This document shows positions 1 to 64,000 of a stretch of DNA of 64,000 nt, in pieces. The stretch lies in contig CANNCL010000002.1 in the NCBI GenBank assembly GCA_947503155.1, positions 1-64,000 on the forward strand, given 5' to 3'. Positions within the stretch are counted from its first letter, which is position 1. The number at the start of each line of letters is the position of its first letter. The stretch is from an uncultured Erythrobacter sp. Its GTDB lineage: Bacteria; Pseudomonadota; Alphaproteobacteria; Sphingomonadales; Sphingomonadaceae. A program made the translations under genes and the position numbers. The notes under the pieces are model-generated. The model was not told the DNA's origin. It did not search any database and worked only from the letters and a program-made list of their open reading frames with translations.

Positions 1-123
1 CTCTCTGAGGTCGCGGGCAATCCAGCGCCGATCCATGACGGCCTAGAGACGATCTACGCGCTGCAATTCGGCGACTTCCAAACGCAGCCCTTCCAAGAAA
101 TTCCCGTCGAATTCTTCGGGTAA
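1..123 (+). CDS. C-terminal end of an unidentified protein (cut by window start)
   Basis: An open frame runs from base 1 to a TAA at 121-123 and gives the last 40 residues of a protein, ending in VEFFG. The segment has a hydrophobic/aromatic patch (IYALQFGDF) but no motif that names a family. Its gene is convergent with the polysaccharide export gene and is separated from it by an inverted repeat, so it probably belongs to another transcription unit. Only the tail is visible, so no function is offered. Confidence 0.55.
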   Translation, partial: LSEVAGNPAPIHDGLETIYALQFGDFQTQPFQEIPVEFFG

Positions 124-165
124 ACACCGGAATTTGTGCGGGCAAACTGCGCCAAACCCCAATTA

Positions 166-203
166 CGACAATCGCTATGGCTCAATTGCCTTAGCGATTG
201 TCG
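166..203. terminator. Inverted repeat between convergent genes, possible bidirectional terminator
   Basis: A perfect 12-bp inverted repeat (166-177 with 192-203, loop of 14 nt) lies between two convergent genes and includes the stop codon of the export lipoprotein gene at 191-193. There is no clear T-tract on either side, so intrinsic termination is uncertain; it could equally stabilise the 3' ends of both transcripts. Confidence 0.45.
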
Positions 204-1429
204 AGCGCATTTCCTGTTGCGACGATGGAGAAGGCGGTGCTGGAAAGCGCGGCTAAGAAACGCTCCAATTCAACGCCCGGCGCTGTCGAAATATACAATA
301 CGTCGCCGTCACGCATCTGGAAATCTTGCATCGCGAACAGGCTTTGCGCGCTCAACATACGCAAATTGTAGACGACCGGAATGCGGCCATCAGAGGTCGC
401 CGGCTGAGCCCCGTTCCCGCCATCAGCCACACTATTGCTGATGGCTTCTCGAGGCTCCATTCGAAACACAAACACGCCTTTGATATCGGCCCTACGGTCG
501 TTTAACCCGCCGACTCGGCCAAGCGCCTCTGCAAGGCTGATGCCCGCGCCCTCGAATGGCACTTCCGCATTTTGATTGACCGCACCCAGTGCGACGAAGC
601 TGAACGGTTTGTGCTGAAGCGTGATCACATCGCCGGGCTGCAAACCAATATTTTGGCGCGGATCCGCAATAACACTTTCCAATGACATCGCCGCCTGTGT
701 GGTCCCACGCGCCAGTTGAATGGTCGATTGTTCGATCGCCTCCTGTGTTCCGCCCGCACTCGCCAAAGCATCGAGCAGGCGTTCGCCGCGCGGAGACAAA
801 ACCATCCTACCGCTGGATTGCACATTGCCCAAAATGGTGACCGTGCGGCTCTCGTTTTGGACCAGCCTGACCAATGCCTGAGGGTCGTTAGCGCGGCCGG
901 AAAGCCGCCGCGCGATAATCGTTTCGATCTGATCGGGGCGCAGGCCCAGCACATCAATTCGGCCCACAAACGGCACAGTGACTTTGCCGTCATCGCCGAC
1001 CTGTTGTTGAGGGATTTCCGCATTGCTTGCCAATTCTGGCGCTTGCCCCAAACGTTGATCGGGCGTTGTCGATCCGAAAAGCACCGCAGGCGGAGCCTCC
1101 CAAATGGCGATGTCGAGAATGTCTCCCGGTCCAACGCGTGTGGGAGAGGCCGAAGTGTCACCGAAGACCTCCGCAAAGCTATTCGATGCGCTGTGAGCGT
1201 TAAGGTTGATTGCGACGCTGGGGTTCAGATCAATCACCTGAATACCGCTTGCGGAATAGTCCGCCGTTCCGGTTTCGGCCGCCGTTTCGCGAATGGTTCC
1301 AGCCGATGGCCCCGCGCTGCCCAGGGTCGAACACGCGGCGGTGCCCATCAGGCAGGTCGCGGCCAGAACCACATTGGCGAACATGCGGCCAGTCAGTGGC
1401 GGGATCAAATTCGGGTGGGAATTGCGCAT
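191..1429 (-). CDS. Outer-membrane polysaccharide export lipoprotein (KpsD/Wza/BexD family)
   Basis: A 412-residue exporter of capsular polysaccharide across the outer membrane. The N-terminus carries a signal sequence with a lipobox-like TAAC at residue 33. A polysaccharide-export domain begins with VGPGDILDIAIWE, followed by SLBB-type segments (VTVPFVGRIDVLGL and ILGNVQSSGRMVL). The ATG at 1429 is chosen because an AGGAA ribosome site lies 7 nt upstream and because it is the first start after the preceding glycosyltransferase gene ends at 1455; the frame is open further upstream but would overlap that gene. It is the last gene of the capsule-export operon and matches the KpsE/M/T genes upstream. 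Assignment to the family is firm; the exact polymer exported is not known. Confidence 0.9.
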   Translation of the reverse strand: MRNSHPNLIPPLTGRMFANVVLAATCLMGTAACSTLGSAGPSAGTIRETAAETGTADYSASGIQVIDLNPSVAINLNAHSASNSFAEVFGDTSASPTRVGPGDILDIAIWEAPPAVLFGSTTPDQRLGQAPELASNAEIPQQQVGDDGKVTVPFVGRIDVLGLRPDQIETIIARRLSGRANDPQALVRLVQNESRTVTILGNVQSSGRMVLSPRGERLLDALASAGGTQEAIEQSTIQLARGTTQAAMSLESVIADPRQNIGLQPGDVITLQHKPFSFVALGAVNQNAEVPFEGAGISLAEALGRVGGLNDRRADIKGVFVFRMEPREAISNSVADGGNGAQPATSDGRIPVVYNLRMLSAQSLFAMQDFQMRDGDVLYISTAPGVELERFLAALSSTAFSIVATGNALDNR

Positions 1430-1454
1430 ACGAATGTTCCTGCACGGGGCCTGA

Positions 1455-2777
1455 TCAAAGAAACCGATCATAAACGGTTTTGAGCCGTCCACGATAGATT
1501 TCGGGGCTAAAGAGCGCGGCGCGGTCGGAGCCGCGTCTGGCGTAATCTGCGCGCAGATCCGCGTCTGCATCCATCGCGCGAATGGCCTGCGTGATCGCTT
1601 GCGTATCATAGGGGTCGACCATCAAGGCGGCATCCCCCGCGACTTCGGGAAGCGACGATGTGTTGGAGCAAATAACGGGCGTGCCGAGCAGCATTGCCTC
1701 CAGCACCGGCAAACCGAACCCTTCGTAAAGAGATGGGAACATCGCCGCTTTCGCGCCGCGGATCAGGCTGACGAGCAGCGGGAAGGGGGCATAGGGCAGT
1801 TGGATTACCCGCTTTCGCGCCCCGCGCCGCCGTTCGAGACTGGCATAGACAGTATCGGTTTCGCCCAAAATCTTGAGTTCTTGTTCCGCCTTCCACGCCT
1901 GCGCCCCGACAATCACCAAGGGTGTATCTACCTTTGAGGAAAGATAGGCCTCGATCAACCTGCCAATATTCTTCTTCGGCTCTAGCGAGCCCCAGAACAG
2001 GAAATACTCTTTGAAATCGAACCCGGTCAGCCCTTCGACCTCGCGGGAAACTTGATCCAGTGGTTTGTCGCGATATTTGGCGGGGATGCTCACTGATTGA
2101 TAGGTATTAGTGATCCGTTCTGGCGCGATGCCGACTAGGTCGACCAGATCGCGTTTTGAGCTTTCGGATACGGTGACGAAATGTTCCGCCTTTTTATCAA
2201 GCTCTTGAAGCAATTGCAGATAGCGGCGTTTATGGTCCAACGTGGTGTAAGGCAGCCGCAGAGGCACGACATCGTGCAATGTGTAGATATTGGGCCGCTT
2301 CGTGATCCACAACGGGATTGGATAGGTCCAATGCGCAAGATCGGGCTTTTGCGGTAGGCGCACTTGCGAGGGCCGTTTCCACAATTTGAATGCGCTTTGG
2401 GCGCGCAAGAACAGGTCAGACGCGTTGTAGAGCGTGTCAAAATGCGGCAGTCGAGATTCAAAGGTCCGGGTTATGACGCGGCCCGAAACGGGGACTTCTT
2501 TAGCGCGAAAGGTGAAGGGGCCTTGGATAGCCTGTTGCACTTGTTCGAGGATCTCAAACAGCTTGAACCTGTCATCGGGCGCGGAATCAAAAAAGTGTAT
2601 TTCGCGCAGCAATTCGTCGCGCGTTAGGTTGGCCCGGTTGCCGTAAACCACGTCAACATGATGCCCTAGATTACCGATTTCATAGCTGAGATTGCGGGCG
2701 TAAGTTGCGACGCCAGTGCCTTTTTCCAGCCCAAGATTATAGCCATCGATCAGAATGCGCGACACAGGGCGATCCAT
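1455..2777 (-). CDS. Glycosyltransferase, GT4-type (group 1)
   Basis: A 440-residue cytoplasmic GT-B glycosyltransferase, presumably adding a sugar to the exported polymer. The N-terminal half begins with [20 protein letters not shown], a glycine-containing acceptor-side segment usual in GT4 enzymes. The C-terminal half has the donor-binding signature [20 protein letters not shown] with the EX7E pair, then [19 protein letters not shown]. It lies between the KpsT-like and Wza-like genes with short gaps (31 and 25 bp), so it is part of the export operon. The sugar donor and acceptor cannot be read from sequence. Confidence 0.88.
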
Positions 2778-2808
2778 TCATTTTTGAGGGGGGTGATCGT
2801 GCGCGCCA

Positions 2809-4221
2809 TTATGCGGCCTCTGCCGGTATTTGACCCAATGCATCCCAATCGGCGAAGCCGCCCGCAGCAATGATTGCCCGCCAGGGTGCGGCCAGCAATG
2901 CCGGCGATGCCGCGAGTGTCTCTTTTTCCGATGGCGAAAGGTGCGGGCAAGCGATTGTGACGAGATTTGCGATCCGCGATGCGGGCGAGCGGCGTCGCTG
3001 GGGTGGCTGCGTATTGCGCGGATCAAAACGACTGTCATTCAGCATCACCGCAAGTGCACCGTCACAGGTTGCGTGTTCGCGCAGCAGAGCCAGCATCGCG
3101 GTGTCGTCAATCGTGCTGCCCCGCCAAAAAGCGCGCGCAAACATCTCAATATCCGGCGCAGCGGGCGCGGCATTTTGCGCCGCGCAGCTGGAATAGAGGT
3201 GAGCTGGAAACTGCGCGAGTTTGTCGCCCTGACGCTGCACAACGAATTCCAGATGTTCGCGCACATCGCCGTATGCCTCGCCAAGGGCAATCGCGGTCCG
3301 GTAGGCGATTTCGGCCCTTACATCTTCGCCCATTTCCTTTGCTGCGTGCGCGGCCTGCACCCAATATGAGCGTTGATAGGGGTAGAGTGCGAGGGCGCCG
3401 AGATATTCTTTCTCTGCCGCATCCCATTGGCCGTCGTCACGTTTCCAATCCCCCGCCTGAACTGCGGTCCTGAACGCATCGTCGAGCATGGCTATGGTGT
3501 GCGTTGTTTCAATTAATTGCTGGCGATTGTCTGCTAATTCACGCGGGTCAAAGCGGTCCTGAGCATCCAGTCCGATCTTTGCACGGAAATCGCCATAGGC
3601 GCGGTCAAAATCGCCGAACTGTTCCAGTTTGCCTCCATGCAATACGGCAAAGCGGGTGCAATGATCGCGGATGTAAGAGGCATCGTGCGAAATGATGATC
3701 ATCGCCCGGTCGCCGCGTTTGCGGAACAATTCTCGGTTGCAGCGGTCGTGAAAACGCGCATCGCCCACAGCCCCAATTTCGTCGATCAAGAAGCAATCAA
3801 ATTCGATAATCATCGAAATCGCAAACGCCAAACGCGCGCGCATTCCTGATGAATAGGTGCGCACTTCCTCGCCCAAATACGGGCCGAGTTCGGCGAAGTC
3901 GTCGACGAATTGCAGATTGCTCTCGATGTCTTGATCGTAAATCCGGCTGATGAAACGGATATTGTCTAACCCGGTAAGATTGGGCTGAAACGCACCGCCA
4001 AATGCGAGCGGCCATGACACAGACATGGATGACCGAACCGATCCAGAAGTCGGCCGCTCTGCGCCGCTGATCAGGCGGATCATGGTCGATTTTCCTGCCC
4101 CATTGCGCCCCAGAATTCCGAGTTTCTCGCCCTTGCCAAGATCAAAACTGATCCCGTCCAGAACCACGTTCTCGCCAAACCGAGTGGGATAGACCTTTCG
4201 AAGATCGCGCACTTCAATCAT
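2809..4221 (-). CDS. Capsule ABC transporter ATPase (KpsT-like) with a long TPR-like C-terminal extension
   Basis: A 470-residue ATP-binding subunit for polysaccharide export. Residues 1-220 are a typical KpsT/Wzt ATPase: Walker A GRNGAGKST at 38-46, a signature YSSGMRARL near 123-131, Walker B FDCFLIDE near 141-148, and the H-loop in IIISHDASYIRDH. Usual KpsT proteins end near residue 220; here about 250 residues follow, with TPR-like helices (WDAAEKEYLGALALYPYQRS, then ARAEIAYRTAIALGEAYGD-like segments) and an alanine-rich helical tail. The ATG overlaps the permease stop (ATGA), showing translational coupling. The extension could act like a Wzt accessory domain or bind partner enzymes; it does not look like the beta-sandwich carbohydrate-binding domain of Wzt. 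Confidence 0.9.
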   Translation of the reverse strand: MIEVRDLRKVYPTRFGENVVLDGISFDLGKGEKLGILGRNGAGKSTMIRLISGAERPTSGSVRSSMSVSWPLAFGGAFQPNLTGLDNIRFISRIYDQDIESNLQFVDDFAELGPYLGEEVRTYSSGMRARLAFAISMIIEFDCFLIDEIGAVGDARFHDRCNRELFRKRGDRAMIIISHDASYIRDHCTRFAVLHGGKLEQFGDFDRAYGDFRAKIGLDAQDRFDPRELADNRQQLIETTHTIAMLDDAFRTAVQAGDWKRDDGQWDAAEKEYLGALALYPYQRSYWVQAAHAAKEMGEDVRAEIAYRTAIALGEAYGDVREHLEFVVQRQGDKLAQFPAHLYSSCAAQNAAPAAPDIEMFARAFWRGSTIDDTAMLALLREHATCDGALAVMLNDSRFDPRNTQPPQRRRSPASRIANLVTIACPHLSPSEKETLAASPALLAAPWRAIIAAGGFADWDALGQIPAEAA

Positions 4222-5021
4222 TCCGGCACCACTCGGCGAGAGACGTATCGCAAGATGATGAGCGAGACGACAGATAGGATGAGATTGAAAGGGATCAGGT
4301 AGGTAAGATCATAGACCGCCTGTGCCTTTGATCCGAAGAACCCTTCGCGAACCATCTCGACCCCGTGAACAATCGGGATCCACAAGACGATTTCTTGCGC
4401 AAATTTGGGCAGCGCCGCGACCAGAAACGCTGCGCCTGAAAGTGGGAAAAGGAGATAAGAAAACGGGTGCCACAGCTTGTCGACCAAATCATTGAGGTAC
4501 GACAAAGCACCAAGCCCCATCGCCAGCGCTGCGCCAAACCACGCGATCAAAAGCCATCCCGCCGCAACCTTCAAAAAGTCATCAGGCGGAGACATCCATT
4601 CAGCCGCTATGAACAATACTGCCAGTGAAACGAACGAAATTGTCGCCCCGCCAAATTCGAGCAAGAGCCGTGCTGCATAGATGTCGCCAACCTTGATATT
4701 TCGGTGATACATAAGCGGCAAATTCGCTTGCAACGCGCCAATGCAGCGGCCCGGCATATTGCGCCATAGCAGCACGCTAGAATATCCAGTCAGCGCGAAT
4801 GCCACGATTGGCAGGTCGCTGCCGTGAAACGATTTGGTTGCTGTCCACAGCGCCGTCACGCCAATAGTGAACAACATCGGTTCGACAAACAGCCACATGA
4901 AACCGATATTATGCCGGCCATAACGCGTCAGCATTTCGCGCCGGAGCAGCGCCCCGATGACGCGCAATTGTATGCGCAAACTGTGTGCGAAGCGTGGAAG
5001 AGGTAGAGGCTGCGACGCCAT
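4218..5021 (-). CDS. Capsule ABC transporter permease (KpsM-like)
   Basis: A 267-residue inner-membrane protein of the ABC-2 permease family with about six hydrophobic helices (for example FMWLFVEPMLFTIGVTALW and ILSVVSLIILRYVSRR at the end). It would form the export channel with the ATPase encoded next. The start is placed at ATG 5021, which overlaps the upstream stop as TGATG; an upstream in-frame start would overlap the KpsE-like gene by 52 bp. Family assignment is secure from the conserved RREMLTRYGR and the operon position. Confidence 0.9.
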   Translation of the reverse strand: MASQPLPLPRFAHSLRIQLRVIGALLRREMLTRYGRHNIGFMWLFVEPMLFTIGVTALWTATKSFHGSDLPIVAFALTGYSSVLLWRNMPGRCIGALQANLPLMYHRNIKVGDIYAARLLLEFGGATISFVSLAVLFIAAEWMSPPDDFLKVAAGWLLIAWFGAALAMGLGALSYLNDLVDKLWHPFSYLLFPLSGAAFLVAALPKFAQEIVLWIPIVHGVEMVREGFFGSKAQAVYDLTYLIPFNLILSVVSLIILRYVSRRVVPE

Positions 5022-6115
5022 CAATCGTTGTGCTCGCGCACACCAATCGCCAACATATACAGCACGCCCCACGCGAGCAGTCCCAACACGAATGTCGCAA
5101 GGATGCTCCTGATCCTGCGCGGTTCAACCGGGTAATCGGGCAGACTTGGGGCGGAGATTTCCTCAAGATACGCCTGCTTACGCCGCGCTTCGGCTTTCGC
5201 CTCTTGCAACGATGCACGGGCCACCGCGAGCTGTGCCTCTGCAAATTCGGTGTTCACCTCTAGCTCTTGATACTGCGTCATGGCCGAAGCCAGAGAAGCG
5301 CGCCCTCCGGTGAGTTCGCTGCGCGCGCGCGCAATCTGAGACTGCAATTCGCGCACCTGCGTTTGTAGAAACGGTATCTGCGAGGCTTGCGGCGTGTAGG
5401 TCTGCAATTGCCTAAGCCGGGTTTGTGCACCGATCAGCTCATCTTGGAGCTTCGAAATCATTTGCAAGCCGACCTCTGATTGCTGAACTGGATCGACGAT
5501 CCCGCTCGTGTCACGAAACTGCGCCAATGCCAAAGCGGCGAGGCGGGCGGCCTCAGCGGCTTCCTCAACCTCGCTCTCCGCAATTTCGATCTGGTCTGAT
5601 TGCGAGCGGCCAGACAGGCTGTTCACCAAAGTTTCTGACTGCTCGACCAGCCGCCGATTAATTGTGCGCGCTTCTTCCGGATCGAATGCTCGAACCGTGA
5701 TGGTCAAAACCTGTGTGGAGGCTCCTTCTTCGACGTCGATCTGGTCTGAGAAATAGCGGTAAAACTCTTCTTTGCTTGTCCCGCCAAACCATCCGAAACG
5801 GTCGAACCAAAAGACATCGTCGCCATTATAGGCATCTGTGATGAAGCCATCCGAATTGCCTTCCTCGATCGCTTGGCGCGATTGCAAATAGGCGATGACG
5901 GTGTTGTTGCCTTCATTGGCCTGCCCAAATCCAGTTTGCCCTAGCGCTATGTTTAGCGGGGAGGGCGCGGATTGTTCGGGGCTGCGTACGATGATGCGCG
6001 ATTCCGAAATGTAGATGTCCTGCGCGAACAACCCATAATAAAGCACCGCAATGATCGTCGGAACGACAACCGTCAGAAATGCGAGCGGATTGAAGAGTTT
6101 TATGCGGTCCATCAT
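5021..6115 (-). CDS. Capsule polysaccharide export inner-membrane protein (KpsE/BexC/CtrB family)
   Basis: A 364-residue bitopic periplasmic adaptor of the polysaccharide co-polymerase type. There is one helix near the N-terminus (LAFLTVVVPTIIAVLYYGLF) and one near the C-terminus (ATFVLGLLAWGVLYMLAIGV), with a long alanine/glutamine-rich coiled-coil periplasmic part between (roughly residues 160-330) and a proline-rich PSLPDYPVEPRR segment just before the second helix, as in this family. It would connect the KpsMT transporter with the Wza-like outer-membrane protein. The gene overlaps both neighbours by a few bases, consistent with a single operon. Confidence 0.9.
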   Translation of the reverse strand: MMDRIKLFNPLAFLTVVVPTIIAVLYYGLFAQDIYISESRIIVRSPEQSAPSPLNIALGQTGFGQANEGNNTVIAYLQSRQAIEEGNSDGFITDAYNGDDVFWFDRFGWFGGTSKEEFYRYFSDQIDVEEGASTQVLTITVRAFDPEEARTINRRLVEQSETLVNSLSGRSQSDQIEIAESEVEEAAEAARLAALALAQFRDTSGIVDPVQQSEVGLQMISKLQDELIGAQTRLRQLQTYTPQASQIPFLQTQVRELQSQIARARSELTGGRASLASAMTQYQELEVNTEFAEAQLAVARASLQEAKAEARRKQAYLEEISAPSLPDYPVEPRRIRSILATFVLGLLAWGVLYMLAIGVREHND

Positions 6116-7335
6116 GCCGCTAAGCTGCTTTCACATGCTGAGCCGGTTTTCAAGGCAAGCGATGCGATCTGGGCGCCGACTTTCTGGAAATGATCACCCC
6201 ATGTCGGCGCATTGAACCGCGCGGCACGCGCCGCTTTGGTCTGAGCGCTTGCTGAGATCGCCGCGAGATCGGCGATCTTTGCTGCCCAGGCATCCGCGTC
6301 ACTAGCATCTATCAATTCGGGCATTCCCTGTCCGATTTCGCGGAAAATCGCGCTGTCGCTCGCGATCACCGGTGTCCCTAAACGCAAAGCTTCGACCACC
6401 GGCAGGCCATATCCTTCGGCTTTGCTGGGCATTAGCAATGCGGAGGCATTGGCCATCAGATCCCCCAATTCGCGATCTGAACATTCCTCTCGCCATTCGG
6501 CAGATGCCGCCAAAGCGGGGTCGGTCTTTAGCCGGTCTAGGATACATCCGGTAAGCGGCCCCGCCTGTCCGCAGATGATGAGGCGGGGTGTTTTTGCGCC
6601 CATATCGCTTTCCAATTTGCGCCATACATCGAGCAAAAGGCGGTGGTTTTTGCGCGGCTCGATGGTGCCGGCACATAGGAAATAAGGACGCCGGTTCTGG
6701 GGCAGGGATTGCGGCTGGCATGCAGCCTGATTGGTGGGCTCGAATGCTTCTCCTGCGATCGGGGCAATGGCAATGTGCGGCACGGGTAAGTTCTCACTTC
6801 GGGCGAACATTTTGAGATCGCCGGCCACAATGTTTGAACTGACGACGATCAGATCGGCATGTTTTAGGGCACCTCTGACACGCCCTAGATGGCGTTTTAC
6901 GGCGTGTGGGCGCGAGAATTGAGGGTGCAAGATTGGGATGAGATCATGCACGAAATAGACGCCGCGTAAATCCGATTGCGTGATCCAATCCCAATGTCGC
7001 GCCAGATCAAAATCTGTGTGGCTGACGTTGATGTAAGGCAAACCTGATTGATCGACATTCGGTTTTTGCGACAACAATGCGCCCGGCGCCCAAGCTGCAA
7101 ATTTCGTACGAAAGCCCTTCGCCGGGGCGAGCAACATTTCAAACAATTGCACCGAATGAAGCGGGGACAGCGTGAGTACGGCCCCCCGGTGCTGAACCAC
7201 AGCAAGAGCTTGCCTGCGGAAATGGCGGAGGTAAGCGTAGCAAACCCGGTCGATGCCCGTAGAGCGGCGTGCGGTCCAACTGCGCGAGATCAGCCGCGTC
7301 ACATCGAGCAAAACGGTGCGAGGTGCGTCAGGCAT
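6112..7335 (-). CDS. Glycosyltransferase, GT4-type (group 1)
   Basis: A 407-residue GT-B glycosyltransferase. The C-terminal donor-binding domain shows LCAGTIEPRKNHRLLLDVW and SKAEGYGLPVVEALRLGTPV with the EX7E pair. The N-terminal part starts RTVLLDVTRLISRSWTARRS, a variant acceptor-side segment also seen in capsule and O-antigen mannosyl/glucosyl transferases. It overlaps the cytidylyltransferase gene by 8 bp and the KpsE-like gene by 4 bp, so its product most likely acts on the polymer exported by this locus. Donor sugar unknown. Confidence 0.87.
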   Translation of the reverse strand: MPDAPRTVLLDVTRLISRSWTARRSTGIDRVCYAYLRHFRRQALAVVQHRGAVLTLSPLHSVQLFEMLLAPAKGFRTKFAAWAPGALLSQKPNVDQSGLPYINVSHTDFDLARHWDWITQSDLRGVYFVHDLIPILHPQFSRPHAVKRHLGRVRGALKHADLIVVSSNIVAGDLKMFARSENLPVPHIAIAPIAGEAFEPTNQAACQPQSLPQNRRPYFLCAGTIEPRKNHRLLLDVWRKLESDMGAKTPRLIICGQAGPLTGCILDRLKTDPALAASAEWREECSDRELGDLMANASALLMPSKAEGYGLPVVEALRLGTPVIASDSAIFREIGQGMPELIDASDADAWAAKIADLAAISASAQTKAARAARFNAPTWGDHFQKVGAQIASLALKTGSACESSLAA

Positions 7336-8101
7336 TGGCTTGGGTCTTTATCTCTTGACGCTGTCCGTGACTGAATAAAGCGAGGTGATCCGCCACTTGT
7401 TCTTCGGCGAGGTCATGCGCGCGCGGGTCATCGACATCGATCCACCAAGCGTCCGCTATGTCCACGGTCCCGGCCCGGCCTGCATCCGCCAAGACTTGCA
7501 TCCCATCAGAAAGGCTGCCCGGTTTTCCGCACGCTATTGCTTGTTCAATAGCACGGGGCAGTTGGTGTCCGGCCAAGAACGCCCCGCAATCCACGCAGTC
7601 GAAATTTTCGATTTCTTTCCCGATCTGGCGAATTCGCCCTTCTTCATCAAGCGCAACCCATGTCGCGTCATCGGGATCGACCAGCGGGTTTTCCGCTCGG
7701 TCGGTGGCGAGAATGACATCCGCATCACATAAGTTCTGCTCGGCCAAAAGCGGCAGGATCGAATCGCTAAAAATATGATCGGCCATCATCAAAAGAAATG
7801 GCCCAGAAACCAGTTTAGCGCCGGCAATAACGGACCAGCCGTTGGGCTTGCTCCAATCATTCAGCCGCTGCGGGATCACTGTGCACTGGGCCGGCAGCAC
7901 GATTGAGCGGAGCGCTTCCTCAACTTGCGCCGCCTCATGCCCGGTCACCACGACGATATTGCGTGCGCCGGCCGCCGCTGCCTGACGCACAGCGATTTCA
8001 ATCAAAGAAATCTCCGCAACCCGAGTCAACGGTTTTGACGCGCTGCGTGTCCGCAATCGGTTGCCGTAACCAGCGGCGAGGATAATCGCATTCTTGACCA
8101 A
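7328..8101 (-). CDS. Nucleotidyltransferase, probable CTP:inositol-1-phosphate cytidylyltransferase
   Basis: A 257-residue single-domain nucleotidyltransferase. The nucleotide-binding signature is at residues 8-25 (LAAGYGNRLRTRSASKPL), an ADH metal-binding site lies near residue 107 in LMMADHIFSDS, and the end carries WIDVDDPRAHDLAEE, typical of the CTP-dependent LicC/IPCT-like branch. Between ino1 (45 bp upstream) and a glycosyltransferase, and close to two CDP-alcohol phosphotransferases, the best reading is activation of inositol phosphate to CDP-inositol; activation of another alcohol or sugar phosphate is possible. The start appears to be TTG at 8101 (VKNAIILAAG follows), with only a weak ribosome site; no ATG fits better. 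Confidence 0.75.
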   Translation of the reverse strand: MVKNAIILAAGYGNRLRTRSASKPLTRVAEISLIEIAVRQAAAAGARNIVVVTGHEAAQVEEALRSIVLPAQCTVIPQRLNDWSKPNGWSVIAGAKLVSGPFLLMMADHIFSDSILPLLAEQNLCDADVILATDRAENPLVDPDDATWVALDEEGRIRQIGKEIENFDCVDCGAFLAGHQLPRAIEQAIACGKPGSLSDGMQVLADAGRAGTVDIADAWWIDVDDPRAHDLAEEQVADHLALFSHGQRQEIKTQANA

Positions 8102-8146
8102 GAAAACCGTCCGTTCGTCAGTGTGATTGCGGTAAGATGCGCGGGG

Positions 8147-9247
8147 CTATTCGGCAGCGCAGGAATAGGCGCCATATTGTGCCGCCAGTAGTTTTTCCGC
8201 CTGTTCCTCGGGCATTTGCAGCGGCGGATGTTTGCAATAAAACGCTGATGGAGCCGCCAATGCGCCTGCTTCCCCGCGTTCCATGGCCACTCGGCAATAT
8301 CGGATTGCATCGACAACGCAGGCGGCTGCATTAGGGCTGTCTTCGACTGACAGGCGCATTTCCAAATTCATCGGAACCCCGCCAAACTGATCGCCCTCGA
8401 TCCGCAAGAAACACACTTTATTGTCTTTCTGCCACGGAACGTATTCTGATGGACCAATGACAATGTCTTCGTCTGCCAGTCGTTTGCCCAACGCGCTTTG
8501 AACAGCCTGCGTCTTGGATTCTTTTTTGGAATCTATACGTTCCCGGTCCATCATATTCATGAAGTCGGTATTGCCGCCCGTATTGAGCTGATAAGTGTGA
8601 TCGATATCCACACCGCGCGACGCGAATAGCTGGCTGAGCATCCGGTGGACGATTGTCGCGCCGACCTGCGCTTTTATGTCGTCGCCCACAATCGGCAGGC
8701 CCTTTTGCTTAAAGCGCGCCTCCCATTGCGGATCGCTCGCGATGAAAACTGGGATGCAATTGACGACCGCGACACCGGCTTCGAGCGCGCAGAGCATGTA
8801 AAACTCGCTTGCTAGCTGAGATCCGACGGGCAAGAAATTGACAAGCACATCGGCGCGGGCGTCGCGCAGCGCAGCGACAATACTCGCCTGCGTAGCTTCC
8901 GCATCGTCACTGACTTTGAAGCCGCGCGGTCCCGCTTGGGTCATATGTTCCGCGACGCCGTCCAATCTGCGGCCCATTATCACCGGTGCATCCATCAATT
9001 CGATGTCAGGTTGGAACACCGCCGTGCTGTTTGGTTCCGCAAAGATCGCCTGTGATACATCCAATCCAACCTTACGCGCATCCACATCAATGCCGAGGAC
9101 AATTTCGATATCGCCGACACGGTAGTCGCCAACAAATTCTTGGATTAGGCCCGCAGATGATGGCGCGTGGCGGTAATGCGCAATGCCTTGGACAAGCGAA
9201 CTTGCGCAATTCCCCAGGCCGATAATGACAACCCTAATCGGCTTCAT
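8147..9247 (-). CDS. ino1: Inositol-3-phosphate synthase (actinobacterial type)
   Basis: A 366-residue NAD-dependent enzyme converting glucose 6-phosphate to 1D-myo-inositol 3-phosphate. The Rossmann start VVIIGLGNCASSLVQGIAHY and the later GDYRVGDIEIVLGIDVDARK, GDDIKAQVGATI and QLNTGGNTDFMNM are hallmarks of the short mycobacterial/archaeal-type Ino1 rather than the longer eukaryotic form. A clear AAGGA ribosome site lies 7 nt before ATG 9247. It is the first gene of the minus-strand capsule-export operon, so inositol phosphate supply is tied to polymer export. Such an ino1 is uncommon in proteobacteria, and horizontal origin is plausible but not shown. Confidence 0.93.
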   Translation of the reverse strand: MKPIRVVIIGLGNCASSLVQGIAHYRHAPSSAGLIQEFVGDYRVGDIEIVLGIDVDARKVGLDVSQAIFAEPNSTAVFQPDIELMDAPVIMGRRLDGVAEHMTQAGPRGFKVSDDAEATQASIVAALRDARADVLVNFLPVGSQLASEFYMLCALEAGVAVVNCIPVFIASDPQWEARFKQKGLPIVGDDIKAQVGATIVHRMLSQLFASRGVDIDHTYQLNTGGNTDFMNMMDRERIDSKKESKTQAVQSALGKRLADEDIVIGPSEYVPWQKDNKVCFLRIEGDQFGGVPMNLEMRLSVEDSPNAAACVVDAIRYCRVAMERGEAGALAAPSAFYCKHPPLQMPEEQAEKLLAAQYGAYSCAAE

Positions 9248-9571
9248 GTGTCTTTCCTTTGAAGGCGCATCCAGCCCTCTTAATTGACAGCAGTTTCCGC
9301 AAAGAAACCGCCGCGCTGCAATGCTCTTCAGTGTTCGACCCGCACTGCTTTTTTCTAAGCTATCAGATGACCGAGAAGCGGGGCCGGTTCAAGTCGCATG
9401 AAGCAGACAAGAGGGTTTCGGCGCAAAATCCGCACGTCTAGTGGTGCTGTACAAGAAATGGGCCTTGTGTGTTCGCCGATTTTTGACGCTGGATGAAGGT
9501 CTCACATAGGGCGCAAATGGATATGCCAATCCTGAGAATGGCAAATTCGCTAACCGCTAACCAAAGGTGCC
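9248..9571. promoter_or_regulatory. Divergent intergenic region between ino1 and a glycosyltransferase, with a candidate promoter
   Basis: This 324-bp gap separates divergent genes and must hold promoters for both. A plausible plus-strand -35 TTGACG is at 9483-9488 with a weak -10 (ATAGGG) 17 bp downstream at 9506-9511. On the minus strand only the ino1 ribosome site (AAGGA) is convincing. No coding frame in the gap has supporting features, and no riboswitch or tRNA shape was recognised. Confidence 0.3.
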
Positions 9572-10702
9572 GTGATCCCGATTGTCTGTATTGATTGCCG
9601 CTATATCAGCGGCCGCCCGAGCGGCATTTCAGAGGTCGTCCAGGGCCTTGTCGATCACGCCCCAGAGCTCGCGCCAGATTTGCAATTTCGGTTGCTCAAA
9701 CATCCACGCAGAACCACACCGCTTAGCGCCGCTGATAATGTCACCGAATATGTGGTTCCGGTCGGAACAAACAGCCCGGCCACGATGTGGTTTTTGCCTG
9801 AGTTTGCTCCGCTGTCAGGGTGCGATATTTTCCACGCAACCGCCAATATTTTGCCCGCGCGCCTGAATATGCGGACCGTGACGACGGTTCACGATATCAT
9901 GTGGCTCACCCATCCCGATTGGTGCGACCCGTCTGCCTATGGCCATGTGAAACGCTGGTTCTACGGAAATGGCATTAGAAGAGCGCTCGAACGCTCAGAC
10001 CAAATTGCCGCGATTAGTGAGGCGACCCGCGACGAGATCACTGCCTTTTCTGCGTCCACCAAAGACCGGATTACCGTCACGCGCTCAGGAGTCTCAGATC
10101 GGTTCAAGCCTCTGGCGCGAGATGATGCTTTGCTCGCGGGATTTGGGATCGAGGCCGGTACAAAATACGCTTTGGTCGTCGGGCAATACGCCCCCTATAA
10201 AAATCACGAAGGTGCATTGAAAGCGTTCGCCAAAGCGTTCGAGGCTAGTGAGGACGGGACGCTCGTCTTTGTCCAAAGGCGGGGGGCAGGCAACGCGCGA
10301 CTTGTTAAGCTAGCGAGCGAGCTTGGCATCGGCGCGCGCGTTATATTTGCTGGGAGTGTCGATAGCGACAGTCTGTTGCAGCTTTATTCGAGCGCTGCAT
10401 TGCTGCTGCATCCATCATTGTGCGAAGGTTTCGGCAACCCCGTGGCAGAGGCGATGGCCTGCGGTTGCCCGGTAATCACGAGCAATATCAGCGCAATGCC
10501 AGAGGTTGCTGGAGGGGCGGCTAAACTTGTCGATCCCCGCGATGCGCAATCCATTGCGGCTGCGTTGCGTGAGGTTTGGAATGATCCGGCCCAGGCGCTT
10601 CTAATGCGAGACGCAGGGATCGCCCGAGCGGCCAAATTGCGCTGGACTGATTTCGCCCGCGCTAATGTGGCAATCTATAGGTCTTTATTGGCGGCGCAGT
10701 GA
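9572..10702 (+). CDS. Glycosyltransferase, GT4-type (group 1)
   Basis: A 376-residue GT-B glycosyltransferase. It begins IVCIDCRYISGRPSGISEVV and continues with FHATANILPAR and TTVHDIMWLTHPDW, then the donor domain with ALVVGQYAPYKNHEGALKAF and SLCEGFGNPVAEAMACGCPV (EX7E pair). The start is GTG at 9572 with an AAAGG site just upstream. It is divergent from ino1 and its 3' end overlaps the convergent CDP-alcohol phosphotransferase gene by 28 bp. Context suggests a role in the same surface polymer; substrate unknown. Confidence 0.87.
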   Translation: MIPIVCIDCRYISGRPSGISEVVQGLVDHAPELAPDLQFRLLKHPRRTTPLSAADNVTEYVVPVGTNSPATMWFLPEFAPLSGCDIFHATANILPARLNMRTVTTVHDIMWLTHPDWCDPSAYGHVKRWFYGNGIRRALERSDQIAAISEATRDEITAFSASTKDRITVTRSGVSDRFKPLARDDALLAGFGIEAGTKYALVVGQYAPYKNHEGALKAFAKAFEASEDGTLVFVQRRGAGNARLVKLASELGIGARVIFAGSVDSDSLLQLYSSAALLLHPSLCEGFGNPVAEAMACGCPVITSNISAMPEVAGGAAKLVDPRDAQSIAAALREVWNDPAQALLMRDAGIARAAKLRWTDFARANVAIYRSLLAAQ

Positions 10703-11601
10703 GCGAGGATTGCGCCGATCGCGCGGTGTGATCGCCGCATCGCGGACCAGAGAAATACCGACAAAACGCCCAATTCAAAAATGACAATCCCAATTGGCTG
10801 CCCCGCGATCATGGCAATCCCAATGACAAGTGTCCGGTAATTGGACGACAGCACAGCGATATGGGTCATCACGGGCATCATCTTAGCCTTGATGAAAGGG
10901 CCAAGAGCCATCCTTTTTGCCTGCGGTAATCCGGCCAGCATAGCGTCCACTTGCGCCCCCCCAGCAGACAGAACATTGCTCAGCCGCAGATAAAACCGGG
11001 CCACTACGCCCAACGATCCGCGAGTAGGTTTGCTTGGCCCCGCGGAATTACGCAGCCAAGGCGTATCATAGACCCAATATTGATATTGGCGGCGCTGCGT
11101 TTCGAAAAAGACAGTTTGTGCCGCCCGCGCAAATCCAGCCGCCGCCATCAACAGCCATCCAATAGGGCCGATCTGCCCGGCAAGCCCCGCGCCGAGCGCG
11201 AAGTAAAGAACGACATGGCCGAGATAATCGCAAACTCCGTCGATGATTTCGCCGAATTGACTGCTGCGCCCGGTCATCCGCGCTAGGTCACCATCGGCCC
11301 CGTCTAGAACATGCCAAGCGAGGTGGAACAACAGGCCGAGCATTGCTGCCCAAACCCCGCCCCAAAGCCCGAACCAGTCCTTTCCCCAAAACCTGCCAAC
11401 GGTAAAATACATCGCGGCTGCTGCAACGACCATTAGGCCGCCCGCGACTGAAACCGCGTTTGGCGTTACGCGAGTGAATTGCAGCCGCTGAGCCAAGCGC
11501 CGGGATAGCGGGTGATAAAGTGTGCGGTTGAGCCAATCCTCTAGCTCGGGCGGGCGGCCATGCGAGTGATCAGGCTTGCTCATAGGCGAATGGATCCGCA
11601 T
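10675..11601 (-). CDS. CDP-alcohol phosphotransferase family membrane protein
   Basis: A 308-residue integral membrane enzyme that transfers a phospho-alcohol from a CDP-alcohol to an acceptor. The complete catalytic signature is present: D100-xx-D103-G104-xx-A107-R108, then G117-xxx-D121-xxx-D125. Before it is the usual entry segment NRTLYHPLSRRL and TRVTPNAVSVAGG. Several hydrophobic helices surround the motif. Position next to ino1, the cytidylyltransferase and a second enzyme of the same fold suggests use of CDP-inositol, or CDP-diacylglycerol with inositol phosphate. A second in-frame ATG lies at 11583; the first at 11601 was kept. Confidence 0.85.
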   Translation of the reverse strand: MRIHSPMSKPDHSHGRPPELEDWLNRTLYHPLSRRLAQRLQFTRVTPNAVSVAGGLMVVAAAAMYFTVGRFWGKDWFGLWGGVWAAMLGLLFHLAWHVLDGADGDLARMTGRSSQFGEIIDGVCDYLGHVVLYFALGAGLAGQIGPIGWLLMAAAGFARAAQTVFFETQRRQYQYWVYDTPWLRNSAGPSKPTRGSLGVVARFYLRLSNVLSAGGAQVDAMLAGLPQAKRMALGPFIKAKMMPVMTHIAVLSSNYRTLVIGIAMIAGQPIGIVIFELGVLSVFLWSAMRRSHRAIGAILAHCAANKDL

Positions 11602-11691
11602 TGATGCGTCCGCGCATTGCTGTGATCTTTGGGTAAAAGGCAGACCATGAAGAGCGCAGCACCCAGAAATTCGGTTTCGGACTAGCGTAGT

Positions 11692-12750
11692 ATGACGAAC
11701 ACACCCCTCCTGTTCCAGAGCGAAACTACGGCGAGCATATTAATCGCGGGGATTCCGAGTGCCGTGCGGGCGTTTCATCGGCTGTGTCAGGCGGGCGTTG
11801 TCGGCGCTGAGGCTGAGCAAGACCTGATCGCGGCGGGCGGATGGCAATCGACCGCAGGCTTACTGCAAGAATTCAATCGCCAATATCCAGGCACCCGCAT
11901 TCGCTTTCTGGCGCTTGAGGACGGGGCGCTGGATCAAGCCGTCTTGGCGATAGATGGACTAGAAGCGGCGGTTGGCACGGACATGCCAGAGCCCGAGCCA
12001 ATCTGCGATGTCCTCGCTCGGCAGGGTATTAATGACGCGGCATCGGCGCGTCAGAAAATCGCCTCAGCAAGCCGATCGATCGTTGCGAGCACTGGCAAGC
12101 CCACAGATGGCCTTGTCTCGAAGTGGGTTAATCGCCCTGTTTCCCAATTCTTTTCATTCCATCTGCTCAAACTGCGATGGATCCGGCCAGTTCACGCAAC
12201 CATTGCAGCGGGATTGATCGGCGTGGTTATGGCGGTTTGCTTGTTTCTTGGCGGCCAAACGGGGCTATTGCTCGGGGCGATTTTGTTTCAATTCGCATCA
12301 ATCGTCGACGGCGTGGATGGAGAGATTGCGAGAGCCACGTACCGATCATCAAAACTGGGCGCGACTTTGGACACGGCAACCGATGCGTTGACCAATTTCG
12401 CATTCATCGCCGGGGGCAGCGTGAACATTTGGAATGGCGGCAATGCGCTCGCGGGGCAAGCGGGCTTGGCCGGACTGACATTGTTATTTGTGGGGCTCAG
12501 CATTCTTGGATTGCTGTCGCTGAGAGAAGGCGGGCCGTTGAGCTTTGATGCGCTGAAACATGACGCGCGCGAAACGTCCAGGCCGATCATGCTATTCCTC
12601 GCGAAAATCACTTCGCGCGATGTCTATGCATTGGTGTTGGCGATTCTAATCCTCGTTGGTCTTGCCGCCCCGGCCATGATGGTTTTTGCAGCGGCAATCG
12701 GGGTCTGGTTCATTGCAGCCATGATTATGCTGCTGCGCAAACCTCGCTAA
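11692..12750 (+). CDS. CDP-alcohol phosphotransferase of di-myo-inositol-phosphate-phosphate synthase type with an atypical N-terminal domain
   Basis: A 352-residue protein. The C-terminal part begins GKPTDGLVSKWVNRPVSQFF (residues 135-154), the entry segment seen in DIPP synthases, and holds the full catalytic motif D206-xx-D209-G210-xx-A213-R214, G223-xxx-D227-xxx-D231 within several membrane helices. Residues 1-130 are soluble and look like a small alpha/beta domain (ILIAGIPSAVRAFHRLC); they occupy the place of the cytidylyltransferase domain of fused IPCT/DIPPS enzymes but lack the GXGXRL and KPL signature, so this domain is probably degenerate or unrelated. The separate cytidylyltransferase at 7328-8101 could supply the missing activity. 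It is divergent from the other phosphotransferase, with a 90-bp shared promoter region. Confidence 0.82.
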   Translation: MTNTPLLFQSETTASILIAGIPSAVRAFHRLCQAGVVGAEAEQDLIAAGGWQSTAGLLQEFNRQYPGTRIRFLALEDGALDQAVLAIDGLEAAVGTDMPEPEPICDVLARQGINDAASARQKIASASRSIVASTGKPTDGLVSKWVNRPVSQFFSFHLLKLRWIRPVHATIAAGLIGVVMAVCLFLGGQTGLLLGAILFQFASIVDGVDGEIARATYRSSKLGATLDTATDALTNFAFIAGGSVNIWNGGNALAGQAGLAGLTLLFVGLSILGLLSLREGGPLSFDALKHDARETSRPIMLFLAKITSRDVYALVLAILILVGLAAPAMMVFAAAIGVWFIAAMIMLLRKPR

Positions 12751-12782
12751 GCCTAAGGCCAGCGCCGCAACCAACACAGGAT

Positions 12783-12834
12783 TTGACCTCCAGTTCTAGC
12801 GCAGATGCAATTCCGCTTTCCGTAAACGTAAACG
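12783..12834 (+). promoter_or_regulatory. Candidate promoter and CGTAAA direct repeats upstream of the acyl-CoA dehydrogenase pair
   Basis: A -35 TTGACC (12783-12788) is followed after 17 bp by TGCAAT (12806-12811). Just downstream, 12821-12834 reads CGTAAACGTAAACG, two direct CGTAAA units. TTTACG/CGTAAA half-sites are known for MerR-family LiuR-type regulators of acyl-CoA catabolism, which fits the genes downstream; the match is by eye and no regulator gene is in the window. Confidence 0.35.
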
Positions 12835-12880
12835 TGTGCCAGAAGGGTGGGGAAATGGTTTTGGTTTGGAGAGAAACCCG

Positions 12881-14077
12881 ATGAATCTTGAATTCTCACC
12901 CGAAGAAGTGGCCTTCCGCGAGGAAGTTCGCGCCTTTATTGAAGCGAATTACCCAAAGCACCTTGGTGATACGGGGCTGCGCGACGACATTCCGCCCGAA
13001 GACATGGTCGCCTGGCACAAGGTGCTTGGCGAGAAAGGCTGGTCTGTTCCAGCATGGCCCCAGCAATATGGCGGCACTGACTGGACCCCGACGCAGCGTT
13101 ATATTTGGGGCGAAGAAAATGCCCGCGTCAACGCACTGATGCCTTTGCCATTCGGTGTCTCGATGGTCGGCCCGGTCATTTATACATTTGGCAATGAAGA
13201 ACAAAAGGCACGGCACTTGCCCGGCATCCGCAGCGGCAATGTTTGGTGGTGTCAGGGTTATTCAGAACCGGGCGCCGGTTCGGACCTTGCGTCCTTGAAA
13301 ATGAGCGCAGTGCGCGATGGTGATCACTATGTGCTGAACGGCCAGAAGACTTGGACGACATTGGCGCAGCATGCGGATTGGGGCTTTTTCCTCTGCCGCA
13401 CCGATCCCGATGCGCGCAAACCGCAGGAAGGCATCAGCTTCATCCTGCTCGACATGAATACGCCCGGCGTTGAAGTGCGCCCGATCAAGCTGATTGATGG
13501 CGGGTATGAGGTCAATGAAACTTGGCTCACCGATGTACGAGTGCCGGTCGAAAACCTTGTCGGGGAAGAGAATAAGGGCTGGACCTACGCCAAATTCTTG
13601 CTCGCGCATGAGCGCAGCGGAATTGCCGGCGTTGCTCGGTCGAAGCGCGGCGTTGAAAAATTGCGCGAGATCGCCGGTTCAGAGGTGCTCGATGGCGAAC
13701 CGCTAATGAGCGATTTCGACTTTGCTCGTAAGGTGAGCCAATTGGAAATCGATCTCGCCGCGCTTGAAATCACTGAATTGCGCACGCTCGCGGGCGAGCA
13801 AGCGGGCAAAGGGCCGGGGCCAGAAAGCTCAATCCTCAAGATCAAGGGCACTGAAATTCAGCAGCGTCTAACGGAACTGACGCTTGAGGCTGTCGGGTCT
13901 TATGGCACGCCGCTTTATGGCAGTATTGCTGACACTGGATCGAACCAATATCCGGTCGGTCCAGAATATGCTCAGCATGCCGCATCGACCTATTTCAACA
14001 TGCGCAAAACTTCGATCTATGGCGGGTCGAACGAAATTCAGCGCAACATCATCACGAAAATGATCCTCGGCCTTTAA
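12881..14077 (+). CDS. Acyl-CoA dehydrogenase, large (alpha-like) partner
   Basis: A 398-residue FAD-dependent acyl-CoA dehydrogenase oxidising a CoA thioester to its 2,3-enoyl form. Landmarks are WWCQGYSEPGAGSDL (FAD/substrate loop), GQKTWTTLAQHADW and the C-terminal YGGSNEIQRNII. The Glu of MCAD in YEGT is replaced by Gly here, whereas FLLAHERSGIAG offers the LxxER-type Glu used by isovaleryl- and long-chain enzymes. The start is ATG 12881, with GGAGAG upstream, rather than an earlier in-frame codon. It is followed after 30 bp by a second, different acyl-CoA dehydrogenase, as in heteromeric enzymes such as the PimC/PimD or ChsE type. Substrate not determined. Confidence 0.9.
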   Translation: MNLEFSPEEVAFREEVRAFIEANYPKHLGDTGLRDDIPPEDMVAWHKVLGEKGWSVPAWPQQYGGTDWTPTQRYIWGEENARVNALMPLPFGVSMVGPVIYTFGNEEQKARHLPGIRSGNVWWCQGYSEPGAGSDLASLKMSAVRDGDHYVLNGQKTWTTLAQHADWGFFLCRTDPDARKPQEGISFILLDMNTPGVEVRPIKLIDGGYEVNETWLTDVRVPVENLVGEENKGWTYAKFLLAHERSGIAGVARSKRGVEKLREIAGSEVLDGEPLMSDFDFARKVSQLEIDLAALEITELRTLAGEQAGKGPGPESSILKIKGTEIQQRLTELTLEAVGSYGTPLYGSIADTGSNQYPVGPEYAQHAASTYFNMRKTSIYGGSNEIQRNIITKMILGL

Positions 14078-14107
14078 GGCTGCGCATAGGACATCTGGAG
14101 AGAATAC

Positions 14108-15238
14108 GTGGACTTCAATTTTACCGAAGAACAGCAGATGGTGCGCGACGGCCTAACCCGGCTGGTTCGCGAACAATATGATTGGGAAACGCGCCGCGGC
14201 GTGATCAGCAGCGAAGCCGGTTGGCGCCCCGAAATCTGGGCGCAAATGGCGGAGCTTGGCTTGCTCGGCATGCCATTTAGCGAGGCAGATGGCGGCTTTG
14301 GCGGCGGCGCGGTCGATGCGATGATCGTGATGGAAGAGTTTGGCAAAGGCTTGGTCGTCGAGCCTTTCGTTCCGACCGTGGTTTGCGCCGGGGGTTTCCT
14401 GAAACACGCCGGAACTGATGCGCAGAAAGAAGAGCATATTGGCGGCATCGTCGATGGCAGCCGTGTTTATGCGTTTGCCTATGCCGAACCGCGCGGGCGC
14501 TATGACTATGCCGACGTGCAAACCACCGCGAAGAAAGATGGCGGCGGCTATGTTTTGAACGGCCACAAAGCAGTCGTGATCGGCGCGCCTTGGGCAACAC
14601 ATCTGGTGGTCACAGCGCGCACAGGCGGGGAGCGCCGCGATAGCGAAGGCGTGTCAGTCTGTATCGTCGACAAAGCATCAGCCGGAGTTGTCACGCGGGA
14701 CTATCCAACCGTTGACGGTCGCCGTGCGTCCGAAGTCTATCTGGAGAACGTGTCCGTCCCGGCAGAAGCTTTGATTGGCGAAGAAGGCGCTGGCCTTCCT
14801 CTGATTGAACGCGTCACCGACGAAGCGATCGCTGCGCAATGCGCCGAGGCTTGCGGCGCGATGAAAGTCGCGCATGCAATGACCGTCGATTATTCGCGTC
14901 AGCGTAAGCAGTTCGGCGTAGCAATTGGGTCGTTCCAAGTGCTCCAACACCGCATGGTCGATATGTTCACCGAATATGAGCAGGCCGTTTCGATGACCTA
15001 TCTCGCAACGCTTAAGCTGGATGCTTCGGAGAAGGAGCGCAAACGTGCGGTGTCTTCAGCGAAGGTCCGCATTGGCCAAGCCGCGCACCATGTTGGTCAA
15101 GATGCGATCCAGATCCACGGCGGTATGGGTATGACCGATGAGCTAGCAATCGGCAGCTATTTCAAGCGCCTCACGATCTTCGATTCCGAATTCGGCAATG
15201 TTGATCACCACATGAAACGGCATATTGCGCTTTCATAA
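14108..15238 (+). CDS. Acyl-CoA dehydrogenase, small (beta-like) partner
   Basis: A 376-residue acyl-CoA dehydrogenase-fold protein beginning MDFNFTEEQQMVRDGLTRLV. It keeps FAYAEPRGRYDYADV and the C-terminal IQIHGGMGMTDELAIGSYFK, but the loop sequences differ from the neighbouring enzyme, and it fits the smaller partner of heteromeric acyl-CoA dehydrogenases. The start is GTG 14108 with GGAG upstream. Transcribed with the preceding gene and ending just before a strong hairpin. Whether it is catalytic or mainly completes the FAD site of its partner cannot be told here. Confidence 0.88.
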   Translation: MDFNFTEEQQMVRDGLTRLVREQYDWETRRGVISSEAGWRPEIWAQMAELGLLGMPFSEADGGFGGGAVDAMIVMEEFGKGLVVEPFVPTVVCAGGFLKHAGTDAQKEEHIGGIVDGSRVYAFAYAEPRGRYDYADVQTTAKKDGGGYVLNGHKAVVIGAPWATHLVVTARTGGERRDSEGVSVCIVDKASAGVVTRDYPTVDGRRASEVYLENVSVPAEALIGEEGAGLPLIERVTDEAIAAQCAEACGAMKVAHAMTVDYSRQRKQFGVAIGSFQVLQHRMVDMFTEYEQAVSMTYLATLKLDASEKERKRAVSSAKVRIGQAAHHVGQDAIQIHGGMGMTDELAIGSYFKRLTIFDSEFGNVDHHMKRHIALS

Positions 15239-15248
15239 GATAAACCGG

Positions 15249-15276
15249 TCCGGCGAGGCTTTCCTGCCTCGCCGGA
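15249..15276. terminator. Strong hairpin between convergent genes
   Basis: A perfect 11-bp GC-rich stem (15249-15259 with 15266-15276) and a 6-nt loop separates the acyl-CoA dehydrogenase operon from the convergent cyclase gene and touches the cyclase stop codon. There is no long T-tract, but its placement and strength suggest a bidirectional terminator. Confidence 0.7.
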
Positions 15277-17580
15277 TCACTTATCCTTCATGATCCAAAC
15301 CCCGTCCCATTCATCGCCGGGCGGATTGGCTTTCATCAAATTGCACCGGTCGATATAAGTCTGCGACAGCGTATCGTCGGGGTTCGCCTCTAGCGCTTTG
15401 GCAAAGAAACCCGCTGCGCGGTCCCAATCCTGACCCCGGTAAATTTTCACGCCCTCGTTAAAATTGCCGAGCACATCCATCAAGTTGGGGAAGGTAGCGT
15501 CGTCGTGATAATCGAGGCATTCGAGAATGCCAACGGGCTCGGTTTTTCCCTTCACCACCACCTTATCGACTTCGCGCAGGCGGTAGACGCCTTTCAGCTT
15601 TGCGGCGGTGTATTCCGACAATAAGATCCGCGCTGAATACTGCTTACACGCGCTTTCGATCCGAGCGGCTAGGTTCACGCCGTCGCCGATCATCGTGTAA
15701 TCCATACGCTTCTTGGACCCGATATTGCCAGCCACGATCCGGTCTGTGTTGAGGCCCAGCCCCATATCGACGGGCGGCTCGCCGCGGCTCGCGCGCTCCG
15801 CATTCCATTCGCGCAGAGCGGTGATCATGTTGATCCCGGCGCGCAGGCCGCGATCTTCATCATCGTCATGCGCCATCGGGATACCGAATGCCGCCATAAT
15901 CGCGTCGCCGATAAATTTATCGAGCATCCCGCCTTGGTCGGAAATGCAATCGACCATCAGTTCAAAATAATCGTTGAGCAAGGCCACAGTTCCCTGCGCG
16001 CCGAGTTTCTCTGTGATGGTGGTAAATCCGCGAATGTCGGAAAATAGGACGGTCGCGGTCGTGTCCTTTCCGCCCAAAATATCGTCTTGATTGCCGCCGC
16101 TCAGCATTTGCGCGGCGAGGCCCGGGTCCATGTAACGCGAAAGGGTCGATTTCGCGCGCTTAGCGTCGGAAATGTCTTCTATCATCGCCAATGTGCCTAA
16201 CGATGCGCCTTCCCCGGATTCCATTGGCAGAACGGTAACATTGGCCGACACTGTCTCCTCGCCAAAGACCAGCTCAACATCTGTCAGGCTCTCGCCTATG
16301 TCGGTCTCTGTGACGCGCTGTATCTTATCGATAAGCCACTGGTTCGCTTCGCCCAGAATATCGAGCGGGGACTTGCCAACCATTTCGGCTGGCTCGGTCC
16401 GCAATATCTTCCCGCCCGCTTGGTTGCAGGTACGGTTTGCGCCCTCTTCGTCAAAGGTGATGACACCGTTCGACATAGATTGAAGCATACTTTCATTGTA
16501 ATTCTTCATCGACTGGATGTCGCCAAACAGTTTCGCATTCTCCAGCCCGATGGCGATCTGTGCGGTGAAGGCCTTCAGACGGCTTTCATCCTCCGAAGTG
16601 AAGGGACCTCCGCTCTTGTTTAGTACCTGTGTCACGCCGATTACGTCGCCAGCTTTGTTGACGACCGGAACGCACAGAATGGAGCGGGTGAAGAAGCCCG
16701 ATTGCTTGTCGAAGCTGGGGTTGAAGCGCAGATCGGTGTAGGCATGCGGGATATTGATCGCCTGGCCCGATGTAAAAACCGAACCGGCAATGCCGAGGTG
16801 GTTGGGTAAGCGAATTTCCATCGCATCCAACCCTTCGCCGACATGGCTGAACAATTCGCTGGTCTTCTCATCATTGATGAACAAGGTTGAGCGTTCCGCG
16901 TCGAGCATTGCTGTCGCCTCGGTCATTACCCGGCGTAGCAGCGTAGAAAGCTCGAGTTCTGACGTCATTTCAGAGACGATATTCAGGAATTCAATCTCAC
17001 GCCTGCGCGTTTCCTCCATGCGCTCCACCAATTGCATGGATTGGAGTGTGATCGCGCATTGCGTTGTGACACCTTCGAGCACGGCGAGGTCTTGCTTTGT
17101 GAATTCGCCGTCCACTTTGTTCAGCACCTGCGCCACGCCGATAATCTCATTTTTGGCGTTTCGGACAGGCGTAGCGAGGATCGATTTGGTCGTGAAACCT
17201 GTTTCTGCATCGACCTGACGATTGAAACGGTCATCATTATAGGCGTCATGAATGATAACGCTTTCACCGCTGTGAAAAGTTGACCCTGCGATGCCGACAT
17301 CATCCAATATGCGAATTTCGCGGCGTTTCAGCCCTTGAGCGATCCGGCTAAACAACTCGCCCGATGCTGCGTCATGCAGGAACAGCGATCCGCGCTCGGC
17401 CCCGGTCTGATCAACCGCAACGCTGACTAAAGTATCTAATACCGCGTCGAGCGTGTCCATCGAAGCGACCTGCCGTGACACATCTAGCATCATCTGGAGC
17501 TGATCGACCCGCTCCGCCTGCGTCAATTCAGAAGCGCCAGACACCGAACCGGATGGGTTGCCACCGGATACTTCGTTCAT
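15277..17580 (-). CDS. Class III adenylate/guanylate cyclase with two GAF domains and a PAS domain
   Basis: A 767-residue soluble cyclase producing cAMP (or cGMP). Two GAF domains occupy about residues 40-190 and 205-360 (each with the repeated LGIAGSVF-like and SILCVPVVNKAGDVIGVTQV-like motifs), a PAS-like domain about 375-490 starts SMSNGVITFDEEGANRTCN, and a cyclase domain about 515-700 has ATVLFSDIRGFTTI and FIGDAIMAAFG, supplying the two metal-binding Asp, plus YTMIGDGVNLAARIE. A short TPR-like tail follows (NFNEGVKIYRGQDWDRAAGF). No membrane segment. It is translationally coupled to the upstream coiled-coil gene. The GAF ligands are unknown. Confidence 0.92.
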   Translation of the reverse strand: MNEVSGGNPSGSVSGASELTQAERVDQLQMMLDVSRQVASMDTLDAVLDTLVSVAVDQTGAERGSLFLHDAASGELFSRIAQGLKRREIRILDDVGIAGSTFHSGESVIIHDAYNDDRFNRQVDAETGFTTKSILATPVRNAKNEIIGVAQVLNKVDGEFTKQDLAVLEGVTTQCAITLQSMQLVERMEETRRREIEFLNIVSEMTSELELSTLLRRVMTEATAMLDAERSTLFINDEKTSELFSHVGEGLDAMEIRLPNHLGIAGSVFTSGQAINIPHAYTDLRFNPSFDKQSGFFTRSILCVPVVNKAGDVIGVTQVLNKSGGPFTSEDESRLKAFTAQIAIGLENAKLFGDIQSMKNYNESMLQSMSNGVITFDEEGANRTCNQAGGKILRTEPAEMVGKSPLDILGEANQWLIDKIQRVTETDIGESLTDVELVFGEETVSANVTVLPMESGEGASLGTLAMIEDISDAKRAKSTLSRYMDPGLAAQMLSGGNQDDILGGKDTTATVLFSDIRGFTTITEKLGAQGTVALLNDYFELMVDCISDQGGMLDKFIGDAIMAAFGIPMAHDDDEDRGLRAGINMITALREWNAERASRGEPPVDMGLGLNTDRIVAGNIGSKKRMDYTMIGDGVNLAARIESACKQYSARILLSEYTAAKLKGVYRLREVDKVVVKGKTEPVGILECLDYHDDATFPNLMDVLGNFNEGVKIYRGQDWDRAAGFFAKALEANPDDTLSQTYIDRCNLMKANPPGDEWDGVWIMKDK

Positions 17581-18104
17581 TCCTGTTTCTCCGTAAGGCG
17601 GCCGCGCAATTGCTGTATTGTGTCCATCAATTCACGAAGCTTATCTCGGTGACTGCGTTCGAGCCCTTGCCGGTCTTCGTTGAATTTTTGCCGCATATTT
17701 TCCATGTCGTCGCGCTGTGCCTGAACAGCTTCTCGTAGCTGGGCGATTTCGCCAGACGCGGCTTTTTTTTCTGCTTGGATGCGCCCCCCCGTCTCGGCCT
17801 GATGGTCGTCCAAAGTGTCTCGCAAAGCCTGAACCGTTTCGCGCAAGAGTTTGATTTCGGCTGCCGCTTCTTGCCGCGCAGCTTGGACTAGATTTTGGGC
17901 CTCATGAGATTTGTGTTCCAGCTCATCGCGGAGCGCTTGCGCCGTTACTTTAAGCTGACCAATTTCGGCCGCCGCATCTGCTTGGGCTGCTTGCAGTCTT
18001 CGCCGCGTCTCGTGATCTTTATCCTCGAGCGCCTCACGCATAGATTCGATTGTGCGCCGCAATTGACGGTTCTCTGCGCTGGGATCGGTCTGGGTTTCAG
18101 TCAT
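17577..18104 (-). CDS. Coiled-coil protein coupled to the adenylate cyclase
   Basis: A 175-residue, highly charged protein predicted to be almost wholly coiled coil. It consists of three to four repeats of about 36 residues built on EIxxLRETVQALRDxLE and QAAxxEAAAEI. There is no signal peptide or membrane helix. The cyclase start overlaps its stop (ATGA), so the two are made together and the protein may scaffold or localise the cyclase; that role is inferred from position only. No named family was recognised. Confidence 0.8.
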   Translation of the reverse strand: MTETQTDPSAENRQLRRTIESMREALEDKDHETRRRLQAAQADAAAEIGQLKVTAQALRDELEHKSHEAQNLVQAARQEAAAEIKLLRETVQALRDTLDDHQAETGGRIQAEKKAASGEIAQLREAVQAQRDDMENMRQKFNEDRQGLERSHRDKLRELMDTIQQLRGRLTEKQE

Positions 18105-18509
18105 AATCGCGGTCAGCTTTAACCGATAACCCTAAATAACAAGATAGTGGCGGCTTCGTAAGGCACCATTACACAATGCGCAAATTGCAACGCGTAGAGG
18201 TCATTGAAAGTTGGGGGCCGATGAAAGTTGGCGACCGACAATAGACCAAAGCGGAGTGTGATCACGAATATGGGGAAATTAAGCATCTGTAACACTCACA
18301 AGGGCTCTCGGTTTAACTGTTGTAATCCCATCGCATTCCTACCTTTCGGTAAACGCGTAAGGTGCCGTAGTTTCGAATTTTTTGTGGTTAACACTTGACT
18401 TGAATGAGCGATTGCAACGATTGCACACAAGTGTTTTGGCCCGTATTTTTCGCGCTTCGACGTTGAAAATTATGGGCCTGTCGCTTTTTTGGAGCGGCTG
18501 GGGGGAATA
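18105..18509 (+). promoter_or_regulatory. Intergenic region upstream of the two-partner secretion operon
   Basis: This 405-bp gap lies between divergent genes and is AT-richer than its surroundings. Close to the TpsB gene it holds two tandem 9-bp repeats, CGATTGCAA at 18409-18417 and CGATTGCAC at 18418-18426, framed by a 7-bp inverted repeat (ACACTTG at 18391-18397, CAAGTGT at 18428-18434). A TTGACT at 18395-18400 could be a -35, but no good -10 follows at usual spacing. The repeats are a candidate operator. No gene was seen in the gap. Confidence 0.35.
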
Positions 18510-20249
18510 ATGGCATCAAATATCACCTATGCAGTGGGGGGGGTTGCCGCTGCGCTTGGCCCATTTTTTATTGGGATTGCACCAGAGGCGGCTGCTCAAA
18601 CGCTCGCGCCGACGCGCGAAGAATTGCAAGGGGTGGCCCGCGATGCTGATGCCCCGCCGCCGAGACTGAACATTGATGGCGGGATCGAACGGTCTCCGTG
18701 TGCGCTCGCCGATCCGCAATATGCCGGTGTCACAGTCACTATTCGAGAGGTCAATTTTAACGGCCTTAAAGGCGCCACGCCTCAAGAGCTCGAAAGCGCA
18801 TGGAAGCCCTTTGAAGGACAAGAGCATTCTGTCGCTGTCCTTTGTGAAATCCGTGATGCGGCGGCCACGATCCTGCGTAATAAGGGCTATCTTGCTGCGA
18901 CGCAGGTACCGACGCAGCGGATCGAAGATGGCAGCGTCAATTTTGAAGTCCTTTATGGCCGCATAACGGCCATCCGCGCGCGCGGCGAAACGCGCGGTGC
19001 AGAGGCAAAACTTCAGCAATATCTCGGCCGCCTGTCAGAAGACGAGATTTTTGATCGCAATCAGGCGGAGCGGTACCTGCTGCTCGCTCGCGATCTGCCC
19101 GGATATACAGTCAATCTGACGCTTCGGCCCGCTGGTGGAGATCCAGGCTCTTTGATCGGCGAAGTGACCGTCCGGCGCGAAAAGTCATCCTTTGATCTGG
19201 CGATCCAGAATTACGGCGCCGAAGCGACAGGCCCTTTTGGCGGACAAATCAGGGGCCGTTTCTTTGGCCTAACCGGTTTGGGTGACGTTACCACCTTGTC
19301 CTATTTCGCCAGCAGCGACTTCTCTGAGCAGCATGTCTTGCAGGCGTCACATGAGTTTCGTCCCGGCGGCGACGGGTTGGTTGTTGGTGGTCAGGTCACT
19401 TATGCGTGGACCAAGCCAGACCTCGGAATTGCCGCTACCGCTGGATTACCGATCGCTGATTTGACCGCTGAAACTCTGTTCGCAGGAATATCGGTTGGCT
19501 ATCCGATCAAGCGGACGCAGGGCGAGAATATCTTTGTCAGCACCGGGTTTGACTACATCAATCAAGATGTTGATTTTATCGCGCCGCTATCGCGCGATCG
19601 GATCAGGGTCGGTTGGATCAAACTTGATTACGATTCAATTGATCTTGAACGCCGCGCACCGCGTTACCGCACGGCAGCGAGCATTGAATTTCGCCAAGGG
19701 CTTAATCTGTTTGATGCATCAAAGGCATGTTTCGGACCGACTTGCCCAGCTGGACAGGTCAATCCTGGCCGCCTGGATGGAGAGCCGACCAGTTCCGTTA
19801 TCCGGGCCAGTGGCTTCGCAGAAGTCTCGCTCAGCCGAATGCTCGCGCTGAGTGTTAGGCCGCGCGCGCAACTTTCGTTGAGCGGTGGGTTGTTTGGCTT
19901 TGAAGAATTCGCTGCTGGCAACTTCACCGTTGGCCGCGGTTATGACCCCGGCACGATTATCGGTGACAGCGGCTATGGTGTCACGACCGAATTGCGCACT
20001 GCAACGCTTCCGCTTGGCGAAAGCGGTGATGTTGCGATCCAGCCATACGCGTTCTTTGACCTCGCAAAGGTTTGGAACGAAGCGCCAGATATTGATGACG
20101 ATTTGTATTCTGTAGGCGCCGGTGCTCGCACATCGTTTGACGGAAGGTTCACGCTCGATGCGAGCGTGGCTGTACCGTTGAAACGGGCAGGCCTTCAGAC
20201 TGAACGCGGCGATGTCCGTGTGCTCTTTACATTCACCGCAAGTATTTAA
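18510..20249 (+). CDS. Two-partner secretion transporter TpsB (ShlB/FhaC/HecB family)
   Basis: A 579-residue outer-membrane Omp85-superfamily protein that secretes a TpsA partner. After a signal peptide (cleavage about AAA-Q near residue 29) come POTRA-like domains (VTVTIREVNFNGLKGATPQE; AATILRNKGYLAATQVPTQR), then a ShlB-type barrel with LAIQNYGAEATGPFGGQIRG and the conserved GRGYDPGTIIGDSGYG and FFDLAKVWN near the end. The start is ATG 18510 with GGGGG before it. The TpsA gene follows after 17 bp, so the partner pair is clear. Confidence 0.93.
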   Translation: MASNITYAVGGVAAALGPFFIGIAPEAAAQTLAPTREELQGVARDADAPPPRLNIDGGIERSPCALADPQYAGVTVTIREVNFNGLKGATPQELESAWKPFEGQEHSVAVLCEIRDAAATILRNKGYLAATQVPTQRIEDGSVNFEVLYGRITAIRARGETRGAEAKLQQYLGRLSEDEIFDRNQAERYLLLARDLPGYTVNLTLRPAGGDPGSLIGEVTVRREKSSFDLAIQNYGAEATGPFGGQIRGRFFGLTGLGDVTTLSYFASSDFSEQHVLQASHEFRPGGDGLVVGGQVTYAWTKPDLGIAATAGLPIADLTAETLFAGISVGYPIKRTQGENIFVSTGFDYINQDVDFIAPLSRDRIRVGWIKLDYDSIDLERRAPRYRTAASIEFRQGLNLFDASKACFGPTCPAGQVNPGRLDGEPTSSVIRASGFAEVSLSRMLALSVRPRAQLSLSGGLFGFEEFAAGNFTVGRGYDPGTIIGDSGYGVTTELRTATLPLGESGDVAIQPYAFFDLAKVWNEAPDIDDDLYSVGAGARTSFDGRFTLDASVAVPLKRAGLQTERGDVRVLFTFTASI

Positions 20250-20266
20250 GACTGAGGAACCCGTTA

Positions 20267-23200
20267 GTGGCCTATAAAAATCATGCGACGCTGAACCAGT
20301 CCTCTGCTCTGGCTCTAGCCACCGGATTGATGCTTGCCTCCAGCCCGGCACACGCGCAGTCTTTCCAAGGCGAAAGCTTCGTTGTCGAAGGCAGTGCAAC
20401 AGTCACTACGAGCGTAGATACAACGGACATTTCGGTCGAGACGGACAGTGCGGTGATCGACTGGGAGCCATTTGACGATTCCGGCATCGGCGACATCTTC
20501 TTTCAGGACGCTGGCACAACCGCGACTTTCACCAATGGCGCCGGCATTACAAATTTTGCGGTTTTGAACCGCATTCTGCCGATTGATCCTACCAGCAGGA
20601 TTATTCTGAACGGCAATATTGTCTCGCAAATCCAAGACGGAATGGGCGGCAGCGTTACCGGAGGGACGGTCTTTTTCTACACGCCCGGCGGGATCATCAT
20701 CGGTGCGAATGCAGTGATCGATGTTGGCAATTTGGGCCTGACTACATCAGCGCCGCTGACCGATGGCAACGGCAATTTCATTATTGGTGATACCGTCGAT
20801 TTTCAGCAGTCAGACGGCTTTTCCGACATCACAATTGAGCAAGGCGCTCAGATCAACGCCTTGCAAGAGGGCAGCTATGTCGCGCTGTTCGCGCCGCGCA
20901 TTGTTCAGGACGGCGATATCGCGGTCAACGGTCAGGCCGCCTTTGTCGCGGCAGAGGCCGGGACGATCACTTTTAGCCCCGATGGATTGTTCGATATCCA
21001 AGTTGATGTTGGCACAGATGCGGGCTTTGGCGCGATTGAGCACAGCGGAAGCACCGGCGGTCCTGCCGGCACCGGTGCTGGCGATAATCACCGCATTTAT
21101 ATGGTTGCGGTTGCGAAAAATACGGCGGCAACCTTGCTGATCCAAGGCGGCAGTGAACTGGGTTTTGACATTGCCACTTCGGCCAGCATGGACGGCGAGG
21201 CCATTGTGCTTTCGGGTGGCTATAACATCACCGTTGGCGATATTGGTCCGCAGGCCACCAGCGGCGCAGAGACCGATGTTCTCTTGGTGGACAGCGGATT
21301 TGCGAACGGCCTCACTTCGACATCGGATGTGCTTGTGCGCGCAGACGGTCTGGCATCTGGCTCCTTCACCGATATCGCCCTTTTTGAGGGGGACCTGGAT
21401 CTCGCCTCAGGGCGGTCTGCGGTTGTGACCAATGGGTCTTTGGCGACGCTGACGGTCGGCGGGAATCTGTCGATTGTGTCGGATACGCCTCACGCCGGGC
21501 AGGACGTTGGCATATCAGACATGCGGCTGCGCAATGGAAGCACCGTTGATATTGCTGGCGACGTTCTTGTCGCATCCACTGCTCTCGGCGATGGCAATGG
21601 CAACAACCTTATCCAAGGTTCGACCGCGTCCGTATCCGTAAACGAAGCCAGCACTCTGACCGTGAATGGCAATCTTACTATCGATAGCGGCACCGATTTA
21701 AGTGCCGATCTGGTGAACGGATTCCAAGTCAATTCCGGGGTTGCACGGCTTCTAGTGAACCCTGGCTTTGTGACTGTTGGCGGTGTTACTCGCGTCAGAA
21801 GTGATGTGATTGCGGGGGCCGGCGGCAATGTGTTCACTGGCGCGGCGCTGGTGTCTGTCAGTGGCGGCTTCTTGATCACGGATGAGCTGAGTATTTCTAC
21901 AGATGCCTTTGGCGGCGTGGACGATGGCACCGGCGGCGGTAACGCGACGAGCGGAACCGCTTCACTCATCTCTACGGGTGGCGGAAACTTTGTGACCGTT
22001 CTGGGCGGCAACACTATTGGCGATCCCGCGCTGGGTGAACTGGATTTCCTCTCGGCTGATGCATTCGGCGGCGAAGGCACCATTGGTGATGGCGGCGCGG
22101 CGACGTCCGGCACACTTGAACTGATCGTAGAAGATGGCGCGACCATCACCTTGCCGGATGAAATCGCAAACCCCTTGCTTTTGAGCACTTCGGCAATCGC
22201 CGGGGACACTGCGGCAAATGGTGGCGCGGGCGGTAATGGCGCAACCGGACAGGTGGTTATTCGGGTGACCGATTCCACGGCCAACCTTGGCCGGCTCGCG
22301 ATCCGCTCTACCGCAATGGGCGGCTCCGCTCTGCCTGGATCGGTAATGACATCAGGCGGTAACGCGGGTGGCGGTTTCACAATACTTGATTTTGACAATG
22401 CCGATGTCACTGCCGCCTTCGATGAAATTCGGATCGAACATCTAGCGGGCGCTGGTTCGGCAGATGGTCTTGGCGCAACTGGTGCCGCCAATGGCTCCAA
22501 CGTCATGATCGACCTTGATGGCTCAACTTTCAATGTTCAATCGGACCTTGTGGTCACAGGTCTCGCCCTTAACGGCGATGGCAGCCCGGGTTTTGGAATC
22601 CCCCTCGACATCGTCAGCAGCGGCGGCGAGTTTAACGTCGGCGGTAACTTGAGTGCGTCGGGCGCAGCGGTGAATTTCACGGTTGATGACGCAGGAGGAG
22701 CGTTTGCGCCGGGGACGGTTCAAATTGACGGCGATCTCTTACTAGAGAGTGTGACTGCAAGATTTGGTGGTGACGCCGATTCCGCCGCATTCAATGTCAC
22801 TTCAGGAACCATGGTAACTATCGGCGGGAATGTTCTGATTTCTGCAAACGCTTCGGCGGATTCCAACAATGATGGCACTATCAATGGCGGCTTTGTTGGA
22901 TTGCTGGTTGAGGGTGCGGGCACCAACCTTGTGGTTGGCGGCAATGCCATTCTTGATGCGTCAATCGACCTGACCGGCGGGCCAAATGGCCTGAACGCGA
23001 GAGGCGGCAGCGTCGATCTGTCCGTCACGCAGGGTGCAGTCGCGGATATTGGCGGCGTAACGCGGCTGAATTCCAATGCAATTGGCGCTGTCGATGGTAA
23101 TGCCACCGGCGAATTTATATTGCTGTCCGTACTCGATGGCAGTCAGCTCACAACGGGCGAACTGAGCCTGTCTTCGGACGCAACCGGCGGAGAGGGCGTT

Positions 23201-26200
23201 GGCGGGGCAGGGGGCAATGCGAATGCCGGAACCGTCCAGCTCAACGTAATTGGCACCGGCAGCACTTTGAATGTCTTGGGTGCCAACACCATTGGCGACC
23301 CTGCATTGGGCGAATTGGAGTTCCTCTCTTCCGAAGCATTTGGCGGACACGGTCTTGCCGGAGCTGGCGGAGCCGCGATCGCCGGTAGCACGAATATCAA
23401 TATTGAGGCGGGCGCTGTAGTCAGCTTGGCCAATATCGTTGGCAGTCCGCTGATGATCGTCAACACGGCGATTGGCGGGGATACGAGCGCCAATGACGTT
23501 TCGGCCGGCGAAGCGACCAGCGGTTTCAATAGATTTGTGATTACCGATTCAACAGCCAATCTTGGGCGACTGTCCAATATCGTCAACATTGTCGGCGGAT
23601 CGGCAATTGGCGCGTCGCAGCGCAGCTTTGGCGGCGGCGTATTGATGGATTTCAATGAATTCCTGATCACAAATTCAAATGTGGACGCCGCTTTCGATCA
23701 AATCTTGTTCACTGCGGTTGGTGGCTCTGGTTCCAGCGATGGATTGGGTTTTGACGGATCCATTATCACCGGCAATTACACCGTCAACGTCGAGAATTCG
23801 ACGTTCGATATTCTGTCCGATTTCGCCATCACCGCAACCGGAACACAGGGTGATGGTCAACCGACCAACAGCCAGAATTTGCTGATCGGATTCGGCGGAT
23901 CCAATGTCTCGGTAGCGGGCAATATCGACCTCCGCGCCAGCAGAGTGAATTTGAACGCATCGCAAAACTTTGATTCTGGAAACGTCACGACTTTGGACGT
24001 CACTGGCAGCATCCTGATGTCAGCAAACGGCCCTGCTTTCGGCAATGATGTTGGGATTTCGGATCTAGGGATCAATGGCGGTTCAATCGTCAATGTTGGC
24101 GCAGACGTGCTTCTTTCTGCGCGCGCAAACGGCGATGCGAATGGGAATGGTGAGGATGCCGGTGGTGACGCTCGCCTTACCGTGCAAGATTTGGGCAGCA
24201 GTTTAGCTGTTGCGGGTGATCTTGTTCTTGATGTTGGCGCAGATTTGAGCGGCAACAGCACCGGCGTCACAGCCCAAGGCGGAATTGCTGAAGTGCTATT
24301 GCTGAATGCCGGACAAGTCAGCGTTGGCGGGGTCACCAGATTGCTGAATAACGCGATTGCTGGAGATAGCGCGTCGGCGACAGCTGGAGAAGTGCGGTTG
24401 TCTGTATTCTCTGGGGGTGTGTTCAGCACCGGAGAACTCAACATGTCGGTGGACGCATTTGGCGGCGCCGACGTGGGGGCCGGTGTTGGAGATGCGACTG
24501 CTGGAACGATCAGCATTACCTCTGCTGACGATGATTCTTCGATTACGGTTTTGAACGCCAACGTCACCGGCGATGCGGCTCTAGGCGAGCTTGATTTCCT
24601 TTCATCCGAAGCCGTGGGCGGGCTGGGCATCAATGTCGGTGGCGGGTCCGCGAATACAGGCGCTATATCCATTAGCGTGCGTGATGGGGGCGTGATTTCG
24701 CTGCCAAACGCAGCTGGCAATCCGCTGCTCGTGATCAATTCGGCCACCGGCGGCGACACCGAAGCAAGCGACAGTTTCGGTGGCTCTGCGCAAACCGGTG
24801 ACACATTCATCGATGTGAATGGCGGTGCATCGAATCTCGGCAATTTGTCGATCATCGCCAGATCGCTTGGCGGTTCCGCGGTCGGCGGCGCAGAACGAAG
24901 CAGCGGCGGAAACGCAAATGGCGGTTTCGTCAGATTCGGTTTGTTCAATGCCGATGTAGATGTGGCATTTGAGCAATTTCTCGTAGAGCAAATCGGCGGA
25001 AATGGCTCGACTGACGGGCTTGGGATTGGCGGCTCTGCATTTGGAAGCGATATCAGCTTCAATGTTCAAGCGAGCACACTGGATGTGCTCTCTTCTCTCA
25101 ACATCACCGGTTTGACCAGAGGCGGCGACGGTCAAAGCGGCGGGTTTGCCAATGCCGCGACCAGCGCGCCGTTCTTGGAAGATTCCGTGATCAATATTGC
25201 GGGGGACTTCACCATTGCGATGAGCGCTCAGGGCGGTGCTGCTTTGGGTACGGGCATGGTGACCGGCGGCGATGCACAAACACAATTCACCGGAATGCAG
25301 CTACGCAATGTCCAGATTACGGCATCAGGCGACATCGCAGTGGGCTCCGCCGCAATTGGCGGTGATGCGGCAGAAGGCACCGCGGGCAGTGCAATCGCAG
25401 GGGAGGTCTTTGTTGGTCTGTTCGCTGGCACAATTGTCGATGCGGCAGCGTACCGCGCGACAAGCACCGCAACTGGCGGATCAATCCTTGCTGGCGGTGT
25501 AGGCAATGGCGGCAACGCCGATTCGGGTAATTCCACGCTGAGCTATGACGATTCAGTGACCGATGGTGTCGTCACTTTCACTGGCGATGTCTTTAACAGC
25601 TCAATGGCGACCGGCGGCAGTGCCGGCGAAAATGGCGGCGATGGCGGCGCGGCAACAAGCGGCAGCAGCGAGCTTCGAACTTTTTCACCCGGCCAGATAG
25701 ACATTGGCGGCAGCACCTCTGCGCTCGCACGGGCAACAGGCGGAAATTCTTCGCTCGGCCTTGGCGGGGCTTCGCAATCTGGCAATGCTAACCTTGTTGG
25801 CAATCAAGGTCAGATCAACATTGCTGGTGATGCGTCTTTGATAACGCAATCGACCGGCGGGAACGGCCAAACCGGCGGCGACGCGGCGAACGCATCTGTT
25901 CTATTGCAGGCAACCGGCAGAGGGATCGCAGTCGCTGGAGAAGCCAGCCTGATAGCGCAGGCATCTGGCGGCAACGGGGTCGACAATAATTCGACCAGTG
26001 ACGGCGGAGCTGCAAACGGCGGGTCTGTAACTGTGGATGCGCGCAACAATGCTGGCGGCACACCAACACTCATCTCGCTAGGCGGATTGGACGTTTCAGT
26101 CTCCGCAACAGGCGGAACGGCCGGGACGACAAGCGGCGGCGAAGATGGCGGACGCGGAGGCAATGCCATGGGCGGCACTGCGTTTGTATTTGGCCGCGCC

Positions 26201-29200
26201 ATCAACGGTACGCTTGAGGTTATCGGCGACACAGACATCGAAGTTGCAACCAGCGGTGGTTTCGGCGGCGCTGGCGCGACCGGGGGTAGAGGCGGCGACG
26301 CATTGAATGGCAGCATTCAATTTGGCACTGCCAGCGGGGGCGCTGTGCCTGACCAAGTCGATGGAGCGGCCAATTTCGCAGATGTGAGCGCCGAGGTCCT
26401 TAATTTCGGCGGCAATGGCGGGCAGGGAATTACTGGCCTAGGCGGTGACGGAGGCGATGCACGCGGCGGTTTTGTGACCATGCTTGTCCGCGGTGCACCC
26501 GTAACCGCCAATGATGTTGAGCTGACGACGCTCTCTCTCGGCGGGACGAGCGGCAGCGGATTTGGATTGGGTGAAGGCGGCGACGCGGTTGCCGGAACGC
26601 TTTCACTCGTTGTGTCCCAAGCATTCCAAAACCCTGGCCGAGGCCAGCTGAATTTGGGCAGTTTGTTGCTCGAAGCGACAGTCAATGGCGGCTTCGGCGA
26701 CCAAAGGGGAGCAAGCCAATATTCTACCGGCGGTGAGATCAATATTAGCCAGGCCGATGCGACCATTGGGTCGATCGAAGTCAATATTGAGGGCGATTCC
26801 GAGCCAGATTTCCTGGTCGAGGACTTTGCGAATGGGGGTATGATACCCGTAACGGTCAACCCGTTCCTGATCGCGTTAGAGAATGGAACGCTCAACGTAG
26901 ATACCGTTAATGTCATGACGGCAGGTGAAGTGAACCTTGTCGCTGGCGGGTCCATGGTAACCAGCCGTCTGTTGGACATCACAGCAGGCTCCTTCTTCCA
27001 ACCCGATCCAAGCGATCCGCCATTGCCAGCCGGTTCAATCAATGCGGCCGAAAGGCTAGTTCTGGCATCGACCGCAGGTGATGTCGCGACCCAAGCGACA
27101 TTGACTTCCGGCGATCAATTGACGCTTGATTCGGCCGCTTCTGTGGTGGTTGGCGATCTGACCGCGCCCAATATTTTCCTCAGCGCACCAGCTGGCGACG
27201 TGATCACCGGTCTGGTGGATTCGGGCGGCGGCTCGGTTTCGATCCAGTCTGGCAATCCGATTGATCTGGGTTCTATTGTGGCAGAATCCCTCACCGCGAT
27301 CTCGACCGGCGGGGATATCACATCCTCGGGTGTGATCACGCTTACGGGCGCCATGATGCTCGATGCTGCGGGCTCGGTATTGCTTAACGAAGTAACGGCC
27401 GGATCAATCTCTGCGACGGCGCAAAGCGGCGATATCGTTTTCTCCGGCACGGTCGTATCCGCGGGCGATCTCGTGTTGGATGCGGCCGGCCTGATCCAGC
27501 TTGCTGCCACTACGGCCGCTTCGATTTCCGCAGATTCGCGAGGCGGGGACATTATTTCTGACGAGCCTCTAGAGGCGGACGGACTGATCAACCTCAATGC
27601 CGGTGGCTCGGTCCAATTGGCTGACGTCACAGCGGATACGCTGAACGTGTCCTCCGGCCAATTCGCTAGCGTCAATTTGGGCGGCCTAACCAATGTAACG
27701 GGCGCGCTTCAGATTGGCTCTGGCGGTTCAATTGCATTGGCAGAGGTTACGGCTGGATCGGTCGATGCGACAGCTCTTGATGGCAATATCACCGCCACCA
27801 ATACGCTCAATGTAATCGGTTTGCTTGACCTCGATGCGGTAGGTTCAATTGAACTGGCAGATGTGACGGCCGGATCGCTAACCGCCTCTACACAAGTGGG
27901 CGATGTAACGGGGCTTGATCCGGTTGTCGTCGCGGGTGCGCTCGATATCAACGCTGCGAGCAATCTTGGGCTGGGCGATGTAACCGCCGGGGCGATTACG
28001 GTGCAGGCTGGCGATGTGACTCAAGTCGGCGGCCTGTGGCAGGCAGAGCTGGTCAATATCACGTCATCGACGCTCCAGATTGTGGGCCAAGCGCTGATTG
28101 ATGCAGGGACAGACGGGACCATCAATCTCACATCAACCAACGATCTCGGTGTTTTGCTGACCGATACGGATGCCAGCGGCATTGAACGGTTTGTGGTCGA
28201 TTCAACCGCTCTAGCGCGATTGCAGGCCGGCCAATTGGTGATTTCCGGTGCCGCCAACCCTAGTGGCAACGACATTGAAATCGGCGATATTGATCTTTCG
28301 GGCAACCCGATGCTGAGCAATCTGACCATCCAGACGACCGATCCGCTTGGCAATATCCGCGTGGTCGGCAACGTCACGGCTAGCGCGGGCAACCCACTCA
28401 ACCTCTCTTTCGCCGCTGGGCAATTCCAAATCGACAGCACAGCAGGCAGTGTTGACCTGCTTAGCAATGGCGGGACGATCGCGATCTCTGCGAATTCGAT
28501 CGCGATAGGCGAGGCCGCTTTGTTTGATGCCTTGACCGGGGACGAAACCGCGCAAGAATTGTTTGATCTGTTGTCCGCGCCTGCCGCTACAACTCGGCCG
28601 GATGGGGTTTTGAATGGCTCCGCACTGACTTTGAATGCGACTGACCGGATCCTCATCCAGAATACGGGCACAGCGGACCTCGCAGCGGGTTTAGTCACCA
28701 CAAGCGCAGAGGCCATCTCAATCGGCCCTGATGGGCTTGGCTCTGAAAATCTGTTGTTCGTCATCAATGCTCAGATCAATGACGGCGCGGGCAATGTCTT
28801 GACCGGCGATGATGCGGCAACGGCTATCTTGGAAAGCTTGCCGGCCGATGCGGTGTTTGCCGCTGGAAGCCGGTTTAACGGCTGCGAATTGGGCGGGTGC
28901 GGTGCAGTCGCAGCTGCTACTAATCAGGGCGAGATAACATCGACAGTCTCAGCCGCGATCAGCGGAACAGGGTCTAGCTCTGGTTCGGGCGGCACTGGCG
29001 GAACGAGCGGCAGCGATGGCGGCGCAGATTCTGGCGGCGCGGATGATGGAAGTTCCGACGGCGCAGAAGATGCAAGCAGTTCGGGCTCCGGCGCGAATGC
29101 TGGGTCGGGCAGCAGCGGCAATAGCGGCGGCGGCGACGTTTCGGTGGATGACATCGATGACGGCGGCGGCAATGATGACTTTGCTATTGATGATGGCGAA

Positions 29201-29578
29201 TCCGGCGGGGGCTCAGACGAGGGCGGCGGTGACGATACCGGTGAGGATACCGGCGACGATGCTGGGGCCGACGATTCTGACGATAGCTCAGATGAAGGCG
29301 ATTCTGATGCCGAGGAAAACGAGGCCGACGACAGCGAAGAATCAGAAGAGACCGACGAAGAAGAAGCCGAAGAGGAAGAAGAGGCTGCTGAAGAAGAAGA
29401 GGAGGAAAGCGAAGAGCCGACCTCTGGCCCGATTGCTCCTCCAGTCAGCATTATCAACACCAACACGCTTGATCGGCGCGGCGCAATCAATGACCCAATC
29501 AGCGGTTCGGGTAACCCCGCACTGATCGATCCGGACGTTGATGTTTCCGGAGACAATGGAATCGGAGAGCAGCCATGA
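20267..29578 (+). CDS. Giant TpsA exoprotein (filamentous haemagglutinin-type, 3103 aa)
   Basis: A very large secreted protein, substrate of the TpsB encoded before it. The N-terminus has a signal peptide (about residues 1-31, ending AHAQ) and a TPS domain: FAVLNRILPIDPTSRIILNG and GGTVFFYTPGGIIIGANAVI are the usual landmarks. The body is a predicted beta-helix with three diverged units of about 425 residues, a long glycine-rich GGxA region, and eight units of about 42 residues. Near the C-terminus lie a close Cys pair (CELGGC), an acidic Ser/Gly/Asp/Glu tail, and GPIAPPVSIINTNTL. The start is GTG 20267 after GAGGA. The downstream CHAT gene overlaps its stop. Adhesion or biofilm function is likely from family; the specific role is unknown. 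Confidence 0.92.
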   Translation: MAYKNHATLNQSSALALATGLMLASSPAHAQSFQGESFVVEGSATVTTSVDTTDISVETDSAVIDWEPFDDSGIGDIFFQDAGTTATFTNGAGITNFAVLNRILPIDPTSRIILNGNIVSQIQDGMGGSVTGGTVFFYTPGGIIIGANAVIDVGNLGLTTSAPLTDGNGNFIIGDTVDFQQSDGFSDITIEQGAQINALQEGSYVALFAPRIVQDGDIAVNGQAAFVAAEAGTITFSPDGLFDIQVDVGTDAGFGAIEHSGSTGGPAGTGAGDNHRIYMVAVAKNTAATLLIQGGSELGFDIATSASMDGEAIVLSGGYNITVGDIGPQATSGAETDVLLVDSGFANGLTSTSDVLVRADGLASGSFTDIALFEGDLDLASGRSAVVTNGSLATLTVGGNLSIVSDTPHAGQDVGISDMRLRNGSTVDIAGDVLVASTALGDGNGNNLIQGSTASVSVNEASTLTVNGNLTIDSGTDLSADLVNGFQVNSGVARLLVNPGFVTVGGVTRVRSDVIAGAGGNVFTGAALVSVSGGFLITDELSISTDAFGGVDDGTGGGNATSGTASLISTGGGNFVTVLGGNTIGDPALGELDFLSADAFGGEGTIGDGGAATSGTLELIVEDGATITLPDEIANPLLLSTSAIAGDTAANGGAGGNGATGQVVIRVTDSTANLGRLAIRSTAMGGSALPGSVMTSGGNAGGGFTILDFDNADVTAAFDEIRIEHLAGAGSADGLGATGAANGSNVMIDLDGSTFNVQSDLVVTGLALNGDGSPGFGIPLDIVSSGGEFNVGGNLSASGAAVNFTVDDAGGAFAPGTVQIDGDLLLESVTARFGGDADSAAFNVTSGTMVTIGGNVLISANASADSNNDGTINGGFVGLLVEGAGTNLVVGGNAILDASIDLTGGPNGLNARGGSVDLSVTQGAVADIGGVTRLNSNAIGAVDGNATGEFILLSVLDGSQLTTGELSLSSDATGGEGVGGAGGNANAGTVQLNVIGTGSTLNVLGANTIGDPALGELEFLSSEAFGGHGLAGAGGAAIAGSTNINIEAGAVVSLANIVGSPLMIVNTAIGGDTSANDVSAGEATSGFNRFVITDSTANLGRLSNIVNIVGGSAIGASQRSFGGGVLMDFNEFLITNSNVDAAFDQILFTAVGGSGSSDGLGFDGSIITGNYTVNVENSTFDILSDFAITATGTQGDGQPTNSQNLLIGFGGSNVSVAGNIDLRASRVNLNASQNFDSGNVTTLDVTGSILMSANGPAFGNDVGISDLGINGGSIVNVGADVLLSARANGDANGNGEDAGGDARLTVQDLGSSLAVAGDLVLDVGADLSGNSTGVTAQGGIAEVLLLNAGQVSVGGVTRLLNNAIAGDSASATAGEVRLSVFSGGVFSTGELNMSVDAFGGADVGAGVGDATAGTISITSADDDSSITVLNANVTGDAALGELDFLSSEAVGGLGINVGGGSANTGAISISVRDGGVISLPNAAGNPLLVINSATGGDTEASDSFGGSAQTGDTFIDVNGGASNLGNLSIIARSLGGSAVGGAERSSGGNANGGFVRFGLFNADVDVAFEQFLVEQIGGNGSTDGLGIGGSAFGSDISFNVQASTLDVLSSLNITGLTRGGDGQSGGFANAATSAPFLEDSVINIAGDFTIAMSAQGGAALGTGMVTGGDAQTQFTGMQLRNVQITASGDIAVGSAAIGGDAAEGTAGSAIAGEVFVGLFAGTIVDAAAYRATSTATGGSILAGGVGNGGNADSGNSTLSYDDSVTDGVVTFTGDVFNSSMATGGSAGENGGDGGAATSGSSELRTFSPGQIDIGGSTSALARATGGNSSLGLGGASQSGNANLVGNQGQINIAGDASLITQSTGGNGQTGGDAANASVLLQATGRGIAVAGEASLIAQASGGNGVDNNSTSDGGAANGGSVTVDARNNAGGTPTLISLGGLDVSVSATGGTAGTTSGGEDGGRGGNAMGGTAFVFGRAINGTLEVIGDTDIEVATSGGFGGAGATGGRGGDALNGSIQFGTASGGAVPDQVDGAANFADVSAEVLNFGGNGGQGITGLGGDGGDARGGFVTMLVRGAPVTANDVELTTLSLGGTSGSGFGLGEGGDAVAGTLSLVVSQAFQNPGRGQLNLGSLLLEATVNGGFGDQRGASQYSTGGEINISQADATIGSIEVNIEGDSEPDFLVEDFANGGMIPVTVNPFLIALENGTLNVDTVNVMTAGEVNLVAGGSMVTSRLLDITAGSFFQPDPSDPPLPAGSINAAERLVLASTAGDVATQATLTSGDQLTLDSAASVVVGDLTAPNIFLSAPAGDVITGLVDSGGGSVSIQSGNPIDLGSIVAESLTAISTGGDITSSGVITLTGAMMLDAAGSVLLNEVTAGSISATAQSGDIVFSGTVVSAGDLVLDAAGLIQLAATTAASISADSRGGDIISDEPLEADGLINLNAGGSVQLADVTADTLNVSSGQFASVNLGGLTNVTGALQIGSGGSIALAEVTAGSVDATALDGNITATNTLNVIGLLDLDAVGSIELADVTAGSLTASTQVGDVTGLDPVVVAGALDINAASNLGLGDVTAGAITVQAGDVTQVGGLWQAELVNITSSTLQIVGQALIDAGTDGTINLTSTNDLGVLLTDTDASGIERFVVDSTALARLQAGQLVISGAANPSGNDIEIGDIDLSGNPMLSNLTIQTTDPLGNIRVVGNVTASAGNPLNLSFAAGQFQIDSTAGSVDLLSNGGTIAISANSIAIGEAALFDALTGDETAQELFDLLSAPAATTRPDGVLNGSALTLNATDRILIQNTGTADLAAGLVTTSAEAISIGPDGLGSENLLFVINAQINDGAGNVLTGDDAATAILESLPADAVFAAGSRFNGCELGGCGAVAAATNQGEITSTVSAAISGTGSSSGSGGTGGTSGSDGGADSGGADDGSSDGAEDASSSGSGANAGSGSSGNSGGGDVSVDDIDDGGGNDDFAIDDGESGGGSDEGGGDDTGEDTGDDAGADDSDDSSDEGDSDAEENEADDSEESEETDEEEAEEEEEAAEEEEEESEEPTSGPIAPPVSIINTNTLDRRGAINDPISGSGNPALIDPDVDVSGDNGIGEQP
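21461..25280 (+). repeat. Three long diverged repeats (about 1275 bp each) inside the TpsA gene
   Basis: The TpsA coding sequence contains three successive units with the same motif order: DVGISD/GSxVxxGxDVL, GGVTR, LGELDFLS(S/A)(D/E)A, then DGLG. The GGVTR codons fall near 21779, 23050 and 24326, a period of about 1,275 bp (425 residues). Units differ at most positions, so duplication is old. Limits are approximate. Confidence 0.75.
27120..28020 (+). repeat. Eight short repeats (about 126 bp each) inside the TpsA gene
   Basis: Here the protein repeats a unit of about 42 residues around the pattern hydrophobic-x-LADVTAGSLxAxxxxGDI, followed by LxLDAAGS. Examples are LLNEVTAGSISATAQSGDI, ALAEVTAGSVDATALDGNI and ELADVTAGSLTASTQVGDV. 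Eight copies of varying quality are visible. The shape fits coils of a beta-helix shaft. Confidence 0.75.
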
Positions 29579-32500
29579 AGTTCGTGAAAAGTGCAACGGC
29601 TTTTGCCGGCGGTGCGGCTTGCCTTGTTGGCGCCATGATGGTCGCACCTGCTGCATCGCAGGACGCCCCTTTATCGGTCCAAACCAATTTCCGTGTTGGT
29701 AATGCTGGGGTCCGCTGCACCGCTCAAAATGCGCCAACAGAGCCGCGATTGGGCGGCATGTTTGACCGCGCTTACCGCCTAACCTGCCGCGATGCGGCGG
29801 GCGCTGTGGGTTCACTCCTGATCTTGCGCGACGGGTCATCAGTCAGCACCAAGCCTAGCGGTGCGGGCGCAGATGCCGCGTGTCAAACGCCGGAAACCGA
29901 TCAAATCGAAATGGTCGGCGATGTGACAAAACTCACATGCACAGACGAAGCTGCGGGGGTCGCATATCGCAGTTACAGTTTGGAGAAGGGGGGGCGTACC
30001 TACCTTGCTGAGGGGCTTGCGGGCTATGATCCAGTTCTCCGATTGGCGCTGGCATCGGTTTTCAATGATCGCTCGCTGCCTGGCACCATTGAAGTTGCGC
30101 AAACCGAAGTAAGCGACGCGGCCGCTTTTGCGCGCGTTCAAGCGGGGGCGCTCAGCCAGTTTGATGCGCTCAACGAAGCCTATATTCGCAACAATAGCGG
30201 CCGTTTCGCTGAATCCGGGCAGTTCTTTGAAAACTTGGTCGGGCGCAGCGAGCAAAGCATGTCGGGTTTGGCAGAAGTGCTGGCCAACCAAGGTCTTCAA
30301 CAGTCGAATCTCGGCAATTTCACCGCGGCGGAACGGCTGTTCAGGCAAGCTGACGAAACTCTGACGCGCAATGACGGCGTCGCACAGCGGCTGATCCGTA
30401 ATTATCGCGCGATGAATTTCCTCAACCGGCGTTTGCCCGAGGTTGCAGCCGAAGTTCTAGCGCAGGAAATGCGCGACGTTGATCCGGACGCGGAAGAATT
30501 CACAATCCGCGAAGGGTTCATCGACAATCCGCTATCGGCTCAGATCAACCGTGAAAACATCGCATTGCAACGGTTGGGCGGGGTTGAGCTTGGCCTTTCA
30601 CCGATTGAGCGGGCTGAGCTTTTGGATGCGCAAGCCGATGCCATTTCGGGCTCTATCGCGCGTCAAGGTAATGAACTGGACAAGGCCACCGGCCTATTGC
30701 GGCAGGCCGACGCCCGCATTGCCGCGGTGCGCGAAGGCCGGGTCGCTTCGGCCCGCTGGTTGCGTTCGGAAATCGCGATTGAGCGGGCTTTGGTCGCTGA
30801 GGGTCAGGGGCGCACAGAGATGGCTTTGCGTGCCTATGATGTCGCGGCCAATGCGATTTCGCGCGATTATCCGCAATCTCCGGTCCTGCTTGCGGCTTAC
30901 GCGCGCAAAGCTGGCTTCTTGCTGCGCGCAGGCCGCCGGGATGAAGCGCGCAATGTGTTTGGCGACGTCGTCGACCGGGCTGCCAACACGACAGATAGCG
31001 GCGCGAGCCTACGCAACTTGTTAGAGCCGTATTTCGCTTTGTTAGCCGAAGATGGTTCAAGTTCGGCGACTGCTGAGTTCTTTAGCGCGTCGCAAATGTT
31101 GCAGCGTCCCGGTGTTGCGCAAACACAGGCGATCCTTGCGCGGCAAATGTCCGAAGGCGATGACGAGGCCTCTGCTTTGTTCCGGCTCTCTTTGAACCGC
31201 AGCCGTCAGATCGCCCGCACTCAGGCGCGCGCCGACCGGCTTGCGGCTTTGCCAACGCCAACTGCGCTTCAAGCAGATGGATTGATCGCCGCGAACGAGA
31301 CGCTGGCATATCTTCGGAATGAACAAACCGGGCTGCTGTCTCGGCTCGCTGAATATCCGCGGTTCCGTGCCCTCACACCAACGCGGCTCGACCTGTCTGA
31401 ATTGCAGGCGGAGCTGACCCCTGATGAGGCTTATTACAAAATGATTTTGGTCGGCGAGGATGTTTATGCCTTGTATGTGACCAAGGGCAGCGCTCGCACT
31501 TTCAAAGTCGATGGCGGCCTCAATGAACTTGACGATGCGGTTGCCTTTATCCGCGATTCCATTGTGGTCTATGAGGCCGGTCAAACGGTCACGTACCCGT
31601 TCGATGTTGAGCGCGCTCGAGACTTGTATCTGCGACTGTTTGGTCCGGTTGAAGCTGAAATGGCAGGTGTTAAGCACGTCATTTTTGAACCAGACGGCCC
31701 GCTATTGCAGTTGCCACCTCAGGTCCTGATTGCCTCGCAAGAGGGCGTTGATGCCTATCTTGAACGCACCGCGGACGAGAATGAGGATATCTACGACTAC
31801 CGAGAGATTGATTGGCTCGGGCGTTCGCGCGATGTGTCAATTGCGGTGAGCCCGCGCGGTTTCCTCAATATTCGGCAGATCGCGCCATCGCGCGCTCAGA
31901 AAAGCTATTTGGGTGTTGGCTCGAACGCCTTGCCGGCGGGCCGGTCTGCATCCACCGATCCATGCGCTTGGAGTTTGGATACGTGGCGTGACCCGATTGA
32001 TTCTGGTGAACTGTTCTTTGCCGCTTCAAAATACGGTGAGCAGACGAGCACTGTGAAGGTTGGGGAGGAATTCTCCGATACAGCATTGCTCGCCAGTGAC
32101 GATCTCTCTGATTACCGGGTTGTGCATTTCGCGACGCACGGTTTGGTCACAGCGCCAAAGCCAAACTGCCCAGCGCGGCCAGCTTTGGTGACGTCATTTG
32201 GGTCGGAGGGATCGGACGGACTGCTCAGCTTCAAAGAGATATTCGACCTCAACCTTGATGCTGACGTTGTCATTCTTTCGGCCTGCGATACGGCCGGGAT
32301 GGCAACCAGTGCGGCATCGCGAGAAGCTGGGATTGTTGGAGGCGGCAATTACGCACTCGACGGATTGGTCAGGGCGTTTGTCGGCGCAGGCGCACGCGCT
32401 GTTGTCGCCAGCCATTGGCCGGTTCCCGATGACTTCGATGCTACGCAACGCTTGATCCAAGGTCTGATTTCCGGCGAGCCAGGCCAAGGGCTTTCAGGCT

Positions 32501-32613
32501 CGCTTGGGACAGCGCAGCGCGAATTGATGGACGATGCCGATACATCGCATCCGTTTTACTGGGCAGCATTCATCGTCCTTGGCGATGGAGCCAAGCCAGT
32601 CGGCGCCAATTGA
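29575..32613 (+). CDS. Secreted TPR-CHAT (caspase-like) protein linked to the TpsA exoprotein
   Basis: A 1012-residue protein with a signal peptide (cleavage near residue 28, PAAS-QD). The middle (about residues 190-480) is alpha-helical with TPR-like segments (FENLVGRSEQSMSGLAEVLA; TAAERLFRQADETL). The C-terminal third is a CHAT domain of the caspase/separase clan, with the catalytic dyad visible as His855 in HFATHG and Cys904 in LSACDTAG, then GLVRAFVGAGARAVVASHWP. Its ATG overlaps the TpsA stop (ATGA), so it is co-produced with the exoprotein. Family knowledge predicts a cysteine peptidase; TpsA processing in the periplasm or outside is an inference. Confidence 0.9.
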   Translation: MKFVKSATAFAGGAACLVGAMMVAPAASQDAPLSVQTNFRVGNAGVRCTAQNAPTEPRLGGMFDRAYRLTCRDAAGAVGSLLILRDGSSVSTKPSGAGADAACQTPETDQIEMVGDVTKLTCTDEAAGVAYRSYSLEKGGRTYLAEGLAGYDPVLRLALASVFNDRSLPGTIEVAQTEVSDAAAFARVQAGALSQFDALNEAYIRNNSGRFAESGQFFENLVGRSEQSMSGLAEVLANQGLQQSNLGNFTAAERLFRQADETLTRNDGVAQRLIRNYRAMNFLNRRLPEVAAEVLAQEMRDVDPDAEEFTIREGFIDNPLSAQINRENIALQRLGGVELGLSPIERAELLDAQADAISGSIARQGNELDKATGLLRQADARIAAVREGRVASARWLRSEIAIERALVAEGQGRTEMALRAYDVAANAISRDYPQSPVLLAAYARKAGFLLRAGRRDEARNVFGDVVDRAANTTDSGASLRNLLEPYFALLAEDGSSSATAEFFSASQMLQRPGVAQTQAILARQMSEGDDEASALFRLSLNRSRQIARTQARADRLAALPTPTALQADGLIAANETLAYLRNEQTGLLSRLAEYPRFRALTPTRLDLSELQAELTPDEAYYKMILVGEDVYALYVTKGSARTFKVDGGLNELDDAVAFIRDSIVVYEAGQTVTYPFDVERARDLYLRLFGPVEAEMAGVKHVIFEPDGPLLQLPPQVLIASQEGVDAYLERTADENEDIYDYREIDWLGRSRDVSIAVSPRGFLNIRQIAPSRAQKSYLGVGSNALPAGRSASTDPCAWSLDTWRDPIDSGELFFAASKYGEQTSTVKVGEEFSDTALLASDDLSDYRVVHFATHGLVTAPKPNCPARPALVTSFGSEGSDGLLSFKEIFDLNLDADVVILSACDTAGMATSAASREAGIVGGGNYALDGLVRAFVGAGARAVVASHWPVPDDFDATQRLIQGLISGEPGQGLSGSLGTAQRELMDDADTSHPFYWAAFIVLGDGAKPVGAN

Positions 32614-32661
32614 TCGTGATCTAAATCTGAGCGGGACGTGTTTGATCGAGCGCGCGCCGGT

Positions 32662-34362
32662 TCAGGCAGTTCCGGTCAAACGCTTTCGCCAGTAATCGGT
32701 GAAAAACAGATCGTCTGGATCGCGCTGCGAACGCAATGCCAAAAAGTCTGTGAGGCGCGGCAGGTTAGCCTGATAGTGGGCTGCCCAATCGGCAAAATCA
32801 TAGCGCGGGACAAATTTGCCCCAATGCAACCGAAACGGGATATTGTTGGCGCGTAGCACCTCCCAATATTGGTCCAGAAATGCCTCATCGGTGTTGGGTA
32901 TTCCGGCATTGTCGCGGAACCAATAGACATCAATGCGCACCGTTCCGTCTTTATATTCATCGCTGCCATCGGTGTAGCCCGGATGGATCCAGCCAGAGCT
33001 GGGCGGTCCGCCGTAAACCTCTGTTGAGAAATACCCTGTCGCAGCATAGCCGCCATCGTCGAACATTTCTTGATAGAGGTTCATGACCTTTTGCGCGTGC
33101 CCGATCGGGACCCATATTTCGGTGAATTCCGTTCCCAGCAATCCGTCGCTGACGGTGTTGTCCATGCATAGGGAGCGCCAGTAATAATCGTTGAAAGTCG
33201 TTTCTTCGCCAGCTTTTGTGATCCCATTGAAGATCGGCAACAGCAAGGGGAAGGCGGCCCGCATCAATCCGTTGAGAAACGCCAGTATGCCGCCAAATCC
33301 AACGATGGCAGCGGCGGCAATGCAACCGAGTAGAAAAGTGAAAAACCGCGCGAACCCTCCCGCGCCGCCCGCTTTCAAGACCTTGGCGAGGTTATCCAGA
33401 TACACACCGGCTTTTTTCCAAATCAGTCCAATTATCCGCCATGGGCTGGTGTTTCCGAACAGCACAAACACGACTGAGCCGAGGAACATTTCGGTTTGCC
33501 CGCCGAAATCTGGAGCAAATTGTTGATAGGGTGTTAGGCCGTCATTCGAAGCGGGCACGCGGTCGGCGCGCCATGTTTGAATGCGTTCGGTGCCCTTTTG
33601 CGGCCACCAAACAACCCGCGTATATGGCGCATCCTTAAGAAAATTTGCCAAACTGGGTTGTTTCGGATCTGCGGTCCCATCGCCAAGGAAATCCATCGGA
33701 GCGTTATCCGCGCCGATCTTGGTGGTGATTTCAGTGCCTTCAATATTGTACATCGGCACCAGTTGCATGCGGATCTTCGTCACTATCCCTAATAGGCCCA
33801 TCGACGTGCCAACCGCGTTGAAATGCGGGTGGGCCTTGTCGATCCATTCGGCCTTCCCGGTGCCATCGACAATCCTGAAGGCGATTGCATTATCCCAAGC
33901 ATAACGGGTCGATCCGCCCGCAGAACCGGTCGCGGTGAAGCCCGCAAGCGTCTGGTGCGTGATCCCGCCCAATGTGTTCACCGCCCACCCTTTTTCAAAT
34001 ATTTGGTGCAGGAAGCTGTTTTCTAGCGTTGAAACTCCGAACGGATCCTGCGGGTCCCAACCCAAATTGATGCCGGGCCCCGCTTCGATCACGCCCTCTG
34101 CCTCGTCGATCCAATCAATCTCGCGCATCTTGTCAAAGGCTAGGTTGATCTCTCCAGGCGGGGGTGATTGTTGCAAAGTGCGGTTGGGCGGCGTGCCATT
34201 GGCGGGGTCAGAATAGATGCTCCACGCAACGGAATGTGTTGCCCCTCTTCCGCGTATTTGTAGCGCGTTGCTTCGTGCATGATCGATCAACGCGATCACG
34301 TCGGCTTCGGTTTTTGGATGATAAAAACCGTCGGCCCCGATCGGTAGTGGTGTAGTTGTCAT
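32662..34362 (-). CDS. FAD-linked oxidase, sugar-1,4-lactone oxidase (ALO-like) family
   Basis: A 566-residue VAO-type flavoprotein. The FAD-binding domain begins near residue 10 (YHPKTEADVIALIDHARSNA; IRGRGATHSVAW) and continues with AGPGINLG and TATGSAGGSTRYAWDNAIAF. The C-terminal ALO-like part contains IDVYWFRDN and FRLHWGKFVPRYD, matching the HWGK motif of lactone oxidases. Unusually, about residues 305-400 contain strongly hydrophobic stretches (FFTFLLGCIAAAAIVGFGGI; MRAAFPLLLPIF) that ALO enzymes generally lack, suggesting membrane attachment. It is convergent with the CHAT gene. Substrate, L-gulono-, arabinono- or other lactone/polyol, is not resolved. Confidence 0.8.
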   Translation of the reverse strand: MTTTPLPIGADGFYHPKTEADVIALIDHARSNALQIRGRGATHSVAWSIYSDPANGTPPNRTLQQSPPPGEINLAFDKMREIDWIDEAEGVIEAGPGINLGWDPQDPFGVSTLENSFLHQIFEKGWAVNTLGGITHQTLAGFTATGSAGGSTRYAWDNAIAFRIVDGTGKAEWIDKAHPHFNAVGTSMGLLGIVTKIRMQLVPMYNIEGTEITTKIGADNAPMDFLGDGTADPKQPSLANFLKDAPYTRVVWWPQKGTERIQTWRADRVPASNDGLTPYQQFAPDFGGQTEMFLGSVVFVLFGNTSPWRIIGLIWKKAGVYLDNLAKVLKAGGAGGFARFFTFLLGCIAAAAIVGFGGILAFLNGLMRAAFPLLLPIFNGITKAGEETTFNDYYWRSLCMDNTVSDGLLGTEFTEIWVPIGHAQKVMNLYQEMFDDGGYAATGYFSTEVYGGPPSSGWIHPGYTDGSDEYKDGTVRIDVYWFRDNAGIPNTDEAFLDQYWEVLRANNIPFRLHWGKFVPRYDFADWAAHYQANLPRLTDFLALRSQRDPDDLFFTDYWRKRLTGTA

Positions 34363-34730
34363 CTAGAAAATGGCCCCCGCTTGATTGGGGCGCAACATGG
34401 CAAGCCCGCGCGATTGACGAAAGAACTTATTGCGGCCGCAAGTCGCCGACAAATTGGGAAATGTGATTATTTTGGCGCATTGGCGGGCAATTCGGCGCAT
34501 TCGTGGTTGCATCCAAGCCGCAAGCTTGTGACAAAGGGCTGAGAGAACGCAACTCTGTCAGAATCGAACCAAGATGGCTCGACTTGACGGGACTATACAA
34601 GCCTAATGCAGGTTTGGGCGCTAACTCGAATACGGCCTGCTGCTTGCGGCATCCGACTAGTGCAAGAGATGCAAGACTTGCGCGACGCGGAGAAAAAAGC
34701 AAAGTTAAGCCATCTCGTGGGGGGTATGGG
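34363..34730 (+). other. Leader/intergenic region before the multihaem cytochrome operon
   Basis: This 368-bp gap separates divergent genes. The cytochrome frame stays open back to 34503, but that extension is unlike a signal sequence and the translation start is placed at 34731. A TTGACG at 34584-34589 lacks a convincing -10. A CTGAGAG near 34540 recalls a TPP riboswitch fragment, but the rest of that fold is missing. Nothing else was recognised. Confidence 0.3.
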
Positions 34731-36125
34731 ATGACAATATCAAAGCCGAATTGGGGAATTACCGCCTCGTTGCGCAGGAGAAGTGCTGGATTGTTCCGCA
34801 TTTTCGCCGTGCTGGGACTTATTGCGGTTTATCCTGCGGCAATCGCGTCTGGAAATGGCACTTTCGAAGGTGTTGCGAGTTGCGCGGGTTCGACCTGCCA
34901 CGGCCGTGCCGAGGGCAATGGCGCTGTTGTTCGTCAAGATGAGATCGCGACATGGCAGGAGCCCTCCTCCGCGAGCGGCGCGCATAGCCGTGCATACGCT
35001 GTTCTGGCTGGGCGGCGCGGTCAACAGATTGCCAGCAGCCTCGGCCTTGGCCCTGCGACGCAGGCCACCGAATGCCTAGGTTGTCATGCGACCTTTGCAC
35101 CTAGTTCGCAGCGCGGCGACCGGTTTCAGCTATCTGATGGTGTTGGCTGCGAGAGCTGCCACGGCGCTGCTGGTGGATGGCTTGCCAATCACTATGCGCG
35201 TCCGGCGACCCATGCGTCGAATGTTTCGGATGGAATGACTCCGCTCGAAAATCCTCAGGCGCGCGCCAATGTCTGCCTCGATTGTCACTATGGCTCTGAA
35301 AGCACAGGGCAATTTGTTACGCATTCGATGATGGCCGCTGGTCACCCACGCGTATCATTTGAACTCGACTTATTTAGCGCGCTTCAGCAGCATCACGATG
35401 TTGATGATGACTACACGTCGCGCAAGCGCAAACCTAATGCGGTGCGGTTTTGGGCTGTCGGTCAAGCCGAAGCGGTCCGCCGCGCAACCAGCCTGTTTGC
35501 TCAGCCAAAATTCGGAATGGAGGGCGCTTTTCCGCAGCTCTATTTCTACGATTGCCACAGCTGCCACCGCGAAATTCAAGATGCGGATCAGCGACGACTG
35601 ACTTTTGAGGTCAATCCGGGGCGTCCAATTCCGTTTGGCAATCCGCCGTTCAACGATGAGAATATCATCATGCTTTCGGCGGTGTCTGGGGCGCTGGTTC
35701 CGGGCCAGGCTGAGAACTTCCGAAACGCGAGCCGCACATTCCACCGTGCGATGGGTGAAGGCAGCCCGGCAGCTGCTCGAGAGGCTGCCAATGTGCTATC
35801 TCAGCGCGCAAGGGCGCTTTCTAACGCTCTCAGTCAGCGGGCCTATATTGACGCTGACGCATTTCGCGTGATCGAAATTATTGGCGGCAACGCCACGCGC
35901 TCACACTTCACTGACTATTCCGGCTCGGTACAAGCGGTGATGGCGATTGACACGTTGCTCAATGGTTTGGTCAGTAATGGCCGTGTAACTGCTGGTGCGG
36001 CGGCCGGTATTCGTGCCAATATCAACCGCGCTTATGCAGCGGTGGAAGAACCCAATGCTTTCAAGCCGGTCGATTTCCGAACGGCGCTCAATTCGGCGAC
36101 TACCGCCATTCGTAGGTTGCAATAA
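34731..36125 (+). CDS. Pentahaem c-type cytochrome, c554-like
   Basis: A 464-residue periplasmic electron-transfer protein. A signal sequence (GLFRIFAVLGLIAVYPAAIA, about residues 22-41) is followed by five haem-binding motifs: an unusual CX4CH (CAGSTCH, residues 51-57), then CLGCH, CESCH, CLDCH and CHSCH. The order W...H...CLGCH...GVGCESCHG...H is that of the cytochrome c554/NrfB-related superfamily. The C-terminal 170 residues are helical and haem-free. The start is ATG 34731 with a G-rich site just before it. Its TAA overlaps the ATG of the next gene (TAATG), the first of three tight couplings in this operon. Partner and redox substrate are unknown. Confidence 0.88.
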   Translation: MTISKPNWGITASLRRRSAGLFRIFAVLGLIAVYPAAIASGNGTFEGVASCAGSTCHGRAEGNGAVVRQDEIATWQEPSSASGAHSRAYAVLAGRRGQQIASSLGLGPATQATECLGCHATFAPSSQRGDRFQLSDGVGCESCHGAAGGWLANHYARPATHASNVSDGMTPLENPQARANVCLDCHYGSESTGQFVTHSMMAAGHPRVSFELDLFSALQQHHDVDDDYTSRKRKPNAVRFWAVGQAEAVRRATSLFAQPKFGMEGAFPQLYFYDCHSCHREIQDADQRRLTFEVNPGRPIPFGNPPFNDENIIMLSAVSGALVPGQAENFRNASRTFHRAMGEGSPAAAREAANVLSQRARALSNALSQRAYIDADAFRVIEIIGGNATRSHFTDYSGSVQAVMAIDTLLNGLVSNGRVTAGAAAGIRANINRAYAAVEEPNAFKPVDFRTALNSATTAIRRLQ

Positions 36126-38074
36126 TGATGGCTGGGGGGTGGAAAAACCTGATCGCCGCACCGATGCTGGTGCTTGCCGCATGTGGCGGCGGAGATTCTG
36201 CGCCCGCTGGTGGGGGAACGGGCGGCACGCCGCCGACGCCGCCGCCGCCGACACCTCCTGCAACTGGGCAAGTGTTCTCCTTCCCTGCCGCTGAGAGCCT
36301 TTCTGCCGCAGATGTGCAGACCATCATCGCTCGGGCAGCCGCACAGGCAAACGCGCAGGGTGAGGGCGCGGTTATTTCGGTCGTTGATCGGCCTGGCAAT
36401 GTTCTCGCCGTTTTTCGTATGCCGAATGCGCCTGTCAATGTGACAATTCCCGGCGCGCCTAACGGGCAGAATATCGATATTCAGGGACTCGAAGTTCCCG
36501 CAGAAGCCGCTGCGATCGCGAAGGCGGTCACCGGCGCATATTTGTCGAGCGGCGGCAACGCATTCTCTACGCGTGTTGCATCGCAAATTGTGCAAGAGCA
36601 TTTTCCGCCATCGCCGACAACGCTCGGGTTGGAAAGCGGGCCGCTGTTTGGTGTGCAATTTAGCCAGCTGCCTTGCTCCGACCTATCCTCGCGATTTGGT
36701 GACGGGATGATCGGTCCGCAGCGTTCGCCGCTTGGCCTTTCGGCTGACGCAGGCGGTTTCCCGCTTTATAAAAACGGCGTGATGGTTGGCGGTATCGGGG
36801 TTGCGGCAGACGGTGTCTACGGGTTCGACCCCAATGTACTCGACGTTGATATCGATACTGACGAATCCATCGCGCTCGCCGGGACGATCGGGTTTGAGGC
36901 TCCTGTTACGATTCGCGCGGATCGGATTTCGGCGGACGGCACCTCGCTGCGCTTCACCGATGCCACCTATAATGCGCTCAGCGATGTATCCGGTGCTAGC
37001 TTCGCCGGCACAGCGGGCGGTTTGGTTGCAGTGCGCGGATACACCGATGCTGTCGTGCGGGCCGGTGCCGCTTACGGAACCGAAGCGTCTGGAATGCGCC
37101 CATCGACAGCTGCTGAATTTGCGAATCCTGACGCTTATGTTCTTTCTGACGGTGCGGGTAATAATCGTTTCCCCATACGTGCCGGAACCGATGGCGCGGA
37201 TATCGCATCGCCGATTACTCAGGCTGAAGCCGCGGCAATTCTTGAAGAAGCCTTCGCTGTGATGAGCCGCGCACGTGCGCAAATCCGGCGCCCTCTCGAT
37301 AGCCGGGCGCAAGTGTCGATCAGTTTGGTTGATACGCGCGGGCGCATTTTGGGCATTGTTCGCTCGCCTGATGCTCCAATCTTTGGAACCGATGTGAGCC
37401 TACAAAAGGCACGTACGGCGAATTTCTTCTCAGGCGCATTTGCGGCGGGTGAATTGCTTGCTGCTGAGCGTGAAGTGCCAGAATATGTTGGGCGGGTCCG
37501 GGCATTTCTTAATGATCCGAATGCTTTGACTGGCGCATTCGCTTTCGCTGATCGATCAGGCGGCAATCTGTCCCGCCCTTATTTTCCCGATGGCGAAGTT
37601 GGCACCCCGCCGGGGCCATTGTCTCGTCCGATTGAACAGTTCAATCCGTTTTCCACCGGTTTGCAATCTGCGCTAATCCTGCAGAATCTCGAAGAGCATT
37701 TGGGTTTTGTATTGGGCGGGGCGAATGACACCAATCGAGGGTGCTCAAAGCTACCGGCGATTGCTGGTCTGGGAACTCGGCTCGATAACGGTATCCAGAT
37801 TTTTCCCGGCTCCGTACCCGTTTATCGCGGCAATGATCTGGTCGGCGGTATCGGGGTATCAGGCGACGGCATTGATCAGGATGACATGATCAGCTTCCTT
37901 GGTTTGCATAATGCTGGGGTGCGAACGGGCACGCTTGGCAATGCACCCAATGATATTCGCGCAGATAGGATTGTAGTGACCGTCAATGGTCGGCAAACCC
38001 GTCTTCGCTACGTCAATTGCCCATTCGCGCCGTTCCTCGACGATCCAACTCAGAATGTGTGTGAGGGGCTGTAA
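36125..38074 (+). CDS. Lipoprotein with two GlcG/HbpS-like (haem-degrading superfamily) domains
   Basis: A 649-residue predicted lipoprotein: signal LIAAPMLVLAAC with lipobox LAAC, then a glycine/proline linker (PTPPPPTPP). The GlcG/HbpS (DUF336) fold is visible twice, first at about residues 55-130 (ADVQTIIARAAAQANAQGEG; ISVVDRPGNVLAVFRMPNAP) and again at about 375-450 (AAAILEEAFAVMSRARAQIR; ISLVDTRGRILGIVRSPDAP). Each is followed by a region ending in VYRGNDLVGGIGVSGDG or the matching LYKNGVMVGGIGVAADG. Family members bind haem or small ligands. It sits between a cytochrome and an outer-membrane protein with stop/start overlap upstream and a 2-bp gap downstream, so it is likely part of the same redox complex. 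Enzymatic activity is not evident. Confidence 0.82.
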   Translation: MMAGGWKNLIAAPMLVLAACGGGDSAPAGGGTGGTPPTPPPPTPPATGQVFSFPAAESLSAADVQTIIARAAAQANAQGEGAVISVVDRPGNVLAVFRMPNAPVNVTIPGAPNGQNIDIQGLEVPAEAAAIAKAVTGAYLSSGGNAFSTRVASQIVQEHFPPSPTTLGLESGPLFGVQFSQLPCSDLSSRFGDGMIGPQRSPLGLSADAGGFPLYKNGVMVGGIGVAADGVYGFDPNVLDVDIDTDESIALAGTIGFEAPVTIRADRISADGTSLRFTDATYNALSDVSGASFAGTAGGLVAVRGYTDAVVRAGAAYGTEASGMRPSTAAEFANPDAYVLSDGAGNNRFPIRAGTDGADIASPITQAEAAAILEEAFAVMSRARAQIRRPLDSRAQVSISLVDTRGRILGIVRSPDAPIFGTDVSLQKARTANFFSGAFAAGELLAAEREVPEYVGRVRAFLNDPNALTGAFAFADRSGGNLSRPYFPDGEVGTPPGPLSRPIEQFNPFSTGLQSALILQNLEEHLGFVLGGANDTNRGCSKLPAIAGLGTRLDNGIQIFPGSVPVYRGNDLVGGIGVSGDGIDQDDMISFLGLHNAGVRTGTLGNAPNDIRADRIVVTVNGRQTRLRYVNCPFAPFLDDPTQNVCEGL

Positions 38075-38076
38075 TT

Positions 38077-39975
38077 ATGGCGTTCTCTCTCATCCCACTT
38101 GTGCTCCTGTCGCAGCCTTCCGCATTGGAAGAGACTGCTCCAGCTCCCGCGCCGCCATCTGCGCAAAGCTCTGATGGTTCAGAGGCACAGGATGAGGAGC
38201 AACCTGAGGGTTTGAATCAGACGGCCAATCCTGATCCAGAGCCATTGGACCGGGATATTATTGAAGGGCGTGAGCGTCCGGGATTCAGTTCGGACCTACC
38301 CGAAGAAATTCAGCAGGAAAATCAGGGTGCTATCCGCGCACCTCCTCCGCAAGCATTCTCACCTGATCAGGTACCAATCCCCGATCGCTGGCGCTTGATT
38401 GAGGGGCTTGGAATTGTCGAAGAAGACCTGCTCGATCCTTATAATCAGAACACCTATAAAGGTGATCGCCCAATCAACCCGGACAAGGTTCCGTGGTTGC
38501 CTATCAATGGCGATGATTGGTTCTTTGTTGCGAATCTGATCAGCGACACGGTCTATGAGCCGCGCACTTTCCCGATTCCGGTGGGTATTCAGACAACCGA
38601 AGACCCCGACCGGCTTGATGTGTTTGGTGATGATTTCTCGACAGTGTTATCGCAGACATTCATCGCGGGCTTTGCGCTGCTGAAAGGCAGCACGGCGTAT
38701 AAGCCGCCAAGCGTCGAATATCGCCTGACGCTCGCCTACAATGTTAATTATGTGGATGTTCCAGAGCGCCGCGTTCTGTTTGTGGAACCGTCGCGCGGCA
38801 GCGACCGGCTCGATCATTTCCTTGGCGTTCAAGAGGCCTTCGTTGATTATCACTTCTCGCAATATGATAATGACCGGTACGATTTCATCTCAATACGGGC
38901 AGGGATTCAGCCGTTTCAGGCCGATTTCCGCGGGTTCTTGTTCAACGATCAGCAACTCGGCGTGCGCCTATTCGGAAATCGCGACAATAACCGTTTGCAG
39001 TTCAATCTTGCTGCGTTTTGGCGGCTTGAGAAAGACACCAATAGCGGATTGAACTCTGTCGTTCAGAGCCCGCGCGATGATTTTGTGTTCATCGCCAACC
39101 TATACCGTCAAGATTTCCTAATTCCGGCTCTGACCAGTCAAATCACGCTTGCATATAACCGCAATCGTGAGGGCAACGATATCAAGATCGACGATAACGG
39201 GTTTCCTGTACGCCCCGCATTGCTCGGTGATATTCGCGGGCGCGATTACGATGTCTTTTACATCGGATACAATGCGGATGGCCGAATTGGCCGGATCAAT
39301 ATCACTGCGAGCGCTTATTGGGCGCTAGGTGAAGACCGCAATAATTTCTTCACTGGCATCCCCGCTGATATCAATGCGCAGTTTGCGGCAGCTGAGCTGA
39401 GTTATGACCGCGACTGGGTGCGTTTGCGCCTGTCTGGTTTGTATCAAAGCGGTGATAGCGATCCGTATGATAACGAGGAAAACGGCTTTGACGCGATCTT
39501 CGAAAACCCGGTTTTTGCTGGCGCAGATACGTCTTATTGGATCCGTCAGACCATTCCATTTGCGGGCGGGGGCCGTGCAGTTTCGGTCAATGGCCGCAAT
39601 GGCATTTTGAACAATTTGCGGTCTTCTAAAGAGCAAGGCCAATCGAACTTCAACAATCCCGGTCTTTGGTTGCTCGGCGTTGGTGCGGATTTTGACCTGA
39701 CACCGGAATTCCGCCTCAGCGCGAACGCCAATCACCTTTGGTTTGAAGACACTACGACGCTGGAAAACCTTCGGATTGAAGGGACCATCCCAAGCGAGAT
39801 TGGTTATGATCTTTCCGCGTCGGCTATTTGGCGGCCTAAGGCCAATCAGAACATCGTATTCCGCCTGTCGGGTGCCACGCTTCTGGGTGGTGATGGGTTC
39901 CAAGATCTTTTCGACAATCGCGGTAACGGTACTGCGTTTTATTCTATCCTCGCAAACGTAACGTTGGCTTACTGA
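38077..39975 (+). CDS. Predicted outer-membrane beta-barrel protein of the cytochrome operon
   Basis: A 632-residue protein without an obvious named family. It starts with a short hydrophobic leader (MAFSLIPLVLLSQPSA), then an acidic, proline/glutamine-rich stretch to about residue 110. The rest shows alternating amphipathic strands rich in aromatic residues (YRLTLAYNVNYVDVPERRVL; IRAGIQPFQADFRGFLFNDQ; RLRLSGLYQSGDSDPYDNEE) and ends in ILANVTLAY, a strand with an aromatic C-terminal residue as in outer-membrane barrels. Its TGA overlaps the ATG of the decahaem cytochrome (TGATG). It may be a porin-like sheath for electron transfer or a substrate pore; this is inferred from context. Confidence 0.7.
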   Translation: MAFSLIPLVLLSQPSALEETAPAPAPPSAQSSDGSEAQDEEQPEGLNQTANPDPEPLDRDIIEGRERPGFSSDLPEEIQQENQGAIRAPPPQAFSPDQVPIPDRWRLIEGLGIVEEDLLDPYNQNTYKGDRPINPDKVPWLPINGDDWFFVANLISDTVYEPRTFPIPVGIQTTEDPDRLDVFGDDFSTVLSQTFIAGFALLKGSTAYKPPSVEYRLTLAYNVNYVDVPERRVLFVEPSRGSDRLDHFLGVQEAFVDYHFSQYDNDRYDFISIRAGIQPFQADFRGFLFNDQQLGVRLFGNRDNNRLQFNLAAFWRLEKDTNSGLNSVVQSPRDDFVFIANLYRQDFLIPALTSQITLAYNRNREGNDIKIDDNGFPVRPALLGDIRGRDYDVFYIGYNADGRIGRINITASAYWALGEDRNNFFTGIPADINAQFAAAELSYDRDWVRLRLSGLYQSGDSDPYDNEENGFDAIFENPVFAGADTSYWIRQTIPFAGGGRAVSVNGRNGILNNLRSSKEQGQSNFNNPGLWLLGVGADFDLTPEFRLSANANHLWFEDTTTLENLRIEGTIPSEIGYDLSASAIWRPKANQNIVFRLSGATLLGGDGFQDLFDNRGNGTAFYSILANVTLAY

Positions 39976-42900
39976 TGCTCGCAAAACGCAGATTTCTTCA
40001 CTCCTTTTCGCCGCGTTATATCCTTCTGGGGATTGCAGTGCTGTTGCTGGGGGTGTCTGTGTTCCAATCGGAAACACGGGCAGCCGACGGTGAAACTGCG
40101 GTTTATCGCGATTACAGTGATGTCATCGCTCTGCCCGCGCCGGCGCGCCAGTCTCAAGCCGAAATGGATGCAAAGTCAGAGGGGTGCTACACTTGCCACC
40201 TTCAAACCGATGCGCCCACAATGCACACAACACCGGCTGTGCGCCTCGGCTGCACCGATTGTCATGGCGGCAATGCAAGTGTCCGCGGCAACTCAGATTT
40301 GCCGCAGGATCATCCTGACTATGTTGCAGCGCGCGATACTGCGCATGTCCTGCCGAAATATCCGGACAGCTGGCATTTCCCATCATCTGCAAATCCGCAA
40401 CGTTCGTATGCGCTTCTCAACAAAGAATCGCCTGAGTTCGTAAAGTTTGTGAACCCGTCGGATTACCGGGTCGCTCGCGAAGCGTGCGGTTCGTGCCACA
40501 TCCAATCGATCGAAGCAGCTGAGCGTTCGATTATGGCGACCGGTGCAATGTTGTGGGGCGGGGCGACCTACAATAACGGCATTTTGCCATTCAAGAATTA
40601 TATGCTCGGCGAGGCTTATACGCGTAGCGGTGATCCAGCGGTGATCAGCGGACAGGCCAGCGTCCTGTCCACACCGGGCGACGGTGAGAATGGCGAATTG
40701 TCCGATGCACAGCGCGCTCGCGGCGTTCTGTCAGAACTGTATCCTTTGCCGACCTGGCATGTGATCCCGCCCGCCGATGTCTTCCGTGTGTTTGAACGGG
40801 GCGGCCGCACGATCCTGTCGCAATTCCCAGAGATTGGTATTCCGAATCCAACGGGGCTTATCCAGCGCCTAGAAGAGCCGGGACGGCCTGACCTGAAACA
40901 ATCGAACCGCGGTCCCGGAACTGGGCTGCGCGTTGCGATCCCGGCGCTTAATATTCACAAGACACGCCTCAACGATCCTTTCACTTGGTTTATGGGAACC
41001 AATGATCAGCCGGGCGATTACCGCCATTCCGGCTGTGCGAGTTGCCACGTCGTTTATGCCAATGACCGTGAACCGCGCCATTCGCTGATCTATGCGCAAT
41101 ATGGCCGCGATGGACAGACGATTACGGTCGATCCCACGATCAACACGCAGATGCAGGAAGAGCATGGCTATGGCGGCGATGACCACGCTGACGCCGGTCA
41201 TGCTGATGACGGGCATTCCGGGGGCGGCCATGGCGGATTGCGCCAGCCAGGTGAAAGCTATGCAGACGACAATGGTGATGGCCACGGCGAAGCGCCTGTG
41301 CGCGAATCCGGTCATCCGCTGCAGCATGTCTTCACACGCTCAATCCCGACTTCGCAGTGCATGTCTTGCCACATGCACCAACCGAATATCTTTCTGAACT
41401 CCTACCTCGGTTACACGATGTGGGATTATGAGAGTGACGCGCCATCCATGTGGCCGGGGCCAGAAAATACCACGCCGCGCCCAGAGGGTATGAGCGATGA
41501 AGAATACGAGGAGTTCTATCAAACGCAGCGTTTCCCGACGTCGGAAGAAGTGCGCGCGATCCTTGACCGAAATCCGGAAGCTGCGGCGGCAAAGGGCCTG
41601 TGGGGAGATCTCGATTTCCTCCGCAACGTCTATGACCTGAACCCCACGCTTGAGCACACGCAGTTCGCCGATTACCACGGCCACGGTTGGAATTTCCGCG
41701 CTATCTTTAAACGCGACCGTGACGGCAATATGCTTGATGCGGATGGCGACATTCTACGACCGTCTGAAGAAGGTGATACGCCCGAAGAGGCCGCCTATCA
41801 TGATGACCGCTGGCGCCAGCGCTGGCGGCGAGACGGCGAAGGTCAGTTCGTTGAACCCGGGACCAATCCGGGCGAATCCGTCCATATGATGAGCATCCAC
41901 GCCGAAGTCGGAATGCAATGTGTTGATTGCCACTTTGAGCAAGACACGCACGGCAATGGCTTGATCTATGGCGAAGTAGCCAATGCGATTGAGATCGGCT
42001 GTAAAGATTGTCACGGCACCGCCGACGAATATCCGACACTCCGCACCAGCGGCCCCGCGGCCCCTCCGGAAGGGCATAACCTTGCTCTCCTGCGCAACCC
42101 AGATGGGCAACGCCGCTTTGAATGGATGGAGAACGAAGAAGGTCGCCGTGTTTTGATCCAGCGTTCGCTGGTTGATCCTGAACTTCAGTGGGAAATGAGC
42201 CTCGTTCGGGATTCCGTTGATCCCTCTACTCCGGTGTTTAACGCCCGAGCAGCGCGCTCCAAATTGATGAGCCGTTACGGCGCCGAAACTGGCCGATTTG
42301 AATTTGGTAGCGGCATCGAAGAAGACGACCGCGCCCACCAAAATGAAGAGATGGCGTGTTTCACTTGCCACCTTTCTTGGACGACATCATGCGGCGGGTG
42401 TCACTTGCCGATTGAGGCAAACTGGAAGACCAAATCGCACCGCTATGAAGGTGGCTCGACACGCAATTTCGCAAGTTACAATCCGCAAGTTGCGCGCGAT
42501 CAAATGTTCCAACTTGGCGTGCACCAAACAACAAAGGGTAATCAAACCGCTCCGGTTCGCTCAAGCTCTGCGCTGGTTCTGTCATCAACCAATATCAACC
42601 GCGAACGCATCTATGTGCAGCAGCCGCCGATTTCTGCGATTGGCTTCTCAAGCCAGGCCTTTGCGCCGCACTTCCCGCACACGGTGCGTCTAAATGAAAC
42701 CAAGACGTGCACCGATTGCCACCTGTCCGAAGAAGAGGACAACAATGCGATCATGTCGCAATTGCTGCTCCTCGGCACGAACTACGTAAACTTCGTTGGG
42801 ATGCATGCTTGGACCGGCCTTGAAGGCGGTCTGACGGCGGTTCGCGTCACCGAATATGACGAACCACAAGCCGTCATCGGTTCCTATTTGCATCGGTATT

Positions 42901-44282
42901 CGACACCGGATTATTGGCGAATGCATGTTGAGGACAATGGCCGTGAGCTGAAAAATTGGGTTCGCGGGGAGGCGTTTGATGACGATCTTTCTGGCGAGAC
43001 CCATCCATTCGAGGAATTCGTCAATGTTCACGAGGGCACGCCGGGCCGGGTAGGGTGTTTGCAGCTGCGCGGTGAATATCTGTTCGTCGCAGAAGGTAGA
43101 GGCGGTTTCCGTGCCTACGATGTGGCGTCTATCGCGAATAAAGGTGTGTCAGAGCGGATTATCACCGCACCATTCTCACCGCTTGGCCATGACACGCATG
43201 TAAGCAGCGAGAACGCCACATGTATGGCACTCGCAACCAACCAGCCAATTGCGCCAGAACGCAACACACCGCAGATGCGCGAAGTGAATCAGGAGCAGCC
43301 GTTCCTGCCGATCTACAACTACGCAGTTGTAACCGACGCGGTCGAAGGACTGATCTTGGTCGACGTCAACACGCTGGCCGATGGCGAATTCCGCGACAAC
43401 TTCTTTGAGCGCTTGGAATACACCGACGGTTCGGACGCATGGAACCCCGACGGTGTACTCACTGGTGCAACCCATGTGCACCTTGCTGGCGAAATTGCGT
43501 ATATCACTTCTGATCGGGGCTTGGTCGTGGTCGACTTGTCGAACCCGCAGGCTCCGCAACTTTCGGCAGTGCGCGAGTTGACCGATGCCCGCGCCAGCGC
43601 GATCCAGTTCCGCTACCTTTGGGTCAGCGACGCGGACGGTGTAAAATTGTTCGATGTAACCGATCTGCGCAATCCGATCGCAGTTCCAGAAGCAACATTC
43701 CCGCTGGCTGATGCCCGCCGGATTTATGTTGCGCGCACCTATGCTTATGTCGCTGCGAAGGGTGACGGCTTGGTTATCTTGGACGTGAAAAATCCTCGCG
43801 CGCCAGTGCTGCAACAAAAAGTGACCTTGGATGGCACGCTGAATGACGCAGAAGACGTGATCGTCGCGTCAACCAATGCGTCATTGTTCGCCTATGTCGC
43901 GGATGGGCGGAACGGCATGAAAGTGCTCCAAATGACCAGCCCGGATAGTCAGCGCAACTTCTATGGCTTTAGCCCGGCTCCAGTGCCGGAGTTGATTGCC
44001 TTTGCAGAAACTCCGTCGCCTGCGATTGCACTGTCCAAAGGCATTGACCGTGACCGCGCGGTTGATGAAACTGGCGGTCAGATGGCTGTGTTTGGCCGAC
44101 TTGGTTCGCGGCCCTTTACCCGTGAGGAAATGGAGCGACTGTTTATGACGCGCTCGGGCGTTCCTTGGCGTGTGACCGACGAAGTCGACATGGATCGCTG
44201 GGTTGGACGCGGGGTGGGCCCTCTGCGCCGTAACGCAGACATCGATGCTACGCCGGAAAACGAAGCACTCGGCGGCGACTAA
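39975..44282 (+). CDS. Decahaem c-type cytochrome fused to an LVIVD-repeat propeller
   Basis: A 1435-residue exported cytochrome. A signal anchor/peptide (YILLGIAVLLLGVSVF) leads to ten CXXCH motifs: CYTCH, CTDCH, CGSCH, CASCH, CMSCH, CVDCH, CKDCH, CFTCH, CGGCH and CTDCH, spread over about the first 930 residues. Between the fourth and fifth lies a His/Gly/Asp-rich segment (HADAGHADDGHSGGGHGG) that could bind metal. The last 450 residues hold LVIVD-type repeats (GLVVVDLSNPQAPQLSAV; GLVILDVKNPRAPVLQQK), a beta-propeller of surface proteins. It ends the plus-strand operon. It probably stores or conducts electrons at the cell surface or periplasm; no known enzyme matches its whole length. Confidence 0.88.
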   Translation: MLAKRRFLHSFSPRYILLGIAVLLLGVSVFQSETRAADGETAVYRDYSDVIALPAPARQSQAEMDAKSEGCYTCHLQTDAPTMHTTPAVRLGCTDCHGGNASVRGNSDLPQDHPDYVAARDTAHVLPKYPDSWHFPSSANPQRSYALLNKESPEFVKFVNPSDYRVAREACGSCHIQSIEAAERSIMATGAMLWGGATYNNGILPFKNYMLGEAYTRSGDPAVISGQASVLSTPGDGENGELSDAQRARGVLSELYPLPTWHVIPPADVFRVFERGGRTILSQFPEIGIPNPTGLIQRLEEPGRPDLKQSNRGPGTGLRVAIPALNIHKTRLNDPFTWFMGTNDQPGDYRHSGCASCHVVYANDREPRHSLIYAQYGRDGQTITVDPTINTQMQEEHGYGGDDHADAGHADDGHSGGGHGGLRQPGESYADDNGDGHGEAPVRESGHPLQHVFTRSIPTSQCMSCHMHQPNIFLNSYLGYTMWDYESDAPSMWPGPENTTPRPEGMSDEEYEEFYQTQRFPTSEEVRAILDRNPEAAAAKGLWGDLDFLRNVYDLNPTLEHTQFADYHGHGWNFRAIFKRDRDGNMLDADGDILRPSEEGDTPEEAAYHDDRWRQRWRRDGEGQFVEPGTNPGESVHMMSIHAEVGMQCVDCHFEQDTHGNGLIYGEVANAIEIGCKDCHGTADEYPTLRTSGPAAPPEGHNLALLRNPDGQRRFEWMENEEGRRVLIQRSLVDPELQWEMSLVRDSVDPSTPVFNARAARSKLMSRYGAETGRFEFGSGIEEDDRAHQNEEMACFTCHLSWTTSCGGCHLPIEANWKTKSHRYEGGSTRNFASYNPQVARDQMFQLGVHQTTKGNQTAPVRSSSALVLSSTNINRERIYVQQPPISAIGFSSQAFAPHFPHTVRLNETKTCTDCHLSEEEDNNAIMSQLLLLGTNYVNFVGMHAWTGLEGGLTAVRVTEYDEPQAVIGSYLHRYSTPDYWRMHVEDNGRELKNWVRGEAFDDDLSGETHPFEEFVNVHEGTPGRVGCLQLRGEYLFVAEGRGGFRAYDVASIANKGVSERIITAPFSPLGHDTHVSSENATCMALATNQPIAPERNTPQMREVNQEQPFLPIYNYAVVTDAVEGLILVDVNTLADGEFRDNFFERLEYTDGSDAWNPDGVLTGATHVHLAGEIAYITSDRGLVVVDLSNPQAPQLSAVRELTDARASAIQFRYLWVSDADGVKLFDVTDLRNPIAVPEATFPLADARRIYVARTYAYVAAKGDGLVILDVKNPRAPVLQQKVTLDGTLNDAEDVIVASTNASLFAYVADGRNGMKVLQMTSPDSQRNFYGFSPAPVPELIAFAETPSPAIALSKGIDRDRAVDETGGQMAVFGRLGSRPFTREEMERLFMTRSGVPWRVTDEVDMDRWVGRGVGPLRRNADIDATPENEALGGD

Positions 44283-44450
44283 GAGCCGAGAGTTTTGCGG
44301 TTAGCGAGAGGTGCTGCGCCGTTTGGCTGGGGCGGCGCCGAAGGCGTCGCTCGTGCCAAGCCGCATCAGCAGCAAGACACCGCTAACAACATCAGCTGAG
44401 AAACGTATGGAATTTGGAAGGTCGCTAACGCCGAGCTTCACCAATGCAGC
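44283..44450. other. Gap between the two convergent cytochrome operons
   Basis: The 168-bp gap contains an 8-bp GC-rich hairpin with a GAA loop (44332-44339 with 44343-44350, one G-U pair) and no T-tract. On the minus strand a 46-codon frame (44301-44441, GTG start) is open with no ribosome site; it is noted but not called as a gene. The hairpin may end one or both operons. Confidence 0.35.
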
Positions 44451-45320
44451 TTAAGTGCGCTCTTCGAAGAGGCCCTTCATCATCGGCCGCAAGTGATCTT
44501 CGAAACGTGCGAGCGTTTGCCAATGGCCGACGGGCTGAAAATGCGAAACAAGTGTTCCGTCTCTCCACAGGTGCAAACTATAGAATGGTGGTTCAGCGGC
44601 AACGATGGGCCTTTTATCGGCAATGTCTATGTCCAGCGGTCGCAGATCCAGCGACACGGCCGGAGCCACTGCGGGGGTTACACTGACGGGAATGCCTTCA
44701 ACCGTTGAATGCAACAGCCTGTGCAAGTGACCGGCTTGAATTGAAATGATCTGTTTGTGGCCCGCAACCGTTGCATGAAAACGGGTGAACCACGCTTCTT
44801 CAGGCTTTGGATCCATCCAGTCTATGCCGGCAATGACTGGCGGATGGTGCACGAACAAGACGGTCGGCGTGTCGGGATGAGCATCCAACTCTTTTGCGAG
44901 CCATTTGGCGCGAACCTCGCAAAATGCGCCGCCATGCCTACCGGGTTCGAACGAATCTAAGCACAGGATGCGCAAACCGTCCAATTCGATCGCGAATTGA
45001 GCAAAGCCGTCGGCCGTTGGGCATTCAGGAAAGGCTTTGAGCATTTCTTCCCGATTGTCGTGATTGCCGGGAATGACGTGAACAGGAAAGGGGCAATCCT
45101 CAACCAGAGTTCGTATGCGGGCATAGCAATCTGCCTGTCCGCCGTCGGTAAGGTCGCCAGATAGGATGAGCAAGTCAGGCACAACTGACTGACTTAGTAG
45201 ATGCCCCAAAACATTGCGAAACCGCACAAAGTTAAACTCATTCTCACCCGCCTCTGGTTCAAAACCGATATGGGTGTCGGTGATTTGTGCAATGAGCACA
45301 CCGCGTTTTTCGCTCGTCAT
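44451..45320 (-). CDS. Calcineurin-like metallophosphoesterase, CpdA (3',5'-cyclic-nucleotide phosphodiesterase)-like
   Basis: A 289-residue dinuclear-metal phosphodiesterase. The five metal-binding blocks are visible: QITDTHIG, LSGDLTDGG, PGNHDN, FVHHPP and QAGHLH, in the spacing of the CpdA/GpdQ class III phosphodiesterases. It has no signal peptide, so it acts in the cytoplasm. Its ATG lies 2 bp after the stop of the FHA-cytochrome gene, making it the last gene of the minus-strand redox operon. A cAMP-lowering role would fit the cyclic-nucleotide-binding domains encoded at the head of that operon, but other phosphodiester substrates are possible. Confidence 0.88.
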   Translation of the reverse strand: MTSEKRGVLIAQITDTHIGFEPEAGENEFNFVRFRNVLGHLLSQSVVPDLLILSGDLTDGGQADCYARIRTLVEDCPFPVHVIPGNHDNREEMLKAFPECPTADGFAQFAIELDGLRILCLDSFEPGRHGGAFCEVRAKWLAKELDAHPDTPTVLFVHHPPVIAGIDWMDPKPEEAWFTRFHATVAGHKQIISIQAGHLHRLLHSTVEGIPVSVTPAVAPAVSLDLRPLDIDIADKRPIVAAEPPFYSLHLWRDGTLVSHFQPVGHWQTLARFEDHLRPMMKGLFEERT

Positions 45321-45322
45321 GC

Positions 45323-47110
45323 TCAGCGTCTTAAACTGCTCAGGAATGCCGCGACAGTATCGTTATCACCATTTTCGGGGAGATTACCGTGATCCTCTGC
45401 GCGCCATGGCATCGTTGGTGTGTGATAGCCGTGACACATTGCGCAGCTTGAGGGGGTAATCTCTTCGGTCTTCACTGCAGTCTCACCCAGGTGGCAATCG
45501 CGGCAACTTTCAAGGTTGGGGATCAGCAAGTCGGTTGCTTCACCCGACGTGTCTGCTGTGTGACAATCTGTGCATTCTGCAACATCTTCCCCGTGAGCCG
45601 CGTGATCGAAATGTCCACCCAAAAGGAATCGGTCCGGCAGGTTCACAGGGGTCAGGTCGCGCCGTCCATTGGTGCTGGTCGGGATATGACATTCACCGCA
45701 CACGCCTGTTGGCTCGAGCGCACGGTTGATGGCGATATAGGCGCTCATCGGCCGTCCGAAATTCGAATAATACGCGCCGCCGCGGGCAAATTGACCGGGC
45801 CGTCCTCGGCCAGTGACGACAGCGCGCCGTGGACCGCGATCCATCGTTGCGAGGTCGGCCATCAAATCATCGACATCGCCGTGGCGAAGCGAGCGGAAGT
45901 TTGGTCCATTGCGGTCGAACACAAGGCTGTGACAACTTTCGCAAGCTGGCTCCATCTCTACCGCCGCGAAACCGATCCCATCGTCTTCTTCCTCGTGGCA
46001 ATTGCTGCATTCGAGTGGCGCACCATAACCGGAGAGGCTGAGGGCCATCCGTGCGACGCCGCCATCGGGTGCCATGTGAATGTCATGAGGGAATATCAGG
46101 CCGCTTTTTTCGGTAACATCATTATCGAGCGAAACACGAGTTGGCTCTTCGCTGAAATGCTCGGTGTAGAATTGCGGGCGGAATTGCGGATGCTTCTTGC
46201 CAAAATCAGAGGCGTTACCGAATGATGCATTGCTCAGGCGCGTATCAAGTTCGTTGTGACAATCAGAGCAGAATTGCTCGCTGGCTGCTTCGAGTTTTAC
46301 GGGGCCTTCGTGCTCTGAGTGGCAAGACACACAGCCGAGCGGACCTTCTTTGCCGAGTGTTTCTGCGATCTGCCATTGGATTGAATCGCCGGTGCTGAGC
46401 GGTGCCATCCCTTCTGCGAGACGCGGCGCTTCAGCGTGGTCGCCGAGTTCCTCATGGCAGGTCAGGCAGGTTTCATCTTGGACGGATACAAACGGCGTCG
46501 CGTGGCAGGCTTCGCAATTTTCTTCAAGCTCATGGTGAGCCATGCTCAGCTCGCCAGTGCTCCACGTCGAATCGAAGAGAACTTGGCCCTCAGGAATATT
46601 CTCAGGATCGTTCTCAACCGGTGCGCGGGTCAGGTGCGTGATCACTGGAACCGAAAGCAACAAGACTAAGATCAGCGCAGAGAAACCCCACGCCATGAGC
46701 CGCTTGCTGGGCAGTGCGCTAGCGAGGGCAAAACCTTGTACGGGATCGCTTGCGCCTGCGTTCTTTTCAGCATTCTTGATAACGATCTGAACCGGGCCGT
46801 CACTGTCCCGCGATATGACCATTTGTGCGGGGCCAACGGTAATTTCGGCTCCGCTGTTTGGGTCGATCGTCCCATCTGAGACAGCTTTACCATCAATGCC
46901 GAACTTCAGTTCGCCCAATGACCTTGCTGCGAGCATGCCGCCGCCAGCATCGCTCAAACTCAAGTGGCGCAGCTCAACCGTCAAGTCGGGTAGATGAATG
47001 TCGCTTTTCGGATCGCGGCCAATGACCAACTCGGCCTGGTCCACGGTGCGGTCGCGCACGATTTCACGGCCTGACTTGGCTCTTGCGATGGTGCGGATCA
47101 GGAATGCCAT
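45323..47110 (-). CDS. FHA domain-anchored decahaem c-type cytochrome
   Basis: A 595-residue membrane protein with an unusual architecture. Residues 1-110 form an FHA phosphothreonine-binding domain (LVIGRDPKSDIHLPDLTVEL; RHLSLSD) with no signal peptide, so it should be cytoplasmic. One helix at about 137-160 (WGFSALILVLLLSVPVI) crosses the membrane. The rest is periplasmic with ten CXXCH motifs: CEACH, CLTCH, CVSCH, CSDCH, CSNCH, CESCH, CGECH, CTDCH, CRDCH and CAMCH, of cytochrome c3/c7 style. It lies 10 bp after the cytochrome b-like gene and probably receives electrons from it, or passes them to it. The FHA part suggests control by phosphorylation. Confidence 0.9.
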   Translation of the reverse strand: MAFLIRTIARAKSGREIVRDRTVDQAELVIGRDPKSDIHLPDLTVELRHLSLSDAGGGMLAARSLGELKFGIDGKAVSDGTIDPNSGAEITVGPAQMVISRDSDGPVQIVIKNAEKNAGASDPVQGFALASALPSKRLMAWGFSALILVLLLSVPVITHLTRAPVENDPENIPEGQVLFDSTWSTGELSMAHHELEENCEACHATPFVSVQDETCLTCHEELGDHAEAPRLAEGMAPLSTGDSIQWQIAETLGKEGPLGCVSCHSEHEGPVKLEAASEQFCSDCHNELDTRLSNASFGNASDFGKKHPQFRPQFYTEHFSEEPTRVSLDNDVTEKSGLIFPHDIHMAPDGGVARMALSLSGYGAPLECSNCHEEEDDGIGFAAVEMEPACESCHSLVFDRNGPNFRSLRHGDVDDLMADLATMDRGPRRAVVTGRGRPGQFARGGAYYSNFGRPMSAYIAINRALEPTGVCGECHIPTSTNGRRDLTPVNLPDRFLLGGHFDHAAHGEDVAECTDCHTADTSGEATDLLIPNLESCRDCHLGETAVKTEEITPSSCAMCHGYHTPTMPWRAEDHGNLPENGDNDTVAAFLSSLRR

Positions 47111-47120
47111 GACGCCAGTC

Positions 47121-47984
47121 TCACCAGTAGAAGAACACGCTCACGACATGCGCGAGCAGTGCGGCGAGCAGAGCAATGGTCGCCGGAATGTGAATAAACA
47201 GCCAAACTTCGAGCAAAGCTTTGTTGCGAAGATGGCGGCGGATCTGGCCAAGTTGCGCTGCGCGCTTGGTCAGGAGTGTATGCACACTCTGCTGGGCATC
47301 ACTTCCCGTTTCTGAGATGTTCGATAGTGCGCGGGCGGTCTTACAACCTGGATAAGCCCCCGTCAGGCGGCCAAAGGCACCGCCAGAAAAAACGTCCTGG
47401 CCCAAAGCTCCAATCACAAGGTCACATTCCGCGCGGTCAAGCGGTTGTGCTGCGCTGTCCAGTTGACGATCAGTCACCGACAGTTCTTCGAGCATGTCAG
47501 CCCGTGTCATTTCCTTGCGATTCGCGGAAAGTGTCTTTGGAAGTTTCGCGTAAACAACGACGCCGTAAATCCCGGTGATGATGACAATTAGCATCAGAAA
47601 ATATGCGAGCGTGTGGACATTCCAACCGATCTGAAATCCGGTATGCAGCGTGCCCACCACAATCAGCGAAAGACCCAAGTAGATATGCGCGCTTGTCCAC
47701 GCCTTTAGGCTCCAAGTCCCCTCAGAAATCTTGCGTTTGCGGATGCCTAATAGTGAGAGCCAGACGATGAGCAGCACCCCGATCGTGCCGAGCGTATAGC
47801 CATACCACGTTCCGCCATTTGGCCGAGGTTCCTGATCGATAAGCCAATAGCCTAGCCCGCTCACAATGCTGAGCAGGAGTGCGATCCACAGCCAGCGGTA
47901 TCCCCGGTATTTGAGAAAGCTGATGTGGTCGGCATTGCGCCGTTCCTCATCCTGCTTAAACCGTTTGTTCGCGGCGCTCGCCAT
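47121..47984 (-). CDS. Membrane cytochrome b-like protein
   Basis: A 287-residue protein with about five hydrophobic helices: WLWIALLLSIVSGLGYWLI, YTLGTIGVLLIVWLSLLGI, AHIYLGLSLIVVGTLHTGF, LAYFLMLIVIITGIYGVVV and, at the C-terminus, IHIPATIALLAALLAHVVSV. Histidines sit inside or at the ends of several helices (SAHIYLG, GTLHTGF, NVHTL, FIHIP, LLAHVV), a pattern expected for one or two b-type haems. A 110-residue soluble loop lies before the last helix. The start overlaps the upstream stop (TGATG). As partner of an Fe-S flavoprotein and a decahaem cytochrome it would be the quinone or transmembrane electron-transfer subunit. No exact family is claimed. Confidence 0.75.
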   Translation of the reverse strand: MASAANKRFKQDEERRNADHISFLKYRGYRWLWIALLLSIVSGLGYWLIDQEPRPNGGTWYGYTLGTIGVLLIVWLSLLGIRKRKISEGTWSLKAWTSAHIYLGLSLIVVGTLHTGFQIGWNVHTLAYFLMLIVIITGIYGVVVYAKLPKTLSANRKEMTRADMLEELSVTDRQLDSAAQPLDRAECDLVIGALGQDVFSGGAFGRLTGAYPGCKTARALSNISETGSDAQQSVHTLLTKRAAQLGQIRRHLRNKALLEVWLFIHIPATIALLAALLAHVVSVFFYW

Positions 47985-50530
47985 CAGTCTTCCACATCCT
48001 CTGTGAGTTTGGCGAAATTGATGAATTTATCGGGCGCGACGCGGATTGCGGCGCCGGTTGGGCACGCGCGCACGCAAGAAGGGCCGCCATCAATGCCAGC
48101 GCACATATCGCATTTCACAGCCTTCTTCGCGACATTGGGCTCGCTATTTTCTTTGCGCCAGGAATAGGAAGCCTGACCAGGCCCCGGTCCGCTGCCAAAC
48201 ATCAACCACTTGAGCAAGTTTGGCTTTTCTGGCGGAACGGGTTCCATATTGATTACGCCGTAAGGGCAGTAGGTTTTGCAATTGCCGCAACCGATGCACG
48301 TTTCTGTATTGATCGAAACCTCACCATCCGAACCACGCTGAATGGCGTTAGGAGGGCAATCCGTCATGCAATGCGGATGTTCGCAATGCCGGCAAGACGT
48401 GGGAACATGGAGATACGCGAAACTCTTCCCCGCTTCGCGATCAAGCCGCGAGAGCCCGTCATGAGAATCAGCGCAGGCTTTCTCACAATTGTCGCAGCCA
48501 ATGCACAGTCTCTCATCAATGAGCAGCGCATCGGTTGCCTCACCCATACCTTGATCGAACAGGAATGCCGCTGTGCCAGAAAAGTCGCCGAGCGCATTGT
48601 CGGCTTTACTGTTCTGGTTTTCGATTTCCTCGTTCGAACGGCGCCGTTCAGCCATCACTTCCAACGCTCGGTCACGCAATTGCGGTTTCTTGTCGAGCAA
48701 TTGAAGGAAGCCTTCGCCGGGCAAGCGTATCACTTCGGATTTGATCGACGCGCTTACGGTTGAGGTGCGCTTCGACCCATCAATCACGGCCATTTCACCA
48801 AAGAAATTGCCTGCTGGGATCAGCGAGAGAAAGACGGGTTTGCCGTCCATTTGCTTCTCCACCTTCATCGAACCGATGCGGCAGATATAGAGGTCTTTGT
48901 CGTCATCGCCTTCGGTTATGACGGTTTCACCAGCGCGAATTTCCTGCGTCTCGGCGCTTGCCACCAAGGGAGCAATATCATCCGGAGTTAGGCCAGAGCC
49001 AAAGATTTGCAAAATTTGCCGCTCGATTGAAATTCGGGTGACTTCTGCTTCTGCTTCGGGCGATGATTTGATCAACTTAAGCGCGGCTTTGCGCGACAAT
49101 TCGACCACTACGACATCTTCTGCGGCGCGAATGGTCGCACCCCGGCGGCGGCCAGAAATTAGGCCAACTTCGCCAAAGATAGAACCTTGTCCAATCGGCA
49201 CAGTAATCGACGGATTGTTGGGATTAACTTCAACCGCCACGCTGCCTTGCGCAATCGCAAACAGCGAGGAACCGGGGTCGTCGCGCCGGAAAATGGGCTC
49301 TCCTGGCTCAAAGGCGCTGCAAATACTGTCGAGCATCAACTCACGCATTTGCAAGGTTGAGAGGCCTCCAAAGATGCCGACCTGTGTTTGGTAAACTTTG
49401 AGCCAGTGATCGACGCTCTCATTGCCAGGAAGGCTTGCGAAAACTTTCTCCAGCAGCGGTTCATCGGCAGGTTTCACCGCATTGCCGGTCGCCAGATATT
49501 CGACAACATCATAGCCCTGATTCATGCAGTGCTTGATCAGCGGATAGCCCGCCAGCGCGCCGATTACGAAGATACCTTCGTTTGTTGTCTCAAACTCAGC
49601 GGACAATTTGGGGAATGCACCGCGGTCCTCGCTGGTGAACTCAACCCCCATGCTTTCGATGAACTTGCGCGAAGGTTGAGACCCGATCCGCGTGATGATC
49701 ATATCGAACGGGATGATTTCCTGGCCGGTTTCTGTCTCGACCACCATTTCGCCGTCACGAACCTCCGCCGGGGAGGTGCGATAGGCAATTTTCAGATGAC
49801 CTTCTTCGTCCGCACTTGCGAGGTCGGTGGCATTCTTGATCTTGGCTTTTGCGAAATCTGTGCCGCGATTGAGGATCGTTACATTGTTGCCCAGCGCTGG
49901 ATCGGTCGCGAGGCCCATCGCGTTTTCGATACCCGCATCGCCCGTACCAACGACGATCACATTCTTGTCGACATGGTCTTCAGGGTCATCAAGCTGCGGC
50001 GTGATATTCGGATGGTCGGCACCCGGACAGCGCAACTTGTTAGGATTGCCCTGTGTCCCGATCGCGAGCACGATGGTCTCGGTTCTAATCGTCTCGCCGC
50101 TTTTCAAGGTAAGGGTAAAATTGCCTTTTTCACCTTCGACCTTCGTAACTTCGGCGTTGAGCTTAGTGTTGACCTCAAAGCCTTGAACGTCACCTTCATA
50201 GGTGGGCATACGGCTATCTTCGATGCCGCAATGCTTGTTCCAGATGCCGAGGATCCGCTCACGCGTTCCTTCCTCGAATTCCATTCCTTCTAGGCCGCCT
50301 TCTTCATACCCGCCCGCCCGCAATTGCAGGTCAGAAGGGGTAGCCATGACGTGCTTACCCTTTTGGTATTTGAAGATCGTATCTGAAAGGTGGTCAGTCT
50401 TTTCGAGCAAGACATGCGACATCCCGCGAGCTGCCGCTTGTCCAGCAGCGCTCATCCCGGCAGGGCCGGAGCCAACTATGGCGACTTTGTACAAATCCCC
50501 CAATCCATCCCCCCCTTGGATAGATTTCAC
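47984..50530 (-). CDS. Fusion of FAD oxidoreductase, two cyclic-nucleotide-binding domains and a four-cluster ferredoxin
   Basis: An 848-residue cytoplasmic fusion. Residues about 14-340 are a thioredoxin-reductase-fold FAD/NAD(P)H domain (VAIVGSGPAGMSAAGQAAAR; NVIVVGTGDAGIENAMG; FVIGALAGYPLIKH) but without a CXXC redox pair, so closer to YpdA-like proteins. Two cNMP-binding domains follow at about 390-500 and 505-620 (IGQGSIFGEVGLISGRRRGA; PAGNFFGEMAVIDGSKRTST). From about 665 a HybA/DmsB-like ferredoxin carries four Cys clusters: CIGCDNCEKAC, CRHCEHPHCMTDCP, CIGCGNCKTYCP and CDMC...CVRACP. The start is uncertain: GTG 50530, or a TTG at about residue 10 with a better G-rich ribosome site. 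First gene of the minus-strand operon. Confidence 0.88.
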   Translation of the reverse strand: MKSIQGGDGLGDLYKVAIVGSGPAGMSAAGQAAARGMSHVLLEKTDHLSDTIFKYQKGKHVMATPSDLQLRAGGYEEGGLEGMEFEEGTRERILGIWNKHCGIEDSRMPTYEGDVQGFEVNTKLNAEVTKVEGEKGNFTLTLKSGETIRTETIVLAIGTQGNPNKLRCPGADHPNITPQLDDPEDHVDKNVIVVGTGDAGIENAMGLATDPALGNNVTILNRGTDFAKAKIKNATDLASADEEGHLKIAYRTSPAEVRDGEMVVETETGQEIIPFDMIITRIGSQPSRKFIESMGVEFTSEDRGAFPKLSAEFETTNEGIFVIGALAGYPLIKHCMNQGYDVVEYLATGNAVKPADEPLLEKVFASLPGNESVDHWLKVYQTQVGIFGGLSTLQMRELMLDSICSAFEPGEPIFRRDDPGSSLFAIAQGSVAVEVNPNNPSITVPIGQGSIFGEVGLISGRRRGATIRAAEDVVVVELSRKAALKLIKSSPEAEAEVTRISIERQILQIFGSGLTPDDIAPLVASAETQEIRAGETVITEGDDDKDLYICRIGSMKVEKQMDGKPVFLSLIPAGNFFGEMAVIDGSKRTSTVSASIKSEVIRLPGEGFLQLLDKKPQLRDRALEVMAERRRSNEEIENQNSKADNALGDFSGTAAFLFDQGMGEATDALLIDERLCIGCDNCEKACADSHDGLSRLDREAGKSFAYLHVPTSCRHCEHPHCMTDCPPNAIQRGSDGEVSINTETCIGCGNCKTYCPYGVINMEPVPPEKPNLLKWLMFGSGPGPGQASYSWRKENSEPNVAKKAVKCDMCAGIDGGPSCVRACPTGAAIRVAPDKFINFAKLTEDVED

Positions 50531-50609
50531 ACAAGACCACCATACGGAAAGTGTTCATCAATGCCAGAGACAATTGCCGTTTTCTGCACCGGTTGCTAGT
50601 GAAAAACTT

Positions 50610-51578
50610 ATGACAACAGATGCAAATGACGCGCCGCAGCCAATTTCTGACGGAAAATCGGGGGGGAAAGCGGGCTGGGCCTTACTCGGCGCAGCTGCCG
50701 TACTCGCCGCAGGTTCCATTGGATATAATGTTTATGACGGCGGAAGCAGCGCCGAACAGGTTGAAACGTCCTCCGATGCGCCTGCATCTCTCGATGAATT
50801 GCGTGCGGCGGCAGAAGAGGCGAGCGATGATGCCGGCCCTTGGAGTGAACTGGCCTTTGCTCATTTTGAACGCGGTGAATTCGGCGACGCGGCAACCGCC
50901 TATGAGCGAGCAGTTGAGATTGACGATAGCGAAGCTGCACTCTGGTCGGCTTTGGGTGAAGCGCGCGCTTATGCGAGTGAACGCGACCCTTTGCCCGCCG
51001 GCGCATTAGAAGCGTTTGAGAAGGCAATCGAGCTTGATCCCGGCGATCCGCGCGCGCGGTATTTCATGGCTGTGAAGCAGGATTTGGAGGAGGATCACGA
51101 GGGCGCGATTTCCTCTTGGCTGACACTGCTCTCAGAAACACCGCCGGGCGCGCCGTGGGAAGGTGACCTTGTGCGAACCATTCAACAAGTTGGCGCGATC
51201 AACGACATCGATATTGAGCAGCGCCTGGCAACTGTAATGGATGGGCGTACGCCAGCTGTGCTGGTCCCCGGATCGGGAGAAGCCGCCGGTGAAGCGGCTT
51301 CTGATGACCTGCGCGGCCCAACTGCGCAGCAAGTCGCAGAGGCAAGCCGGATGACGCCCGGTGAGCAGGAGAACATGGTCGCTGGAATGGTCGCCAGTCT
51401 GGAAGCGCGGCTGGCGGATGAACCGCAGAACCTTGATGGATGGGTAATGCTGATGCGCAGCCGGATGACATTGGGTGAAACGGGCAAAGCGCGCGATGCG
51501 CTGGCTGCTGCGATTGCCGCCAATCCCGGCGAAGAACAGGAATTGCGCGCGCAGGCGGAGCAGATCGGTATCCGTTAA
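50610..51578 (+). CDS. Membrane-anchored TPR protein resembling the C-terminal part of CcmI/CycH
   Basis: A 322-residue protein with a short cytoplasmic start, one N-terminal helix (WALLGAAAVLAAGSIGYNV) and a periplasmic TPR domain (AHFERGEFGDAATAYERAVE; ALEAFEKAIELDPGDPRARY). The tail MTPGEQENMVAGMVASLEARL followed by LDGWVMLMRSRMTLGETGKA is very like the apocytochrome-binding part of CcmI. Full CcmI has two helices plus a leucine-zipper region, so this is either a short form or a paralogue. The ATG at 50610 was chosen; the frame is open further upstream but would run into the divergent gene. Next to a multihaem island it may handle apocytochromes. Confidence 0.78.
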   Translation: MTTDANDAPQPISDGKSGGKAGWALLGAAAVLAAGSIGYNVYDGGSSAEQVETSSDAPASLDELRAAAEEASDDAGPWSELAFAHFERGEFGDAATAYERAVEIDDSEAALWSALGEARAYASERDPLPAGALEAFEKAIELDPGDPRARYFMAVKQDLEEDHEGAISSWLTLLSETPPGAPWEGDLVRTIQQVGAINDIDIEQRLATVMDGRTPAVLVPGSGEAAGEAASDDLRGPTAQQVAEASRMTPGEQENMVAGMVASLEARLADEPQNLDGWVMLMRSRMTLGETGKARDALAAAIAANPGEEQELRAQAEQIGIR

Positions 51579-51600
51579 GTCAATTTCCACAAGCCAACAA

Positions 51601-51632
51601 AAAGGGGCGCCCGCTAGGACGCCCCTTTTTTT
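51601..51632. terminator. Intrinsic terminator between the CcmI-like and gdhA genes
   Basis: A 9-bp stem (51601-51609 with 51620-51628) with a 10-nt loop is followed by a run of T (51626-51632). The left arm starts with A residues, so it can also act for the convergent minus-strand gene. It is the clearest terminator in the window. Confidence 0.9.
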
Positions 51633-51664
51633 GATTTATGAAGCGGTAATCTAGATCGCCAAAA

Positions 51665-53020
51665 TTATACGACGCCGAAAGCCATCATTGCGTCCGCGAC
51701 CTTTTTGAAGCCTGCGATATTCGCACCCTTCACATAGTCGACATAGCCGCCTTCTTGCTCGCCATATTCGGTGCATTTCTCATGGATGCCTTCCATCAGA
51801 TCGGTCAACATGTCCCCGAGGCGCTCTGAATTCCAGCTGATGCGTTCTGAGTTTTGGCTCATTTCGAGGCCAGAAACCGCAACACCGCCGGCGTTCGCCG
51901 CTTTGCCCGGACCGTAAAGGATCTTCGCATCGTGGAAGACTTTCACGCCTTGCAAAGTCGTTGGCATGTTGGCGCCTTCTGAAACGCCCTTACAACCATT
52001 GCCAACCAAAGATTTCGCTTCGTCTTCGTTCAGCTCATTCTGCGTTGCGCATGGCAATGCGAGATCGCAGGCCACATCCCAAGGGCGCTTGCCCTCATGA
52101 TAGGTCGCGCCGCTGAACTCATCGGCATATTCGCTGATGCGGCCGCGTTTGACCGTTTTGAGATGCTTGATCCAATCGATTTTTTCTTGGGTCATGCCGT
52201 CGGGATCGTGAATGAAGCCGCCCGAATCTGACATAGTCAGAACCTTGCCGCCAAGCTGTGTGATTTTCTCCGCAGCGTGGGTCGCAACATTGCCGGAGCC
52301 TGAGATCACAGCGGTGTGACCTTCGACATCCATGCCTTGATGCTTCAGCATATTGCGCAGGAAATACACCGCGCCATAGCCGGTTGCTTCGGGGCGCATT
52401 TGCGAGCCGCCATATTCCTGACCCTTACCGGTCAGAACACCTTCCCAGCGATTGGTCAGGCGTTTGTATTGGCCAAACATATAGCCAATTTCGCGTCCGC
52501 CAACGCCGATGTCGCCCGCAGGAACGTCAGTGTTAGGGCCGATATGGCGATACAGTTCAGACATAAAGCTTTGGCAGAAACGCATCACTTCGGCGTCAGA
52601 CTTGCCCTTAGGGTTGAAGTTCGCGCCGCCTTTGCCGCCGCCCATAGGCAGGCCGGTCAGCGAGTTTTTGAAGGTCTGCTCAAAGGCGAGGAACTTCAGA
52701 ACGCTTTCGGTCACGCTAGGGTGGAAACGGATGCCGCCCTTATATGGGCCGATGGCGTTGTTGTTTTGAACACGCCAGCCGCGTTGAACGCGGACGTTGT
52801 GATTGTCGTCTTCCCAGCAAACGCGGAAAGAGATGACGCGATCTGGTTCTGCCATGCGGCGCAGGATTTGCGCTTCGTGGTAATGAACCTTGTCTTCCAT
52901 GAATTCGAAAATGTCCTGCGCAACTTCGTGCACAGCTTGGATGAATTCGGTTTGTCCAGGATTGCGTTTCGTAACGCCAGCCATGAATGTTTCTAGATCG
53001 ACGTGATCGGATACGGCCAT
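51665..53020 (-). CDS. gdhA: NADP-specific glutamate dehydrogenase
   Basis: A 451-residue hexameric enzyme forming glutamate from 2-oxoglutarate and ammonium. Landmarks are NNAIGPYKGGIRFHPSVTES, the active-site GLPMGGGKGGANFNPKGK, DVPAGDIGVGGREIGYMFGQ and the Rossmann VISGSGNVATHAAEKI. Length matches the short NADP-type bacterial form (about 450 residues). The start is ATG 53020 with GGAGA upstream, since an upstream extension has no signal of being coding. The gene appears monocistronic, with a terminator 33 bp beyond its stop. Confidence 0.96.
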   Translation of the reverse strand: MAVSDHVDLETFMAGVTKRNPGQTEFIQAVHEVAQDIFEFMEDKVHYHEAQILRRMAEPDRVISFRVCWEDDNHNVRVQRGWRVQNNNAIGPYKGGIRFHPSVTESVLKFLAFEQTFKNSLTGLPMGGGKGGANFNPKGKSDAEVMRFCQSFMSELYRHIGPNTDVPAGDIGVGGREIGYMFGQYKRLTNRWEGVLTGKGQEYGGSQMRPEATGYGAVYFLRNMLKHQGMDVEGHTAVISGSGNVATHAAEKITQLGGKVLTMSDSGGFIHDPDGMTQEKIDWIKHLKTVKRGRISEYADEFSGATYHEGKRPWDVACDLALPCATQNELNEDEAKSLVGNGCKGVSEGANMPTTLQGVKVFHDAKILYGPGKAANAGGVAVSGLEMSQNSERISWNSERLGDMLTDLMEGIHEKCTEYGEQEGGYVDYVKGANIAGFKKVADAMMAFGVV

Positions 53021-53173
53021 TTTTGTTCTCCCCCCATAGGAATAAAGCGACCAAGCAATAGGTTCTTTTGTACCTCCTTCTATTCCCGCAAAGCGCTCGC
53101 CGCGCAAGGGTTGTGTGCTCCAGCCGCGTTAATTGGCGTTCCTGTACAATTTTTGGCCTCTACAATTTCGATG

Positions 53174-53518
53174 TCAGGCGAGCCGCGATCCATTTGGGAC
53201 ATTGCGATCAGCAGCGCTTAGAACAATAGCGCCGTCTTTATCGGGAAAGCCCAAGACCAAAACTTCGGACATAAACGGCCCAATCTGGCGCGGCGGAAAA
53301 TTGACGACCGCCATCACCATTCGCCCAATCAATTTTTCGGGCGAATAATTGTCAGTGATCTGTGCTGAACTTTTCTTAACGCCAATGTCATCGCCAAAAT
53401 CGACGCGCAATTTGATCGCGGGCTTGCGGGCCTCCGGGAAGGGGTCGGCAGAGATTACGGTGCCGGAGCGGATGTCGACTGCCAAGAAGTCGTCGAATAC
53501 AATTGTGTCCATGACCAT
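53174..53518 (-). CDS. csaA: tRNA-binding-domain protein, CsaA-like
   Basis: A 114-residue single-domain OB-fold protein of the CsaA/tRNA-binding family: [55 protein letters not shown] and [18 protein letters not shown] are the usual conserved blocks. Length is typical (about 110). It has been linked to chaperone-like activity and RNA binding in other bacteria. ATG codons at 53518 and 53512 are both possible starts. Divergent from the iorA-like gene and 153 bp beyond gdhA. Confidence 0.93.
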
Positions 53519-53611
53519 GTGTCTAAGCCAGAAATGCCGCTCTTTTCAATTACGTCTGTTTAAGATAAATTGCGTTTCGCAACTGAGAACATCTTCGCGG
53601 GAAATAGAATT

Positions 53612-54103
53612 ATGGCGAGTTTCATCCTGAATGGTCGGCCGGTGACGGTCGATGCCGATCCGGCAATGCCAATTCTGTGGGTCGTGCGCGAAAAGGTCGG
53701 CCTATCGGGCACAAAATTCGGGTGCGGTATTGCCCAATGCGGCGCATGCACCGTGCATTTGGACGGACAGCCTGTGCGCAGCTGCTCAACTTCGATTTCC
53801 CAAGCTGAAGGCCGCGAAGTTACAACGATTGAAGGTGTCGCAGGGCCGGATGGTGAGCTGTCCAAAGTTCAGCAGGCTTGGGTTAGCGAGCAGGTCCCGC
53901 AATGCGGTTACTGCCAATCGGGCCAGATCATGAGCGCGACTGCGCTGCTGCGCGACAACCCTTCGCCCACTGATGCAGATATTGATGCGGCAATGTCGGG
54001 CAATATCTGCCGCTGCGGTACCTACACTCGCATTCGCCGCGCGATCAAAGTCGCTGCGGGACAGGAACCGCCTCGTACCGAAGCAATGGGCGAGGAAGCG
54101 TAA
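53612..54103 (+). CDS. iorA: Molybdenum hydroxylase small subunit, two [2Fe-2S] clusters (isoquinoline 1-oxidoreductase alpha type)
   Basis: A 163-residue Fe-S subunit of the xanthine-oxidase family. The plant-type cluster is visible as [20 protein letters not shown] followed by C, and the second as [10 protein letters not shown] with [10 protein letters not shown]. Such subunits carry electrons from the molybdenum site to an external acceptor, here probably the cytochrome c encoded two genes on. ATG 53612 is used, and the molybdenum subunit starts 3 bp after its stop. Oxidation of an aromatic N-heterocycle or aldehyde is expected; the substrate is open. Confidence 0.92.
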
Positions 54104-54106
54104 GTC

Positions 54107-56356
54107 ATGAACGATATGTCTCCTGAGAAGAAGAAATCTGGTTTGGCCAAATGGAGCCGCCGCGGCTTTATCGGCGCGGGCGTGCTTGCGGGCGGCGGCT
54201 TGCTGATCGGTATCGGCGTTCGTCCGGGCAATCCAATCGGATCGCTGGCGTCAAAAGTTGCACCCGGTGCTGGCGAGCAGCTGGTAAATAGCTGGGTCAA
54301 GATCGACATGAACAATGTCGTCACAGCTATCGTCCCGCATTGCGAGATGGGGCAGGGCGCGCATTCGGTCCTAGCGCAAATGCTGGCGGACGAATTGGAT
54401 GCCGCTTGGGATCAAGTGCAAGTGATGCAGGCACCAGCGGATGGCAGTTATGTCGTGTCCGACACGGCGCGCATGTTCGCCGCGCCATTCACATTGAACG
54501 CTGCCGATTGGCTAGAGCCGACTTGGGATGGGCTTTTCACACAGCTCGGCAAGTCGATGGATCTGCTAATCACGGGCGGTTCATCATCCATCCGAACAAC
54601 CGGCCAAAATCAGATGCGGATCGCCGGTGCCGCTGCGCGCCAGATGTTGGTAGGAGCAGCCGCAGATGCTTGGGGCGTGCCAGCCAGCGAAATTGCAACG
54701 CGCGACAGTGTGTTGACGCATGAGGCATCAGGCAATTCCGCGCCCTATTCCGAATTCGCCACCGCTGCCGCAGAGCAGTCAATGGATCACACGCCTACGC
54801 TGAAAACGCGCGATCAATATCGTTTGATGGGCCGCAGCAAGGCCCGCACCGATATTCCGGCGAAGGTCAATGGCACCGCTGAATTCGGTATCGATGCAGT
54901 GCCAGAGGGGCTTGAACTTTCCTATGCCGCTGTGGTTCGTCCGCCAGTCCCCGGAACGAACGTAACCGCGATGGATGCAAGCCGGGCGGAGGGAATGCCG
55001 GGTGTCTTGCAAATCCTCAACATGGGCAATTTCGTGGCGGTGGTCGCGGATAGTTATTGGCAGGCGCAGCAGGCCGTAAATACAGTGCAGATTGATTGGA
55101 GTCAGTCGGAAAGCCCGGTCCGAACAATGGACGATCAGTTCGCAGTGTTCGCTGCGGCGCTCGATGAAGCTGGTGAAACCGGCGGCAATCAAGCGGCGGC
55201 GCGGGGTGATGCTCCGGCTGCACTCGCAGAAGCAGCCACTGTTCTGGAAGCGGAATACCGAGCGCCTTACCTCGCACATGCTCCGATGGAGCCGCTCAAT
55301 TGCACCGCGCATGTGGCCGATGGCAAATGCGCCATCTGGACCAGCACACAGGTGCCGTTGATGGCGCGCAGCGAAGTTGCCAGCACGATTGGGATCGGCG
55401 CGGATGACATCACGATCCATCACCCTTATCTGGGCGGCGCTTTCGGGCGGCGGTTGGGCAGCGAGTATGTCGCGATGGCCGCGCGCGTGGCACAAGCGAC
55501 GGGATATCCGGTGAAGATGATTTGGAGCCGCGAAGAGGACACGCAAAAGGCGCTGTATCGCTGCGCCGATATGTCCCGGATGCGTGCTGGTCTGAGCGAG
55601 AGCGGGGCGCTCGTCGCCTATGACAGCGTCTTTACGCAGCGCCACGATCCAGCAGAGGCTTGTGTTCCTGCTATCTACAATATCGCCAATACATCGGTGC
55701 GTGTGGCGGAAGCTGAGCTTCATTTGCCATTCCAAGCTTGGCGTTCGGTGGACCATTCGCAGCAAGGTTTCTTCATTGAGAGTTTCATTGACGAGGCCGC
55801 CCATGCCGCAGGAACTGATCCGCTAGAGTACCGGCTTGCCATGGTGGAGAATGCGCCGCGCCATAAGGCGGTGTTGGAAAAGCTTGCCGAGATCAGCAAT
55901 TGGCGCGGGCCGAACGCGGAAGGGACAGCGAAGGGCGTTGCCATCGTGGAAAGTTTCGGCACGATTGTCGCGGAAGTGATTGAGGTCGATATGACCTCTG
56001 GCAAGCCGAAGATGACAAATTGCTGGGCGGTTTGTGATGCCGGTTATGTGATGAACCCAGACGGGTTCCGAAATCAGATAGAGGGCGGGATTGTCTTTGG
56101 CCTGACCGCTGCGATGTATGGCGAGCTAGAGCTGAAAGACGGTGCAATCGTCCAAAGCAACTTCCACGATTACAAAATGCTGCGCATGGACGAAGTGCCA
56201 AATATTGAGGTGGCATTGATCAATAGCGGCGACGTACCAGTGGGCGGCGCTGGCGAACCGGGGCTGCCTCCTGCGGCGCCGGCATTGGCCAATGCGATTT
56301 TTGCTGCGACAGGCCGACGTCTGCGCGAATTGCCTATCGCAAAACAGTTCACATGA
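54107..56356 (+). CDS. iorB: Molybdenum hydroxylase large subunit (isoquinoline 1-oxidoreductase beta type)
   Basis: A 749-residue molybdopterin-cytosine-dinucleotide subunit. The N-terminus has a twin-arginine-like signal (WSRRGFIGAGVLAGGGLLIG), so the enzyme acts in the periplasm or at the membrane. Cofactor-binding segments include IVPHCEMGQGAHSVLAQMLA, PHPYLGGAFGRR-like GGAFGRRLGSEYVAMAARV and GGAGEPGLPPAAPALANAIF with the C-terminal active-site Glu. The XdhC- and MocA-like genes just downstream would make and insert its cofactor. IorB-type enzymes include aldehyde oxidases such as PaoC relatives, so the exact substrate stays open. Confidence 0.92.
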   Translation: MNDMSPEKKKSGLAKWSRRGFIGAGVLAGGGLLIGIGVRPGNPIGSLASKVAPGAGEQLVNSWVKIDMNNVVTAIVPHCEMGQGAHSVLAQMLADELDAAWDQVQVMQAPADGSYVVSDTARMFAAPFTLNAADWLEPTWDGLFTQLGKSMDLLITGGSSSIRTTGQNQMRIAGAAARQMLVGAAADAWGVPASEIATRDSVLTHEASGNSAPYSEFATAAAEQSMDHTPTLKTRDQYRLMGRSKARTDIPAKVNGTAEFGIDAVPEGLELSYAAVVRPPVPGTNVTAMDASRAEGMPGVLQILNMGNFVAVVADSYWQAQQAVNTVQIDWSQSESPVRTMDDQFAVFAAALDEAGETGGNQAAARGDAPAALAEAATVLEAEYRAPYLAHAPMEPLNCTAHVADGKCAIWTSTQVPLMARSEVASTIGIGADDITIHHPYLGGAFGRRLGSEYVAMAARVAQATGYPVKMIWSREEDTQKALYRCADMSRMRAGLSESGALVAYDSVFTQRHDPAEACVPAIYNIANTSVRVAEAELHLPFQAWRSVDHSQQGFFIESFIDEAAHAAGTDPLEYRLAMVENAPRHKAVLEKLAEISNWRGPNAEGTAKGVAIVESFGTIVAEVIEVDMTSGKPKMTNCWAVCDAGYVMNPDGFRNQIEGGIVFGLTAAMYGELELKDGAIVQSNFHDYKMLRMDEVPNIEVALINSGDVPVGGAGEPGLPPAAPALANAIFAATGRRLRELPIAKQFT

Positions 56357-56401
56357 TGCCGATTGCTAAGGCTAGATAAAGACAATTGAGGGGACATAAG
56401 G

Positions 56402-56875
56402 ATGCGCAACCGCGCTATTCTCGCCGCTAGTTTGCTCACCGTGATGGTGACGGCATGCGGTTCAAGTGAGCAACCAGAAGTGCTGGAACAGATTGTCGTG
56501 CGAGAGCGGGGCGAGGCTGCTCCTATCGTTCAAGCTGATCCAGCTGCGCCCACCGATTTGGCGGCGCTGGGCGAGGATGCTTTCCAGATGTGCAGCGGTT
56601 GCCATGCGATCGAAGCGGGCGCCCCGTCATCAGCTGGACCAAACTTGCGCGGTGTGGTCGGGCGCGTTGCCGGAAGCTTAGATGGTTATCCCTATTCTGA
56701 CGCATTGACCGGGTCTGAGGTCACTTGGGACGAGGCGAGCTTGGACCTATATCTCGCGGATCCGGCGGGGTATCTCCCTGGCACAGATATGCTGGCGGGC
56801 GCGGTTCGCGATGAGGAAAACCGTGCAGCGATCATCGCCTATCTGGCCAGCACCAGCACTGACGATAGCGAGTAG
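56402..56875 (+). CDS. Lipoprotein cytochrome c (monohaem, class I)
   Basis: A 157-residue periplasmic monohaem cytochrome. The signal LAASLLTVMVTAC carries a VTAC lipobox, so it is probably membrane-anchored. The haem site is CSGCH in AFQMCSGCHAIEAGAPSSAG, followed by GPNLRGVVGRVAG and the distal Met in PGTDMLAGAVRDEENR. It has a GAGGGG ribosome site and lies 45 bp after the iorB-like gene, so it most likely accepts electrons from the molybdenum hydroxylase. Confidence 0.93.
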   Translation: MRNRAILAASLLTVMVTACGSSEQPEVLEQIVVRERGEAAPIVQADPAAPTDLAALGEDAFQMCSGCHAIEAGAPSSAGPNLRGVVGRVAGSLDGYPYSDALTGSEVTWDEASLDLYLADPAGYLPGTDMLAGAVRDEENRAAIIAYLASTSTDDSE

Positions 56876-56909
56876 CGCGGCACTAGCGGCACTACATGGA
56901 TATCAAGAC

Positions 56910-57854
56910 ATGGATTTTGTGCGCGTCCTTCAGTTTTTGAACGATTGTCAGAAGCGAGGCGAACCCAGCGTACTGGTTACAGTTTGCGCGGTTGAAGGCT
57001 CTTCCATGCGAGGGCCCGGCACGATCATGGGGGTGGCTCAGGACGGCAGTTTCGCTGGCTCGCTATCGGGCGGATGCATCGAAAATGCGGTCGTCGCAGA
57101 GGCGCTAGAGGCGCTAGAGGCTTGCTCATCTCGGCTTGTGAGGTTTGGTACAGGCTCACCTTACTTGGATATCAAACTACCCTGCGGAGGCGGGCTTGAT
57201 GTGCAATTCTGCCCGCTGGACGGGTCAAATTTACCGCAACTCGCGCTGGAAGCCGTGACGGCTAGGCAGCCGTTTTCACTACGGATTGTGAATGGCATCG
57301 CAGATCTGGTCTCTGGCTGGCAAAAACCGTCTTTCGACCCAGCCGCCGATGCATCGGTCTTCGGACATTTTCCGGTCCCCCGCATTGTCATCATCGGCCA
57401 CGGCGCAAGTGTTGAGGCACTCGCTCAGTTAGGACAAACGATAGGCTGCGACATAGAGACGCTGACGCCCGATGAGGCCATCATCACACGGTTTGAACAA
57501 CTAAATTTTCCGGCGGTCCGGCTTGATCGGCCCTCGCAAACGGACCTTTTGAAAAGCGATCCGTGGACGGCATTCGTGTTCCTTTTTCACGACCATGATT
57601 GGGAGGCCGATTTGATGGAACGCGCCTTTGCATTGCCGCATTTCTATATCGGCGCGATGGGCGGGAAAAAAGCGCACCTGCAAAGGTGTGAGGCTTTGCG
57701 CGAACGCGGCATAACTGGCGCCCAATTGGCGGCGATGCGCGCGCCAATTGGCCTGTTCCATTCATCCCGTGATCCTCAGACGCTTGCTCTATCAACGCTG
57801 GCTGAAATTATCCGTTGCTATGACCGGGCCGACTTTGAGGCGTCCCTTGGCTGA
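56910..57854 (+). CDS. XdhC/CoxI family molybdenum-cofactor insertion protein
   Basis: A 314-residue protein that delivers sulfurated molybdenum cofactor to molybdenum hydroxylases. The N-terminal CoxI-like part has SVLVTVCAVEGSSMRGPGTI and GSLSGGCIENAVVAEALEAL. The C-terminal Rossmann part has PRIVIIGHGASVEALAQLG and LPHFYIGAMGGKKAHLQRCE. ATG 56910 is used; an earlier in-frame start would lie inside the cytochrome gene. The MocA-like gene starts 1 bp after its stop. Its role is inferred from family and operon. Confidence 0.9.
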   Translation: MDFVRVLQFLNDCQKRGEPSVLVTVCAVEGSSMRGPGTIMGVAQDGSFAGSLSGGCIENAVVAEALEALEACSSRLVRFGTGSPYLDIKLPCGGGLDVQFCPLDGSNLPQLALEAVTARQPFSLRIVNGIADLVSGWQKPSFDPAADASVFGHFPVPRIVIIGHGASVEALAQLGQTIGCDIETLTPDEAIITRFEQLNFPAVRLDRPSQTDLLKSDPWTAFVFLFHDHDWEADLMERAFALPHFYIGAMGGKKAHLQRCEALRERGITGAQLAAMRAPIGLFHSSRDPQTLALSTLAEIIRCYDRADFEASLG

Positions 57855-57855
57855 G

Positions 57856-58488
57856 ATGCGGATCGGAGCGTTTCTGTTGGCGGCAGGGTCCTCGCGCCGG
57901 TTTGGCGATGCGGATAAACTTGCGCAGCCGTTTCGAGGGAGGTTGTTAGGCGAACATGCCGCCGCAGCAATGCCGACCATGCGCTTCGTCGCGGATGGTG
58001 CTTGGGTGATCGCATCGCAGGAAAGGCACCGCTGCGAACCGGCGTGGCGAAACGCGGGTTTTGATGTAACACTCAATGAGCGTGCTGGAGATGGGATGGG
58101 CACGTCGGTTGCCGCAGCGGCAATGATGGCGAGCCGGGCCAATTTCGACGCCATTCTGGTTGCCTTGGCGGACATGCCACTGGTTCCGCGATCTCATTTT
58201 TCCGCCCTAATTGATGCGTTTAGCAGTCCTTCTGACATCATTGGCTCTATCGGTGGCCATTCGCGAACACCCCCTGTGATCTTCGGCAGCGATCACTTCG
58301 CTGCGCTAGCCAAACTGCCCGGCGACACCGGTGCGCGCGACATGCTCGCCAAAGGCCGTGCAATCACATGCCCACCGGCATGGTTGATCGACATCGATAC
58401 GCCTGAAATTTTACGAAGTTTAGACCCAAGTGATGGACATGCGGGCGCAACCGCTCCTACACCCGGATCAAAGGGAGATGAGTTTTGA
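57856..58488 (+). CDS. Molybdenum cofactor cytidylyltransferase-like protein (MocA/MobA-like)
   Basis: A 210-residue nucleotidyltransferase. It begins [20 protein letters not shown], with the GSSxRxGxxK signature, and has [20 protein letters not shown] with the metal-binding Asp. Such proteins attach CMP (MocA) to molybdopterin for the IorB class of enzymes. It directly follows the XdhC-like gene and its stop overlaps the TTG start of acs. Cytidyl rather than guanylyl specificity is assumed from the partner enzyme. Confidence 0.9.
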
Positions 58489-60410
58489 ATCAGTTCGTCC
58501 AACGCCCAGAAACTGCGCACGAAACCCACTGCACTACGGAACAATATAGCGAGCTTTACAATCGCTCGATTGCCGATCCTGATGGTTTTTGGCTGCAACA
58601 AGCAGAGCGGCTCGATTGGTTTACCGCGCCCAGCAAAGGCGGCGATTGGTCCTATGATCCAGTGGGCATTGAGTGGTTCGCAGACGGTGCGCTGAATCTG
58701 TGTCATAACGCAGTGGACCGGCATCTTGAGACCCGCGGGGAGAGCACCGCGATCATCTTTGAACCCGATGACCCCGCCACCCCCAGTCGGACATTGAGCT
58801 ACCGCGATCTCCACCGCGAAGTGGTGCAGATGGCCAACGCTCTGAAAGCTATCGGCGCTGAAAAAGGCGAACGGGTTACGATCTACATGCCCAATATCGT
58901 CGAAGGCGTCACCGCGATGCTGGCTTGTGCGCGAATTGGGGCGATCCATTCGGTGGTGTTTGGCGGCTTTTCGCCCGAAGCGCTCGCTGGACGGATCATC
59001 GATTGCGAAAGCCGGTTTGTTATTACCGCAGATGAGGGCTTACGCGGGACCAAAAGCGTACCTCTAAAGGCAAATGTCGATGCCGCTTTGGAACGCGAAG
59101 GGGTTGCTGTTGATGGTGTTCTGGTGGTTCGTCACACCGGGCTTAACGTGCCGATGGCGGAAGGCCGCGACCATTGGTTCCATGATGTCCGTTCGGACGC
59201 GGATTGCCCCTGCGAGGTGATGGCAGCAGAAGACCCGTTGTTCATTCTCTACACGTCAGGTTCGACTGGGAAACCCAAAGGCGTGCTGCACACAACCGGC
59301 GGGTACGGTGTGTGGACCGCGACCACGTTTGAATACATGTTCGATTACCGCGCAGGCGAAATTTTCTGGTGCACCGCTGATATCGGCTGGGTCACCGGGC
59401 ATAGCTATATCGTATACGGGCCGTTGATGAACGGGGCGACCAGCATCGTGTTTGAGGGCGTCCCCAACTATCCCGATTTTGGACGGTTTTGGGACGTGGT
59501 GGCCAAACACAACGTCAACATTCTCTACACCGCGCCGACCGCGATCCGCGCATTGATGCGCGAGGGTGATGGGTTTGTCACAAGCCGCGACCGGTCTTCG
59601 TTGCGGCTGCTTGGTTCCGTTGGAGAGCCAATCAACCCTGAGGCGTGGCGTTGGTATTTCGATGTCGTGGGCGAGGGGCGATGCCCCATCATCGACACTT
59701 GGTGGCAGACTGAGACGGGCGGTGTGATGATCACGACATTGCCTGCCGCACACGATTTGAAGCCCGGCAGTGCGGGCCTACCGATGTTCGGCATCCGCCC
59801 GCAACTGGTCGACAATGAAGGGGGTGTTTTGGAGGGCGCCGGTGAAGGCAACCTCTGCATCACCCACAGCTGGCCCGGCCAAGCGCGCAGCGTTTACGGC
59901 GACCATGAACGCTTTGAGCAAACCTATTTTAGCACCTATTCAGGCAAATATTTCACCGGCGATGGGTGTAAACGCGACGATGATGGCTATTACTGGATCA
60001 CGGGCCGCGTCGACGATGTGATCAATGTCTCCGGCCACCGCATGGGCACCGCAGAAGTTGAAAGCGCGCTGGTGCTGCATGAACTGGTCGCAGAGGCAGC
60101 CGTTGTTGGGTATCCGCATGATATTAAGGGGCAGGGCATCTATTGCTATGTCACGTTGAATGCGGGTGTGGATGGATCCGATGCGCTGCATCAGGAATTG
60201 CGTCAGCATGTCCGCAAGGAGATCGGGCCAATTGCAACGCCGGATGTCATCCAATTTACTGATGGTCTACCCAAAACACGCAGCGGTAAGATCATGCGGC
60301 GTATTCTGCGCAAGGTGGCGGAAAATGACTACGGTTCGCTGGGCGACACTTCGACATTGGCGGACCCGTCCTTGGTAGAGCGTTTAATCGATGGGCGCCG
60401 CCAAACCTAG
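58485..60410 (+). CDS. acs: Acetyl-CoA synthetase (AMP-forming)
   Basis: A 641-residue ligase that activates acetate to acetyl-CoA through an acetyl-adenylate. Motifs: [20 protein letters not shown] (P-loop), [16 protein letters not shown] with the acyl-pocket Trp, [20 protein letters not shown] and [15 protein letters not shown] with the acetylatable catalytic Lys. Length fits Acs (about 650). The start is TTG at 58485, overlapping the MocA stop, with AGGGAG about 8 nt upstream; no in-frame ATG is near. Weak translation from TTG may keep levels low. Propionyl-CoA synthetase is a less likely reading. Confidence 0.93.
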
Positions 60411-60468
60411 CCGCAGCGTAGGGCCGCGGCTGGACAGTTATGCGCAGATCGCAGATGGCAGAAGGCCA

Positions 60469-61590
60469 ATGATTGCGGCGCGTAAACATCTCTTACTGAT
60501 CGGCGGCGGTCATGCGCATGTCGCGGTGCTTGCTGATTGGATAAAGAGGGGCCTGCCATGCCCCCGCGTGACATTGGTCACGCCGTCGCAAACATTGAGA
60601 TATTCGGGCATGGTTCCTGGGTGGATCGCCGGGCAATATGCGCGGGATGTTGGTGTGGTTGACGTGGGCGCTCTTGCACAGCGGGCAGGCGCGGCACTGG
60701 TGCTGGACAAATGCGCAGCGATTGAGCCGGATCCGGGGCAAATCGTGACCGAGGGTGGGGAAACCATCGCTTTCGATATTGCCTCTATCGACACAGGGGG
60801 CATCGGACGGGCCTCGGCAATATTAGGCGAAGATAATCGGCTGATTGATATCCGCCCGATAGATGCATTTGTCAGCACTTTGGCGCGATCGCCCGTGACG
60901 GGGCGTGTCGCGATAGTTGGCGGAGGTGCTGGCGGAACAGAACTTGCCTTTGCGTTGCGCAACCGCACGAGGGGCACGGAGCGCGCGGAGGTCGTGTTAG
61001 TCACGGGTTCTGATGGGTTGCTGCCTAAATTTGCGCCCAGTGTTCGCAAGATGGTGGCGAACGAACTCAACCGCCAAGAGATTGCGGTCATCACTCAGGA
61101 CGCCCAATTCGCAGATGGGCAATTTGTGGTCGGCGGTGCCTCAGTTGAACCCTTCGATCTGATCATAGCAGCTCTGGGCAGCGGCGCTCCGCAATGGCCG
61201 CAAGCAGGCGGGCTTGCTTGCGATCAAGATGGTTTCATTGCAGTCGATGCGCAGCAAAAATCCATCTCGCATCCCAATATTTTTGCAGTCGGCGACGTGG
61301 CCGCGCGACAAGACCGGGCGATTCCGCATTCGGGTGTTCACGCCGTTTTCGCTGGACCGGTTCTTGCGGCAAATTTGCGCGCGGTCATGGCGGGCGAGGA
61401 ACCTAAGCGCAGTTATCGCCCCCGGTGGAACAACCTGTATTTGATGTCGTCAGGCGATGGCTCTGCAATAGCCAGCTATGGACCGTTCGCCGCGCGGGGG
61501 GCATGGGTGGCCAAGTTGAAACATTGGATCGACAATCGCTGGATTGCGAAATACGCAGCTCTGGCCGAAGGCACTGATCAAGGGCTGTAA
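60469..61590 (+). CDS. FAD-dependent pyridine nucleotide-disulfide oxidoreductase of the SelD-associated family
   Basis: A 373-residue flavoprotein. The N-terminus has the unusual HLLLIGGGHAHVAVLADWIK, then VTPSQTLRYSGMVPGWIAGQ, features of the family often fused or adjacent to selenophosphate synthase. A second dinucleotide site, VAIVGGGAGGTELAFALRN, and the closing NIFAVGDVAARQDRAIPHSG support NAD(P)H binding. No CXXC redox pair is present; it resembles type II NADH dehydrogenases. ATG 60469 is chosen with AGAAGG before it; an upstream ATG at 60391 would overlap acs. No selD gene or selenocysteine signal is in the window, so function is uncertain. Confidence 0.82.
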   Translation: MIAARKHLLLIGGGHAHVAVLADWIKRGLPCPRVTLVTPSQTLRYSGMVPGWIAGQYARDVGVVDVGALAQRAGAALVLDKCAAIEPDPGQIVTEGGETIAFDIASIDTGGIGRASAILGEDNRLIDIRPIDAFVSTLARSPVTGRVAIVGGGAGGTELAFALRNRTRGTERAEVVLVTGSDGLLPKFAPSVRKMVANELNRQEIAVITQDAQFADGQFVVGGASVEPFDLIIAALGSGAPQWPQAGGLACDQDGFIAVDAQQKSISHPNIFAVGDVAARQDRAIPHSGVHAVFAGPVLAANLRAVMAGEEPKRSYRPRWNNLYLMSSGDGSAIASYGPFAARGAWVAKLKHWIDNRWIAKYAALAEGTDQGL

Positions 61591-61634
61591 CTAGGCGCGC
61601 CGCTGAGGCGAACCGGGCGCAGCAAGGGAAATTC

Positions 61635-63773
61635 ATGAAGAAATTTGTTATCATCGCCTTATTGGCCGCGCTGTTTGCGGCCTATTTCATCTTTGACCTT
61701 GGATCGTATCTCACCCTTGAGGGGATCAAACAGGTCGCACAGGATGCGGGCGCTTTTTATGAGCGGAACCCTGTGGTCGTGCTGGCGGTGTTCTTTCTGA
61801 TCTATGTCGCCGTTACCGCTGCCTCATTGCCGGGGGCGGCGATTATGACGCTGGCGGCTGGCGCGTTGTTCGGGCTTGTGACGGGCACAATCCTCGTTTC
61901 CTTCGCATCGACGATTGGCGCGACGCTGGCCTTTCTCGCATCGCGTTATGTGCTGCGTGACAGTATCGAAAGCCGTTTTGGGGAACGCCTGAAAAGCATC
62001 AATGAAGGATTGGAGCGCGACGGCGCGTTCTATCTGTTCACTCTGCGCATGATCCCGGCGATCCCGTTTTTCGTGATCAATCTCGTGATGGGGCTGACGC
62101 GGGTGAAAACACTCACATTCGCGTGGGTCAGCCAAATCGGCATGCTGCTCGGTACGATTGTGTTTGTGAATGCCGGGACGCAGCTGGCTCAGCTCGACAG
62201 TTTGGAAGGTATTCTTTCGCCCAGTATCATCGGTTCGCTTGTTCTGCTGGCGATTGTACCTTGGATCGCGAAAGCCATCATCGGCCTCATTAAACGCCGC
62301 AAAGTCTATGCCGGGTTCACTCGGCCCAAATCATACGACCGCAATTTGATCGTTATCGGCGCGGGCTCTGCTGGTCTTGTGGCCTCGTTGATTGCGGCGA
62401 CAGTGAAGGCGAAGGTCACGCTGGTTGAGGCAAACGAGATGGGCGGGGATTGTCTCAACACAGGCTGCGTACCGTCAAAAGCCCTGATTAAGAGCGCCAA
62501 AGTTGCCGCGACTATGCGGAATGCAGATCGTTACGGGATCACTCCTGTTGAACCGGAAATTCCGTTCAAACAAACACTCGCCCGCGTCATGGACATTATC
62601 AAAGCCATCGAACCGCATGACAGTGTTGAGCGTTTCGAAGGGCTCGGCGTCGATGTGGTCAAAGGCTATGCGAAAATCATCGACCCATGGACGGTCGAGA
62701 TTGCGCGCAATGATGGCGGCACACAGCGATTGACCGCGCGCAGCATTGTGATCGCCAGCGGAGCGGAGCCGGTTGTGCCCCCTATCGAGGGGATCGAGAC
62801 ATCGGGATATCTGACCAGCGAAACCTTGTGGGATGCTTTTTCAAAATTGGACAAGGCACCTGCGCGGATCGCGGTTCTGGGCGGCGGTCCGATTGGCTGC
62901 GAACTTAGCCAAGCGCTGGCGCGGCTAGGGTCGCATGTCACACAGGTTGAGATGGCGGACCATGTCCTTGGCCGAGAGGATGAGGATGTCTCGGCATTGG
63001 CGCGGACGGTGCTTGAAGAATCTGGCGTCACAGTCCTTACTGGACACCGCGCCGTTAGGGCAGAGGGCGGCGTACTGTTCGCTGACAAAGATGGCGCCGA
63101 AGCGAGCATCCCGTTTGACGCCCTGATCATCGCGGTGGGGCGTAAGGCCCGGCTTAGCGGTTTTGGGCTTGAGGAATTGGGCGTCGATACCGACCGGACA
63201 GTCACGACGGATGAATTCCTCGCGACCAAATTTCCCAACATCTTTGCCGCAGGCGATGTCGCTGGGCCGTATCAATTCACCCACACCGCAAGCCATCAGG
63301 CATGGTTCGCCAGCGTCAATGCGCTGTTCGGTCAGTTCAAGAAATTCAAAGCCGATTACCGTGTCATCCCGGCGGTGACGTTTTTGGACCCAGAAATCGC
63401 CCGCGTCGGCTTGAATGAAGCCGAAGCGCGCGAGCAAGGGATTGAGGTCGAAGTGACCCGCTATGAACTCGACGATCTGGACCGTGCGATTACAGAGAGC
63501 GAAACCAAGGGTTTTGTAAAAGTGCTGACGCCGCCGGGCAAGGATACCATCTTGGGTGCGACCATCGTGGGCAGTCATGCGGGCGAATTGCTGGCCGAAT
63601 ATGTGCTGGCGATGAAACACAAGATTGGCCTCAACAAGATCCTTGGTACCATTCATTCATACCCGACGATGGCCGAAGCCAATAAATTCGCCGCTGGCAA
63701 TTGGAAGCGCGCGAATAAGCCCGATGGGCTGCTTGGCTTGGTTGAGAAATATCATGATTGGCGGCGTGGCTGA
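61635..63773 (+). CDS. TVP38/VTT-domain membrane protein fused to a mercuric-reductase-like flavoprotein
   Basis: A 712-residue fusion. Residues 1-230 form a TVP38/TMEM64 (VTT) membrane domain with several helices (VVVLAVFFLIYVAVTAASLP; ARMIPAIPFF-like LRMIPAIPFFVINLVMGLTR). Residues 235-712 are a class I disulfide oxidoreductase with NLIVIGAGSAGLVASLIAAT, the redox pair in GGDCLNTGCVPSKAL, RIAVLGGGPIGCELSQALAR, FAAGDVAGPYQFTHTASHQA and the C-terminal catalytic HSYPTMAEANK. The C-terminal vicinal Cys pair of MerA is missing, so mercury reduction is unlikely. The same fusion is known in other bacteria, function unsettled. The ribosome site AAGGGAAATTC precedes ATG 61635. Confidence 0.9.
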   Translation: MKKFVIIALLAALFAAYFIFDLGSYLTLEGIKQVAQDAGAFYERNPVVVLAVFFLIYVAVTAASLPGAAIMTLAAGALFGLVTGTILVSFASTIGATLAFLASRYVLRDSIESRFGERLKSINEGLERDGAFYLFTLRMIPAIPFFVINLVMGLTRVKTLTFAWVSQIGMLLGTIVFVNAGTQLAQLDSLEGILSPSIIGSLVLLAIVPWIAKAIIGLIKRRKVYAGFTRPKSYDRNLIVIGAGSAGLVASLIAATVKAKVTLVEANEMGGDCLNTGCVPSKALIKSAKVAATMRNADRYGITPVEPEIPFKQTLARVMDIIKAIEPHDSVERFEGLGVDVVKGYAKIIDPWTVEIARNDGGTQRLTARSIVIASGAEPVVPPIEGIETSGYLTSETLWDAFSKLDKAPARIAVLGGGPIGCELSQALARLGSHVTQVEMADHVLGREDEDVSALARTVLEESGVTVLTGHRAVRAEGGVLFADKDGAEASIPFDALIIAVGRKARLSGFGLEELGVDTDRTVTTDEFLATKFPNIFAAGDVAGPYQFTHTASHQAWFASVNALFGQFKKFKADYRVIPAVTFLDPEIARVGLNEAEAREQGIEVEVTRYELDDLDRAITESETKGFVKVLTPPGKDTILGATIVGSHAGELLAEYVLAMKHKIGLNKILGTIHSYPTMAEANKFAAGNWKRANKPDGLLGLVEKYHDWRRG

Positions 63774-63808
63774 TTCGGCATGGCTGATCTGGCACGGCTG
63801 ATTTGGCG
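63767..63808 (+). repeat. Three tandem 14-bp repeats across a stop codon
   Basis: Bases 63767-63780, 63781-63794 and 63795-63808 are near-identical 14-mers with the core GGCTGATNNGGC. The first copy contains the TGA stop of the fusion gene. They lie 30 bp before the next gene and look like slippage products. Confidence 0.8.
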
Positions 63809-63837
63809 GGGCGCTGTCCGTCCTAGGGGACTGAACA

Positions 63838-64000
63838 ATGGAATTGTTTGACCAACTGCGCGGGGTCATCGGCATTGCGGTGTTGCTCGCCCTTGCATGG
63901 GGGCTGAGCGAGGATCGCGGTGGTCGACCTGGCTGGCGCTGGATATTGGGCGCGTTGCTGCTGCAAGGTGCGCTTGCGCTCATTATAGTGCGGGTCCCAT
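63838..64000 (+). CDS. Start of a NupC-type concentrative nucleoside transporter (cut by window end)
   Basis: The first 54 codons of a membrane protein starting at ATG 63838, with AGGGGA 7-8 nt upstream. The sequence has two hydrophobic helices (VIGIAVLLALAWGLSE; WILGALLLQGALALIIV) separated by a short polar loop with EDRGG. The LAWGLSE...W...LLLQGALALIIVRVP pattern is that of the N-terminus of the CNT (NupC) nucleoside:cation symporters. Only the beginning is present, so the call is by pattern alone. Confidence 0.72.
   Translation, partial: MELFDQLRGVIGIAVLLALAWGLSEDRGGRPGWRWILGALLLQGALALIIVRVP

Follow-up and report, generated by a model that had tools for sequence, protein, structure and literature searches.

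A multihaem gene cluster of an uncultured Erythrobacter that may encode an NAD(P)H-linked electron conduit with an inner half resembling a putative porin-cytochrome c system

The window analysed here, a stretch of 64,000 nucleotides from an uncultured Erythrobacter sp., contains a cluster of multihaem cytochrome genes (positions 34731-50530), which raises the question of whether its products move electrons across the cell envelope, in which direction, and whether such a conduit has already been described. The locus consists of two convergent operons, and all eight of its reading frames were confirmed, A to D on the + strand and E to H on the - strand. Adjacent genes either share a 1-base start/stop overlap (A-B, C-D, H-G), in agreement with the overlapping genes reported in an initial annotation of this DNA, or are separated by gaps of 2-10 bases (B-C, F-G, E-F). 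The 25 c-type haem motifs counted earlier were found as well (5 in A, 10 in D and 10 in F), with the correction that one of those in A is a CX4CH motif; when the residues of each protein were shuffled, 0.005-0.03 CxxCH motifs per protein were expected by chance. The promoter and terminator scan of the locus returned values at the chance level.

The inner half of the locus includes H (47984..50503, - strand, 839 aa), which lies directly upstream of G and combines NAD(P)H/FAD oxidoreductase (PF07992, 9.2e-31), two cyclic-nucleotide-binding (PF00027, 7.5e-36, in two stretches) and [4Fe-4S] ferredoxin (PF13247, 9.5e-11) domains. The flavin/ferredoxin fusion proposed for this gene is thereby corroborated, the two cyclic-nucleotide-binding domains being an addition to it. 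Translation most likely starts at the TTG at 50503, not at the previously suggested GTG at 50530, since a stop codon is located just upstream of the aligned start in 9 of 18 orthologues. Recoding or decay was considered as the cause of this in-frame stop in half of the orthologues and rejected, the stop being a start-site artefact. The FGE..R signature of cyclic nucleotide (cNMP) binding is present in the first domain of 10/10 aligned H rows and in both domains of 7/10; in a pattern search, 73 of 89 H frames contained at least one such signature and only 18 contained two. In none of the 10 rows does the flavin domain contain the CxxC of thioredoxin reductases, which makes a disulfide substrate for H unlikely.

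The neighbouring gene G (47121..47984, - strand) codes for a 287-aa inner-membrane protein (IMP) of the PCC3/PCC4 type with two WX3HX13H motifs (W96..H100..H114 and W261..H265..H279) and a TGIYG at position 137. The histidines of these motifs are invariant in 18 aligned rows, both motifs occur in 91 of 92 G sequences, and [ST]GxxG, with T in place of S in the window, in 92 of 92. Judging from this pattern, G is expected to carry two b haems. Its hydropathy profile contains four segments, and a His-bearing third helix would make five. The description of this membrane protein as cytochrome b-like is sustained by the two motifs but not by Pfam, where it scores 20.7 bits against a cut-off of 30.1; a profile search of the PDB with G gave chance matches only (best E-value 0.061).

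The third inner gene, F (45323..47110, - strand, 595 aa), encodes an FHA-like cytoplasmic domain, one transmembrane segment (residues 139-157) and a periplasmic decahaem domain with 10 CxxCH motifs. Both Pfam matches of F (PF16697, 1.1e-5; FHA, 0.012) are under the cut-offs, the FHA cut-off being passed by the F of a relative (locus L212). The product of A (34731..36125, + strand, 464 aa) is a pentahaem c-type cytochrome with an N-terminal transmembrane segment/signal and a cytochrome c554-like domain (PF13435, E-value 5.5e-12), which matched cytochrome c554 (1bvb, E-value 6.6e-8) in a profile search of the PDB. It harbours four CxxCH motifs and one CX4CH, which reads CAGSTCH in the window and is kept by 16 of the 17 genus orthologues (the other one is truncated at a contig end) as well as by 13/13 more distant A proteins; the same 4 + 1 pattern was found in 80 of 85 A-type frames. 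Of 124 loci, whose flanks are short, only L090 and L191 have TpsB adjoining A, and two-partner-secretion genes were therefore set aside as a part of the cluster.

The outer half is composed of B, C and D, which are adjacent to one another in relatives too. B (36125..38074, + strand, 649 aa) is a secreted protein of the lipoprotein type with HbpS/GlcG-like domains (PF03928, E-value 1.4e-20), whose three matching stretches may be read as two domain copies. Of the earlier designation of B as a GlcG-type lipoprotein, the family holds, and so does the lipobox in the window (LAAC) and, in similar form, in L087-L090, but no lipobox is evident within the first 40 residues of B in L091-L110. C (38077..39975, + strand, 632 aa) carries no haem motif and is, as was suspected, a predicted outer-membrane beta-barrel: its AF2 model (pLDDT 74.7, pTM 0.72) has 18 strands of at least 9 residues, and the best Foldseek match is AlgE (3rbh, E-value 1.3e-16, 12% identity). 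C has no Pfam match, and NCBIfam yielded only a porin model far below its cut-off. D (39975..44282, + strand, 1435 aa) is a decahaem c-type cytochrome with a C-terminal LVIVD beta-propeller (PF08309, E-value 5.8e-17), and 10 CxxCH motifs are present in 122 of 123 D frames. In the model of a D relative, the block at 941-1080, inside the propeller, reached a pLDDT of 91-96; the haem part was modelled poorly, with many blocks below 60, and the 50 Foldseek matches listed for the D model cover only the propeller. PDB sequence-profile searches with D and with C found nothing. In the open-licence PMC literature, no paper was found that joins LVIVD with multiheme, multiheme with GlcG, or multiheme and electroactive with Erythrobacter.

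These outer proteins might alternatively act as a surface or periplasmic reductase of a single substrate (a metalloid, haem, a quinone or an oxidised organic compound), which would enter via C and be reduced at a catalytic D, while H, G and F serve as the NADPH supply. We consider this unlikely, even though the barrels nearest to C in Foldseek are substrate-passing ones of the AlgE and OprD type, B contains HbpS haem-binding domains, and the best NCBIfam match of D is ExtM of the selenite/tellurite operon. The ExtM score of 55.7 bits is far below the cut-off of 800, with a best stretch of 51 residues; D is also weak against ExtN and ExtO (15.8 and 15.9 bits, cut-off 200), and an assignment to the Geobacter Ext operon was rejected. 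Moreover, alignment of D revealed 13 further invariant histidines for its 10 haems, hence no open haem is evident. The corresponding numbers are exactly 10 for the 10 haems of F (17 aligned rows) and 7 for the 5 haems of A (14 aligned rows). Such a supply of invariant histidines, sufficient for bis-His ligation in A, D and F, together with haem counts that are nearly constant across Alpha-, Beta- and Gammaproteobacteria, argues for wiring rather than catalysis.

The distribution of the genes points to two units that are frequently inherited together. Of 337 class genomes, 25 contain C, and these are exactly the ones with D; all 25 have a strong match to G, as do 5/5 further D-bearing genomes whose D stretch lacked G or ended before it. 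Among the best-scoring 80 named loci, 49 span 21 kb or more, and in 46 of these B, C, D, F, G and H occur together. H and D are likewise shared by one set of 23 out of 37 genus members. The genes thus co-occur, contrary to the independent occurrence that would have told against the initial annotation, but the eight do not form one unit: E is present in 22 of 124 loci and the inner half is found without the outer one. Five genomes contain the inner half without C and D, so it must have some other ability, and in some relatives the same inner half stands beside a pentahaem protein and a different barrel-like protein. Conversely, no F, G or H was seen beside the outer half in L159 and L160 (2 of the 49 named loci), in L089 and L090, or in the Sphingopyxis plasmid stretch L192. 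When 84,980 species genomes were scanned with a pattern, at least 594 candidate stretches emerged, at least 585 of them encoding D relatives; Steroidobacter, Haliea, Limnobacter and Duganella are among the named carriers, as are Sphingobium plasmids. A link to phototrophy was rejected, as the genome contains no reaction-centre gene PF00124.

With a probability of roughly 0.5, we read the locus as a two-module trans-envelope electron conduit that is linked to NAD(P)H, probably gated by cNMP and phospho-threonine, and most likely exporting. The gene set probably carries electrons from the cell interior across both membranes outward, and the pathway to the surface outlined in the initial annotation is plausible. 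From the gene set, domains, motifs and co-occurrence, which are observed directly, we infer the electron steps, topology and complex formation as follows. Within the inner module, formed by H, G, F and A, cytoplasmic NAD(P)H would deliver electrons to the FAD of H, from where they would reach G via the ferredoxin clusters of H. In the manner of cytochrome b or NADPH oxidase, a stack of two b haems in G would conduct them across the inner membrane; F, anchored by its single helix, would then collect them in the periplasm, and A would act as a relay. In the outer module (B, C, D), the predicted barrel C would hold D or be crossed by it, the ten haems of D would bring the electrons to the outer membrane with the predicted propeller at the surface, and B may assist as a lipoprotein of the haem-binding type. 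The barrel of MtrB has 26 strands, and a decahaem protein may not fit inside the narrower, 18-stranded C. Outward flow, from NADPH to an external acceptor, appears likelier than uptake, since it is downhill and most of the named hosts are heterotrophs living on organic carbon.

The flow is probably switched by cyclic nucleotide and threonine phosphorylation, as suggested by the two cNMP sites on H and the FHA-like domain on F. The cNMP level might be set by E or by a nearby cyclase. E (44451..45320, - strand) is a metallophosphoesterase of the CpdA/SpdA, i.e. cyclic nucleotide phosphodiesterase-like, type (PF00149, E-value 2.1e-15), which scores 137 bits against the SpdA NCBIfam model (cut-off 400); with 18 of its 22 occurrences in the window's own family, it is a lineage-restricted accessory. 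A GAF-GAF-PAS-class III nucleotide cyclase (15277..17580, - strand; PF00211, E-value 2.3e-23), located 17 kb from A, is a possible accessory, weakly tied to the cluster. Near the cluster in the 124 loci, cyclase frames were noted in 10, PP2C in 11 and an FHA protein in 8. The same regulatory features, the NOX-like order of NADPH, FAD and two b haems, and the aerobic life of many hosts would also suit a system of signalling or redox poise, in which cNMP and phosphorylation control the disposal of surplus reductant or the deliberate production of extracellular superoxide, with O2 at the surface as the acceptor. This seems improbable, as superoxide generated at the inner membrane would not call for a large number of c haems, and no bacterial system of such a kind was among the matches listed in the open-licence PMC literature on extracellular superoxide, Erythrobacter and NADPH oxidase.

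If the roles inferred for D, C and the inner module of the proposed conduit are correct, soil and sea bacteria beyond the classical metal respirers would commonly perform extracellular electron transfer, and would do so under second-messenger control. The carriers are not usually thought capable of transferring electrons across the envelope to the outside, and the named ones are organisms that can be grown; the exchange of outer modules around a common inner one could help to reveal which components determine the external partner. A bolder and rather doubtful extension would regard the cluster as an NADPH-driven, NADPH-oxidase-like exporter, gated by cNMP and phosphorylation and ending in an outer-membrane decahaem-propeller, with a standard inner module that accepts different outer modules. 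Present in hundreds of ordinary proteobacteria, it would represent a regulated, everyday extracellular electron transfer of aerobic heterotrophs (a redox valve, metal reduction or extracellular superoxide) rather than a speciality of metal respirers.

As to known systems, the closest is PCC4, a putative porin-cytochrome c complex, which in the text descriptions of He et al. 2017 (PMC5566968) comprises an IMP with five transmembrane helices, two WX3HX13H motifs and SGXXG, three multihaem cytochromes (MHCs) with 4, 5 and 10 haem sites and, in subgroup II, an Fe-S gene with pfam13247 upstream of the IMP; the IMPs of PCCs are likened there to the NADPH oxidase family, with two b haems via HX13H. 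By that description, the content and motifs of H, G, F and A correspond to those of the inner half of PCC4: the IMP (G) has both WX3HX13H motifs and [S/T]GxxG, a pfam13247 ferredoxin gene (H) lies directly upstream of it, and a c554-type MHC with 4 CxxCH and a decahaem MHC are present. A barrel gene is shared as well. In contrast to the PCC4 so described, a flavin NAD(P) domain is added to H, B is an additional protein, and B, C and the decahaem-propeller D replace the separate pentahaem MHC and porin; the haem sites are 4+1 (A), 10 (F) and 10 (D) instead of 4, 5 and 10. The 4-5-10 set itself occurs in L219, L220, L222 and L223 and, with 4+1 as the first member and beside H-G-F of the window type, in L212 and L213. 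When the profile of C was searched against the genomes of L212-L214, L219, L220, L222 and L223, it matched none of them. The initial annotation, which called the conduit undescribed, was thus half right: set against the text of He et al., the inner half resembles a published and itself putative system in its IMP motifs, its ferredoxin and part of its MHC content, while the outer half differs and looks new.

The same text ties PCC3 and PCC4 to Fe(II)/Mn(II) oxidisers and models inward flow, for PCC4 to the quinone pool (PMC5566968), which lends some weight to the reverse direction, i.e. an Fe(II)/Mn(II)-type donor oxidised at D and electrons passing inward to quinone or, with energy input, to NAD(P)+. 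Among the best 80 named loci, two MAGs bear the names of lithotrophs, Nitrosomonas (L183) and Sulfuriflexus (L166), and a Haliea MAG is designated Biocath (L151). We nevertheless judge uptake to be unlikely: the flavin NAD(P) domain fused into H, which the PCC4-like H of L223 does not have, best fits NAD(P)H oxidation, electron flow to NADP+ is uphill, and the named hosts are mostly heterotrophs. PCC3 has the barrel, two large MHCs and the class of IMP motif in common with the window, but membership was rejected, because its MHCs, by the text of He et al. (PMC5566968), contain repeats and a median of 34 and 21 haems, against 10 and 10 here and never more in the frames counted. A general feature of porin-cytochrome c systems is nonetheless present, as the predicted barrel gene C, between B and D, adjoins the MHC gene D.

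The export reading shares with MtrCAB, MtoAB and PioAB the order of inner-membrane donor, periplasmic MHC and outer-membrane barrel with an MHC. The barrel here, however, is predicted to be 18-stranded and AlgE-like, not MtrB-like (no MtrB appeared among the 50 Foldseek matches listed for C), and no protein reaches an NCBIfam Mtr/DmsE cut-off; against the DmsE/MtrA decahaem model TIGR03508 (cut-off 192.2), D, F and A score 17.8, 16.3 and 20.0 bits. Membership of the Mtr/Mto/Pio group was accordingly rejected, as was that of Cyc2, a monohaem domain fused to a barrel, since C has no cysteine; the reported lack of recognisable MtrA/B/C, PioAB and Cyc2 members is in line with these results. The MtrCAB route uses the quinol dehydrogenase CymA, whereas the window system would be linked to NAD(P)H. 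In this respect it approaches the NADPH oxidase/ferric reductase family, in which a cytoplasmic NAD(P)H-FAD part feeds two b haems across the membrane. It differs from that family in having its flavin part on a separate YpdA/Trx-reductase-type protein that also carries ferredoxin clusters, and in that the next carrier after the b haems would be a decahaem cytochrome.

All eight reading frames of the initial annotation are present in the window, arranged as two convergent operons: A (34731–36125), B (36125–38074), C (38077–39975) and D (39975–44282) on the forward strand, and H (47984–50503), G (47121–47984), F (45323–47110) and E (44451–45320) on the reverse. The 25 haem motifs counted there were likewise recovered (four CxxCH and one CX4CH in A, ten each in F and D), at most 0.03 being expected by chance per shuffled protein. 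The GTG start proposed for H (50530) is replaced by TTG at 50503, since a stop lies just upstream of this point in 9/18 orthologues.

Ten CxxCH motifs are kept in 122/123 D and 98/100 F frames, and the 4+1 pattern of A in 80/85; because loci L087–L110 and L111–L190 partly overlap, totals taken across the 124 loci count certain places double. Further invariant histidines number exactly ten in F (17 aligned rows), thirteen in D (46 rows) and seven in A (14 rows), which fits, without proving, bis-histidine, electron-carrying haems in these proteins.

The product of A is a pentahaem protein of the cytochrome c554 type (profile match to the solved structure 1bvb, E 6.6e-8); B contains three stretches that match the HbpS/GlcG-like family. 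AlphaFold2, run on 32 C sequences, returned a barrel (pLDDT 74.7, pTM 0.72) with 18 strands of at least 9 residues and low confidence over most of the first 130 residues; the best Foldseek matches are AlgE entries (3rbh, E 1.3e-16, TM 0.67 by target, 12% identity), followed by chitoporin and OprD-type porins. Therefore C, previously described as barrel-like, is very likely an outer-membrane barrel. The decahaem protein D ends in a C-terminal LVIVD propeller. The model built on a relative (L113; 1200 residues, 46 sequences) has a confident propeller, with low confidence over much of the haem part (mean 67.1), and the Foldseek matches listed fit the propeller.

In H, a pyridine-nucleotide/FAD oxidoreductase is fused to a pair of cNMP-binding domains and a ferredoxin with multiple clusters. 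G is only weakly similar to the b561 family; its His 100, 114, 124, 265 and 279 are kept in 18 rows, two WX3HX13H motifs in 91/92 sequences and [S/T]GxxG in 92/92. F carries an N-terminal FHA-like domain (scoring below the cut-off in the window and passing it in relative L212), a single membrane helix and ten haems. Electrons would thus pass from NAD(P)H through FAD to the ferredoxin clusters of H, from these to two b haems of G, and on through the ten periplasmic haems of F to A and the outer module (B, C, D). A disulfide substrate for the flavin domain of H seems unlikely because CxxC is absent from it in 10/10 rows. Export is favoured over uptake because it would run downhill; uptake by the same cluster is possible, and two named MAGs among the best 80 of at least 594 matches bear the lithotroph names Nitrosomonas and Sulfuriflexus.

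There are signs of second-messenger control. The FGE...R signature occurs in the first cNMP domain of H in 10/10 rows and in the second in 7/10 (at least one in 73/89 frames, two in 18/89). E is a metallophosphoesterase reaching 137 bits with the SpdA phosphodiesterase model (cut-off 400), and cyclase frames lie near the cluster in 10/124 loci, five of them in one genus, in L090 immediately after E. Together these suggest control by a cyclic nucleotide. The window's own GAF-GAF-PAS-class III nucleotide cyclase (15277–17580) is 17 kb from the cluster, which argues against a tight link. A PP2C phosphatase in 11 loci (L143, L151–L154, L156, L157, L163, L180, L182, L185), lying on the A side ~4–5 kb away from the start of D, and an FHA protein near the cluster in eight hint at phospho-threonine control of F.

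Upstream of A (18489–32613) lie a two-partner-secretion TpsB, a TpsA-like protein of 3103 residues and a protein with a CHAT domain; in L090 and in Sphingobium plasmid L191, TpsB is likewise found next to A. Between CHAT and A is an FAD_binding_4 oxidoreductase (32662–34362) whose sequence includes an internal hydrophobic segment; it is found beyond A in L027 too. In 13 loci (e.g. L130:5530-6033) a small secreted-looking protein of ~168 residues directly precedes B, ~5 kb from the D start.

Co-occurrence of the genes, proposed initially as a check, was borne out. H is strong in 23/37 genus members searched (20 nearly full length; cut or split in G013, G017 and G034), and D is present in the same 23; D was found in 64/100 genus members, and a search of 24 genomes from the order's other families gave no full-length H. 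The 18 fetched genus loci share the gene arrangement A-B-C-D, E-F-G-H, except that E is missing from L037; a contig end cuts locus L035 and the A of L036. Across the class, D matched 30/337 genomes (25 strongly, five weakly, ≤40 bits), C the same 25 as strong D, and G 45/337 (strong in those 25 and seven more, which lack D; weak, ≤73 bits, in 13). The phylum sample gave weak D in 8/349 and strong D in 6/349 (the window's own genome, a congener, three genomes from the same family and one from another alphaproteobacterial family), and the system is therefore patchy.

In a named collection, at least 594 pattern matches were obtained, at least 585 encoding relatives of D. Among the best 80 of these matches, 49 loci reach 21 kb. 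The set B, C, D, F, G and H is complete in 46; one locus lacks B but has the other five together with A; two (L159, L160) are limited to B, C and D; and A occurs in 32 of the 49. The two halves are not always adjacent: F, G and H were not found in L089, L090, L159, L160 or plasmid stretch L192, and shorter loci are cut. A search for G in six genomes without it or doubtful for it beside the cluster showed it in 5/5 genomes (for L089 on the contig that carries D, at a distance of ~670 kb); it is absent only from the Sphingopyxis plasmid record, for which the search covered the plasmid alone. Thus all whole genomes examined that have D also have G (25 + 5), and G occurs without D as well. The cluster is real, co-inherited and patchy, and occurs in hundreds of species.

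D matched 16 of 72,556 plasmid records, and in 13 of these the match spans most of D (12 from Sphingobium, one from Sphingopyxis). Of two plasmids inspected, both typed conjugative by PLSDB, pMSHV carries A-D and E-H, and pMC4 A-D only in the stretch shown. In the G tree the nearest named relatives of the window's genus are Sphingobium and a Sphingomonadaceae MAG.

Seven class genomes (L210–L216) have a strong G but neither C nor D. The whole inner half (H, G, F, A) is present in L211, L212, L213 and L216, whereas L214 has G and F, only a weak A-like tetrahaem protein, and no H; B was not found in the stretch fetched of these five. L212, L213 and L214 encode a 5-haem protein and a ~530-residue protein with a terminal aromatic residue in place of B, C and D. 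In L212 (G183) two A-type pentahaem frames (12026–13447, 16768–18219) flank the 5-haem and barrel-like genes. The missing D of L210 and L215 may be an assembly gap, as B of L210 lies at the end of its contig and the contig of L215 is short. G sequences from genomes without D are scattered at several places among D-bearing ones, which suggests that outer modules were swapped or lost more than once; the events are not countable because local supports are too mixed (0.63–0.99 at the nearest nodes, down to 0.39 deeper).

The porin-cytochrome c complex PCC4, as proposed in the passages of He et al. 2017 (PMC5566968) that describe it, comprises a porin and multihaem cytochromes with 4, 5 and 10 haems, together with an inner-membrane protein that bears two WX3HX13H motifs and SGXXG and whose gene has one for a pfam13247 ferredoxin upstream. 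The 4-5-10 set occurs in L219, L220, L222 and L223; L218 and L221 have 4- and 10-haem frames only, in the stretch fetched. H of L223, the one scanned with this set, has cNMP and ferredoxin domains and no flavin domain. In L217 (G360) a G-like inner-membrane protein (72.9 bits) adjoins 21- and 13-haem frames, as in the putative complex PCC3, suggesting that the inner-membrane proteins of PCC3 and PCC4 are distant relatives. The conduit was initially called undescribed; as far as those passages go, this does not hold for the inner half, since H, G, F and A correspond to the inner half of PCC4; the outer module differs and looks new. By its gene content, the cluster is a new form of a putative, already known kind of conduit, with a putative function and a different outer module.
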